A stretch of DNA of 64,000 nucleotides from Congeria kusceri (taxonomy: Eukaryota > Mollusca > Bivalvia > Myida > Dreissenidae): NCBI GenBank assembly GCA_027627225.1, contig CM051040.1, positions 24,982,134-25,046,133 on the forward strand, in the 5' to 3' direction. The position numbers and the translations under genes are program-made. Under the pieces are notes generated by a model. That model had not been told where the DNA came from and made no database searches. It was given only the letters and a program-made list of their open reading frames with translations. Numbering within the stretch: the stretch's first letter is position 1; each line of letters starts with the position of its first letter. Below, piece by piece: positions 1 through 64,000 of this stretch.

Positions 1-2782
1 AATCAATAGCAGCTTGTACCTTCTGGTTGTCAACGCTCAATCAGACAATTAATTATTTGTACATGCACTAATTCAGAAGACATGACCTTTCATTACATCG
101 CCCAATATTTAATTGGTTATGAAAGTATGCATTGTGGAAAATTCAAAGTGATAAAAATCAAATCAAACTCTTTTTTTTTCGAACTTTAAAATACACAATA
201 AACCAAATGAAAAATAATGTTTCTAACAAGTTCTATATGTAAACGTTTTCCAAGTACTTTGTTGTTTGTATTGGTATACTTTGTAAGTGTACAATTATCA
301 TTTTTCGAACTCTAAAATACACAACAAACCAAATGAAAAATAAATGTTTGTAACAAGTTCTATATGTAAACGTATTTCAAAGTACTTTGTATTGGCATAC
401 TTTTTACGTGCACAATGTATCATATATCCAACAAAGCTTATCGAAAGAAAAAATACTTTCCAGTACTTCGTTATTTTAGGAGCCACTAAGAACGGATGGC
501 GGATCACTTACTTGTATCAAACTCCAACAAGGGCTATTTGTAAAACAGTTATGTCACCGCTAGCTTAAAAGCAATCTTTAAATATCAAGTTTGGTGATGA
601 TCGGATAAGAACTTTTGGACATAGGGAGCGGAAACTGCTAACAGGCCAATTTTAAACAAATCAAGGGCCATAACTATGCAGTTCCTGTGGGGGTTTGGTT
701 GATCGAATTTGGAGAAGATATTACAGCTTCAAACATTTTCAACACGTTTGGTGAAGATTAGATAAAGACCGTTGGACTTTGGAAACCGCTCAATCGGCCC
801 AATTTTAGATAATTCAAGGGCCATAACTCCATAATTCCTAGGGCGATTTGGCTTATCAAACTCGGTCGAGATAATATACCGATAAATAAGTTTGGTTAAG
901 ACTGGATGAAAACTGTTGGATTAAGAGAGCGGAAACAAAAATGGTCTACCGGCCGACAAACCGACCGACAGACAGACCGACCGACCGTCATTAGCAAACA
1001 AATATACCACGCCATCTTTGATGGGAGGGGGGGGGATTAACCTTCCCATTAAATCTGCTATAATGCATGTTACTTATGATGTACAACAAAGTTTTTGAAA
1101 TTCGCATGTTGTTAAATATAGTAAAACGTATTGTATTCACATTATAATAATGATTCGGTCTTTCCAATAAGATAACCATGAGCGTCTTAATGAAGTTACG
1201 ATATGTGGTTGTGCCCCCTTATAAAAATGATCACCGGAATATATCAGGATTTTGTAATTGCATACATATTTCTTCTGCAACCTTATCTACAGCAAGAAAA
1301 TCTATAATGAAATAAAAACTCCACCGCAAATGAAACGTATGTGGTAAATGATAAATCACGTTTCAGATTATCTGCCTTCATACCAGTGTGTATGCAATGA
1401 CGTCAATGCTTTTACAAAAATTCACATCGTAGAAATAAGAATGCATTGCAAGACATTTTGAAATTGATATTTATGAAACGTATGTGTCTTAGATAAATGA
1501 AGTACAACTGCATTATATATAACCGAACTCTGTAGAGGGAGCGCGAATCGAACATTTATCGAACCAGGTTCGAACCAGCATTATCGCTGTGCATCGATGG
1601 GGGAGCATCTTCAAGTGCAAACCAGCAGAATCGAACATTCACGTACACTGAGTCTGAAAGGTTCTTATTACATGTAGCATCTATCTATTTATTACGCTGT
1701 TGCGTTTATATTCGAAGCAGCATTTTTGAATGCCAAGTGTACAGCGTTTAATTGGAAAACTTATTCCGTCTGATTTCAAATCTCTTGACGGTCGACATTA
1801 TCTTGTTCATAAAACGAAAAGATGTTCGATAAATATTTTGCGATACAAAATCGCAAATCTGGTTCGTGCAATTACGATCCATATCTATTTTATTGTTTAT
1901 TTTCTATATTCGATTCATTTGCTGTCATATTGTACTGATAGTAGGTAGTCTGTATTGATAAAGGTATAATGTGTTTGACGATATAACAACAAAACATCGG
2001 TTAGAAACTACGTCTTAACGGTCCACGGAATGCAAGACGATATGCATCTGGACTCTGTTGCAATAACATTGTGCAAAGATATATGAATTCCATTCAGTTC
2101 GTAAAACATCATCACCAAAGGAACATCGAATTCTGTTCTTTAAATGTTATACATGTAAACTTTCAAATTTTCGCGGTGATCGGTCATTTTACGAAATGAA
2201 ACCCGGGTCCGACATTTTTAGACTTTAGAAATACGAACATACTTTGATTGAAAACATATTTATTGTGTCTTTAAAAATATGTTGCTACTTTCATTAACAA
2301 ATCGTTTTAAAGCAGCAATCCAGAAATATGTTACTTTTGAACAAATCGTTTCTAATGGACATCTTACCGATAAGAATACAAAAAAAAACGCATTGAAATC
2401 GGTAAAATAATGACGTTTTGGTAACTTTTTATCGTAAAATTATCTGTACGTGATAGCTGGTGATGCCTCTGAAGTAAATAAGCATGTACATTAGTGTATA
2501 TGCCGTTCGTACCAAGCGTTTTTGAACATAGATATTACAAAATGCCTTTTGTAAATAAGAAACAGCTGTCTGTAGAATACACGACATAAACTTTCATTAG
2601 AAGTAATGACAGTTTAGGATGTATTGAATTATATTCTATGGACTGCGGTTTTAAATAAAAATGTTTCAATTGGAGTTGGTGATTACCAAGTAAGATTCAA
2701 ATAACGGCCTATTTAGAACAGAGCAGTTTTAAGAAAATTCTTTATTTTAAGTCTAAACTCTCAGAATGGGTTGGTGAAAACG
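1..2782. repeat. Inverted repeat A, left arm (2.8 kb)
   Basis: Reading 1-2782 as reverse complement gives 18211-21006 with only scattered substitutions and small indels. The arm runs to the window edge, so it may extend further left. Its inner end is sharp: after position 2782 the two arms share nothing. It contains a 160-bp tandem repeat block (589-1010) and otherwise AT-rich DNA with no credible gene. Short frames inside it (for example 1730-1948) have decayed mirror images at 19055-19252. Confidence 0.93.
589..1010. repeat. Imperfect 160-bp tandem repeat ending in a GACC/GACA run
   Basis: Three related units begin near 589, 749 and 891, each with a phrase close to GTTTGGTGAAGAT followed by AAGGGCCATAACT. 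The block ends in a short run of CCGACCGACAGACC (about 950-987) and then a G run (1025-1034). Similar short tandem cores next to a tetranucleotide tract occur in the pearl-type elements of bivalves, but I cannot confirm the family. The mirrored copy is at about 19990-20430. Confidence 0.6.
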
Positions 2783-5700
2783 AGCCCAGGCGTTGCCTAT
2801 ATTCATTTGCAATGTACATATAATAGAACGGGTGAAAGTTCATTTCACTGATATTTTTCATAAAATAGTCAGCGTTCTGAACACATATTAAATGTTCAAA
2901 ATGTATGACACTAAAACACGATGTATACGTGTAAATATGCAGTTAGGTATTATTCGGTTACAGAATGTTGCGAAAGAAGGTTCCCATATTTTTGTTGAAT
3001 TTGATGTTTATTATTAATATATTTTACCACATGGTACACATGTGTAAACTGCAAAAATAAATTAATATTACTTGTTTAAATACACGGGAAATATGAAATG
3101 TTCTTCCCTATATACACATACTCTTTTTTTTATTCGAGAGAATGTATACTGCCAGAAAAAGAGAATATCTGGTGCCTACAGATTTACAAAGTAATATATT
3201 GTGGATATCACTTATTTTGAAATGCTTCATTAACACGACTAGCTTGTTGCAATGCATGCGATATGTCTTATTTAAATGTGAACTTCAAACCAGACATAGG
3301 TAATTTATTACTCGAAATAAAATAATTATTGATTGGTGAATTTTGTCATTTTACCACAATAATTCAGTGTCATGAATTATCACTACTTCCCAAGCAATTT
3401 AATCGTCTGTGAACGTCTAAGTTTCGTAAGTGTTTGTTTAGGGGGAAAAAAAACAGTCATTCGTTTTGACTTTTCTGTTGCTGCAAAATAAATTGTATTG
3501 GCTTAATCAGGGCCATAAATACTGGTCTGCTTAACGCTTGACGTTTAAGCGACTCTTGCAAAGTAATATTCATTTTTGTCTGCGCAAGAAGAAAAACAGA
3601 ACATTGTATGTCGTTTTTTATTTGTGCAAATTCGAATACTGAATGTTATATCAACACTGTAAATGATTCATGTAAATACTTTGTCACGTGTATGTGCTAA
3701 TTGAAATGATGCAATACAAAAAATTAGTTGTGTGCAGAGACGGTAAATTCTTAAAAACAAGAGGAATTCCCATTCACTTATAATGTTTGAGTAGCAAAAA
3801 TATATTGACGTAATCTTAAAAAATATATACAACGACAGTTTATTTATGAGCGGTCTTAGTAGGTACACGTTACAAAATCACACACTTCAATGAAAACTTA
3901 CCAACGATACAATGCAATTGAATGACATTATAATACAAAAAAACGATAACTTGAATTCATATGAACCGTAGAGTTTATTGAATATATCCTTAAGTAAAAA
4001 GTGTCGAACATGATAAGACTTAGTATATTAAAATAAAATATATGAACTAGGCATAATAATGATACTAAATTGTTCACCAAGTGAACGTACACAAGAGAAA
4101 ACTAAGTAAAAAGTCAAAACGTTCAATATCTTGTAATGTTAAGAAAACGCGGATATTGCGATGCGTTAAATACACTAGATTGCATTTGCATTTATATGAA
4201 GAAATACATATAGGATCTGACACGAGTTGTCATTTCATACCATATATTTTATTAAACGAGTTCAATAGTTTTGTTAGTAAGCGAGCCTTTGAATTACACG
4301 GAAAACAATGTATGGCATGTGATAAAACATTCTTTGCAACGCACTGTCTGGGAATTCATCGACATAGTTTACAATGCAATTGTACGTCATCTACTCTATG
4401 AAACCGCATATATTTATTTCTGATGATAATTTGGATGCAAAGATGACAAAGTGTTTTAGATACCTTTTGAACTATTCATGGTGTTTCGAAATTTCTGACT
4501 TAAGGATACACAATGTATCATTTCCGTTTTTAGAGTCAATAGTTTCACAATAGATCTTAAAACAGTGTGCTTATACTATCGTTGAAAACGTAAAAGGCCG
4601 TAGCGTAATTGTGCATCATAGCCTGGTTTGAAATAATATGGAGTAAACCGTTAGCACTGTTATTTAAGATGACTAATGGCTGTCTGTAGGAATATGTAGT
4701 TTTAAACACAGATTAAAAATACTAAATTTACACTGGAAGCGGGAGTTTTTTGTGTTTAACTCTGTCGTTTTCGATAGCGTCATTTATACCACCGATTGCA
4801 ACTGCTCGTGCTCATAGGTTTCCAATTAATACTTCTCACAGACTGCTTGTATTCATATACTTTTTTACTTAGATAAATTTACATTATTATCGTCGCAAAC
4901 ATGTGGAGCAGCCACAATACAAACTGCTAATATTAAAACTATATAGCTGAACTATGGAAATATTTAGGATCGAGAAAGACTACATGTTGCTGCTTAAACG
5001 GAGCAGGACGGAGATACTTTGTTTTCTAATAATTTGCTAAATGCATGGGTTTTATGAGTATAGTGCTTCTAATTAAGGTTTTGAAACACTTGTTTTCATA
5101 GTCATATAATTTTTAATATGCCATTTTTCTAAAGATATTCAATATTCCAGTGTTGACCAGCCTTGAGGGACAACAATGGCAACCAAAACGGAGTAGGGTG
5201 CAGAACCCTGCTATTTGCCTCTAGATCTTTCACTAGCTGAAATAAAATGACGATGGTGTGTGGCAACGTGTTTGCCGTTGTACCTATAAGCAAGGTTAAC
5301 ATTTGCATTTGCATGACATTGACCCGAACAACATGTTTATCTTCTCTTTCGGACTTTCAGTCATTGCCGTAGTTAACCAAACATCGGAAAGTCAGACAGA
5401 AAAATCTGGCATATCAGATTTATGATTAAACCCTATTAATGGATAATCTCTGTCCTGTCTTATTAAAATGATGTGTATCCTTCCCAGTTAAGCATATTTT
5501 GCCAAACAAAATCCAAACATAACGAATACAATACAGCCCTGTTGCTATTTTTATCATTTCTTATTAAGTTTAAACCTTCATTTTTGTTTTAATTTTTTAA
5601 GCAACGCGGTAGAAATAGCGCCATCAACGAACGGCAATTAAAAAAATAACAACAACACAACAACTAAACATTTAAAGAATAAGTTTGGTTAATGCGTTTA

Positions 5701-6443
5701 TGGTTTATGTATTACGACACTGGACACGTTTTTCAGATGTTGAAAGTTTTCAGTATATAAGTCTAATTTCAAAATATAATATGTCATTAACATTTTAATA
5801 ACAACTTACGCCACCATGATAACATTGATGATTATAATCATCAATCTTTATGAACTATATAATTATATACTAAACATAAAAAATTATGACTATTCTTACA
5901 TCATTTACACATTGGAAATGTTTTAACATGCGTGCCACATATAATATACAGACATCCCCATGCTCTACGAGTATATAAAGAACATGTTGTTTTTGTAACC
6001 ATTACGTTTAATATGCAGTAATTTTAAATCATGATTGCTCTATAATTTTTTAATGATTTTCCTTTATTTCATTTCTATACTATATCACATATAAAATAGA
6101 TCATATCACACAATTCAAATCATTTTAATTCAATGTTTTTACTGGATAAACATACAAATAAGATGCAAAACGATTATAGCAAAACATCAACAAAATATTA
6201 TTGTTAGTAATCGGAAATAAGCTTTCGGGCTTTTCTCTTGGCTATCATATGCTACTACACACGCTCACTGGGACAAGTGTACTGTACCTCACTTTGAAGT
6301 GAGTCAAATAATGTCTTTAAACCGATTCTAAATACTATTATAATAAGTAGCATATTTAATTGTATTGAAGTTAATAATGACTTTTTATTGGTTTGTGCTT
6401 GTACTTAAAGAGATAAAGTTTGCCCTTTAATTGCTTCTGACAT
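2783..6443. other. Spacer U1, single copy in this window
   Basis: This AT-rich stretch lies between the inner end of arm A and the first copy of block S, and I found no second copy of it in the window. Apart from the 4081-4401 open frame, it holds only short open frames without recognisable domains. A perfect 22-bp palindrome lies at 5824-5845, centred on ATTATAAT. No RNA gene or clear promoter was seen. Confidence 0.6.
4081..4401 (+). CDS. Orphan open frame with a zinc-finger-like C-terminus
   Basis: I do not recognise this 106-codon frame. It begins at a GTG, so the start is arbitrary; a first exon may lie upstream. The N-terminal 30 residues are very basic (many Lys and Arg). Near the C-terminus, residues about 77-99 show the spacing Cys-x2-Cys-x12-His-x5-Cys with a Phe and a Leu between the pairs, which resembles a C2H2/C2HC finger. 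The frame ends at a TGA at 4399-4401. There is no neighbour to assign a role, and no second copy in the window to test conservation. It may be a gene or transposon exon remnant, or a chance frame. Confidence 0.25.
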   Translation: MNVHKRKLSKKSKRSISCNVKKTRILRCVKYTRLHLHLYEEIHIGSDTSCHFIPYILLNEFNSFVSKRAFELHGKQCMACDKTFFATHCLGIHRHSLQCNCTSSTL

Positions 6444-6980
6444 TTTATAACTTGCGTATTAATTGTACCATTTTTAATATATCTGATTTGACTGTGTTAT
6501 GTTGTAATGTGTGTTTAACCTGAATAAATATACTAGTATATTAAATATACTACATATATCCATATTTGAACAGTATACCGGTAGATAAGCTTTGTTAAAT
6601 CTTTGTTCTATACTTATAGTAACTTGTTTGCTCACTATAAATATTTGTTCAAGTGAATTGTGTTATGGGAAATATCGTGAATAAGGAAAAACACTGAATA
6701 GCAAAGTATTTTTGAATGCGTGAATCTGGTGAATCTGCAAGCAATATTTAATTTATTGGCTCTTCTGTAACAAATAGAAATATATAACACTCATTGTACC
6801 ATTGAACCTTCATTCTAAAATAGATCTCTCTCTTGCCTGTGATTACATAATTATATGTATGTTCGATGCATGCGGTGTTTGACGTACAATGATTCATTGT
6901 TAATACATTCTTCGTCATGTCTTTGTAAACAATTTTAACTACAATTATAAAATCCGTTATTTATTAAAGGTAAGAACACA

Positions 6981-7118
6981 ATGTGCTATAAACGGAAAGC
7001 AAAAGATTATCCGAGAATAGAAGGGATTGAAGACTTACATCTACGATATCTATTTGATTTATGTTCGCGGCAACAGCTGCGTTTCATGATTTTTAAAACG
7101 CATGTTCTACTGTTTTAA
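6981..7118 (+). pseudogene. Small conserved frame, disrupted in its paralogues
   Basis: A 45-codon frame from ATG to TAA, rich in charged residues (begins MCYKRKAKDYPRI). Paralogous DNA at 11971-12110 has an early in-frame stop, and the copy at 26485-26620 carries two extra T in a T run, which shifts the frame. The similarity is therefore at the DNA level, and a coding role is not supported. I do not recognise a family. Confidence 0.2.
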
Positions 7119-8707
7119 AAGCAAATCTGATGACGAAACAAAGCTGTTCAGTAACGAAGTACAGGCATATCCCGAGCGAGTTTTAAATGCCATTGTTAGT
7201 ATCTTAAAACGCTGTGGCGCTTTGCAATGCTAAACAAATTGTTGGATTAAATTTAGCATTGAAATAAACAATTCGTATCCATGCATACGCCCACATCATA
7301 GGGTGTAGCTATTGTAGAAATAAAGTTACGGAGACTAATACACCAAACAAACATAGGGCTGGCCCACAATAGGTCAGATTATTTCTACCACTCTAATGAT
7401 TTAATCAGAAAATAGTGCTTTGATACACAGTCGGTGAATATAGCTGAACATGGCCCAGTGATATGCACAATAAATAAATTGACAGCTGTAACAAAATACA
7501 TAATGTATTAGTTGATGGGGAATACCCAATTAGTCTCGAGGTTGTAGTCATTCACGCAATATCAAAAGATCTTAAGAGTTTATTTTGACGCCGACTTATA
7601 CCATAGACTGCTCCGTAGATGTGGATGTGAATACCGATATATGTTTTGCTTTTAATCAATACATATGAATTACTTTAATGTGGCAACAAACAACATTATG
7701 TTGTTGATGAAGATCTATAAATTATTAAAATAAAGAATATAATCTGTCAAATAATTATTCTGTGAACAAACTTTCATTAGACCCCTAGATAAAATATATA
7801 TTGGATAGTGAAACCTATTTTTATTTTAAGAAACGTTGGTTTTTTCGTTATTTTGGGTTATTTGCCTTTTAATGATGTTTTTACAAATAAGTCCCATAGC
7901 AATACCTGGGGAATATTCAAATACACTTTTGGAGGCCATTTGTTCGAAACTGGAAACCCTGCTAATAACGAATCATGTTATGTATGTCTTCCGTGTTCAC
8001 GAGTGTTTTAACGGACGACTTATGACCCAGTGATCGGGGAGGTAAATGTGAAAGTCGGCTGAAGATGTATATCGTAGCAGACTATAAACAGAACCTTTAC
8101 CTTTACCTTTTATTGATGGGCTGATTGCAAATAGTCAATTTAATGTCAATCATTTCGATAACACCTGATAAGGATCACGATATTAAAAGTTCACAGAGAA
8201 TAATAAATATACTTTCAGCTGGATAGAAACGTTCATTCTTAAATGCGCGTACTCATGCTAATATAATACGCAGACATTGACGTAGGTAAAATCCAATGCG
8301 TTCCCAGGTGGTGACCCCAGTTTTAAATAATATTTGTGTATTACATGTATGCAAAATGTTTATTTCGTGTCGTTTTCATTGTGATGTGTTGTCTTGGCAA
8401 TGGGTCATTTGACTGAAATAAATGATCGCAGGATATTAATAAGGGTTTGTTTCCTAACGCAGTTTCAAATGTAGAATATTGTTATTATCATGGCAAATTA
8501 TTTGACGTCGTCCACGCAAGACAGACTCTTTTTAAAACAAGTGTGCGCATATACAATGCGTCCTAAATACAACTGTTTATATTAAAACAATAGAAAAAAC
8601 AACAACATAGAATCAGATAGAAGAATTCGTAACACATTAAACTGTACACTCGAATATTATTGCGGAATAACATAACTTTCATAATGCACATTTAATATAA
8701 TTTTAGG

Positions 8708-8830
8708 TTAATACACGGCTACGTTGCGTCTTTAGGCCGTATCGGCGCATCTTCGACAGAATTGGCCCGAGGACCAATAATTACGAAGGTGCGCCGATAT
8801 GCCTAAAGGCGCAACAGAGCCGTGTTTTAA
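8708..8830. mobile_element. Foldback MITE-like hairpin bounded by TTAA
   Basis: Arms of about 50 bases (8712-8765 and 8774-8826) are near-perfect reverse complements and meet at a loop of fewer than ten bases. TTAA occurs immediately outside both arms (8708-8711 and 8827-8830), as expected for a TTAA-targeting DNA transposon derivative. No transposase is present, so the superfamily is not determined. The second copy is at 28299-28421. Confidence 0.65.
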
Positions 8831-8895
8831 CATTTTTATTACATACCTTCAACGCAAGTAGATTCAGCAAGATTTTAATTAGTTACAGCAATTTA

Positions 8896-9322
8896 TTATA
8901 CCAACGTACTGTACTTTTTAAAGCAAATACGTTTAAATACGTTCAGCACCTCTGGCGGAATTTCAAACAGCTCTCTCTCTCTCTCTGCCACCTTTCTTTG
9001 AAGCCAGTTTTTTACCCGATTAACGTCCGATTTCGTTTTTTCTTTTGCTATTTTCATTTTTCATGAAATCAACAAATTCATAGATATCAATTTTTCGCTC
9101 ATTGTCTTGAATATCGACGTCTAATTCCAACAAATAAGCTGCTAAAACGTTTAGAGTAAACTGCTCGGCAGCCATTTTGACGTTGCTAATGACGTCAAGC
9201 GCAGTTAACGACGGCGCGTGAAATCGATCGTATGCCATGCCCCTACCTGTTTCAGGCACAACAGCAAGTAGAACGGCCATATCGGCATATCTTCTGTGTA
9301 TGCCCGGATTTTTCAAATCCAT
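8896..9322 (-). pseudogene. Frameshifted remnant, possibly DUF3504/QRICH1-like N-terminal region
   Basis: On the minus strand a 100-codon frame starts with ATG at 9322 and stops at 9020. Immediately afterwards another frame continues to a stop at 8896. Across the junction the residues read like a helical linker (FVDFMKNENSKRKNEIGR, then VKNWLQRKVAERE and EIPPEVLNVFKR). Runs of this type, with an NWL motif followed by a D/E-IPP-x-x-L motif, occur upstream of the Crypton-derived DUF3504 domain in QRICH1/ZMYM-like proteins. That match is from memory and uncertain. A GA dinucleotide run lies in the second frame. The paralogue at 28487-28913 has four replacement and two silent changes in the first frame and the same break, which suggests it was already dead when S was duplicated. 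Confidence 0.4.
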
Positions 9323-9568
9323 ATCAGAAAGAAATCGACGTAATTTTGTTACTATTTATAGTAAGGTATGTAATAAGATTTACATATGACAGTACTTTAT
9401 TTGTGTCAGTCATATTTTTTTGGTACGATCGTAGAATCATTCAGTTGTGTAATCTTAACCAATCGCATCATGGAGTAAATTATAAGAACAAAGTCGGCAT
9501 TAAATATAAGTACTATTCTGATAGAAAACATTAAAAGTGAATTAAATGTTACGATGTAATACTTGGAC

Positions 9569-10570
9569 CCTTAAAGGGACTGTGTACATGTGTCTAAAAA
9601 AAGGGCATTGTGGCTAAAAAAAATCTGAAATTAAGAAATCAATACTGAAACAATATAACAATTAAAACAAGTAATATATCATAAGAAATGTTAACGCACT
9701 GTGAGATTAAAATCAATTCATGATATAGGTCGTGTTTGTTTGGGTCTTTTCTTGTTTACATTTTGACGTCAAACTTGCGAGTAACTTCTACAACCATGTT
9801 TGGCACGCAGGGTTTTCCGCAGGCTTGTTTCGCCCGACGGGCCCGACATACCTTCAAAGCAGTTGGTCCTTTGAGGACATGCTTAAAAAACGCAGACATG
9901 CCTTAATTTTCAAAGCGACCACTCTTAATCCCTTTATCTAATTACACAGGTCTTTATTCGAAGGGTCATAAACGAACACCATATTGATCGATAAGGTCTC
10001 ACTTCCATTAATGCGATTGTCAAGTAACTGAACAGTGTAGTGCCGCCCACAACGATCTCATTAGCCATTCAAATAAGGCGATTTTAAAGGCGGAGTTTAG
10101 ACCCTTATAACAACTAAAAAGTGTTCGACAACAAATACTAGCGCTTGCCAGGAAAAGTTAACAAGCATTTATGAACATTTCGTTATTATATTTACCATTA
10201 AATTGTTTCGGAGTAATTCCCTAATCCATTTCACATTTTGACAATTAAAGATATTGAAACGAATAGTGTAATAAAGTACCTCATTTTAAAACACAATTTG
10301 ACGTCGTCGAACGTCATTTTGTTCACATAAACACTATGCAATTGAGCGCGCGATCAGTACGCGCACGTTTTTCGCGACCTTGTGCATGATGACATAGTTT
10401 TCGCGCGCTTTGATGGAAAACACGCTTTTTACATGGAGATACATGACCGTATTTATTGTAGATTCGAACCGCGTATTCAAATATTTATTAACAATGTGAT
10501 TTTTTTGGCATTTACTGTCCGCATGTAGCATCCGTAAACAACTAATGAAAAAGAAAAGTTTTTGTAACAT
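9569..10570. other. Non-coding part of S with mollusc-type repeat start
   Basis: The phrase CTTAAAGGGACTGTGTACAT at 9569-9588 resembles the start of interspersed repeats common in mollusc genomes. I cannot define the other end. A minus-strand frame at 10334-10570 is present in both S copies but shows no recognisable domain. Nothing else could be supported. Confidence 0.3.
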
Positions 10571-10779
10571 TTAGCGGTCAAGACAGAATTTAAAAGAGGA
10601 AAAAGATAGGCTGTAAAACGAATCTTTATACCATGTAGGATTGAAAATCAATTTCCTAAATAATTTAAAAAAAATGCGGCCAAGTATATTTAATGTACAC
10701 TGCCTTCAAAGACGTTAGGTAAACACGTTTTATTCAGTGTAGAAAATCCCGGTAATTGCGATATTAGTAGGATAAATAA

Positions 10780-11110
10780 AATTTTGCCGATATCGCGGAG
10801 GTGGGGGTCGGCGATTCGGCTGAAATCGGAGAGGTGGGTTCAAGCGTTTAAGTACATTTCGGGGAAGTGGGCTCGGGCTATGAGGCCGATTACGAACGAT
10901 CTCGGGGGGAAGGGGTGTCGGGACCGATATTTTTCGCGGAGAGAGGGGGCTGGTTCGGGGATGCCGACAAACCTTCAAGAAATCCTGCGAGAAACCCTGG
11001 CACGTGCATTTCCAACAACTACAATAGCGTAGATGGTACAGCGCCGTCAATAGGCATTTATTCTAAGGACGCCGAAGTCGTGAATTCGATACCCACTCTG
11101 GGTTTTTGAA
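10780..11110 (+). repeat. GC-rich SINE-like element with tRNA-like A and B boxes
   Basis: This is a GC-rich island in an AT-rich region. An A-box-like TGGTACAGCGC lies at 11034-11044 and a B-box-like ATTCGATACC at 11084-11093, about 50 bases apart, followed by a T run at 11102-11106, which fits a tRNA-derived RNA polymerase III head. On the opposite strand the GC-rich part (about 10780-10990) translates to a proline-rich string starting GFSQDFLKV, a translated-repeat signature often seen in invertebrate genomes. How the head and the GC-rich part relate is unclear. Copy 2 is at about 30370-30698. Confidence 0.45.
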
Positions 11111-11508
11111 ACCATTAAGCCTCGATATATTCCTAGCAAAAGCAGTCCAACATCAGAAATACACGAAATAATGGCACATGCTATATTTAGAAAATTAGCG
11201 CATTTTTATCGCATTGCGCTTTGTGGTTTTTGTCTGGAAGTGCATTCCATAAATGATTTCAGACACACACCTATTAGCAGTAGCTGTTTCATTTGCAACT
11301 GAACAGATCACGATACAATAACATTACAAAGGCATTCTTTTTCTGCTCTGTTACAGAGAATATTAGGGTTTGTTAGTTCTGAAGCTTAAGTGTTTGAAGT
11401 TAAGACATGTTTTGACATTAAAAAATAGGAAACTCTGTAAAAACTCGTACTTCCCTTTAATGAGCGAAATAATTATTTACATACTGCGAATTTATCTTAA
11501 GAATGTGT

Positions 11509-12287
11509 TAACCCCATAAACTGTTCACTGAATAAATGTTGTCAGTGTTTATAATTTACTTTTCTCTCTTTTGTTAGATACTTAAAATGCTAAACACGTC
11601 ATAATAGTTTGATGAATATTTCTGTGTTTTTTTTTTCTGTTTCATAAGCAGGAAGGATTTGTGAATGAAATTGAAGTACGTTCTGTGCAACATATTGTGC
11701 AACACAAAATCTCAAACACGCACTGACATTAATGCACTCACAGCAAGTAAACTTCTAGGAAAAAAGACACTCCAAAACCTATTTCCATTGATTATCTTCA
11801 ACAATAAATGTCCTATACTCAAACAACTCCGAGACGAGCAGTTGATTCTAAGGAATACACCTGAACATGATGTTTAGCCTTCCCTATTTTAAGCAAGACC
11901 CGAGATCCAGCATCGACATAAAAAAAGAAGACAACCGAGACAAGTCATTGTTTTAATAAACGTAAGAACACAATGGGCTATAAACGTAAATCAACAGATT
12001 ATCCGAGATAATGAATGGATTGAAGGATTACATCTAGGATATCTATTTGATTTATGTTCGCAGCAACAGCTGCGTTTCATGAATATTAAAGCGCAGTGTC
12101 TGGTCAGAAAGCAAATATGATGACGAAACAAAGTAAAGTACATCCCTCGAGTTTTTAGTGACGTTGTTTGTATTTCAAAACTTGTTGCTGGATTCGAATG
12201 AGCAATGGAAATAATAAATAATAATTCGTATGCTTGCATCTGCGGTTGCATTACATAAGACAAAAACAACTACGTATTTCATTTGCA
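11509..12287. other. Segment present only in S copy 1
   Basis: Copy 2 lacks this stretch and has instead three short GAATGTGT repeats at about 31090-31114. Within it, 11960-12140 resembles 6968-7150, so part of it is an internal duplication of S. The simplest reading is a deletion in copy 2 with filler at the junction, but insertion into copy 1 is not excluded. No gene was recognised; the short frames at 11665-11877 and 11991-12269 have no domain. Confidence 0.7.
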
Positions 12288-12290
12288 AAC

Positions 12291-12377
12291 ATATTGCATA
12301 TGTTTGTCAGAACATGTAGTGTGATCTATTTTATATTGCATATGTTTGTCAGAACATGTAGTGTGATCTATTTTATA
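12291..12377. repeat. 43-bp tandem duplication
   Basis: The phrase starting ATTGCATATGTTTGTCAGAA occurs twice in succession, each time ending in GATCTATTTTATA. The same duplication is present in S copy 2 at 31119-31205, so it predates the duplication of S. Confidence 0.85.
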
Positions 12378-14103
12378 ATAACAAAACATATAGGACTTTT
12401 TAATTCATCAATGTTGATATGGACTGATAGCCATAACAACATATATTTAACGACTGAATAAAAACGATAAAACGACAGAAATTGACACATACACACGAAT
12501 GTGCACTTTTGGGAATAATGGACACGAAAATATATCAGCAGAATGTGCAACACCTTTTTTCGAGTATATGACAAAATTAGTGCGTTGTAAATGTATTGAA
12601 AATGCTACATTATTAATCAAAATGAATTACCGTATTTGCTATACTTTCCACATATTCTAATAACTATTTCGTAGGTCATCTGATAAATCTAGTAACGAAC
12701 CAGGTTATTTATCTCTTAACTTCCATGTCTGCATAGTTCAATAAATCACATAGATGGGCTGATTGCAAAACGTCAATTTAATGCCAATCATTTCGATAAC
12801 AAGTGATAAGGATCGCGATGGTAAAAGTTCACACAGAACAATCAATATATAATTTCAGCCTGATAGGAACGTTCATTCCTTGTTATTGTTGTTAGTTGTT
12901 CTCTGATTACAAATGTGGATTTCCTCACAATTCCATCAGCACATAACATTTTACCCTTTTACAAAACATAATTTCAGTTCAAATAATTATAAATCAGGAG
13001 CCGATTAACCTTGATATTTACAGCAAATGCAATGCACCCTCGCTGGTAGCGCAAGCCAATATATGACGGAGTTATGCATGCTTCATTTAGTAAATTAATT
13101 TATTGTTTGTTTGTTTTTAAATCGCGTTGTGGTTTTGATTGGTTGGAAATATATTCCACTACTGTAGTAAATACAGTTAATAAATCAAATATATTTAAAA
13201 TGTTAAATCGCGTGAAATTATTATTGTATAACAATGCAATAACCTTATAAATTAAACTTTGGTAACAATGTTTTCAACTGTTTAACTATCAAATGATGTG
13301 CGACCAAATGACTTATAGAGATCGCAAATCATACCATAAATATTATTAAATTCAGATAATATGAGATGCAATGTGTTTAACCCGTACTTATGCGTAAATT
13401 TCTAGTCCTTAATATTTGGATGTTTAAAAAGTATCAATTTAAAAGTTTGCTTTAATCTATGTTTAAATTGTTTATGTTTAATGTACTGGGCACAAATAAT
13501 GCTCATATACATATTAACAGTACATATGATATTTGCGACTAAACAGAACCTCGAGTAATTATATTATGTAAAGTTTAAATATCGCAGCTACTTAGAACGA
13601 TGAAACAAAATATTCCGAGTAAACATTTAAATTAAATAATATTTTGCTTAGACAATTTCATTGTTTCGCGGAACACGCAGCACATATATACAAAATAATC
13701 ATATGCATGTTATTAAATACATTCGGTTTGACGGATTTACAAGAGATGAATCAATAAAATAAATACAATAAGTCAGTTACTTTAACATCTTAATTTAATA
13801 CAATATGGTTTTTCATCATATTTGCTGTTTTCGTAGTTCGTGAAAACTTGTAACTAGTTGTGTAAACAAAGCATGTGATATATTAACGCAATTTGGAAAG
13901 CTTTTACGTTATACAATGAGGAGAAAAGTTGTATTTTCGAAACGAATGTATTTATCTTATTTCTAATCATTTATCTCTGACATGTATGGGGTGTCATATC
14001 ATGGGCATATTCAATTTACAATTCTGTCAAATGCATATACATATATAAACTTCGCACATTGATTTCAATACATTCGCCCAACTTGTTTGTATTATATATT
14101 CAG

Positions 14104-14301
14104 GTGATTAAAATGAGTTTCAATTTCGATACAACTGTTTATACCAACGTACAACGTGGAACCCATTACCGACTGCGTAAACAAATAGATAAAATATGCA
14201 CTATTAAATTAGTGAACTATTTACGCAATGGTGGTATTTTGGCGTATCCAGTAACGGATTCCTTTGTCATGTATACTATTCACCTTATTGGCACACAATA
14301 A
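14104..14301 (+). CDS. Candidate terminal exon, conserved in both S copies
   Basis: A pyrimidine-rich stretch ending in CAG at 14101-14103 looks like a splice acceptor. It is followed by an open frame of 65 codons ending in TAA at 14299-14301. The predicted peptide begins VIKMSFNFDTTVYTN and shows no domain I recognise. The copy at 32946-33143 keeps the whole frame and differs by two replacement changes (Phe to Leu, Lys to Gln). No companion exon was identified, and the older copy at 54810 onwards starts downstream of it. It could be a lineage-specific exon or a chance frame retained by recent duplication. Confidence 0.25.
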   Translation: MIKMSFNFDTTVYTNVQRGTHYRLRKQIDKICTIKLVNYLRNGGILAYPVTDSFVMYTIHLIGTQ

Positions 14302-15159
14302 TACATTGACATAAACATAAGATTGAACATATCAGATAATATTATCTCATGTTAGTGTAAATGCACACATAATGAGGTAGGACAGCATTACGTTTTGTTA
14401 ATATTTTGTTCGTTTTTTCCACTAATAGTAATATTTCTAAAATGTCGATACCTATTACAAAAAAACAATTTTCAGTTCAGGCAACATTCACAATTTTCCA
14501 GTGTATGGTAATGACACAGTTGCCTTTATATAAATTGGTCGTATATTTTATATACATGGCACGTTTGGAATGTTTAAGTTTATGAAGCTAAAAACCGAAT
14601 AGTATCATCAACATAAAACAACCACTTTAATATAAAATTGCAGTGTGCATATTTACGAGCTATTTTGTTCTTTTGCAGTTTTCGTATATCTGCTATTATA
14701 TATATCTATATGGTCATGTTATTTTCACAATTAACATTACAAACATGTTTAAAAACAACCTTATTTTAACATTGTGGAATATAGAAAATATTTATTATCC
14801 CGAATTGGATGAGCAACAATTTTTGTGTATTGATTAATGTGTTCTGTACAAAACACTTCGCATCTCCAAGCCCAATTTATTTCCCTGAGTAGACATCTGG
14901 GGTTTTTCGCACACAGATCTATCAACACATAACAGTTTACAATATAAAATCAACCTATTTTCAGGTCCAATATTTATAAATCATAAATCTAGAGTTATTT
15001 AGCCTTGATATTTGTCCAGCAAACGCAGTGTATCTTCGCATGCAGCTCTCGCCAATACTAGTTGGAATCACGCATGCTACATTTAGTTAATTAACTTGTG
15101 TTTAGAAAATCGCGGTGCGTATTGTTTTTGTTTGTTTGGAATTGTATTCCAAAACAATA

Positions 15160-15198
15160 TAAGTAAGTCGTATCACCAATACGAATACGACTTACTTA
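15160..15198. repeat. Perfect 14-bp inverted repeat
   Basis: TAAGTAAGTCGTAT at 15160-15173 is exactly mirrored at 15185-15198 with an 11-base loop. Copy 2 keeps it near 34002-34040. The homologous position in the older copy (about 55325-55360) lacks it, so it looks like a later insertion or snapback. Confidence 0.75.
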
Positions 15199-17349
15199 TT
15201 AACAGTATGCTATATGCGACTGAATAGAACTCGGGAAAGTAACATGTGTCGCTTATTAACCAACAAAAATACATTTCGACCACATATGTGATTTGTGTAC
15301 ATAAGTATTACTTACCACAATCCTGTGTTTATGACACTAATGTTCAATTTATGACTGATCAGATATGTAAAGCGTTTAGCGGTATACTTAATAAAAACAT
15401 AGTATTATGACGTCACGATGGTTTTAATTACTTTAACAAATTTAATTTGATACAAATATAGATAAAGTCGTAAAGCGCCTTCGTATATAATATGTTCCAA
15501 CTTACAACCATGTGTACAGACCATGAGTGTGGATTTTTTAGTTAAGCGGGACAAAATCGTACGTTATAAAACAAGATGCAACCACGTATTTCGAAAAAGA
15601 AATTATTCTGGTTCATAATTATTTCTCTCTGACATGTATGAGGTGTCATGAACATATTACAGGCCTGTTGTAACAAATACACGTCGCTCATTATTTCGAT
15701 GCAGTCCCCCAACAGGTGTATATAATTTCATGTAATTGTGCTACAAAATAGATAAACCTACAAAAACAAGGTTGTAATTACCAAAGGCATAACGGATGGG
15801 ATAAAATAAATGCATTATTCAATTAGCAAAATATGTACCAGTGAATGATACATGAATGCACATCGAAGCGTTAAACAGGATTGACTACACTACAATTTAT
15901 TCACCTAGGAAATATTAATCAACCCTATATAGTACATGTAACTATGTTATAATAATGTTCACACATTGTCAAACTTAAAAAAAATCAAAATATAAAAGAC
16001 ACCTCCAAATTTAATCTTTTTGCATGTTAATGGTTCGATAGTAAATTAATTAGAACATATATTAAGTCAACATTCATTATCAGAGAGAGCTTTCGGCCAT
16101 TACAAACCATAGGAAAGAATCCCCAAACATCTCTTACAAAGCATCTAGTATGTCGTTTAATGAACAAATCGACCAATTACATAATGCGATTATAACGTGA
16201 AATGTGTTTTCTGTTTCATTGTATCGATTGGATCATTTCGATCTTTTGATAAGAAACATGTCTCATGGAGGTGCTGTCAAATAGACGCGTTCCTGTTTCA
16301 AGCAATTTGTCACTAAAATTACATTAGTGATTTACCTGACATTGCACGTGTATTTTTAAAATACCGTGCAAGTCGTGTATAATCATCATCTGTAGACTTT
16401 TGGCTGTTATTAGACTACGCACCTACTAAAGTAATAAAATCACATCTTAGTGTTAACCCTGTATGCAACAGCTCATTATTCAAACTGTAAAAAGCCATTC
16501 TGCAAGCTTTTTGGATTGACATTGCCACTGTGACATTGTAATTTTCATACCAAAGATGCAACATTGGCTAAATTCATATGGAAATAGTATAGTATGCTTT
16601 CAGAGTGTAGTAAATCGCAATTACCAATAATCTGTATTGATCAACTATTGCATGCGATAACCAAATCCATTAAAATAATACATTATTACCGTCTAATTAT
16701 CCAAGTTAGCAGCCGTATACACCAATGATAATATAATTATAATTTATCAATGTGGTAATTCGTAAGTGGGTAGATGTATAAAGTGGGTAGATGTATAAAC
16801 TGTCAAATGATTAAAAGTATGCTAGTATAAAGTATGTTTCAGTGACATATTCAGAATGGCTACCCAACTTATTATTATAATTAGAACAGCACTAAATACA
16901 ATATCACATATTGAATTATTTATAATAAGCCATTAGTAATTACTTTCGTTTTAGTGCAGAAAGCAATGTTTCTGTTTGTCCAATTTTCATTCGCTAAATT
17001 ATAACCATTAGCTACGAAACAAGTATTTATGGTTCTGAAATCTTGTGTCTCCCAATATTATGACGTAAAAACACCAATTACAGAAAACATAAAACACCGA
17101 CCACTATTTCAATCATAAGTATACACCCAGCTCCATTATACACGCACATACAAAATCTCCTATCTATTAATATCTTACAAGAAGTAGTATACCAATACTA
17201 CTGCCAGACGTTAAAAAGCATAAAGCCGTCTATCAGTTGTGCTCCATTGCCCGCTAACAATTCGTTGTTGAAACGGTTAAAGCAGCTGTTGAAGGCATTT
17301 CAACTCTCTCTAACATGATTGTCCGATACTCTGTGGCACCAACAAAAAT

Positions 17350-17562
17350 ATGAACATGGTTCGGATTGTCAAGGTGTGCAAACTGTTTGCGCGTATAAAA
17401 AATAATTGGCTGATGCATGGGAAAATAGTATATTTAACTTATAATATGCTAGTATGCCGTAATCAAAGGGTCATTAGATTCCGGCTAGATAAACGTTTAT
17501 ACAATAATATGCTTAGGGTTATTGACATACCCTCATTGCAACATAGTAGTATCGCATTTTAG
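17350..17562 (+). other. Single-unit version of the 63-bp repeat locus
   Basis: An open frame of 70 codons made of 32 leader codons, one 21-codon unit (17446-17508) and 17 trailing codons. The matching locus in copy 2 (36178-37587) has the same leader and tail but twenty units. There is no recognised domain. It is best read as the unexpanded allele of a minisatellite, not as a gene. Confidence 0.75.
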
Positions 17563-17699
17563 GTCCTACATGATTTTCGTATATATATTTGATTCAAATG
17601 TGTATGTATTACCAATTAAAACGTGTTAGAGAGTTATCGAATTCCTTTTATCAATATGTTTCCGCATTCATTAAGTTAATAAAGTGTGACATGTAAACA

Positions 17700-17961
17700 G
17701 GGTCCGTATCCACAAAGCTCCTTAGTGAAAAGTTAAGTAAATTTCTTAAAATTATAAAACTCCTTAAGTCTATAACTTATTCATTTACCGTTTATTTTGT
17801 CTTCAATGGTTTTAATCTGATGAAGAATCCACCGATGCTTCTGTTATTTGCACATTTTAAATATAAATTATTGATTTTCACGTGGAAAATTGTATTTGAT
17901 TTTTCACTTAAATATGACTTAAGTTAAATATTTTTCTAAGGAGCTTTGTGGATATGGTCCC
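17700..17961. mobile_element. MITE with 26-bp terminal inverted repeats
   Basis: The ends read GGGTCCGTATCCACAAAGCT and, as reverse complement of the right end, GGGACCATATCCACAAAGCT. The match continues through CCTTAG, giving about 24 of 26 identical positions. The interior is AT-rich and non-coding. No clear target-site duplication could be fixed. Elements with a TATCCACAAAG end are widespread in aquatic invertebrates, but I cannot name the superfamily. It lies in both recent S copies (second at 37725-37986) and is missing from the older copy near 57965. Confidence 0.75.
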
Positions 17962-18210
17962 AGGTATTTATCTTCATGGTGAATAAAAAAGCAAACACAC
18001 GCCATCATTAAAGGTAACAAAGATGGCAATCAAATAATAAAATATGTCATTTTGCAGATGAACATGAATACTGTCAAAATTAACAAGTATTATAATTATA
18101 TGATGTAGTAATGTGTATATAATATAATACCATCACAATGTTTTGTTAATTAAAACAATCTACGGTAAAATTATTAGTGATAATTACAAATCGATTTCAA
18201 CGTTCAATTG

Positions 18211-21006
18211 CGTTTTCACCAACCCATTTTGAGAGTTTAGACTTAAAATAAAGAATTTTCTTAAAACTGCTCTGTTCTAAATAGGCCGTTATTTGAATCT
18301 TAGTTGGTAATCACCAACTCCAATTGAAACATTTTTATTTAAAACCGCAGTCCATAGAATATAATTCAATACATCCTAAATTGTCATTACTTCTAATGAA
18401 AGTTAATGTCGTGTATTCTACTGACAGCTGTTTCTTATTTACAAAAGGCATTTTGTAATATCTATGTTCAAAAACGCTTGGTACGAACGGAATATACACT
18501 AATGTACATGCTGATTTACTTCAGAGGCATCACCAGCTACCACGTACAGATAATTTTACGATAAAAAGTTACCAAAACGTCATTATTTTACCGATTTCAA
18601 TACCTTTTTTTTTTGTATTCTTATCGGTAAGATGTCCATTAGAAACGATTTGTTCAAAAATTATTTTAGTAACATATTTCTGGATTGCTGCTTTAAAACG
18701 ATTTGTTAATGAAAGTAGCAACATATTTTTAAAGACACAATAAATATGTTTTCAATCAAAGTATGTTCGTATTTCTAAAGTCTGAAAATGTCGGACCCGG
18801 GTTTCATTTCGTAAAATGACCGATCACCGCGAAAATTGGAAAGTTTACATGTATAACATTTAAAGAACAGAATTCGATGTTCCTTTGGTGATGATGTTTT
18901 ACGAACTGAATGGAATTCATATATCTTTGCACAATGTTATTGCAACAGAGTCCAGATGCATATCGTCTTGCATTCCGTGGACCGTTAAGACGTAGTTTCT
19001 AACCGATGTTTTGTTGTTATATCGTCAAACACATTATACCTTTATCAATACAGACTACCTACTGTCAGTAAAATATGACAGCAAATGAATCGAATATAGA
19101 AAATAAACAATAAAATAGATATGGATCGTAATTGCACGAACCAGATTTGCGATTTTGTATCGCAAAATATTTATAGAACATCTTTTCGTTTTATGAACAA
19201 GATAATGTCGACCGTCAAGAGAATTAGAAATCAGACGGAATAAGTTTTCCAATTAAACGCTGTACACTTGGCATTCAAAAATGCTGCTTCGAATATAAAC
19301 GCACCAGCGTAATAAATAGATAGATGACTACATGTAATAAGAACCTTTCAGACTCAGTGTACGTGAATGTTCGATTCTGCTGATTTGCACTTGAAGATGC
19401 TCCCCCATCGATGCACAGCGATAATGCTGGTTCGAACCTGGTTCGATAAATGTTCGATTCGCGCTCCCTCTACAGAGTTCGGTTATATATAATGCAGTTG
19501 TACTTCATTTATCTAAGACACATGCGTTTCATAAATATCAATTTCAAAATGTCTTGCAATGCATTCTTATTTCTACGATGTGAATTTTTGTAAAAGCATT
19601 GACGTCATTGCATACACACTGGTATGACGGCAGATAATCTGAAACGTGATTTATCATTTACCACATACGTTTCATTTGCGGTGGAGTTTTTATTTCATTA
19701 TAGATTTTCTTGCAGTAGATAAGGTTGCAGAAGAAATATGTATGCAATTACAAAATCCTGATATATTCCGGTGATCATTTTTATAAGTGGGCACAACCAC
19801 ATATCGTAACTTCATTAAGACGCTCATGGTTATCTTATTGGAACGACCGATTCATTATTATAATGTGAATACAATACGTTTTACTATATTTAACAACATG
19901 CGAATTTCAAAAACTTTGTTGTACATCATAAGTAACATGCACTATAGCAGATTTAATGGGAAGGTTAATCCCCCCCCCTTCCCATCAAAGATGGCGTGGT
20001 ATATTTGTTTGCTAATGACGGTCGGTCGGTCTGTCTGTCGGTCGGTTTGTCGGCCGGTAGACCATTTTTGTTTCCGCTCTCTTAATCCAACAGCTTTCAT
20101 CCAGTCTTAACCAAATTTATTTATCGGTATATTATCTCGACCGAGTTTGATAAGCCAAATCGCCCTAGGAATTATGGAGTTATGGCCCTTGAATTATCTA
20201 AAATTGGGCCGATTGAGCGGTTTCCAAAGTCCAACGGTCTTTATCTAATCTTCACCAAACGTGTTGAAAATGTTTGAAGCTGTAATATCTTCTCCAAATT
20301 CGATCAACCAAACCCCCACAGGAATTGCATAGTTACGGCCCTTGATTTGTTTGAAATTGGCCTGTTAGCAGTTTCCGCTCCCTATGTCCAAAAGTTCTTA
20401 TCCGATCATCACCAAACTTGATATTTAAAGATTGCTGTTAAGCTAGCGGTGACATAACGGTTTTACAAATAGCCCTTGTTGGAGTTTGATACAAGTAAGT
20501 GATCCGCCATCCGTTCTTAGTGGCTCATAAAATAAAGAAGTACTGGAAAGTATTTTTTCTTTCGATAAGCTTTGTTGGATATATGATACATTGTGCACGT
20601 AAAAAGTATACCAATACAAAGTACTTTGAAATACGTTTACATATAGAACTTGTTACAAACATTTATTTTTCATTTGGTTTGTTGTGTATTTTAGAGTTCG
20701 AAAAATGATAGTTGTACACTTACAAAGTATACCAATACAAACCACAAAGTACTTGGAAAACGTTTACATATAAAACTTGTTACAAACATATATTTTTCAT
20801 TTGGTTTATTGTGTATTTTAAAGTTCGAAAAAAAAATAGTTTGTTTTGATTTTTATCACTTTGAATTTTCCACAATGCATACTTTCATAACCAATTAAAT
20901 ATTGGGCGATGTAATGAAAGGTCATGTCTTCTGAATTAGTGCATGTACAAATAATTAATTGTCTTACTGAGCGTTGACAACCAGAAGGTACAAACTGCTA
21001 TTGATT
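18211..21006. repeat. Inverted repeat A, right arm
   Basis: Reverse complement of 1-2782, starting at 18211 with CGTTTTCACCAACCC, immediately after the last base of block S. It contains the mirrored 160-bp tandem block at about 19990-20430 and a GGTCGGTCGGTCTGTCTGTC-like run near 20020-20055. Differences from the left arm are scattered along its length, so the arms are two separate sequences with their own histories. Confidence 0.93.
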
Positions 21007-21067
21007 CCAATGGCAGTTGGTAACTTCTGGTTTTAAATCATCGTTGTACACATGCAATGCATTGGTT

Positions 21068-22730
21068 CAAAAGCCACGGCTTTGCATTTCATAGACGTAT
21101 GTACATATACTAGTTCAGAACACAGGGTTATGTATTTATAGACGTATGTACACACACTAGTTCAGACCACAGGTTATGTATGTCATAGACGTATGTACAT
21201 ACACTAGTTCAGACCTCAGGGTTATGTATTTATAGAGGTATGTACACACACTAGTTCAGACCACAGGTTATGTATGTCATAGACGTATGTACATACACTA
21301 GTTCAGACCTCAGGGTTATGTATGTCATAGACGTATGTACATACACTAGTTCAGACCTCAGGGTTATGTATTTCATAGACGTATGTACATACACTAGTTC
21401 AGACCTCAGAGTTATGTATTTCATAGACGTATGTACATACACTAGTTCAGAACACAGGGTTATGTATGTCATAGCCGTATGTACATACACTAGTTCAGAC
21501 CTCAGGGTTATGTATTTCATAGACGTATGTACATACACTAGTTCAGACCTCAGGGTTATGTATTTCATAGACGTATGTACATACACTTGTTCAGACCTCA
21601 GGGTTATGTATTTCATAGACATATGTACACACTAGTTCAGACCTCAGGGTTATGTATTTCATAGACGTATGTACATACACTTGTTAAGACCTCAGGGTTA
21701 TGTATTTCAGAGACATATGTACATAAACTAGTTCAGACCTCAGGGTTATGTATTTCATAGACGTATGTACATACACTAGTTCAGACCTCAGGGTTATGTA
21801 TTTCATAGACGTATGTACATACACTAGTTCAGAACACAGGGTTATGTATTTCATAGACGTATGTACATACACTAGTACAGAACACAGGGTTAGGTATTTC
21901 ATAGACGTATTTACATACACTAGTTCAGAACACAGGGTTATGTATGTCATAGACGTATGTACATACACTAGTTCAGAACACAGGGTTATGTATTTCATAG
22001 ACGTATGTACATACACTAGTTCAGACCTCAGGGTTATGTATTTCATAGACGTATGTACATACACTAGTTCAGACCTCAGGGTTATGTATGTCATAGACGT
22101 ATGTACATACACTAGTTCAGACCTCAGGGTTATGTATTTCATAGACGTATGTACATACACTAGTTCAGACCTCAGAGTTATGTATTTCATAGACGTATGT
22201 ACATACACTAGTTCAGACCTCAGAGTTATGTATTTCATAGACGTATGTACATACACTAGTTCAGACCTCAGAGTTATGTATTTCATAGACGTATGTACAT
22301 ACACTAGTTCAGACCTCAGGGTTATGTATTTCATAGACGTATGTACATACACTAGTTCAGACCTCAGGGTTATGTATTTCATAGACGTATGTACATACAC
22401 TAGTTCAGACCTCAGGGTTATGTATGTCATAGACGTATGTACATACACTAGTTCAGACCTCAGGGTTATGTATTTCATAGACGTATGTGCATACACTAGT
22501 TTAGACCTCAGGGTTATGTATGTCATAGACGTATATACATACACTAGTTCAGACCTCAGGGTTATGTATTTCATAGAGGTATGTAAATACACTTGTTCAG
22601 ACCTCAGGGTTATGTATTTCATAGACGTATGTACATACACTAGTTCAGACCTCAGGGTTATGTATGTCTTAGACGTATGTACATACACTAGTTCAGACCT
22701 CAGGGTTATGTATGTCATATACCTAACCAC
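21068..22730. repeat. 48-bp minisatellite, about 34 units, open on both strands
   Basis: The unit contains TTCATAGACGTATGTACATA and CACTAGTTCAGACCTCAGGG. It is repeated with few changes; common variants are AACACAGG for CCTCAGG and GTATGTCATAG for GTATTTCATAG. Each unit holds the 12-bp palindrome GTATGTACATAC. Because 48 is a multiple of three, long frames run on both strands (21748-22890 plus, 21684-22814 minus). The first few units (to about 21260) are shorter or more varied. Confidence 0.97.
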
Positions 22731-23090
22731 AGACAACAGTTTAGAACACAGTGCTTTGCATTTCACACACCTGCTTACACACACCAGTTTAGAACACAGT
22801 GCTTTGCATTTCAATCACCTAAGCACAGACAACAGTTTAGAACACACTGCTTGGTATTTCGTATACCTTAGCACAGACAACAGTTTATAACACAGTGTTT
22901 TGCATTTCATACACCTAAGCACAGACTAACCACATACAACGGTTTTAAACACAGTGCTCTGTATTTTCATATTCCTAACCACAAAAAAACAGTTTAGAAC
23001 GCAGTGCTTTGCATTTCATATACCTAAGCACAGAAACAGTTAGGAACACATAGTCATTTGCTCAGACGCTAGTTCAGAACACAGGGCTTT
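22731..23090. repeat. Diverged second subfamily of the 48-bp repeat
   Basis: Units with CAGTTTAGAACACAGTGCTT and TGCATTTCA recur at about 48-base spacing. They match the outline of the main unit (A-GTT-AGA-CACAG, then TTTCA) but are much less alike. They look like the older, unhomogenised edge of the same array. Confidence 0.8.
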
Positions 23091-23548
23091 GACAAAAGAG
23101 AAATATTAACAAATAATTCAAACGCATTTATTTGAGCAGTAAGAAATAATGTTTAAAGTCCAACAAAATGTTAACATCTGTTGCGTCAATAAATGTTTGG
23201 AGCTTGATTTCAGAGATTTGAAACACATATAAAACAAAGAGCAATCCCATTAGTGTAAACATTAGTTAAAATACAATACGCTATTGTTGAAGTTATGTTT
23301 ACCTTTATCTTTGCAACCCGTTTAACATGCATGTTATTGCCAGTGCATTTCATTCCGGTGAGTTCAGAGGAATAAAATGTCAATAAAGTTGTTAATACAA
23401 CAAAACATCTTCATGCTTTGGTGAAATAAAAACGCATTTATATGTTTGAAATAATAAAACGCAAGCTGCTGAAGATAAACGCCTATTGTTTGGATGAAAC
23501 AAAGAATACTCTTTGAACAAGCGATGCAAACAAACACGATTAGCAAAT

Positions 23549-23626
23549 GTAGGAGTAGGAGTAGCAGCAGTATTAGACACAGATGTACAAGTAGAAGTAG
23601 TAGAAGTAGTAGTAGTAGTAATAGTG

Positions 23627-23675
<49 letters not shown>

Positions 23676-23723
23676 TAGTAGAAGTAGTATTAGTAGTAGT
23701 AGTAGTACTAGTAGTAGTAGTAG

Positions 23724-23758
<35 letters not shown>

Positions 23759-23759
23759 A
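23549..23759. repeat. GTA microsatellite followed by GTT run
   Basis: An impure AGTAGTAGT tract with GGT and GAA interruptions (about 23549-23723) passes directly into a pure TTG tract of about twelve units (23724-23759). It gives frames rich in Ser/Cys or Val, which are artefacts of the repeat. Confidence 0.95.
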
Positions 23760-24457
23760 TCCGGAAAGTCTGTTCACAACGTTATATTTATTTAGTTATG
23801 AAATTTCTAAACAACAGTGTTAAGGGTTTGCGAATTACTATATGTATACTCATAATCATAATTGCCATTATAGACAATGCAGTTCAAATATACCTGGTAT
23901 AACATTGCATACAGCGTCCAACAAAATAGCGCAAGCACTGCAAAATTTCTGACCAATCAGAGTATCGCTACATCGCACCAGCAAAAATTGTGGTGCCAAG
24001 AAATTGTGTCTGGCGCTTCTGACTTTCTTAGGCTTCAAACTTACCTCGCTTTGGCCACGAATACTGTCGAAAATATAATTATGTTCAAGTTTTAATACAA
24101 GACATAACATTATAAATAGGAAATACTCTTCCGTAGATACAACAGGAGTTCCAGTATTATCTGCGTTTAACTGTTTGTGATGTGTATTAGTTTGTGATTA
24201 CTATGGAATATCAAAATATCACTTACTTGAAAAGCGTGAGTATATGTCATATGCTTTTGACATTTAGGTACACACCTTTCCAGTGACAAAAAGCTTCTTA
24301 CTGTTGTAATATTAAGACAGACTTAAACACGCAATTTCAGTTCATTTCAAAGCGAATGTTCATTTCAATGCAACTTGTGTTGTTGCCTTGTAATCAAGAA
24401 TATTTTGTTTTCGTATTACAAGGTCTTAACCGAATTCATAAGGTCTTTTTCTTTTCT
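23760..24457. other. Spacer between microsatellite and inverted PLE piece
   Basis: AT-rich DNA with no supported gene. The part at about 23905-24080 (around TTTCTGACCAATCAGAGTAT) has overlapping open frames on both strands and looks like an interspersed repeat, but no other copy is in the window to prove it. Confidence 0.4.
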
Positions 24458-25335
24458 GATTGCCAGTCGCTTGTTTTTTAAGGGCGGCACGAATGTTGAT
24501 ATGATTTGTTCTGTCCGCTCGACTGTTTTTGTTTACTTTTATTAATACTCTCAGATTAACAGCGGTATCTTCAGATGTTCTAGCGGTATCTTCTTCATAG
24601 GAGATAATAATGGCGTCAGCGCGTTCACTGGTAGACTTTTTGAGAAATTGTAGCTTCTTCTCGTGCTTAACTAGTAGTATATCTTTCTTCTTTTCCGTTA
24701 TGTGATTAATTTCCGCATATCAACATTATTCTTCTCTTTCTTAAGTCCTAGTCTAGTCTCTTCTAGAACACGGCCGTATTCAATAGATTTCCGCAAGTGA
24801 TCAGCACGGATTCGGTCGCAAATGTCCCCGCTGACTTTCCGTAGAAGGTCGTCTATAGATTTCTGTAGATCTGATGCGTTACAGCCAACATTCACTGTTA
24901 GCTTAAGTCGGAGTCCTTTCGGGATCACATTTTCCGCGCGGCAGTTTTCAAGGAATCTCGCATGTAAAACGCTTGTCATCTGTTTTTGCGCAAGTTGTTC
25001 TAGTTGACGTACACGTGGATCAGTGGATGCCATGTTGTTGATTAAAATAATCATAATAATTGTGGAAGAATTCAACAACAACACGTGAAATCAGTCAATT
25101 CAATTTATCTTTCAACGTTTCGGCTTACGCCTTCATCAGGATAAAATGACAATTAAACAACGGACGTGACGTCATGCAATAACGTTACGTTATTTGGCGG
25201 AAAAACGTATAGAAATAAGTATACATGTTTAAATTAATAAAGAATTTACAACATACAAGACAGTTTAATACTATACGGATATAAAATACAGATATTTCCT
25301 ATAGCAATATAATATAATATATATAAAAAATTGTC
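24458..25335 (-). pseudogene. PLE 5' fragment: pseudo-LTR plus N-terminal ORF
   Basis: This is the same insertion as the PLE at 41013, as shown by the identical junction with the 121-bp unit (CAGCCTAATAATA next to the A/T-rich element end). The minus-strand frame starts at the ATG at 25033 (MASTDPRVRQLEQLAQK) and shows about 110 residues of the N-terminal PLE protein, rich in Leu, Lys and Glu. It keeps a Leu codon where the 41013 copy has a stop (41380-41382). It has lost about 14 bases after residue NNVDM, so its frame closes at 24698. The fragment ends at 24458, before any reverse transcriptase sequence. No function is expected. Confidence 0.85.
25103..25145 (-). ncRNA. Hammerhead-ribozyme motif in the inverted PLE fragment
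   Basis: On the minus strand: TTTATC, CTGATGA, A-GGC-GTAA-GCC, GAAA, CGTT, then GATAAA. CTGATGA and GAAA are the invariant core strands, GGC/GCC with a GTAA loop forms stem II, and TTTATC/GATAAA can form stem I. Stem III is only the AACGTT palindrome, as in minimal type I motifs thought to act as dimers. The core is uninterrupted here. Confidence 0.75.
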
Positions 25336-28298
25336 TATTATTAGGCTGATTCTTTATAAATAACCTTTAACAGAAATAGTCCGTTATTCGGCAGTTAGGG
25401 AGATAACACTTGTTTATACCTTTTCCCAGTTCATTTTAGACCATTATACCTGTTTGATTAATGTGCTATTGTAATGTGCGCGGGCATTTAGATGCGATTA
25501 TCCTGATTCAACAGGTGCGGTGTCTAGAATCGAAATATCGAACCAGAGCCTACAGCGTCTATGAAGTTTATTTTAAAAGACATTCACTTACAAAATTAAT
25601 TACAATGAGTTTGTTTTGCAGTTTATTTGACGTGAGATCAATAAGTCTATTTTGAAAGATTTCGAAATCATACGTGAATTGTTCGAAACAACGTCTTGCA
25701 CCTTAAATGTGCATCTGATATGTATGTATTATATGAATGTATATATTACACGTTTAAACCTACTTCTGCAATAGACAATAATAATAATCACAATGAAAGA
25801 CAGAATTTAAAGTACGTGACGTCCTTCGTGTTATAATAGCCTTTTTATTAGGTAATTCGAGAACCACCTTTACGAGTTATATTGTTACGACCTCAGGCCA
25901 ATAAGGCTGTCTTCAGCCCAATAACAAGGCCAATATTATTTCAACCAATTTATAACTTGCGTATTAATTGTACCATTTTTAATATATCTGATTTGACTGT
26001 GTTATGTTGTAATGTGTGTTTAACCTGAATAAATATACTAGTATATTAAATATACTACATATATCCATATTTGAACAGTATACCGGTAGATAAGCTTTGT
26101 TAAATCTTTGTTCTATACGTATAGTAACTTGTTTGCTCACTATAAATATTTGTTCAAGTGAATTGTGTTATGGGAAATATCGTGAATAAGGAAAAACACT
26201 GAATAGCAAAGTATTTTTGAATGCGTGAATCTGGTGAATCTGCAAGCAATATTTAATTTATTGGCTCTTCTGTAACAAATAGAAATATATAACACTCATT
26301 GTACCATTGAACCTTCATTCTAAAATAGATCTCTCTCTTGCCTGTGATTACATAATTATATGTATGTTCGATGCATGCGGTGTTTGACGTACAATGATTC
26401 ATTGTTAATACATTCTTCGTCATGTCTTTGTAAACAATTTTAACTACAATTATAAAATCCGTTATTTATTAAAGGTAAGAACACAATGTGCTATAAGCGG
26501 AAAGCAAAAGATTATCCGAGAATAGAAGGGATTGAAGACTTACATCTACGATATCTATTTGATTTTTATGTTCGCGGCAACAGCTGCGTATCATGATTTT
26601 TAAAACGCACGTTCAATTGTTTTAAAAGCAAATCTGAAGACGAAACAAAGCTGTTCAGTAACGAAGTACAGGCATATCCCGAGCGAGTTTTAAATGCCAT
26701 TGTTAGTATCTTAACACGCTGTGGCGCTTTGCAATGCTAAACAAATTGTTGGATTAAATTTAGCATTGAAATAAACAATTCGTATCCATGCATACGCCCA
26801 CATCATAGGGTGTAGCTATTGTAGAAATAAAGTTACGGAGACTAATACACCAAACAAACATAGGGCTGGCCCACAATAGGTCAGATTATTTCTACCACTC
26901 TAATGATTTAATCAGAAAATAGTGCTTTGATACACAGTCGGTGAATATAGCTGAACATGGCCCAGTGATATGCACAATAAATAAATTGACAGCTGTAACA
27001 AAATACATAATGTATTAGTTGATGGGGAATACCTAATTAGTCTCGAGGTTGTAGTCATTCACGCAATATCAAAAGATCTTAAGAGTTTATTTTGACGCCG
27101 ACTTATACCATAGACTGCTCCGTAGATGTGGATGTGAATACCGATATATGTTTTGCTTTTAATCAATACATATGAATTACTTTAATGTGGCAACTAACAA
27201 CATTATGTTGTTGATGAAGATCTATAAATTATTAAAATAAAGAATATAATCTGTCAAATAATTATTCTGTGAACATACTTTCATTAGACCCCTAGATAAA
27301 ATATATATTGGATAGTGAAACCTGTTTTTATTTTAAGAAACGTTGGTTTTTTCGTTATTTTGGGTTATTTGCCTTTTAATGATGTTTTTACAAATAAGTT
27401 CCATAGCAACGCGTCTTTCTTATACAGATAAATACTTGAGGACATGCAATATTATTAATACAAAAACATTCATTTAATACCTGGGGAATATTCAAATACA
27501 TTTTTGGAGGCCATTTGTTCGAAACTGGAAACCCTGCTAATTACGAATCATGTTATGTATGTCTTCCGTGTTCACGAGTGTTAACGGACGACTTATGACC
27601 CAGTGATCGGGGAGGTAAATGTGAAAGTCGGCTGAAGATGTATATCGTAGCAGACTATAAACCGAACCTTTACCTTTACCTTTTATTGATGGGCTGATTG
27701 CAAATAGTCAATTTAATGTCAATCATTTCGATAACACCTGATAAGGATCACGATATTAAAAGTTCACAGAGAATAATAAATATACTTTCAGCCGGATAGA
27801 AACGTTCATTCTTAAATGCGCGTACTCATGCTAATATAATACGCAGACATTGACGTAGGTAAAATCCAATGCGTTCCCAGGTGGTGACCCCAGGTTTAAA
27901 TAATATTTGTGTATTACATGTATGCAAAATGTTTATTTCGTGTCGTTTTCATTGTGATGTGTTGTCTTGGCAATGGGTCATTTGACTGAAATAAATGATC
28001 GCAGGATATTAATAAGGGTTTGTTTCCTAACGCAGTTTCAAATGTAGAATATTGTTATTATCATGGCAAATTATTTGACGTCGTCCACGCAAGACAGACT
28101 CTTTTTAAAACAAGTGTGCGCATATACAATGCGTCCTAAATACAAACTGTTTATATTAAAACAATAGAAAAAACTACAACATAGAATCAGATAGAAGAAT
28201 TCGTCAGATAGAAGAATTCGTAACACATTAAACTGTACACTCGAATATTATTGCGGAATAATATAACTTTCATAATGCACATTTAATATAATTTTAGG

Positions 28299-28421
28299 TT
28301 AATACACGGCTACGTTGCGTCTTTAGGCCGTATCGGCGCACCTTCGACAGAATTGGCCCGAGGACCAATAATTACGAAGGTGCGCCGATATGCCTAAAGG
28401 CGCAACAGAGCCGTGTTTTAA
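28299..28421. mobile_element. TTAA-bounded foldback element, S copy 2
   Basis: Counterpart of 8708-8830, with the same two arms and TTAA at both ends. One arm base differs and improves the pairing (GCACC in place of GCATC). Confidence 0.65.
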
Positions 28422-28486
28422 CCTTTTTATTACATACCTTCAACGCAAGTAGATTCAGCAAGATTTTAATTAGTTACATCAATTTA

Positions 28487-28913
28487 TTATACCAACGTAC
28501 TGTACTTTTTAAAGCAAATACGTTTAAATACGTTCAGCACCTCTGGCGGAATTTCAAACAGCTCTCTCTCTCTCTCTGCCACCTTTCTTTGAAGCCAGTT
28601 TTTTACCCGATTAACGTCCGATTTCGTTTTTTCTTTTGCTATCTTCATTTTTCATGAAATCAACAAATTCATAGATATCAATTTTTCGCTCATTGTCTTG
28701 AATATGGACGTCTAATTCCAACAAATAAGCTGCTAAAACGTTTAGAGTAAACTGCTCGGCAGCCATTTTGACGTTACTAATGACGTCAAGCGCAGTTAAC
28801 GACGGCGCGTGAAATCGATCGTATGCCATGCCCCTACCTGTGTCAGGCACGACAGCAAGTAGAAAGGCCATATCGGCATATCTTCTGTGTATGCCCGGAT
28901 TTTTCAAATCCAT
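28487..28913 (-). pseudogene. DUF3504/QRICH1-like remnant, S copy 2
   Basis: Counterpart of 8896-9322 with the same frame break after the residues NEIGR. In the first frame there are four amino-acid changes (Val to Phe, Glu to Asp, Asp to His, Asn to Asp) and two silent changes relative to copy 1, which looks like neutral drift. Family assignment is tentative. Confidence 0.4.
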
Positions 28914-30369
28914 ATCAGAAAGAAATCGACGTAATTTTGTTACTATTTATAGTAAGGTATGTAATAAGATTTACATATGACAGTACTTTATTTGTGTCAG
29001 TCATATTTATTTGGTACGATCGTAGAATCATTCAGTTGTGTAATCTTAACCAATCGCATCATGGAGTAAATTATAAGAACAAAGTCGGCATTAAATATAA
29101 GTACTATTCTGATAGAAAACATTAAAAGTGAATTAAATGTTACGATGTAATTCTTGGACCCTTAAAGGGACTGTGTACATGTGTCTAAAAAAGGGCATTG
29201 TGGCTAAAAAAAATCTAAAATTAAGAAATCAATACTGAAACAATATAACAATTAAAACAAGTAATATATCATAAGAAATGTTAACGCACTGTGAGATTAA
29301 AATCAATTCATGATATAGGTCGTGTTTGTTTGGGTCTTTTCTTGTTACATTTTGACGTCAAACTTGCGAGTAACTTCTACAACCATGTTTGGCACGCAGG
29401 GTTTTCCGCAGGCTTGTTTCGCCCGACGGGCCCGACATACCTTCAAAGCAGTTGGTCCTTTGAGGACATGCTTAAAAAACGCAGACATGCCTTAATTTTC
29501 AAAGCGACCACTCTTAATCCCTTTATCTAATTACACAGGTCTTTATTCGAAGGGTCATAAACGAACACCATATTGATCGATAAGGTCTCACTTCCATTAA
29601 TGCGATTGTCAAGTAACTGAACAGTGTAGTGCCGCCCACAACGATCTCATTAGCCATTCAAATAAGGCGATTTTAAAGGCGGAGTTTAGACCCTTATAAC
29701 AACTAAAAAGTGTTCGACAACAAATACTAGCGCTTGCCAGGAAAAGCGAACAAGCATTTATGAACATTTCGTTATTATATTTACCATTAAATAGTTTCGG
29801 AGTAATTCCCTAATCCATTTCACATTTTGACAATTAAAAATATTGAAACGAATAGTGTAATAAAGTACCTCATTTTAAAACACAATTTGACGTCGTCGAA
29901 CGTCATTTTGTTCACATAAACACTATGCAATTGAGCGCGCGATCAGTACGCGCACGTTTTTCGCGACCTTGTGCATGATGACATAGTTTTCGCGCGCTTT
30001 GTTGGAAAACACGCTTTTTACATGGAGATACATGACCGTATTTATTGTAGATTCGAACCGCGTATTCAAATATTTATTAACAATGTGATTTTTTCGGCAT
30101 TTACTGTCCGCATGTAGCATCCGTAAACAACTAATGAAAAAGAAAAGTTTTTGTAACATTTATCGGTCAAGACAGAATTTAAAAGAGGAAAAAGATAGGC
30201 TGTAAAACGAATCTTTATACCATGTAGGATTGAAAATCAATTTCCTAAATAATTTTTAAAAAATGCAGCCAAGTATATTTAATGTACACTGCCTTCAAAG
30301 ACGTTAGGTAAACACGTTTTATTCAGTGTAGAAAATCCCGGTAATTGTGATATTAGTAGGATAAATAAA

Positions 30370-30698
30370 ATGTTGCCGATATCGCGGAGGTGGGGGTCGG
30401 CGATTCGGCTGAAATCGGAGAGGTGGGTTCAAGCGTTTAAGTACATTTCGGGGAAGTGGGGTCGGGCTATGCGGCCGATTGCGAACGATCTCGGGGGGAA
30501 GGGGTGTCGGGACCGATATTTTTCACGGGGAGAGGGGGCTGGTGCGGGGATGCCGACAAACCTTCAAGAAATCCTGCGAGAAACCCTGGCACGTGCATTT
30601 CCAACAACTACAATAGCGTAGATGGTACAGCGCCGTCAATAGGCATTTATTCTAAGGACGCCGAAGTCGTGAATTCGATACCCACTCTGGGTTTTTGA
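30370..30698 (+). repeat. GC-rich SINE-like element, S copy 2
   Basis: Counterpart of 10780-11110. The B-box-like ATTCGATACC is at 30673-30682 and the A-box-like TGGTACAGCGC is about 50 bases upstream. Both boxes are unchanged from copy 1, while the GC-rich part has several substitutions. Confidence 0.45.
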
Positions 30699-32945
30699 AA
30701 CCATTAAGCCTCGATATATTCCTAACAAAAGCAGTCCAACATCAGAAATACACGAAATAATGGCACATGATATGTTTAGAAAATTAGCGCATTTTTATCG
30801 CATTGCGCTTTGTGGTTTTTGTCTGGAAGTGCATTCCATAAATGATTTCAGACACACACCTATTAACAGTAGCTGTTTCATTTGCAACTGAACAGATTAC
30901 GATACAATAACATTACAAAGGCATTCTTTTTCTGCTCTGTTACAGAGAATATTAGGGTTTGTTAGTTCTGAAGCTTAAGTGTTTGAAGTTAAGACATGTT
31001 TTGACATTAAAAAATAGGAAACTCTGTAAAAACTCGTACTTCCCTTTAATGAACGAAATGATCATTTACATACTGCGAATTTATCTTAAGAATGTGTGAA
31101 TGTGTGAATGTGTGAACATATTGCATATGTTTGTCAGAACATGTAGTGTGATCTATTTTATATTGCATATGTTTGTCAGAACATGTAGTGTGATCTATTT
31201 TATAATAACAAAACATATAGCACTTTTTAATTCATCAATGTTGATATGGACTGATAGCCATAAGAACATATATTTAACGACTGAATAAAAACGATAAAAC
31301 GAAAGAATTTGACACATACACACGAATGTGCACTTTTGGGAATAATGGACACGAAAATATATAAGCAGAATGTGCAACACCTTTTTTCGAGTATATGACA
31401 AAATTAGTGCGTTGTAAATGTATTGAAAATGCTACATTATTAATCAAAATGAATTACTGTATTTGCTATACTTTCCACATATTCTAATAACTATTTCGTA
31501 GGTCATCTGATAAATCTAGTAACGAACCAGGTTATTTATCTCTTAACTTCCATGTCTGCATAGTTCAATAAATCACATAGATGGGCTGATTGCAAAACGT
31601 CAATTTAATGCCAATCATTTCGATAACAAGTGATAAGGATCGCGATGGTAAAAGATCACACAGAACAATCAATATATAATTTCAGCCTGATAGGAACGTT
31701 CATTCCTTATTATTGTTGTTAGTTGTTCTCTGATTACAAATGTGGATTTCCTCACAATTCCATCAGCACATAACATTTTACCCTTTTACAAAACATAATT
31801 TCAGTTCAAATAATTATAAATCAGGAGCCGATTAACCTTGATATTTACAGCAAATGCAATGCACCCTCGCTGGTAGCGCAAGCCAATATATGACGGAGTT
31901 ATGCATGCTTCATTTAGTAAATTAATTTATTGTTTGTTTGTTTTTAAATCGCGTTGTGGTTTTGATTGGTTGGAAATATATTCCACTACTGTAGTAAATA
32001 CAGTTAATAAATCAAATATATTTAAAATGTTAAATCGCGTGAAATTATTATTGTATAACAATGCAATAACCTTATAAATTAAACTTTGGTAACAATGTTT
32101 TCAACTGTTTAACTATCAAATGATGTGCGACCAAATGACTTACAGAGATCGCAAATCATACCATAAATATTATTAAATTCAGATAATATGAGATGCAATG
32201 TGTTTAACCCGTACTTATGCGTAAATTTCTAGTCCTTAATATTTGGATGTTTAAAAAGTATCAATTTAAAAGTTTGCTTTAATCTATGTTTAAATTGTTT
32301 ATGTTTAATGTACTGGGCACAAATAATGCGCATATACATATTAACAGTACATATGATATTTGCGGCTAAACAGAACCTCGAGTAATTATATTACGAAAGC
32401 ACATGTATGTAAAGTTTAATTATCGCAGTTACTTAGAACGATGAAACAAAATATTCCGAGTAAACATTTAAATTAAATAATATTTTGCTTAGACACTTTC
32501 ATTGTTTCGCGGAACACGCAGCACATATATACAAAATAATCATATGCATGTCATTAAATACATTCGGTTTGACGGATTTACAAGAGATGCATCAATAAAA
32601 TAAATACAATAAGTCAGTTACTTTAACATCTTAATTTAATACAATATGGTTTTTCATCATATTTGCTGTTTTCGTAGTTCGTGAAAACTTGTAACTAGTT
32701 GTGTAAACAAAGCATGTGATATATTAACGCAATTTGGAAAGCTTTTACGTTATACAATGAGGAGAAAAGTTGTATTTCGAAACGAATGTATTTATCTTAT
32801 TTCTAATCATTTATCTCTGACTTGTATGGGGTGTCATATCATGGGCATATTCAATTTACAATTCTTTCAAATGCATATATACATATATAAACTTCGCACA
32901 TTGATTTCAATACATTCGCCCAACTTGTTTGTATTATATATTCAG

Positions 32946-33143
32946 GTGATTAAAATGAGTTTCAATTTAGATACAACTGTTTATACCAACGTACAACGTG
33001 GAACCCATTACCGACTGCGTAAACAAATAGATAAAATATGCACTATTCAATTAGTGAACTATTTACGCAATGGTGGTATTTTGGCGTATCCAGTAACGGA
33101 TTCCTTTGTCATGTATACTATTCACCTTATTGGCACACAATAA
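32946..33143 (+). CDS. Candidate terminal exon, S copy 2
   Basis: Counterpart of 14104-14301, with the same CAG acceptor-like border (ends 32945) and TAA. The open frame is extended upstream in this copy (to 32757) because a base deletion opens the preceding sequence, which argues that the upstream part is not coding. No family recognised. Confidence 0.25.
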   Translation: MIKMSFNLDTTVYTNVQRGTHYRLRKQIDKICTIQLVNYLRNGGILAYPVTDSFVMYTIHLIGTQ

Positions 33144-36100
33144 TACATTGACATAAACGTAAGATTGAACATATCAGATAATATTATCTCATGTTAGTGT
33201 AAATGCACACATAATGAGATAGGACAGCATTACGTTTTGTTAATATTTTGTTCGTTTTTTCCACTAATAGTAATATTTCTAAAATGTCGATACCTATTAC
33301 AAAAAAACAATTTTCAGTTCAGGCAACATTCACAATTTTCCAGTGTATGGTAATGACACAGTTGCCTTTATATAAATTGGTCGTATATTTTATATACATG
33401 GCACGTTTGGAATGTTTAAGTTTATGAAGCTAAAAACCGAATAGTATCATCAACATAAAACAACCACTTTAATATAAAATTGCAGTGTGCATATTTACGA
33501 GCTATTTTGTTCTTTTGCAGTTTTCGTATATCTGCTATTATATATATCTATATGGTCATGTTATTTTCACAATTAACATTACAAACATGTTTAAAAACAA
33601 CCTTATTTTAACATTGTGGAATATAGAAAATATTTATTATCCCGAATTGGATGAGCAACAATTTTTGTGTATTGATTAATGTGTTCTGTACAAAACACTT
33701 CGCATCTCCAAGTCCAATTTATTTCCCTGAGTAGACATCTGGGTTTTTTCGCACACAGATCTATCAACACATAACAGTTTACAATATAAAATAAACCTAT
33801 TTTCAGGTCCAATATTTATAAATCATAAATCTAGAGTTATTTAGCCTTGATATTTGTCCAGCAAACGCAGTGTATCTTCGCATGCAGCTCTCGCCAATAC
33901 TAGTTGGAATCACGCATGCTACATTTAGTTAATTAACTTGTGTTTAGAAAATCGCGGTGCGTATTGTTTTTGTTTGTTTGGAATTGTATTCCAAAACAAT
34001 ATAAGTAAGTCGTATCACCAATACGAATACGACTTACTTATTAACAATATGCTATATGCGACTGAATAGAACTCGGGAAAGTAACATGTGTCGCATATTA
34101 ACCAACAAAAATACATTTCGACCACATATGTGATTTGTGTACATAAGTATTACTTAACACAATCCTGTGTTTATGACACTAATGTTCAATTTATGACTGA
34201 TCAGATATGTAAAGCGTTTAGCGGTATACTTAATAAAAACATAGTATTATGACGTCACGATGGTTTTAATTACTTTAACAAATTTAATTTGATACAAATA
34301 TAGATAAAGTCGTAAAGCGCCTTCGTATATAATATGTTCCAACTTACAACCATGTGTACAGACCATGAGTGTGGATTTTTTAGTTAAGCGGGACAAAATC
34401 GTACGTTATAAAACAAGATGCAACCACGTATTTCGAAAAAGAAATTTTTCTGGTTCATAATTATTTCTCTCTGACATGTATGAGGTGTCATGAACATATT
34501 ACAGGCCTGTTGTAACAAATACACGTCGCTCATTATTTCGATGCAGTCCCCCAACAGGTGTATATAATTTCATGTAATTGTGCTACAAAATAGATAAACC
34601 TACAAAAACAAGGTTGTAATTACCAAAGGCATAACGGATGGGATAAAATAAATGCATTATTCAATTAGCAAAAATATGTACCAGTGAATGATACTTGAAT
34701 GCACATCGAAGCGTTAAACAGGATTGACTACACTACAATTTATTCACCTAGGAAATATTAATCAAACCCTATATAGTACATGTAACTATGTTATAATAAT
34801 GTTCACACATTGTCAAACTTAAAAAAAATCAAAATATAAAAGACACCTCCAAATTTAATCTTTTTGCATGTTAATGGTTCGATAGTAAATTAATTAGAAC
34901 ATATATTAAGTCAACATTCATTATCAGACAGAGATTTCGGCCATTACAAACCATAGGAAAGAATCCCCAAACATCTCTTACAAAGCATCTAGTATGTCGT
35001 TTAATGAACAAATCGACCAAATTACATAATGCGATTATAACGTGAAATGTGTTTTCTGTTTCATTGTATCGATTGGATCATTTCGATCTTTTGATAAGAA
35101 ACATGTCTCATGGAGGTGCTGTCAAATAGACGCGTTCCTGTTTCAAGCAATTTGTCACTAAAATTACATTAGTGATTTACCTGACATTGCACGTGTATTT
35201 TTAAAATACCGTGCAAGTCGTGTATAATCATCATCTGTAGACTTTTGGCTGTTATTAGACTACGCACCTACTAAAGTAATAAAATCACATCTTAGTGTTA
35301 ACCCTGTATGCAACAGCTCATTATTCAAACTGTAAAAAGCCATTCTGCAAGCTTTTTGGATTGACATTGCCACTGTGACATTGTAATTTTCATACCAAAG
35401 ATGCAACATTGGCTAAATTCATATGGAAATAGTATAGTATGCTTTCAGAGTGTAGTAAATCGCAATTACCAATAATCTGTATTGATCAACTATTGCATGC
35501 GATAACCAAATCCATTAAAATAATACATTATTACCGTCTAATTATCCAAGTTAGCAGCCGTATACACCAATGATAATATAATTATAATTTATCAATGTGG
35601 TAATTCGTAAGTGGGTAGATGTATAAACTGTCAAATGATTAAAAGTATGCTAGTATAAAGTATGTTTCAGTGACATATTCAGAATGGCTACCCAACTTAT
35701 TATTATAATTAGAACAGCACTAAATACAATATCACATATTGAATTATTTATAATAAGCCATTAGTAATTACTTTCGTTTGAGTGCAGAAAGCAATGTTTC
35801 TGTTTGTCCAATTTTCATTCGCTAAATTATAACCATTAGCTACGAAACAAGTATTTATGGTTCTGAAATCTTGTGTCTCCCAATATTATGACGTAAAAAC
35901 ACCAATTACAGAAAACATAAAACACCGACCACTATTTCAATCATAAGTACACACCCAGCTCCATTATACACGCACATACAAAATCTCCTATCTATTAATA
36001 TCTTACAAGAAGTAGTATACCAATACTACTGCCAGACGTTAGAAAGCATAAAGCCGTCTATCAGTTGTGCTCCATTGCCCGCTAACAATTCGTTGTTGAA

Positions 36101-36177
36101 ACGGTGAAAGCAGCTGTTGAAGGCATTTCAACTCTCTCTCACATGATCGTCCGATACTCTGTGGCACCAACAAAAAT

Positions 36178-37587
36178 ATGAACATGGTTCGGATTGTCAA
36201 GGTGTGCAAACTGTTTGCGCGTATAAAAAATAATTGGCTGATGCATGGGAAAATAGTATATTTAACTTATAATATGCTAGTATGCCGTAATCAAAGGGTC
36301 ATTAGATTCCGGCTAGATAAACGTTTATACAATAATATGCTAGTATGCCGTAATCAAAGGGTCATTAGATTCCGGCTAGATAAACGTTTATACAATAATA
36401 TGCTAGTATGCCGTAATCAAAGGGTCATTAGATTCCGGCTAGATAAACGTTTATACAATAATATGCTAGTATGCCGTAATCAAAGGGTCATTAGATTCCG
36501 GCTAGATAAACGTTTATACAATAATATGCTAGTATGCCATAATCAAAGGGTCATTAGATTCCGGCTAGATAAACGTTTATACAATAATATGCTAGTATGC
36601 CGTAATCAAAGGGTCATTAGATTCCGGCTAGATAAACGTTTATGCAATAATATGCTAGTATGCCGTAATCAAAGGGTCATTAGATTCCGGCTAGATAAAC
36701 GTTTATACAATAATATGCTAGTATGCCGTAATCAAAGGGTCATTAGATTCCGGCTAGATAAACGTTTATACAATAATATGCTAGTATGCCGTAATCAAAG
36801 GGTCATTAGATTCCGGCTAGATAAACGTTTATACAATAATATGCTAGTATGCCGTAATCAAAGGGTCATTAGATTCCGGCTAGATAAACGTTTATACAAT
36901 AATATGCTAGTATGCCGTAATCAAAGGGTCATTAGATTCCGGCTAGATAAACGTTTATACAATAATATGCTAGTATGCCGTAATCAAAGGGTCATTAGAT
37001 TCCGGCTAGATAAACGTTTATACAATAATATGCTAATATGCCGTAATCAAAGGGTCATTAGATTCCGGCTAGATAAACGTTTATACAATAATATGCTAGT
37101 ATGCCGTAATCAAAGGGTCATTAGATTCCGGCTAGATAAACGTTTATACAATAATATGCTAGTATGCCGTAATCAAAGGGTCCTTATATTCCGGCTAGAT
37201 AAAAGTTTATACAATAATATGCTAGTATGCCGTAATCAATGGGTCATTAGATTCCGGCTAGATAAACGTTTATACAATAATATGCTAGTATGCCGTAATC
37301 AATGGGTCATTAGATTCCGGCTAGATAAACGTTTATACAATAATATGCTAGTATGCCGTAATCAATGGGTCAGTAGATTCCGGCTAGATAAACGTTTATA
37401 CACTAATATGCTAGTATGCCGTAATCAAAGGGTCATTAGATTCCGGCTAGATAAACGTTTATACACTTATATGCTAGTATGCCGTAATCAAAGGGTCATT
37501 AGATTCCGGCTAGATAAACGTTTATACAATAATATGCTCAGGGTTATTGACATACCCTCATGGCAACATAGTAGTATCGCATTTTAG
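36178..37587 (+). repeat. 63-bp minisatellite, twenty units, forming a 469-codon frame
   Basis: The frame is 32 leader codons, twenty 21-codon units (36274-37533) and 17 trailing codons. The unit encodes MLVCRNQRVIRFRLDKRLYNN-type residues. Most units are identical at the DNA level; variants cluster in units 15-19 (for example CAATGGGTC for CAAAGGGTC in units 16-18), with isolated changes in units 5, 6 and 13. Copy 1 of S has one unit with the same leader and tail. The open frame follows from a unit length divisible by three and no stop in one phase. I see no signal peptide, domain or splice context supporting a protein. Confidence 0.9.
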
Positions 37588-37724
37588 GTCCTACATGATT
37601 TTCGTATATATATTTGATTCAAATGTGTATGTATTACCAATTAAAACGTGTTAGAGAGTTATCGAATTCCTTTTATCAATATGTTTCCGCATTCATTAAG
37701 TTAATAAAGTGTGACATGTAAACA

Positions 37725-37986
37725 GGGTCCGTATCCACAAAGCTCCTTAGTGAAAAGTTAAGTAAATTTCTTAAAATTATAAAACTCCTTAAGTCTTTGA
37801 CTTATTCATTTACCGTTTGTTTTGTCTTCAATGGTTTTAATCTGATGAAGAATCCACCGATGCTTCTGTTATTTGCACATTTTAAATATAAATTATTGAT
37901 TTTCACGTGGAAAATTGTATTTGATTTTTCACTTAAATATGACTTAAGTTAAATATTTTTCTAAGGAGCTTTGTGGATATGGTCCC
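37725..37986. mobile_element. MITE with 26-bp inverted ends, S copy 2
   Basis: Counterpart of 17700-17961 with the same termini and a few internal substitutions. It lies about 190 bases after the last 63-bp unit. Confidence 0.75.
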
Positions 37987-38236
37987 AGGTATTTATCTTC
38001 ATGGTGAATAAAAAAGCAAACACATGCCATCATTAAAGGTAACAAAGATGGCAATCAAATAATAAAATATGTCATTTTGCAGATGAACATGAATACTGTC
38101 AAAATTAACAAGTATTATAATTATATGATGTAGCAATGTGTATATAATATAATACCGTCACAATGTTTTGTTAATTAAAACAATCTACGGTAAAATTATT
38201 AGTGATAATTACAAATCGATTTCAACGTTCAATTGC

Positions 38237-39668
38237 ATATTGAAATGTATATAAATCGTAATAAAATTTACACAATCACATATAATGTACACATTGTATC
38301 TATACAACATGTATTGAGCCGTTTGTATTCACCATTTTCTTCGAATTAAAATACTCATCCGTTTTCCTTATCACATGCAAAAACCACGCCCGTCTACTTT
38401 ATCAGATTTTTAATAGCACAACGATGTTACGATAAACCATACGTATAAATATACTATGTCGGTTTTGCAAATTGGTTAAACATTCATATAATAAGACAAT
38501 TCTCTGTTTATATTTGATAAACACATTGCATTTTCTATTTTGTCACATATTTCAAAAAGAAATAATTATAATACAGGAATATTATTATTTGACTTAAAAA
38601 ATATTATAATATTAAGCGAGAATCTGGTCAGTTGTTTCGCTTGATACAATGTAAACCTAGGCAAAAAATTTCAAAACTCGGCCAATGCGGAAAAAAAAAC
38701 GCGGCCAATATGGAATAACGCGGCCAATACGAGATTCAGCCAATCAGGATTCGGGATTACCTCTGCCTAATACGAGATGTCAAGTTTTTTTGACGCTCAG
38801 CATAATTAACTTTGGGCTTTGTATTTTTACTAAAAGTTTCTACATGTAGCACTCCCACAAACTAAAGTGAGCTTGGGCAACATTCGTATGTTTTAATTTA
38901 TTGGACCGAGTCTACCGAGTGACGAATCATGAAATCCTGACGACGTCGACCACGAAAACATAGATTTACATCCCTTGAAGTATTCTTCAATATTGCGTTT
39001 GTTAATATAAACATGATGAAATTATTTATTAATATATTTGGATTAAAATTGGATTGGATGCACCTCAGAAGGGGAAGGGAATCGGCGAGTTAGCTGAGCG
39101 TTTGCTCTGTCAACTCGCCGACATCATCTTCACAATAACAAGAGAGGTTTCAGCTGAAAAGAGGCTGGTGGAAGGCTAAACGTTAGGATTTTGAAAAGTT
39201 GTTTAGTAAATTATTCATTTTATTTCACATCAAGTCGTCGACTTCAACTTCAAGAATGTCTTAAGCATATGCTGGAGCACACTTGGACTTTTTAAGAATA
39301 TTCTTAAACAAAATACTATTTGAATTAGACTTTTACAAGTATATTTTCTAGAGTCAGAGTCTATTCTTTATTCTTAAGTCTAAGAGTAAGAATGATTAAA
39401 GAAATGTGTTGTTGAATACTGACAGGTTTGCCAAGACTCGGTTGGATAACAGTGCATATCGATTGGTGGTGTTAAACCTTTTGCGACTTTCTTGAAAATG
39501 TTACGTTCTATTTATATCGAAACAATAGTTATGATAGATCTAACTTGTACTATTAAAACTAAACATTGTTGCATACTATTTCTATTTATAGCGAAACAAT
39601 AGTTTTGATACAATTAAAACCGAAATATGGTGCAAAATATTATAAAGTTGATTGATAAAATTGTTATT
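38237..39668. other. Spacer X right of S copy 2
   Basis: The first part (to about 38575) matches 58030-58380 in the older copy. About 38576-39735 is absent there, so it was inserted in copy 2 or lost in the other. Within it are four CGGCCAATA-like phrases at 38677-38745, a GC-rich hairpin at 39083-39120 with the arm CGGCGAGTT, and a diverged duplication around GAAACAATAGTT at 39517 and 39591. No gene was recognised. Confidence 0.6.
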
Positions 39669-40170
39669 AATTGGTTGAAATAATATTGGCCTTGTCATTG
39701 GGCTGAAGACAGCCTTATTGGCCTGAGGTCGTAACAATATAACTCGTAAAGGTGGTTCTCGAATTACCTAATAAAAAAGCTATTATAACACGAAGGACGT
39801 CACATACTTTAAATTCTGTCTTTCATTGTGATTATTACTATTGTCTATTGCAGAAGTAGGTTTAAACGTGTAATATATACATTCATATAATACATACATA
39901 TCAGATGCACAGTTAAGGTGCAAGACGTTGTTTCGAACAATTCACGTATAATTTCGAAATCTTTCAAAATAGACTTATTGACCTCACGTCAAATAAACTG
40001 CAAAACAAACTCATTCTAATTAATTTTGTAAGTGAATGTCTTTTAAAATAAACTTCATAGACGCTGTAGGCTCTGGTTCGATATTTCGATTCTAGACACC
40101 GCACCTGTTGAATCAGGATAATCACATCTAAATGCCCGCGCACATTACACTAGCGCATTAATCAAACAGG

Positions 40171-41012
40171 TATAATGGTCCAAAATGAACTGGGAAAAGG
40201 TATAAACAAGTGTTATCTCCCTAACTGCCGAATAACGGACTATTTCTGTTAAAGGTTATTTATAAAGAATCAGCCTAATAATAGACAATTTTGTAATGGT
40301 CCAAAATGAAATGGGAAAAGGTATAAACGAGTGTTATCTCCCTAACTGCCGAATAACGGACTATTTCTGTTAAAGGTTATTTATAAAGAATCAGCCTAAT
40401 AATAGTCAATTTTATAATGGTCTAAAATGAACTGGGAAAAGGTATAAACAAGTGTTATCTCCCTAACTGCCGAATAACGGACTATTTCTGTTAAAGGTTA
40501 TTTATAAAGAATCAGCCTAATAATAGACAATTTTATAATGGTCCAAAATGAACGCGGAAAAGGTATAAACGAGTGTTATCTCCCTAACTGCCGAATAACG
40601 GACTATTTCTGTTAAAGGTTATTTATAAAGAATCAGCCTAATAATAGACAATTTTATAATGGTCCAAAATGAACTGGGAAAAGGTATAAACAAGTGTTAT
40701 CTCCCTAACTGCCGAATAACGGACTATTTCTGTTAAAGGTTATTTATAAAGAATCAGCCTAATAATAGACAATTTTATAATGGTCCAAAATGAACTGGGA
40801 AAAGGTATAAACGAGTGTTATCTCCCTAACTGCCGAATAACGGACTATTTCTGTTAAAGGTTATTTATAAAGAATCAGCCTAATAATAGACAATTTTATA
40901 ATGGTCTAAAATGAACTGGGAAAAGGTATAAACAAGTGTTATCTCCCTAACTGCCGAATAACGGACTATTTCTGTTAAAGGTTATTTATAAAGAATCAGC
41001 CTAATAATATAC
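40171..41012. repeat. 121-bp tandem array, seven units, alternating variants
   Basis: Each unit has TGTTATCTCCCTAACTGCCG and AAGAATCAGCCTAATAATAG. Units alternate between ATAAACAAGTG (1, 3, 5, 7) and ATAAACGAGTG (2, 4, 6), so the array has a 242-bp higher-order period. The homologous arrays have six units (58839-59553) and one unit (about 25325-25440). Confidence 0.95.
41000..41012. repeat. Target-site duplication, left (PLE)
   Basis: CCTAATAATATAC, repeated at 44715-44727. It is the end of the last 121-bp unit; the older paralogous locus has one uninterrupted copy at about 59546-59558. Confidence 0.85.
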
Positions 41013-41015
41013 AAT

Positions 41016-41290
41016 TTTTTATATATATTATATTATATTGCTATAGGAAATATCTGTATTTTATATCCGTATAGTATTAAACTGTCTTGTATGTTGTAAA
41101 TTCTTTATTAATTTAAACATGTATACTTATTTCTATACGTTTTTCCGCCAAATAACGTAACGTTATTGCATGACGTCACGTCCGTTGTTTAATTGTCATT
41201 TTATCCTGATGAAGGCGTAAGCCGAAAAACGTTGAAAGATAAATTGAATTGACTGATTTCACGTGTTGTTGTTGAATTCTTCCACAATTA
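41016..41290 (+). repeat. PLE 5' pseudo-LTR
   Basis: Direct repeat of 44450-44714, with a small number of substitutions and a 2-base insertion in the ribozyme region. It starts in an A/T-rich run before TTGCTATAGGAAATATCTG and ends at TTCCACAATTA. Confidence 0.9.
41200..41244 (+). ncRNA. Hammerhead-ribozyme motif, 5' pseudo-LTR (core altered)
   Basis: CTGATGA at 41206-41212, stem II GGC-GTAA-GCC ending at 41223, GAAA at 41224-41227. Two extra A follow GAAA before CGTT, unlike the other two copies. This disrupts the usual one-step link from GAAA to stem III, so this copy is probably weak or inactive. Confidence 0.65.
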
Positions 41291-41313
41291 TTATGATTAT
41301 TTTAATCAACAAC

Positions 41314-42241
41314 ATGGCATCCACTGATCCACGTGTACGTCAACTAGAACAACTTGCGGAAAAACAGATGACAAGCGTTTAACATGCGAGATTCCTTGAA
41401 AACTGCCGCGCGGAAAATGTGATCCCGAAAGGACTCCGACTTAAGCTAACAGTGAATGTTGGCTGTAACGCATCAGATCTACAGAAATCTATAGACGACC
41501 TTCTACGGAAAGTCAGCGGGGACATTTGCGACCGAATCCGTGCTGATCACTTGCGGAAATCTATTGAATACGGCCGTCTTCTAGAAGAGACTAGACTAGG
41601 ACTTAAGAAAGAGAAGAATAATGTTGATATGTTCGACATCGATGTGGAAATTAATGACATAACGGAAAAGAAGAAAGATATACTACTAGTTAAGCACGAG
41701 AAGAAGCTACAATTTCTCAAAAAGTCTACCAGTGAACGCGCTGACGCCATTATTATCTCCTATGAAAAAACAGTCGAGCGGACAGAACAAATCATATCAA
41801 CATTCGTGCCGCCCTTAAAAAAACAAGCGTCTGGCAATCAGTCTGACACTAACCATGACACTATAAGACCCACCCTTTTAGTGTGCCTTCCGTAGACAAT
41901 CAAACATTAACAGCAAGTTCGATTCCAAAAAACGGGACGCCCCGGGCGCGAAGAAAACCTACGCAGAAGCCACGAAAAACGGGGCGAGACAACAAGCGAA
42001 CATGCCAATTCTACAGCCAACACTTCAAACTCTAATGAAGGTATTAACGGACCTTCATGCAGCCACAACAACAAAAGGAGCGGCGGAAGACGTCAAACAC
42101 GATTCATCAGTGTCCCAGACAAGAAGACATGGAGGAAAACCAAGCGGAGGCTTCGAAAGATACAGGCGGGAAAGAAGAAGGTTAGAACCTTCTTCTTTCC
42201 CGCCTGTATCTTTCGAACCTTTCATCATTACAGCTAAGTGA
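41314..42241 (+). pseudogene. PLE N-terminal ORF (broken)
   Basis: The ATG at 41314 starts MASTDPRVRQLEQ. A TAA at 41380-41382 stops it after 22 codons, at a position that is a Leu codon in the inverted copy. The frame resumes (41419-41895) with a Lys/Glu-rich, coiled-coil-like region, then shifts. A third frame (42002-42241) crosses a 66-bp palindrome. The product would be the region upstream of the reverse transcriptase core, of poorly understood role in PLEs. No catalytic residues are expected here. Confidence 0.75.
42152..42217. repeat. Perfect palindrome, 32-bp arms, 2-base loop
   Basis: The arm from 42152 (TTCGAAAGATACAGGCGGG...) to 42183 is exactly mirrored at 42186-42217, with AG between. 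Both arms carry GGGAAAGAAGAAGGTT or its complement. It lies between the N-terminal and reverse transcriptase parts of the PLE. Confidence 0.95.
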
Positions 42242-42244
42242 AGA

Positions 42245-44390
42245 GATTATATTCTTCTTGGGAAGGGATTGAAGTTTTGCCCTAAATCTATGTCAGATGA
42301 TAGAATTAAACTTGCAGAAGATATATTTAAATTTACTCGTAGACTTAGACTTAAAGAATTATTTGTAAACATCTCGGAAATTGACGGAAATGAATCGCAG
42401 ATTAGTGATAATGACAATTTTCATGACCTTCCGTTTTTCAATAAAACTGACTCGTCGTTTACCCCTCCCGCTGGCCGAGATGTTTATTTGGATTTCTACA
42501 TTAATGCTATCACTGAGGAAATTTTACAATCGGAGAATAAACGCAAACGCTTTAGTAATATTACAAAAGCGGAATTGTATTCTCTTAGACACTTGTCGCA
42601 AAATAAAAATATTGTGATTAAAAAGGCAGATAAATCCAATACGATTGTTATAATGAACAATGATGATTATAAAAGCGAAGTATCGAGACAACTGAAAAGT
42701 GACCAATATTACGAGAAATGCATAAACGACCCCACGGAAGTTGTTATACGTAATATTTCAAATTGTGTTAAAGACATTGACACCAAGCATGAATTTGACA
42801 CTTTTCCAGTAAACATACGTACGCCATGTTTTTATATTTTACCTAAGATACACAAAAGTCCGGACAGTACCTTAACTTTACAATATCCCGGGAGGCCCAT
42901 CATGTCAGCATGTAATTCTCCTACCGAGAATATTTCCAAGTATATTGACTATGTTTTAAAACCATATATGATAAATTTACCTTCATATGTAAAAGACACA
43001 ACAGATTTTATAAATAAAGTGAAAGACATTAAATTAAAAAGCAGCACTTTTTTAGTGACACTGGACGTATCTTCACTTTATACGAACATCCCACATAATG
43101 ATGGTATAAACGCATGTAAGTCCTTTTTACAACATAGTCCACATGGGCGTAATTTGTCGACTAATGAAATCGCCCGTCTGATACAAGTTGTACTTGAAAA
43201 TAACTACTTCAAGTTTGGGGACGATTACTAGTTACAAAAGATGGGTACAGCGATGGGAAGCGCAATGGCTCCAACGTATGCATCGTTATTTATGGGGAAG
43301 CTTGAGCAGGACTTCATCAATTCAAGACACGTACAACCATCCCTATGGCTTCGTTCCTTGATGACACTTTCATGATTTGGGACCATTCCTTAGAAGAATT
43401 ACAATCGTTTATCAACGAGTTGAACAGTTTTCACCCAAATATCAAATTTACACATACCATATCAAAGAACACCGTTTCATTCTTGGATGTTCAAGTTTCA
43501 AAAAATATATCGCTTAGAATTGAAACTGATATTTTTGTGAAAAATACCAACAATCATCAGTATCTGGACTACACATCGTGCCATCCAAAACAATGCAAAG
43601 ACGGAATACCATATAGCCAGGCCAGGCGCTATAGGAGAATAATATCTGACTTCTTCTTAGAAAGAAACTTCCCGGAATCCGTGATAGACGTTGCCTTTAA
43701 TAAAGTATCACAGTCGTCACAGAATGAAGCTCTGAAGCACTCTGTTACGGAGAAAAAAGTATATTGCCTTTTACGGTGGAACATAATCCGTCATTGCCCA
43801 CTATAGGCGGTACTATCCACCGATATTGGGACCTCCTTAACATATCAAAGACTGAAGGTGTTAAATATGTACATGACATATTTAAACCAATCGTGTCTTA
43901 CAGACGTCCAAAAAATTTAGTTAGTTCAGATTCTAAAATAAACACTGATAACGCTTATTCCGCTAATAGCTGTAACAGAAAACGTTGTTCACATTGTATA
44001 CGCATATGTACTGGGTCGATATTCACCAGTAACGTAACAGAAGAAACATTTGCATTACGGCACAATACAAACTGCCAGTCTAAAAATGTTATCTATTTAA
44101 TATCATGTAAAAGGTGTAATATTCAATATGTTGGACAAACTATGCAACCCGTTTCAAGACATATGAATAGTCATACATTTGATATATCCAATTTTACTGA
44201 TCCTGCATTCTCTACTCTTGTTGCTAGTCACTTTAATGAAGGCAACCATAGTATGGCTGATTTTTCATTTATGCCTATTGATGTTGTAAATAGTAATGTT
44301 AATCGCTTATGCAAGGAAACATTCTGGATACATAAGTTGAAAACACAAGCTCCAGATGGCCTTAATTCCAAAATACTGTTTACGGCTTAA
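42245..44390 (+). pseudogene. PLE reverse transcriptase and GIY-YIG endonuclease (broken)
   Basis: The main frame (42269-43231; its upstream end is frameshifted and no ATG supports the start) has the PLE-typical IKKADKSNTIVIM motif, FYILPKIHKSP, GRPIMSACNSPTENISKYID and LVTLDVSSLYTNIP, the last holding the first catalytic Asp. A TAG at 43229-43231 interrupts it just before MGTAMGSAMAPTYA. A frameshift follows near 43355, after which FLDDTFMIW supplies the catalytic Asp pair. Another shift near 43760 leads to the final 208-codon frame with a Cys-rich knuckle (CNRKRCSHC) and the endonuclease motif VIYLISC...YVGQT, then a conserved Arg and His. Priming from an endonuclease nick is the known mechanism of the family; this copy cannot make an intact enzyme. 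Confidence 0.95.
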
Positions 44391-44449
44391 AGTGCATGTA
44401 AAATTAAATAATATGTTTAGTACTATTGCGTTTTTACCTATTTTTGATT

Positions 44450-44714
44450 TTTTTTATATTATATTGCTATAGGAAATATCTGTATTTTATATCCGTATAG
44501 TACTAAACTGTCTTGTATGTTGTAAATTCTTTATTAATTTAAACATGTTTACTTATTTCTATACGTTTTTCCGCCAAATAACGTAACGTTATTGCATGAC
44601 GTCACGTCCGTTGTTTAATTGTAATTTTATCCTGATGAAGGCGTAAGCCGAAACGTTGAAAGATAAATTGAATTGACTGATTTCACGTGTTGTTGTTGAC
44701 TTTTTCCACAATTA
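44450..44714 (+). repeat. PLE 3' pseudo-LTR
   Basis: Direct repeat of 41016-41290, starting in an A/T-rich run before TTGCTATAGGAAATATCTG and ending TTTTTCCACAATTA next to the right target-site duplication. Confidence 0.9.
44626..44667 (+). ncRNA. Hammerhead-ribozyme motif, 3' pseudo-LTR
   Basis: TTTATC at 44626-44631, CTGATGA at 44632-44638, GGC-GTAA-GCC to 44649, GAAA at 44650-44653, CGTT to 44657, GATAAA at 44662-44667. The expected cleavage point is after the T at 44657. The core is complete and stem III is minimal. Confidence 0.78.
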
Positions 44715-44727
44715 CCTAATAATATAC
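44715..44727. repeat. Target-site duplication, right (PLE)
   Basis: CCTAATAATATAC, identical to 41000-41012. It is followed by TAAAATCTGCCC, homologous to the sequence after the empty site at 59559. Confidence 0.85.
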
Positions 44728-45941
44728 TAAAATCTGCCCTTTCTTTGCTATTAAGATACACAAAACGCAATACTGATGAATAATTTCTCTGTTCAAGAAT
44801 AAGAATATGACCTATGGGGACACAAACGGACACCGGAAAATCTTTGCGAACCGAAATTTCGCAAACTTAAGTACCCTTTTTCATTAAGATTTTACTATTT
44901 TACATACAATATTCGCTAAAAAGTTTAATTGTGATCCAAATTGATGATTTTTACATAAAAATGCTTTTTTTCACTATGAAGTTTATGTGCAAAATTGGCT
45001 TTCCCGTGGGATTTTTTCATTTTCCCACGGGATTTTTCGTTTTCCCACGGGATTTCGTTCCCACTTTTTCGGACTGGAAAAATAAATCTTTGGGATTTAT
45101 ATAGATTCTAAAACCGCGATTTTATGTCTTTTATATGCATAAAAATTCAATATAACCATAATATAATCGTTTTGTATAGACAAATATAAACAAAACGAAA
45201 CTCCAGTTGCGACAGCAGGTGACAATTCTTATTAGCAGCCCGAGGTCCTTTATTTATGTCAAGTGACCAATTGCCCAAAAATTACACAGCACATCACAAA
45301 AAACAAATAACAAACACAAAACGCACATGAATAAAACAGGGGTCACCGCCTTGGAACGGTCAATACAAAGCATTGGGGGTTTAAACCGGTTTACGTGCAC
45401 ACGAACCTCACAATTGGCCCAGACAGAATTATTCACAAAACATGTAAGAGTAAATAAAAATTAAACTCATAGCACCGCAATTCAAATCAAACAGCAAGAA
45501 AAGAGAATACTATTCAATTTAATTACCATTTAATTACTCAATGGCTATAAATGTAAACCAGAGTAGCAGAATATCATCATCATGCAATTTCAGGAAGAAG
45601 CCGTAATATTGGGTGTAAAAAGCCAGATTACATAGCTTTATTGTATATGTTTATTTTAAATTGAATAAAACTTAATATACTATTCTACATCTTCCTGCCA
45701 ACCCAAATTGAAACAAAAAATAATTTAACTTTTTAATGGACGTGGGTGTTAAAACCAGTGTTTAAATCGGAAATGCTGTAAAGTATTAAATCAAAGGGCT
45801 TCATATATCCTAGATGAAATTACGCTTCGTCACTGAGACAGTAAAGATATGTAATTGATGACGTAATCCAGAACGCGCAATGCATCCGATGACGTCATAT
45901 TTTAAAAACGCAAAGACGTTAAAGCTCCTTATCTACTATTT

Positions 45942-46180
45942 TAAAACGACAAAAATTGTAACGATGAAGGAAAGTCGGTATCGAAAACTAGTAAGCATGT
46001 GTTTTTAAGTATAAAGGGCATTATATCCTTTTCATAAGAAAGAGTGTACTAGATCTAAATTATTAAGTATATGTTTAGCATTCACTTTAAAACAACCAAA
46101 TTTGTAACGATGAAAGAAATTCCGTATCGAAAACTAATAAGCATGTGTTTTGTAGTATAAGCGCATTTTATCCTTTTGGC
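45942..46180. repeat. Diverged tandem duplication, 146-147 bp apart
   Basis: TTGTAACGATGAA followed by GTATCGAAAACTA and AAGCATGTGTTTT occurs from 45956 and again from 46102, with about 85 percent agreement over about 90 bases. Confidence 0.8.
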
Positions 46181-46686
46181 AAAAAAGTATTATATCTTGC
46201 TATAATAAAAAAATCCCATAAACAATATTATATCTGGCTGTAATTAAAAAAAATCCCATTTTAAAAGTGGGAAAAAAAAGGGATTTTTTTTTTATTTTGC
46301 TGGATTTTATCATGCCATTCTAATATATACTGTGTTTTATCTTAAAATAAGTAGGACACTTGTTTTTGATGCGTTTTGACATGTTTTTTTAAATAAAAAA
46401 TCCCATGGGATTTTTTCACACTTTCGAAAGTAGGACAATTTTCCCACTTTCCAAAGTGGGAAAATGTTCCCACTTTAAAAATGAGATTTATTCTTTAAAT
46501 CTGATAAAACACTGGATTAAAGTATTGAAACTGCTTTTTTCAATGAAATTTAATAGCAAATATCAATATAAATTACAACCTTTGATACTGAACAAAATTT
46601 TATTCTTTTTCAGAGAATATTAATGGCGAAAATTGTTTCTGATTTATTGGTAAATCATGAATTTATTGATTTTGATTTCTTTCTTT

Positions 46687-46773
46687 CTTTCTGGTGTAAT
46701 TTATTTATTTATTTTTTTAATTACTTATTTATTTATATATTTATTTTATTTATTTATTTATTTATTTATTTAA

Positions 46774-46816
<43 letters not shown>

Positions 46817-46860
46817 GTATTATTATTGCTATTATTATTGTTATTATTATTACTATCATT
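46687..46860. repeat. TTTA and TTA microsatellites
   Basis: A TTTA-rich tract (about 46697-46772) is followed by ATT/TTA repeats with interruptions to about 46860. Frames through it are rich in Tyr, Phe and Ile and are not genes. Confidence 0.95.
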
Positions 46861-48071
46861 ATGTGCAAAAAAGAACAATAAAAATGAAACAAAAATGTAG
46901 CACATAATTATATTTTGTATATATTATAACATACCTTAATGCAAGATGATATTTTTACAGGAATTGAGCAGTGTTGTATATTGTTAAGCAACATTCTAAC
47001 ATGATACTTACTAATTGTTCTATAGACAAAGAACACAATTATCGTTGTTAAACAACCCAATAAACAACGCACAAAAGTAGTCCCGAATAAACAACAATTT
47101 GTCGTTCACATGCGTGGTTATTATACCGCAAAAAAGTAAACATCTTAAAAAGTTATTACTATGTGGAGTATTAGTTATGGCCAATTCTAGTATCTAAAAT
47201 TTGGTAAACAGGTTAGATGATATAATGATATTTTGAAAAGTACTTTGTGTGCAGGTGGAATATTTAGCATTTCTTAAGGCGAAAATATTATGTGAAATGC
47301 AATGGTAATTGTCCATGTTATCGTAACAGACACACATCAGAAAACGATATTTAAACAATCGATATATTTAGCAATTTATAACTTATATCAGAGGATTAGT
47401 AATGCACACAATTCTAAAAATATATATTTTGTATATCATTTAAGCACATGTCCGTCCATAAGGAGGACTTGATTCAACGGATAATTACATTCTAACATAT
47501 ACAATGCCGACAAATTGCCATAAATCTCAAGCGGATAATATATGAAATTGATATATAAATGCAAATTTCTTTTTGGAGACGGAGATGTAAAGACATAAAG
47601 GGTTAATAGAGGTTAACTTAAAAATGTGGCTTCAATTTCATGTTTATTAATTGGTAACTGTTTCATCTATAGCTTGATTAGTATTGTCAATTCGTGGCTG
47701 GTGTCTGTCGAATCAGTTGTAATCAAGTTTTAATTGGCTACTGTACAGTTATTGTATTGTTAATATATCAACGTTTCCACGTTTATCCTTAAAATGTGTA
47801 ACGCATGAAACGAATGGCGAAATAACTATATGTGTGTTTTTGCTTCACGAGTGGTGTTGCATTGTTGCATTGTTTACATACAAATATAGGAAACCCTGAT
47901 AAAACATATATTTCTTAATTCCGACATGTCACGCTTAGATTATTCCATAAACAAAATCGTTCCATGTATCGGACGAGGTAGATGAAAACCATTGATTTCA
48001 TTTGCCCGTTTTTCAGTAACATATTGAAAACATTTCTTTTTTGGGTGCTATGCAATTGATTGTGTAAATAG

Positions 48072-48247
48072 TGAATATCGAATGGAGTATTCGCGTATCT
48101 GATTTAACAGTGAAAGTCCGTGGGCCGCCATTATCACTTATGTTCTGCACAGTTAAAATTCGTTATGCCATACTAATGGAATTACACGTTCTAAGTCATG
48201 AATATAAAATATATACTGGCTTGTCGAACAATCAATCGCAGATTACG
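48072..48247 (+). CDS. Candidate internal exon, paralogue of 61949-62124
   Basis: The left border is AG at 48070-48071 after a T-rich tract; the right border is ACG followed by GTAAGT at 48248, a consensus donor. The 176-base exon is open in one phase and encodes about 58 residues beginning NIEWSIRVSDLTVKV. The paralogue has the same length, phase and borders. Between the two I count 16 codons with replacement changes and one silent change. No domain is recognised, and no partner exon was found. It may be an exon of a fast-evolving lineage-specific gene or a relic that by chance stayed open. Confidence 0.4.
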
Positions 48248-49286
48248 GTAAGTCTGAATAATATTTTTTTCAACTGTTTATCAACCTTGCCATGTCAATC
48301 AAGATAACCTCTTAACTGTGATGATGGATACTAATCAGACATATCTTACATGCCACATATGTCTCCATGACAAACTTCAACATACAATGTGCCCCATATA
48401 TGTACTATATGCGTTTGATCAGTAATAATTAAATATCTAGATGAAATGAACATACTAAGGGTTCGAGAGTCTGCTAATTAGAGTTATCTTGTGCTAATGC
48501 CGCTGGACGTTCCCTTTCTGTATATTTGAACAGACTTAAGTTTCAAGATATGTATTACAAAGAAGAATATGCATACAATATATTTTCTGATTGAATCTTA
48601 GTTGCACTCTTTACATATTGAGTAGGCCATGTACCTGAAACCATGAAATATGTGCACTTATTCTATAACAAGTTGCATGTTTTCGATATGTTACAGGGAA
48701 GAAGTACGAGTATATAACTAAACAGAGTGTGCACACGTCTGTCTGCCTGGACAATTAAATACAAATGCGGCTTGACCGTGTTTGTTTAATTATTCAGTGA
48801 GGCCACCGGATAGATAAATCTACATTACATGTATTGGTACGTACACTAAAACTATAACTTAGTAGCTCGTATACTGAGCATGCTTTTTTAAGTATACTTG
48901 TTTGGTTGGAATATGACACAAAGTATGTTTATAACGTTGCATGCCAAACAAGTAAAGAATGGCGTCGTAAGCTTTATTCGTTGTTTACAACCGATAAGCG
49001 TTTAACGATAAATATAATAATGCCAGATTCCCCCTTTAAATAAAATCATACCAAAATTAATCTACATCATTTTGCAAGTACACGGTTAGGTGTAATCTTA
49101 GTGTCTAACTGTGGCCAAAACAAATAGTATTGGTTTCAGAAGCATTTAACTGCAAGGTTTGCTTATATAATGAATCAGAATGTGTTTGGTTAGCCAATTT
49201 TATTATAACAAGCAATCAGTGGTGAAGACAATATCACTGTCATATAATTCGCAAAACAAATCTAAATTAAAGATATGCAGGATATT

Positions 49287-49426
49287 TGTTTGTTTTCGGT
49301 GTGATAACGCGTTATATCATCACTGGTAAGGGAGACAATATTTTCACAAGCACTTGCGCGAGTGAAAATATGTAAATTATATCCCTTTCCAGTGATGATA
49401 GAACTGTATCACACCGAAAACAAACA
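49287..49426. mobile_element. Nested foldback upstream of the LINE
   Basis: GTTTGTTTTCGGTGTGATA near 49287 is mirrored as CACACCGAAAACAAAC near 49411-49426, and CATCACTGGTAAGGGA pairs with TCCCTTTCCAGTGATG. Inside, ATATTTTCAC and GTGAAAATAT form a second hairpin. It may be a separate MITE or part of the 5' region of the LINE. Confidence 0.55.
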
Positions 49427-49599
49427 CATTTTCTTTTCATTTTATATGATGGAGTATTTTGTTTACAAAATTCGTTTTCGGTATGATTGTCACGAGGGCA
49501 TGAATTTTAAAACGTGCACAGAATTTGGAATTAAGTGCAAATTAAAAGTGTATTTCGGACACAAATACAGGTATTTAGATTTATTACGATATTATCTTC

Positions 49600-50361
49600 A
49601 TGCCAGCAAAACAAAACAAGCATAATAACTCTGCAAAACGGAAAACAACGCGAATACAAATATCAACAATAGTCGATGACACATGTACGAATGCACGAGG
49701 ATTGAGTGGCCATATTGAAAACAAGTCGTCAGATATATTATCGGACACAGACAATAAGCGACGACCGAGTACACAGCAGGATTATTTTACATTTGACACT
49801 CCAACAATTGCTACGATGAACAATATGAGCAACCTCAACGTCTCACAGCCGTTTCCCAATCAGTTCATGCAGTCACGACAGGCAGTTTTCAGTTCAGCCA
49901 TACTAATCAAACACCCCAATGGGCTTTAGATTTGATAAAAGATGTACACGTCATTCGAGAAAAAGTTGAAAAAATTGACAGCATAGAAAAAAACGGAAGT
50001 GGCGGAATTTGACTCTGAAAACGCGACTTGTGAAAAGCTGGTAAAAGAATTTATCAAAACTAAACTAGACATTGATGCAACCAGCATGATATTCGATCGC
50101 TCGCACAGACTCGGACACCCAAGCAAATCGAAATTACCACGTCCCATAATAGTGAAATTCCATTATTACTATGAAAGGGAACGTGTACGTGAAGCGTCAT
50201 TTCAAAAGCGCACCGAACTCAAAGCTGCAAATAAGGCACACCAAAAGTTATCGGGTACATTTAGAAAAGAAAAACAGAAAGGCAACCGGGTAAAATTCGT
50301 CGGAGAGAAGCTCTACGTGAACAACACCGTCTACAAACCAGCACAGGACCGGCGCGCTTAG
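49600..50361 (+). pseudogene. Non-LTR retrotransposon ORF1 (L1-type), frameshifted
   Basis: The first frame (49600-49929) is polar and low in structure. A shift near 49895 moves to a short coiled-coil stretch (ALDLIKDVHVIREKVEKID). A further shift leads to the frame 49999-50361, which has the L1 ORF1 hallmark region: FDRSHRLG, then RPIIVKFHYYYERERV, a basic linker, and VKFVGEKLYVNNTVY near the end. In intact elements ORF1 binds RNA and chaperones the retrotransposition complex. Here at least two frame breaks disable it. The first-frame start is a choice of convenience. Confidence 0.8.
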
Positions 50362-50369
50362 GGACGTCG

Positions 50370-50794
50370 CGAAGAGCTTAACATCTTAAGCTGGAACATT
50401 AATGGACTTGTTAGAAAAATTGCTGATACTGATTTTAAGGATATAATACAATCATGTGATCTGTGTATCTTAACATAAACTTGGATATCTCAAAATAAGT
50501 GTAAAATTTCGAACATCTGCTCATAATCTAGCCATAGAAACAGGTATATATACAGATATACCTAGACATTTTAGATTTCGTACCAATTACCACTTTAATT
50601 TGATAGAAAATGAATATCGCTTTTTACTTATATGTCCAAAATATTCCAATTTGAGAAAACAATATTTAAAACGTTATTATTTTACATGGCCTACATTGCA
50701 AACATGTATAAATCTTATGACATCAACATCAGTAGCTGTTATAAATGGATAAAGCAAATTTATTTACCATGCCAACAAACTGAGAAATAACGGT
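50370..50794 (+). pseudogene. Non-LTR retrotransposon ORF2, ends only
   Basis: Directly after ORF1, LNILSWNINGLVRKI is the start of an APE-type endonuclease, with the expected NIxG motif. It runs to about 50515 with a stop in place of the Glu expected in the CILTETW-type motif. From about 50522 another frame reads HNLAIETGIYTDIPRHFRF, then LICPKYSNLRKQYLKRYY, which is the C-terminal tail found after the reverse transcriptase in many mollusc L1-like elements. Endonuclease catalytic parts and the whole reverse transcriptase are missing, so most of ORF2 has been deleted. Confidence 0.78.
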
Positions 50795-51306
50795 ACAGAT
50801 AATATATACATAGACTGTGCTGGTTTTGCATGTACGTTTCGCATTCATATTATAAAACACTTTCTCAAATCAGTCTCATAAATAGTAAACAGTGTTATAT
50901 GTTTATTATACTTTAATTGTATGACAGTTTTAATACATTGAAATGATTATTGTATTGTTTTTTAACAGCAGCGGTGTTTTTGTTGTTATATACATGGTTT
51001 ATATCATCCTCGGGTCTTACGGTATGCATATAGGATCTTTAATTCATGTGATATCGTATAAAACGAATTATTAGAAATTGTGGTTGTATGCTATAAAATC
51101 TTTATAATCGATTATCAAATCAGGGTGCGTCGCAAATGGTTAAATATTTAATTCAATCATGTTTATTCTAGAGCGTTAAATGACCTTATTTGTCAAACAT
51201 ACAAGTGCTCTTCATACAGTGTTTCTCTATCTTGTGATTAAGTGTATTATGAATTCCCGGGGCAATTATAAATCCACGCTCCTTTTCTTTTCTGTTTAGG
51301 TTAATT

Positions 51307-51558
51307 TCAACGATATTGAAAACATAAAATATTTATGCACAAACTTGTTCCTCCTGGTTTCACATTCCAAATAGTTTTCAAATGATAATGTTTGAAAGTA
51401 CCGTAAATACCAATACCACGTGCTTCACTTATGTATGCATATGGTAAAAATTCACATGACAAAATTTCTACTTTAAATAGTAAATCGTTTGTTATCTCGT
51501 TGTTTGTGAGTATGTGGTATTGAACATCTTGCCCTTTTTTATTTATGATACATTTCAC
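51307..51558 (-). CDS. Orphan exon-like frame on minus strand
   Basis: An 83-codon frame ending in a stop at 51307. Upstream on the minus strand a CTGTAAGAAAAAAG stretch gives a weak AG acceptor just before TATGTGAAATG. The peptide has ordinary composition (for example KGQDVQYHILTNNEI) and no domain I recognise. There is no paralogue in the window. It may be chance. Confidence 0.2.
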   Translation of the reverse strand: MKCIINKKGQDVQYHILTNNEITNDLLFKVEILSCEFLPYAYISEARGIGIYGTFKHYHLKTIWNVKPGGTSLCINILCFQYR

Positions 51559-52811
51559 ATACTTTTTTCTTACAGTATAGAGAAATATGTATAGTCAAAC
51601 GCATATTATTTCAGCTATAATGACCATTGTCCCGAAAATGTCAATTGCAAGAGACATACATTTACATAATTAGCGCATGTTTGAGGATAAGTTATAGTAA
51701 GATAAGTGCAAAATACATGTGCAAGTGAACCATATGGAAACACTTACGCTACACTTCTTAGTACAAATACACCTGAAAGTAACACATATATTATGAGAGG
51801 CTAAATAACTGTGTCATTTAACGATGCTTAAGGGGCTTGAGACTCATTTACATTTACCTGTCAATCACATGCAGTCGATTGTTCTCTAAGTACCTCTGGT
51901 AAGAACAATGTAAACAGCTGTGGGATTCATCATACCCACCAACACCAGCATGATAACATGCACAACTGTGAGAAGTTGGTAAACAATGGTACTTCGATCT
52001 GTAAATATCATTACCAAGCATACGATTCTGTTTGGATATTGTAGTGTGTGCGATAACAACATTAATTGTAAATTACTGTATACATATTATGTACTCTATA
52101 AGAACCAAAGAGGAAAAAAACGTTTTAGATGGGTAACAATAAAATCGTATATACACATTTCATAACCAATAACTCCATATTGTTTACAGTTTTAAACACT
52201 GCACACTGTTTCCATTATTAATACATGATAGACACCAATATAAGCATCTGTATTTCTATATGTGCTTCGTACATTGTTTAGGTGGAGCTTCTCAAATTAG
52301 ATCAAGAGCGACCAAATGGCTCCTATATATCAATTACATAACACGAGCATAACTTGCAGCCAATAACCGGAACCGCAAACATTCGAAAGAATCAAATATT
52401 ATACTTTCGTCTGAAACAATTTCAAAATTCAATCTTCATTGAAATATGATTTATACTACGAATTCGAAAGAATAAATATCTAATTATTGGCAAGAAATAG
52501 CTTACGTTAAAATGTATTTGGTAAAAACAACCTGTTTATTTTGAAGTTGATTTAGTCTACATTTCCAAAAGTAAGACAAAAACAAAAATACAATATTGCG
52601 TTTGCATTTGCAAAATCTAAAGTAAAGAGAAAGGAATATGTGAAATACATGGCACCACCTGTTGAATGATAATGTAATTTAAATAAAGATTTCTAAACTA
52701 ACAAGTGTTAAAACTTTAGTAAAATGCAAAATTGTGCACGTGTATATAAAACACGACGTTGATCCTCCTTTAAAGATGTCAATAAACTAATAGATATAAC
52801 TTGGAAAATAA

Positions 52812-52979
52812 TTGTATTTGTCAATTTCCAACGAAATACCATTATTTGACCGTATTTGTCATTTAATTGTTGTTGAATGGTATCCGGTACGGACGCAGGA
52901 GCTAGCTGAATTGTGTGTAAGGTTTGATATTACACTATATAAAAAAAATTACAAAATACCCAGCCAATCCGCACTGCAG
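52812..52979 (+). CDS. Candidate exon ending at a CAG/GTAATC donor
   Basis: A 56-codon open stretch ends at CTGCAG followed by GTAATC, with the donor at a codon boundary, the same phase as 48072-48247. The residues RICHLIVVEWYPVRT...ELCVRF resemble, weakly, the RVSDLTVKV...CTVKI pattern of that exon. The left border is not clear. Function unknown. Confidence 0.2.
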
Positions 52980-54260
52980 GTAATCTGGTTAATGTTATGT
53001 GTGTTTTTATTCAACAAATGCATCTGAGGAAAATTAATTGGTTGCAACATACATATGTCAGCACATTACAAAATTTATATACATTTGTATTCATGTGCAT
53101 AATAGGTGTACTTACACGCATCTACGACATTAATGTTTATACATCCATTATGAATGCAGATTCAGTTGCATTTCACGAGCACTATATGTCAATGCATCCA
53201 CATACATAGTAACACAGTGCACCGTACTTACGTATCTTGAAGTGTGTTGTTTAAATGCAAACTATAAGTATAATTATAGTCCCTTAATTATATATTGGAA
53301 TGCAATAATCCGTCTAAATATGCATTTCTGCACACATTGCATATGTTTTACAACCGAGTTTACACGTAATAAAGGCAAGTAGTTCGACAAAACAGAGCTG
53401 GTGCAGTTGTGACTATCGTTGTGGCCAACCGCTGTGGAATTTACCTGTATTGTTGTAATCTTCTTAAACCGAACATCATTTCATTTATGAAAGGTATATA
53501 ACCGGTGTTAATATCATCATCATTGACCATTTGGCGGGCCTTCGGGTCGGTCGGTCTAGTCGAGCACTGCTAGCGCTCTATGTGCTGAGCTAGCGGGCGG
53601 TGCTTGGCTGCTCGGTCATATGGTTTTCAACCGGTACCGAGGGTAAATAAACTCAACTATTATTATTGGACTATCCAAAGTGAGGAATGCGCGCTGATGC
53701 TGTGGATAAATATGTTGTACAAACACGAATATAATGCTGCTATATTGGCTACATCGTTTTTGCGTTTGAATACTGTGAAGGAAACCTGGTAACCGAATAT
53801 ACTAACGCCCAATCCTCGTGTTTTGCATATAACTAACAGTGCATAATGTTGTTTATTATACCTCACTTTTTATCTACAATGATAAAATCCCATTACTCGA
53901 GAAAGATATATTTTGACTATAAAAAACATTTTCAACCGTTTTAACACGTGACCAAACGAAATTGATTGTCACGTCTTGTGATCGAGCTGACTTTTTGAAT
54001 GTCATATAAGGACAAATAATTGCTTCAATTTTTTAAACCAAATTATGGATTGTTTGCCTCCCTTTTCGTGACGTCTGTAGTCTAGAAGTCACTATTCAAT
54101 GTGTAAACAAGCAATTATTTTCAAAAGTAACTGTCTGAAAAAAAATTGAATGAAGACTATTTTGGCTAAACACTTTTGAATATGGATGGGTATAATTGAA
54201 TACATTAAAACATGTTTTTACCTGTTTATGAACTTAATTGTGTTCGATGTAATAAAATAA

Positions 54261-54395
54261 ATATCAACTGGCAGCGTGTGTGACATTGATATTGTCAACC
54301 CTCGAAACAGAATGTCACCACTCGGCTTTCGCCTCGGGTGAAATTCTGCCTTCGGGTAGACAATATCAATGTTACAATCGCTGCTGATGTGATAT
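54261..54395. mobile_element. Foldback element with CTCGGCTTTCGCCTCGGG loop
   Basis: The arms (about 54261-54315 and 54340-54395) pair over most of their length, with ATATCA outside, GACATTGATATTGTC against GACAATATCAATGTT, and CAGAATGTCACC against GGTGAAATTCTG. The tip CACTCGGCTTTCGCCTCGGG is itself a GC-rich hairpin. No coding sequence. Confidence 0.7.
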
Positions 54396-54809
54396 TTATA
54401 TAATAATATCAGTTTTTGGTATTACGTCGTCAAATGGAGGAAACACATGTGTTTTGAAAGTGTTTTTAAACATCTTAAATCTACCACGTACTTGATATAC
54501 AAACACAATTTGATCACAAATATACTTCCAAGTGGGTGTAAGGTAAAAGTAGCATATTCTTTCAAAATCATAATAACAGTACGAAATAAATGCACACCTA
54601 TATATGTAATTAAATCATGTAACTAATACACACTTATTTTACTGCATCAAATTTATATCATTTTAATATTTGTTCTTTGTATGTTTAATAGTAGTATTAA
54701 AACTGTGTTTAGTTAAAAGGTATACTTTTATTTCGTAATCCTGCAATGACTTTGAAGTCTTATTACTGAGTAATAAAGATACTGTAAATATGAGCCATTT
54801 GATATATTT

Positions 54810-57800
54810 ACAAACTATTGTTCTATTTTGTTCTTTTGCATTGTTCGTATATCTACTAATATATTTATATTTATATAGTCATTTTATTTCAACAATTTAA
54901 ACTACCGGTAACGTTCATTACAAATATGTCTACAAAAACAACCTTATACCAACATTGTGGAATATAGAATATATGCTTTATCACGCATTGTCTGAGCAAC
55001 AAATTTGTATATTGATTAATGTCGTCTTTAAACCATTTCGCATCTCCAATTGTTATTTGTTTCCATCAGTAGACATCTGGGTTTTCTCGCACACAGCTCT
55101 ATCAACAAATAAATTTGTTCAATATTAAATAAACCGATTTCAGTTCATATATTTATGAATCTAAAGGTATTTAGCCTTTATATTTGTTCAGCAAAATGCA
55201 GTGCATCTTGGCATGCAGCTCTCGCCAAGACTAGAATGGCGCATGCACATTTAGTTAATTAACTTTTATTTACAAAATCGCATTGCGTATTGTTCTGTTT
55301 GTTTGGAATTGCATTCCAAAACAATATCTACTAATGTACCTATTACATAATGACAGGTTGTATGCTATATGCGACTGAATGTAACCTCGAGAAAGTATGT
55401 TGGACATGTTGTCAAAATTATACGAATCTGATATTAAATTATCGCCACAAAATAAATATATATGATTTGCGTAAATTAGTATCACAGAACACAATAATTA
55501 TTTTATGACACGATTGTTCAATTTGTGATTCATTGCTGAGATATTTATATAAACTCTAATTGCGCTTTTGTAATACCGTTTTTTTTTTTAAAGTGATTAG
55601 TCTAAGAAAAGCCTTGCTTATTTAGGTAATTTTAATTGTTGCAACTGTTAATTATCTAACGTTATAATTCAAATTTCGCTCCGAAAGGCGTGCGCTACAT
55701 GAGCATAGTACATGCAATAGTCAAACCTTGAAGAAAAAAAAGGCTCCATAGTCAATTAATTACAAAATATATTAAGTCAACATTCGTTATCAGAACGAGC
55801 TTTCGGCCACCGAATACCATCAGAAATATCCCCAAATATCTGATACGAAACATCTAGTATGTCGTTTAATGAACGAATCGATAAATTACATAAAGTGATT
55901 TTAGTGTGAATGTTTTTTTTCTGTTTCATTTTATTGAGTTTATGAGTGATTGGAATCAATCGTAAAATATTCGTTGATTAATCAGAGCCAAAAGTGACTG
56001 ATTAATCAATTAATCATGACTAAATATGTTGAATTTTATTGTTCAGTAAAAATACTTCATCCAATTATTTGTTACCAATTTATTTTGTCAAACTTGGTCT
56101 TCGTTTTAACAAAAATGGTTTGAATTTACAGATATGATGTTGTTAATACAACAACATGAATTTTAACTGCTTGACTTCATTAGACTACCGAATAATTAGT
56201 ATTTACCTGTATCCACAAAAGGCACTTAATAAAGATGATGTAAAACAACCACCACCCCTCCTTACTTGACATTGTACATAGTGATTTTTATCGGAAATAC
56301 ATGTACAGGTTATTTAAACGGCAAAATGTATTGAAACTAAAAATATACAAGTTTTTATAAGAAAATACATGTACATACAAGTAATATACATTTTGTGATT
56401 TTCAAACCACGGTCAAGTATTTATTAGTATATTGTATATGTATATTACATCATGATCTTCACTAAATCATTAACCAATCCATGCTACAATGCATATACAA
56501 TCATGAAAATCATTGAGTGTATTTTATAGTATTGTATATTGCATTGGATGTACAGTGTATTATATTTATAATATATTTAACAGTTTTGAACTACAAAACA
56601 TTAATTATTTTTGACTACATAATATATTTTTGGCCAAAAAGTAATACCAGTGAAATGTACACATTTCGTCGATTAATTTTCCCCATTGTATTCGTCACGT
56701 CATGTCTCTGTTCGTCATGATTATTTTACTAAATGATTAATAAGTCCATAAGTAGAGTTTATCATTTCGATATTTTGATAAGAAATATGTTTCTCTCAAA
56801 TAGACTTGTTACTGTTTCAAGCTACTTGTCTCTAAATTTACATAAGTCATTTACTAGTGTTCCGGTTGTCAGAAGCTGGTATAATTGGTTAGTAGACTCA
56901 TATCTGACTTACATTGTATGTGTATATTTAAAATACAGTGCAATGCGTGTATATTCATCATCTATAGACTTTTGGATGATACGAGACTACGCACCTACTA
57001 AAGTAATAAAATCACATCTTAATATCAACCTGTATACAACAGCTCATTATTCAATTTCTATTAAGCCATTCTGCAAGCTTTGTGGACTGACATTGCCACA
57101 TTGTTATTTTTTATATGAAAGATGCAACATTGGCTAAATTAATATGGAAATAGCATATAATGCTTTAAGAGTGTAGTAAATCGCAAACACAAATAATCTG
57201 TATTGATCAACTATTGCATGCGATAACCAAATAAGTAATATAATACATTATTACTTATATAAAACACCAATTACAATATAATTATAAACTGTCCAATGAT
57301 TAAAAGTGTGCTGGTATAAAGGTATTTTTAAGTGACATATTCATAATGGCTAACCAACATATCTTTATAATAAGAACAACAGCACTAAATACAATATCAC
57401 ATATTGAAATATTTAGAATAAGTCATTAGTAATTCCTTGCGTTTGAGTGCAGCAAGCAATGTTTATTTCTGTCCAATTTTCTTTCACGAAGATTTTTATA
57501 ACCATGAGTTACGAAACAAGTAATTATGGTTAAAAAAAGCTTGTGTTGCCCTAATATTAGGGCGTTAATACACCAATTACAGATAATATAAAACACCGGC
57601 CATTGTTGCACTGATAACAATACAACCGGCTCCATCATGCATTTACATCAAATATCTCCTATCTATTAATATCTTACAAGAAGTCGTATACCAATAATAC
57701 TCCAAACGTAAACAAGAATAAAGCCGTCAATCAGTTGTGCTCCATCGCCCACAAACAATTCGTTGGTGAAACGGTAAAAGCAGCTGTTGAAGGCATTAAG

Positions 57801-58400
57801 TGTTCAAATTTTTCAATTGTCACATGAACATCCGATAATATACATATGGTTGGGAATAACAAAGTGTGCAAACCATTATAAAATATCATTGGCTGATGAA
57901 TGGGTAAATATAATAATTCCATATATACATGCTGTGGTCAAAAGGTCATTAGATTTTGACTATCAAAATGAGTGGTTAAAACAATCTACGATACAATTAT
58001 TAGTGTTAATTGCAAATCGATTTCATCATTTCAATGGCACATTGAAATGTACATAAATCGTAATAAAATGTATGCATTCACATATGCTGTACGCGTTTGT
58101 ATCAATACAACATGTCTGAAATTAAGCCGTTTGTATTCACCAATTAAGATACACATCCGTTTTCCTTATCATATGCTAAATCCAAACGCGTCTCCGTGAT
58201 CAGTTTTGAAAAAGCACAACGATGTTACGTTAAACCTTACGTATAAATATACTATGTCGGTTTTGCAAATTAGTTAAACATTAATATTAAAAAACAATTC
58301 TCTGTTTATTTTTCATAAACACATTGCATTTTCTACTGTGTCACATATTTCAAAACGAAATAACTATAATACAGATTTTTTATGAAACAAAATAACACGT
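54810..58400. repeat. Older, diverged copy of the right part of S
   Basis: Collinear with 14640-17510 plus 38168-38575. Examples: 54810-55120 with 14660-14960; 55740-55930 with 16020-16220; 56740-57780 with 16220-17290; 58030-58380 with 38230-38575. It has a single counterpart of the 63-bp unit at about 57900-57965, lacks the MITE and carries an extra stretch of about 800 bp (55935-56735). It was duplicated long before the two recent S copies. Confidence 0.85.
55935..56735. other. Copy-3-specific segment of about 800 bp
   Basis: In S copies 1 and 2 a CTGTTTCATTGTATCGATTGG stretch runs directly into CATTTCGATC; here about 800 extra bases intervene. They are AT-rich, begin with repeated GATTAATC phrases (55976-56020) and have no recognised gene or clear element ends. 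Confidence 0.55.
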
Positions 58401-58838
58401 AAAGGTGGTTCTCCAATTACCTAATAAAAACGTAATGCTATTTACATTCTATTACAGGATGAAGGACCTCGCGTACCTTTAATTTTGTCTCTTCATTATG
58501 ATGGTTACGATTGTCTATTTCAGAAGTAGGTAAATTTTGTGAGCATACATCTCAGATGCAGATTTAAGGTGCATCGCAATAGTTTGTTTTGTACAATTCA
58601 CGTTTAGTTTCCAAATCGTTCAAAATGGACTCGTATTAATGATCTCACAGCAGATAAACTGCAGATAAACTGCAAAACAAACTAATTCTAATTAATTTTG
58701 TAAGTCTTTTACAATAACCTTCATAGACACTGTAGTATCTGGTTTGATCATATGATTCTAGACACCGCACCTGTTGATTCAAGATAATCACCCCTAAAAT
58801 TGTCCGCGCACATTACACTAGCGCATTAATCAAACAGG

Positions 58839-59553
58839 CATTAAAGGTCTTAATTACACTGTGAAAATGTATAAACAAGTTTTATCTCCCTAACTGCCGA
58901 ATAACGGACTATTTCTGTTAAAGGTTATTTATAAAGAATCAGCCTAATAATAGACAATTTTATAATGGTCTAAAATGAACTGGGAAAATGTATAAACAAG
59001 TGTTATCTCCCTAACTGCCGAATAACGGACTATTTCTGTTAAAGGTTATTTATAAAGAATCAGCCTAATAATAGACAATTTTATAATGATCTAAAATGAA
59101 CTGGGAAAATGTATAAACAAGTGTTATCTCCCTAACTGCCGAATAACGGACTATTTCTGTTAAAGGTTATTTATAAAGAATCAGCCTAATAATAGACAAT
59201 TTTATAATGGTCTAAAATGAACTGGGAAAATGTATAAACAAGTGTTATCTCCCTAACTGCCGAATAACGGACTATTTCTGTTAAAGGTTATTTATAAAGA
59301 ATCAGCCTAATAATAGACAATTTTATAATGGTCTAAAATGAACTGTGAAAATGTATAAACAAGTGTTATCTCCCTAACTGCCGAATAACGGACTATTTCT
59401 GTTAAAGGTTATTTATAAAGAATCAGCCTAATAATAGACAATTTTATAATGGTCTAAAATGAATTAGGAAAATGTATAAACAAGTTTTATCTCCCTAACT
59501 GCCGAATAACGGACTATTTCTGTTAAAGGTTGTTTATAAAGAATCAGCCTAAT
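58839..59553. repeat. 121-bp tandem array, about six units
   Basis: Same unit as 40171-41012 with ATGTATAAACAAG in place of AGGTATAAAC(A/G)AG. The alternating A/G pattern is absent. It is followed directly by TACTAAATCTTGCCC, the undisturbed equivalent of the PLE insertion site. Confidence 0.93.
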
Positions 59554-59555
59554 AA

Positions 59556-62500
59556 TATACTAAATCTTGCCCTTACGTCGCTGATTAAAACACACAAAAC
59601 ACAATGCTGATAAATAATATCTCTGTCCAAGAATGAGAATATGACCTAAGGGGACACAATGTGCAATAAAACAATAAAACTGAAACAAAAATTGTAGCAC
59701 ATAATTATACTGTGTTATTACTTAAACACATTAAACACCACGAACTTGTCAGTGTGGGATTATAAAGGTAGCCTTCAGATATAGACATATAATGCATATT
59801 TTAAGTCCACCCCGTTTCCAAAACTTTAATAAGGTAATTAGAAGGTCAACTAATATAAATATCAAATAATATTATGATTATAATAATTCAAAATTTAACT
59901 AAATGCATACAATATATTAATAATAAATATAAAATAATGGAATACAATATTTAACATAAATTACATCATGAAATATTATAGTATTGATAATAATAGTAAT
60001 ATGTGTGTCCGTTGTATGTAAAAATGTGTACATGTTGTAAAACTAGTGCATCACCAAATAGTTGTTATAGGGAGCATGAAGGTAAGTATGCATTATTTTA
60101 AATGTAGTGTTTAAAATCCAATAGTAATCTTCCAAAATGTCATATGCAAAAAGTGATTAACATACCTTAATTCAAGTGATATTTTGTACAGGAATTGAGC
60201 AGTGTTGTATATTGTTAAGCAAAATTCTAACTTGATACTTGCTAATTTTTCTATAGACAAAGAATCTAATTATCGTTGTTAAACAACCCAATAAACAACA
60301 CAAAAATGTAGTCCCGATTCTGAGCGGAGCATGGGAAAATACAGTTCTCATTACAATTGTAAAACTATTTGTCAAATAATGTTAGAATCGAAATTGTTAT
60401 GGCATTATCGTTATTTATTGGCCAATAAACAACACTTTGTCGTACAGATGCGTTGCTATTATACAACAGTTAAACGCCCTCGTGGTTTCATTCCGACGCA
60501 TCAAAACTCCAAACCGTTGCTTATTGGCCTATAAAAAAAGATAAATTAAAAGTTATTTCTGAAATATACAAAAGGTAAACATCTTAAAAAGTTATTACTA
60601 TGTGGAGTGTTAGTTATGGCCAATTCTAGTATCTAAAATTTGGTAAACAGGTTAGATGATCTGATGATATTTTAAAAATTACTTGGTGTGCGGGAGGAAT
60701 ATTTAGCATTTCTGAAGGCGAACATATTATGGGAAATACAATGGTATTTGTCAATGTTATCGTAGCAGGCACACATCAGAAAACGATATTTAAACAATCG
60801 ATATATTTAGCAATTTATCACTTATATCAGAGGATTAATTCTGCACAAAGTTCTAAAAATATATGTTTTGTTTACAATTTAAGCACATGTCCGTGCATAA
60901 GGAGGACATGATTCAACGGATAATTCCTTTTCTAACATACATAATGCCGATTTATTCCTATAAATCTCAAGTGGATAATATATGAAATTGATATAGATAT
61001 GCAAATTTCCTTTTGGAAACGGAGATGTAAAGACATAAATGGTTAATAGAGGTTAACTTAAAAATGTAGCTTCAATTTCATGGTCATTAATTGGTAAACT
61101 GTTTTATCTATAGTTTGATTTGTATTGTCAATTCGTGGCTGGTGTCTGTATTCTAACAGTTGTAATCAAGTTTTAATTGGCTATTTTGCAGTCATTGCAT
61201 TGTTAATATACCAACGTTTCCACGTTTATCCTTAAAATGTGTAACTAATTTACACATGAAACAAACAAATATACGAAACCCTGATACAACATATATTTCT
61301 TAATTCCGACATGTCACGCTAAGATTATTCCATGAACAAAATCGTTCAATGTATCGGACGAAGTAGATGAAAACCATTGATTTCCTTTTGCCCGTTTTTC
61401 AGTAACATATAGAAAACTTTTTGTTGGTGCTATGCAATTGATCGACTGTGCACACTCAGTATAGTCAAATAATGTTTCTGACCAAGAATGAGCATATGAC
61501 CTAAGGGGACACAATGTGCAATAAAACAATAAAAATGAAAAAAAAATGTAGCACATAATTATATTGTGCTATTACTTAAACACATGAAACACCACGAACT
61601 TGTCAGTGTGGGATTATAAAGGTAGCCTTCAGAGATAGACATATAATGTATATTTGAAGTCCACCCGACTGTCAAAGAATACGAATATAAAATAAAATGG
61701 ACATATTAATAAATAAAAATTTAATTTAATAATAAAATATATTATTAATAAATATAATAATATGTCATAAAATATATATAATAAATTACATCATAATATA
61801 TTAATATTGATAATACTAGTAATACGGGTGTCCGTTGTAAATAAAAGTTGTGAAACCAGTGCATCGTCAAATAGTTTATAATATTTTATCAGTACCATAC
61901 AGAAAACATTTATTTTTTTTGGTGGTATGCAACTGAATGTGCAAATAGTCAATATCGAATGGAGTAATCGCGTATTTGATTTAACAGTGAATGTCTGTGG
62001 GCCGTCATTATCACTTATGTTCAGCACAGTTAAAATTCGTAATGCCAGACTAATGGAATTAGACGTTCTAATTCATGAATATAACGTATTCACTACCTTG
62101 TCGAAACAACAATCGCAGATTACGGTAAGTCTGAATCTTATTTTCTTTCATCTGTTTATCAACCGTGCCATGTCAATCAAGGTAACCTTTGGACTGTGAT
62201 TACGGATTCTTATCAGACATATCTTACATACCACATATGTCTCCATGACAAACTTCAACATACAATGTGCCCCATCACTGTTATGTGTGAGTTTGATTAA
62301 TAGTAATTAATCATCTATATAAAATACACATATTAAGGGTTCGAGGGTCTGCTAATAAGAGTTTCATTCAACTGATTCAGCTTGAGTTTTACTTAGTTTA
62401 TATTTGAACCAACTTATGTTTTAAGATATGTATGAGAAGAAAACATAGGCATACAAAACAATCAATCTATGTTGCACAATTTACATGCTTAAGTAGGTAA

Positions 62501-63070
62501 TGGACGGAAGACGTAAACTTATTGTATTTCCAGTTGAATACTTATGACATATTAAGGAGAGGTATATAACTATACATAAGGTGTGTGTGTGTACAAGGTT
62601 GTTTGCCTGGAGAATTAAATACAAATGCGGCTTGATCGTGTTTGTTTAAGCAATATGAGGTCACCTAGTAGGTAAATCTGTAATGTGTGCGTTTGATCTG
62701 TAATAATTCAGTAATAAGATAACTTAGAGGCTCGTATACTGATCATGTTTCTATTATCGTACTTTTTTGGAAGAAACATGTTAAACCATAAAGTATGTTG
62801 ATAACGTTGCCTGCCAAAAAGAAGAATGGCGCTGTGAGCTTTATTCATTTTTTATAACAAACGAAAAAAGTTAAATGATAGATATAGCAATGCTTGATTC
62901 CCTCTTTAAGTAAAAGCATACCAAAATGGACCTATATTTTTGCAAGTACGCAGTTGAGTATAATCGTAGTGTCTTACTGTGTCCAAACAAATACATGGGC
63001 ACGAAAGAGGTTTGGTTTCAGAAACATACAAATGCACGGTGTACTTTAAGAACGAATCAGAATATGTTTT
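59556..63070. repeat. Segmental duplication block D, copy 2
   Basis: Diverged counterpart of 44728-49250. It has its own internal duplication: 59630-59825 and 59940-60065 recur as 61485-61675 and 61740-61880, about 1.85 kb apart, with the shared phrase CCACGAACTTGTCAGTGTGG. No intact gene was seen apart from the exon candidate at 61949. Confidence 0.85.
61949..62124 (+). CDS. Candidate internal exon, paralogue of 48072-48247
   Basis: Same acceptor (GCAAATAG), same donor (ACG then GTAAGT at 62125) and same 176-base length as its paralogue. The peptide begins NIEWSNRVFDLTVNV. Differences from the paralogue are almost all amino-acid-changing. The surrounding non-coding DNA is about equally diverged. 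No domain is recognised. Confidence 0.4.
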
Positions 63071-63118
63071 GTTTAATCAATGTTGTTATATTATTACACA
63101 TCACAATGACGATACTAC

Positions 63119-63141
63119 TACAACACTATAACTACTACTAA

Positions 63142-63187
<46 letters not shown>

Positions 63188-63243
63188 GCTACTGCTACTA
63201 TTGCTGCTATTGCTACTGCTACAGCTACTACTACTACTACTAG

Positions 63244-63302
<59 letters not shown>

Positions 63303-63316
63303 GTACTACTACTACA
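63119..63316. repeat. ACT/CTA trinucleotide microsatellite
   Basis: A long CTA tract with CCA, TGC and AGT interruptions. It encodes poly-Leu or poly-Tyr-type frames that are not genes. Confidence 0.97.
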
Positions 63317-63826
63317 AAATACGTTTGATGGGGGATACTATACGATTGTATCGTTAGTTCTCGTTCATTTTCTCTACGTACGAATTACTTGTAACTATAC
63401 ATGCGTTGTTTATAGTACAGATATTAGATCATGAAATAAAATATGTTTGAAATAAAAAGAAGTAGTACGTAATTGTATCAATAATAATGTAAGTCGATAT
63501 TTAGCGTGAAGCCACCTGTTCGGTGTGCTCCATTGCCCACTTTATATTTGTTGTTGAATTAATGTAATCACCTGACTATGTGTCACAACTTTTACATGAT
63601 TTAATGACCAGTATTGTATGGGATCGATAAGAATGTGTATATATTCTGAGAATTTGCAAAATAATTAATTAATAGAGTACTTATGGCAGTGACCTACACA
63701 TGGAGGAAGGCGATATATAAATAATATAATTTATATTATATAATTAAATTGATAATATGTGTCCATCCGTTGTCAAAATGCAATTAGCGAATGGCACACG
63801 TTTATGCAACGCCATGTATTGTGTTA
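63317..63826. other. AT-rich spacer before the terminal array
   Basis: No second copy, gene or RNA was seen here. TGTGCTCCATTGCCCAC at 63517-63533 is nearly the same as phrases at 17238 and 57737, which hints at a further distant copy of the S right end. Confidence 0.4.
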
Positions 63827-64000
63827 GTTTCATGCTCTTGCATCATATAACAGTTTCATGCTCTTGCATCATATAACAGTTTCATGCTCTTGCATCATAT
63901 AACAGTTTCATGCTCTTGCATCATATAACAGTTTCATGCTCTTGCATCATATAACAGTTTCATGCTCTTGCATCATATAACAGTTTCATGCTCTTGCATC
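63827..64000. repeat. 26-bp minisatellite running off the window
   Basis: GTTTCATGCTCTTGCATCAT plus ATAACA, repeated exactly about 6.7 times with no visible variants. It continues beyond the right edge. Confidence 0.97.

What the first reader, a model, noticed from the sequence alone, without database searches (positions are those of the whole stretch)
1..41845. Complex duplication with inverted copies of both outer flanks between two direct copies
The order A, U1, S, A-inverted, M, B-inverted, S, X, B is seen directly. Both junctions (18210/18211 and 25949/25950) coincide with the ends of S, and only one or two shared bases are visible at each. A serial template-switching event, in which replication left S, copied A backwards, then B backwards, then re-entered S, would give this order in one episode. 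Scattered differences between arms argue against a very recent event. If this model holds, M (21007-24457) should be the reverse complement of sequence left of the window.
Basis: partly seen in the sequence, partly recalled or inferred. Interest (0 to 1): 0.75.

Follow-up and report, generated by a model that had tools for sequence, protein, structure and literature searches.

The report
Rearranged duplication in a clam genome
A 12-kilobase stretch of what looks like a clam genome occurs twice, and between the copies sit backward copies of pieces from both of its sides, as if DNA repair once copied and pasted nearby pieces together; this type of scrambled duplication is known from human disease and cancer genomes.

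Summary
The window reads A, U1, S, A-inverted, M, B-inverted, S, X, B. Ungapped identity is 98.4% for A, 99.0% for S and 98.7% for B over 2.8, 11 and 1.4 kb. The joins are abrupt, with 1 and 2 shared bases, which is what chance gives. M's left edge is only the window edge. An older, diverged relative of the region (74-92% identical) runs across the S|X boundary, so S-X is the original order and the S|A-inverted join is new. B contains the start of a Penelope-like retroelement whose empty target survives in that relative; the rearrangement came later. The nearest named protein is from the venerid clam Mercenaria. Best explanation: one copy-and-paste episode that recopied S with two inverted local templates, the pattern called 'local n-jump' or 'cycle of templated insertions' in cancer genomes. 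Serial template switching and joining of replicated broken ends cannot be told apart. Assembly error remains possible.

The parts
1..2782 (+). A: left outer flank segment, cut off by the window edge
   Evidence: 98.4% ungapped identity to 18211-21006 inverted
2783..6440 (+). U1: single-copy spacer between A and S
   Evidence: no second copy in the window at E 1e-4
6441..18211 (+). S, left copy (S1)
   Evidence: 99.0% ungapped identity to 25946-38236
18211..21006 (-). A-inverted; joins S1 with one shared base (18211)
21007..24455 (.). M: holds a 48-bp tandem array (21086-23050) and a trinucleotide run; left edge is the window edge of A, not a junction
   Evidence: outside itself it matches the window only by a simple-repeat stretch and by the hairpin at its left edge; arrays
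24456..25950 (-). B-inverted: holds the 5' pseudo-terminal repeat and N-terminal reading frame of a Penelope-like element, one unit of the 121-bp array, and about 0.5 kb of further flank
   Evidence: 98.7% ungapped identity to 39663-41845 inverted; joins S2 with two shared bases, 25949-25950
25949..38236 (+). S, right copy (S2), with a 20-unit 63-bp array at 36269-37538 against about one unit in S1
38237..39662 (+). X: single-copy spacer between S and B; its first 340 bp match the older relative, the rest (to 39732) lies in a stretch that the relative lacks
39663..41841 (+). B: flank, 121-bp array (40171-41018) and the start of a Penelope-like element
41014..44714 (+). Penelope-like retroelement: direct pseudo-terminal repeats of 275-277 bp, reverse transcriptase and GIY-YIG-like frames, 13-bp target duplication CCTAATAATATAC
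   Evidence: empty site in the older relative at 59548-59560
54823..63090 (+). P2: older diverged relative of 33502-49207, used as the outgroup
   Evidence: 74-92% identity in collinear pieces

Best explanation
This is a local, complex segmental duplication made in one copy-and-paste episode. The ancestral order was A-U1-S-X-B. During repair of a broken or stalled replication fork, one DNA end left S at its right end, was joined to an inverted copy of A (and probably of what lies left of A), then to an inverted copy of B, and then to the left end of S, after which the normal S-X-B order resumed. On the ancestral map the copy numbers read A 2, U1 1, S 2, X 1, B 2. In cancer-genome terms it is a local three-jump, or a cycle of templated insertions with local inverted templates. 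Shown: order, orientation, joins, similar divergence of the three pairs, and that the S|A-inverted join is the new one. Inferred: that it was one episode, that it was replicative, and that U1-S on the left is ancestral. Serial template switching and joining of replicated broken ends cannot be told apart. The two direct S copies should now allow homologous recombination to delete A-inverted-M-B-inverted and restore the old order (inference).
For: All three repeated segments are found where described. Both inverted pieces abut the ends of S to within 1-2 bases, so separate later insertions would have to hit those exact points. The older relative P2 is collinear across 38236 (38175-38576 with 57976-58374, 84%), while its match to the left copy stops at 18211 (18150-18211 with 57976-58038): the left join is derived and S-X ancestral. 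B-inverted carries the retroelement start together with about 0.6 kb of non-element flank (25332-25950, matching 39663-40295 including one array unit), so it is a segmental copy rather than a separate element insertion. Divergence is 1.6, 1.0 and 1.3% for A, S and B, with S windows spanning 0.3-1.8%. The same structural class is described in PMC7025897 (passages read): clusters with low-level gains, frequent inverted joins, tight breakpoints, and cycles that re-replicate a host segment.
Against: Divergences of the three pairs differ slightly (p = 0.024). Shared bases at the two joins are at chance level, so they give no positive sign of microhomology priming. The template of M and the partner of the third join (about 24456) are unresolved, so further events could hide there. 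No read data were available, and the arm divergence is like the 1.34% heterozygosity reported for Mercenaria mercenaria (PMC7831173, passage), so a haplotype artefact cannot be excluded.
Confidence: 0.6

Rival explanations
1. Stepwise origin: a tandem duplication of the whole A-to-B region, then an inversion of the middle X-B-M-A-U1, with loss of the inverted U1 and X at the two inversion breakpoints.
For: Read on the minus strand the middle block is B-M-A, the order a tandem duplication junction would give.
Against: Needs about four events, two of them deletions that end exactly at the inversion breakpoints; similar divergence of all pairs gives no sign of separate times.
Confidence: 0.15
2. 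Assembly artefact: the two S copies are alleles or mis-resolved graph paths (for example a normal locus A-U1-S-X-B plus a separate S-A'-M-B' molecule threaded through the shared S).
For: Arm divergence of 1.0-1.6% is like ordinary heterozygosity in a venerid clam (1.34%, PMC7831173, passage). Window base 1 falls exactly on the centre of a hairpin, which hints at a contig end.
Against: Inverted pieces with three abrupt joins are not what retained haplotigs normally give, and fold-back read errors should leave hardly any divergence between arms (both from general knowledge), whereas A and A-inverted differ at 44 of 2782 sites.
Confidence: 0.17
3. A circle made of S, A', M and B' formed first and re-entered the locus by homologous recombination within S.
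For: The observed order equals such an integration; divergence along S is mildly uneven (p = 0.037).
Against: Needs an extra intermediate; the circle itself would need the same three non-homologous joins.
Confidence: 0.05
4. Penelope-like element activity made the structure: such elements form head-to-head inverted copies and can capture host DNA between their terminal repeats.
For: B and B-inverted both carry the element's 5' end, head to head across S2 and X. Such inverted structures and captured host DNA are described in a rotifer (PMC3846280, passages).
Against: The B/B-inverted similarity includes non-element flank with the array and the left target duplication (about 0.6 kb in B-inverted, 1.35 kb in B), and B-inverted stops inside the reading frame rather than at an element end. 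The element explains nothing about A.
Confidence: 0.03

Closest known systems
Local n-jumps and cycles of templated insertions (PCAWG somatic structural variants, PMC7025897; passages read)
   Same: Low-level copy gain, inverted and non-inverted joins mixed, tightly grouped breakpoints on one chromosome, a host segment copied again around inserted templates
   Different: Somatic human tumours; here a small event in what looks like a clam genome, old enough for 1-1.6% divergence
Microhomology-mediated break-induced replication / FoSTeS complex duplications (PMC2621351; abstract and passages)
   Same: Discontinuous duplications with inverted pieces and short junction homology
   Different: Shared bases here are 1 and 2, against 2-5 bp in the human duplications named in that abstract, and at chance level
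Breakage-replication/fusion (PMC12807874; abstract and sections 9, 11, 13 read)
   Same: Duplicated segments joined end to end with insertions taken from sites near breakpoints
   Different: There the 126 insertions of the studied clone are short (median 184 bp) and from many sites; the strand and tiling tests used there need more insertions than are visible here
Duplication-inverted triplication-duplication germline rearrangements (named in a passage of PMC7025897; details recalled)
   Same: Inverted segment between direct copies
   Different: No triplicated segment of this event was seen here; S is in direct orientation and the inverted pieces are its outer flanks
Chicken Fibromelanosis locus, a heritable complex rearrangement in an animal (PMC3245302; search listing only; details recalled)
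   Same: A complex, inherited local rearrangement with duplicated segments in a non-human animal
   Different: Much larger and phenotype-causing (recalled); here small and without a recognised gene

Membership tests
Local n-jump / cycle of templated insertions | All pieces phase to one derivative molecule | tested here: inconclusive
   They do in the assembled sequence; no reads to confirm
Local n-jump / cycle of templated insertions | Low-level copy gain with inverted and direct joins, breakpoints tightly grouped | tested here: met
   A, S, B twice; U1 and X once; the visible breakpoints lie within about 42 kb of the window
Local n-jump / cycle of templated insertions | A host segment is re-replicated around the inserted templates | tested here: met
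   S flanks A-inverted/M/B-inverted in direct orientation
MMBIR / FoSTeS | Microhomology at joins (2-5 bp in the human duplications of PMC2621351) | tested here: inconclusive
   1 bp and 2 bp at two joins, chance probabilities 0.29 and 0.12; third join's partner unknown
MMBIR / FoSTeS | Raised point-mutation density near joins (recalled) | tested here: inconclusive
   differences per bin: A has 8 in the bin at the join (2401-2782) but 10 in the bin furthest from it; B has 9 of its 19 in the 400-bp bin at the join (39663); S has 2 in its first 500 bp and 3 in its last, shorter bin. Too few to judge
Breakage-replication/fusion | Adjacent parallel breakpoints from one ancestral end | tested here: inconclusive
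   The right ends of S (38236) and B (41841) face the same way 3.6 kb apart, but at this scale that is not informative
Penelope-like element (for the element in B) | Reverse transcriptase | tested here: met
   73% identity over 98% of the frame to a Mercenaria protein that matches RVT_1 above its curated cut-off; the window frame itself matches RVT_1 only below the cut-off (E 0.0086)
Penelope-like element (for the element in B) | GIY-YIG endonuclease | tested here: inconclusive
   Pfam GIY-YIG E 0.00066, 20.4 bits, just below the curated cut-off of 22.6
Penelope-like element (for the element in B) | Pseudo-terminal repeats and short target duplication | tested here: met
   Direct repeats 41014-41290 and 44440-44714, 13-bp target duplication with the empty site in P2

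The most novel reading that the evidence does not exclude
A germline cycle of templated insertions, a class best known from human tumours and genomic disorders, has become heritable and is still segregating in a wild bivalve, where the two direct S copies make it able to revert to the ancestral order by recombination.
Probability: 0.25. Interest if true: 0.4.

Novelty: new member of a known kind. Interest (0 to 1): 0.3.

Why it matters
If real, it is a base-resolved natural example, in what looks like a mollusc, of how a complex local duplication can arise in one step, with an internal outgroup copy that shows which join is new. Tandem duplication is credited with the expansion of several gene families in bivalves (PMC7831173, passage), and such events are one possible source. 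No host gene was recognised in the 16 frames scanned, so no function follows from it here.

Tried and rejected
Own-genome search for M (to test the left-of-window prediction): the same request was sent 14 times and never answered, so nothing is known about M, A or S elsewhere in the genome.

Structural RNA and tRNA: none at threshold in the window. Host genes: 16 reading frames were scanned with Pfam (6, 10), out of 12 frames of at least 130 aa and 118 of at least 65 aa outside the arrays and the element (the two lists overlap); so most frames were not scanned. The only matches that made sense were the two in the retroelement; four others (DUF863, SHE3, APH_6_hur, GP24_25) were weak and below their cut-offs. 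A 111-aa frame in S had no homologue at E 0.001 (2 candidates, none scored).

S as a mobile element: rejected, because the older relative runs through its right end without a break. B-inverted as an independent retroelement insertion: rejected, because it shares non-element flank with B. Fold-back read artefact: judged unlikely for A/A-inverted because of 44 differences in 2782. Mutation clustering at the joins: mixed, too few differences. Outgroup polarisation of S1/S2 differences: 5 derived in S1, 3 in S2, 8 unresolved of 16 in 2837 columns, and 8 of 8 unresolved in the last 768 columns; B/B-inverted 3 and 6 derived, 5 unresolved of 14 in 633 columns; too few to order events.

Literature: 6 answered searches, read as listings (rows shown of papers found: 20 of 41, 15 of 60, 15 of 293, 10 of 56, 8 of 8, 10 of 172). 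None of the titles or abstract openings shown describes such a structure in a mollusc; that is not proof of absence. Passages of PMC8905726 give Penelope elements as 0.36-0.50% of the Mercenaria assemblies.

Full report
What is there. The window is A+T-rich (33% G+C from the counts) and poor in long reading frames. Its longest recognisable coding unit is a retroelement whose reverse transcriptase frame is 73% identical to a protein of the clam Mercenaria mercenaria, the best of 1923 matches, 120 of them listed and many unnamed (Veneridae). The source is therefore probably a bivalve; this is an inference from a mobile element, not a species identification.

The duplication. The arms also differ by array length and indels: a 63-bp array has 20 units in S2 and about one in S1; a 121-bp array has 7 units in B and one in B-inverted; S1 has 762 bp that S2 lacks, and at that place S2 carries GAATGTGT three times in a row where S1 has it once. 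U1 and X have no second copy of the same age in the window.

The joins. One search places them exactly. S1 follows S2 through 18211, where A-inverted begins: one shared base. B-inverted continues through 25950 and S2 begins at 25949: two shared bases. Chance alone gives one or two shared bases with probability 0.29 and 0.12 in this composition.

Which order is old. The window also holds an older, diverged relative of the right part (33502-49207 against 54823-63090, 74-92% identical in collinear pieces). It crosses the S|X boundary without interruption (38175-38576 with 57976-58374, 84%), whereas its similarity to the left copy ends at 18211. So S-X is the original order and the S|A-inverted join is derived. 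The relative then lacks 38577-39732, most of X, and resumes in B at 39733. By symmetry U1-S is taken to be original on the left; this was not tested. The same relative shows the empty target of the retroelement: the element (41014-44714) is bounded by the 13-bp repeat CCTAATAATATAC, present once at the corresponding place in the relative. Because B-inverted holds the element's start plus about 0.6 kb of flank (1.35 kb in B, where the array is longer), the rearrangement postdates that insertion. Between the element's terminal repeats and the inverted copy, 9 substitutions are unique to the 3' repeat and none to the other two; a 2-base insertion is seen only in the 5' repeat of B. That fits an element insertion followed later by the rearrangement.

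Age. Divergences of 1.6, 1.0 and 1.3% differ only weakly (p = 0.024) and lie within the 0.3-1.8% per kb found along S (heterogeneity p = 0.037, using ten 1-kb windows and a 768-bp last piece, about 0.2 kb between them left out). They are compatible with one event. They also resemble the 1.34% heterozygosity reported for Mercenaria mercenaria (PMC7831173, passage), so in age the event resembles the separation of two ordinary alleles, and divergence cannot rule out an assembly that mixes haplotypes.

Mechanism. One copy-and-paste episode with three joins explains the whole order. A stepwise route needs a tandem duplication, an inversion and two deletions that end at the inversion breakpoints. 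Cancer-genome surveys describe the same class (PMC7025897, passages). Two mechanisms compete: serial template switching (PMC2621351, abstract and passages) and joining of replicated broken ends (PMC12807874, sections 9, 11, 13). The joins do not decide: the shared bases are at chance level; a study of human clustered copy-number changes lists absent or short microhomology of 1-4 bp among end-joining marks (PMC6258378, passage); and differences near the joins are mixed, with B highest at its join (9 of 19 in 400 bp), A second highest (8, against 10 at its far end) and S low (2 in 500 bp).

What is missing. The own-genome search, needed to test whether M is the reverse complement of what lies left of A, failed in all 14 tries (listed under Tried and rejected). 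A hint that the test may be impossible within this contig is that window base 1 matches the exact centre of a hairpin (20979-21032, 22 of 25 pairs; one of seven clusters of that quality in the window, which include one simple repeat, two copies of one hairpin in S1 and S2 and two overlapping ones). A random edge would fall within one base of such a centre about 3 times in 10,000 (7 x 3 / 64,000, my estimate), so window base 1 may be a contig end.

Verdict. Interest is modest.

Noticed in passing
20979-21032 and window base 1: A 25-bp hairpin (22 of 25 paired) is centred exactly where A-inverted aligns to the first base of the window, suggesting that the window starts at a contig end cut at the hairpin loop.
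   Followed up: partly
33502-49207 and 54823-63090: An older tandem-like duplication, 74-92% identical in pieces, collinear with insertions in the left copy.
   Followed up: partly
40171-41018 and 58858-59557: The 121-bp arrays are about 95-97% alike between the two old copies, although the flank beside the array in B-inverted is only 77% like its P2 counterpart over a stretch that includes one unit, which points to exchange or separate re-amplification of the array.
   Followed up: no
42152-42217: A perfect 32-bp-arm palindrome inside the Penelope-like element, between its N-terminal and reverse transcriptase frames.
   Followed up: no
36269-37538 versus 17441-17513: A 63-bp array of 20 units (mean pairwise difference 2.0%) in S2 against about one unit in S1; either a large expansion or a large contraction.
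   Followed up: partly
31090-31116 versus 11500-12290: S2 lacks 762 bp present in S1 and has GAATGTGT three times at that place, like a deletion scar with a locally copied insert.
   Followed up: no
63826-64000: A 26-bp tandem array with identical units (100% matches) runs to the right edge of the window.
   Followed up: no
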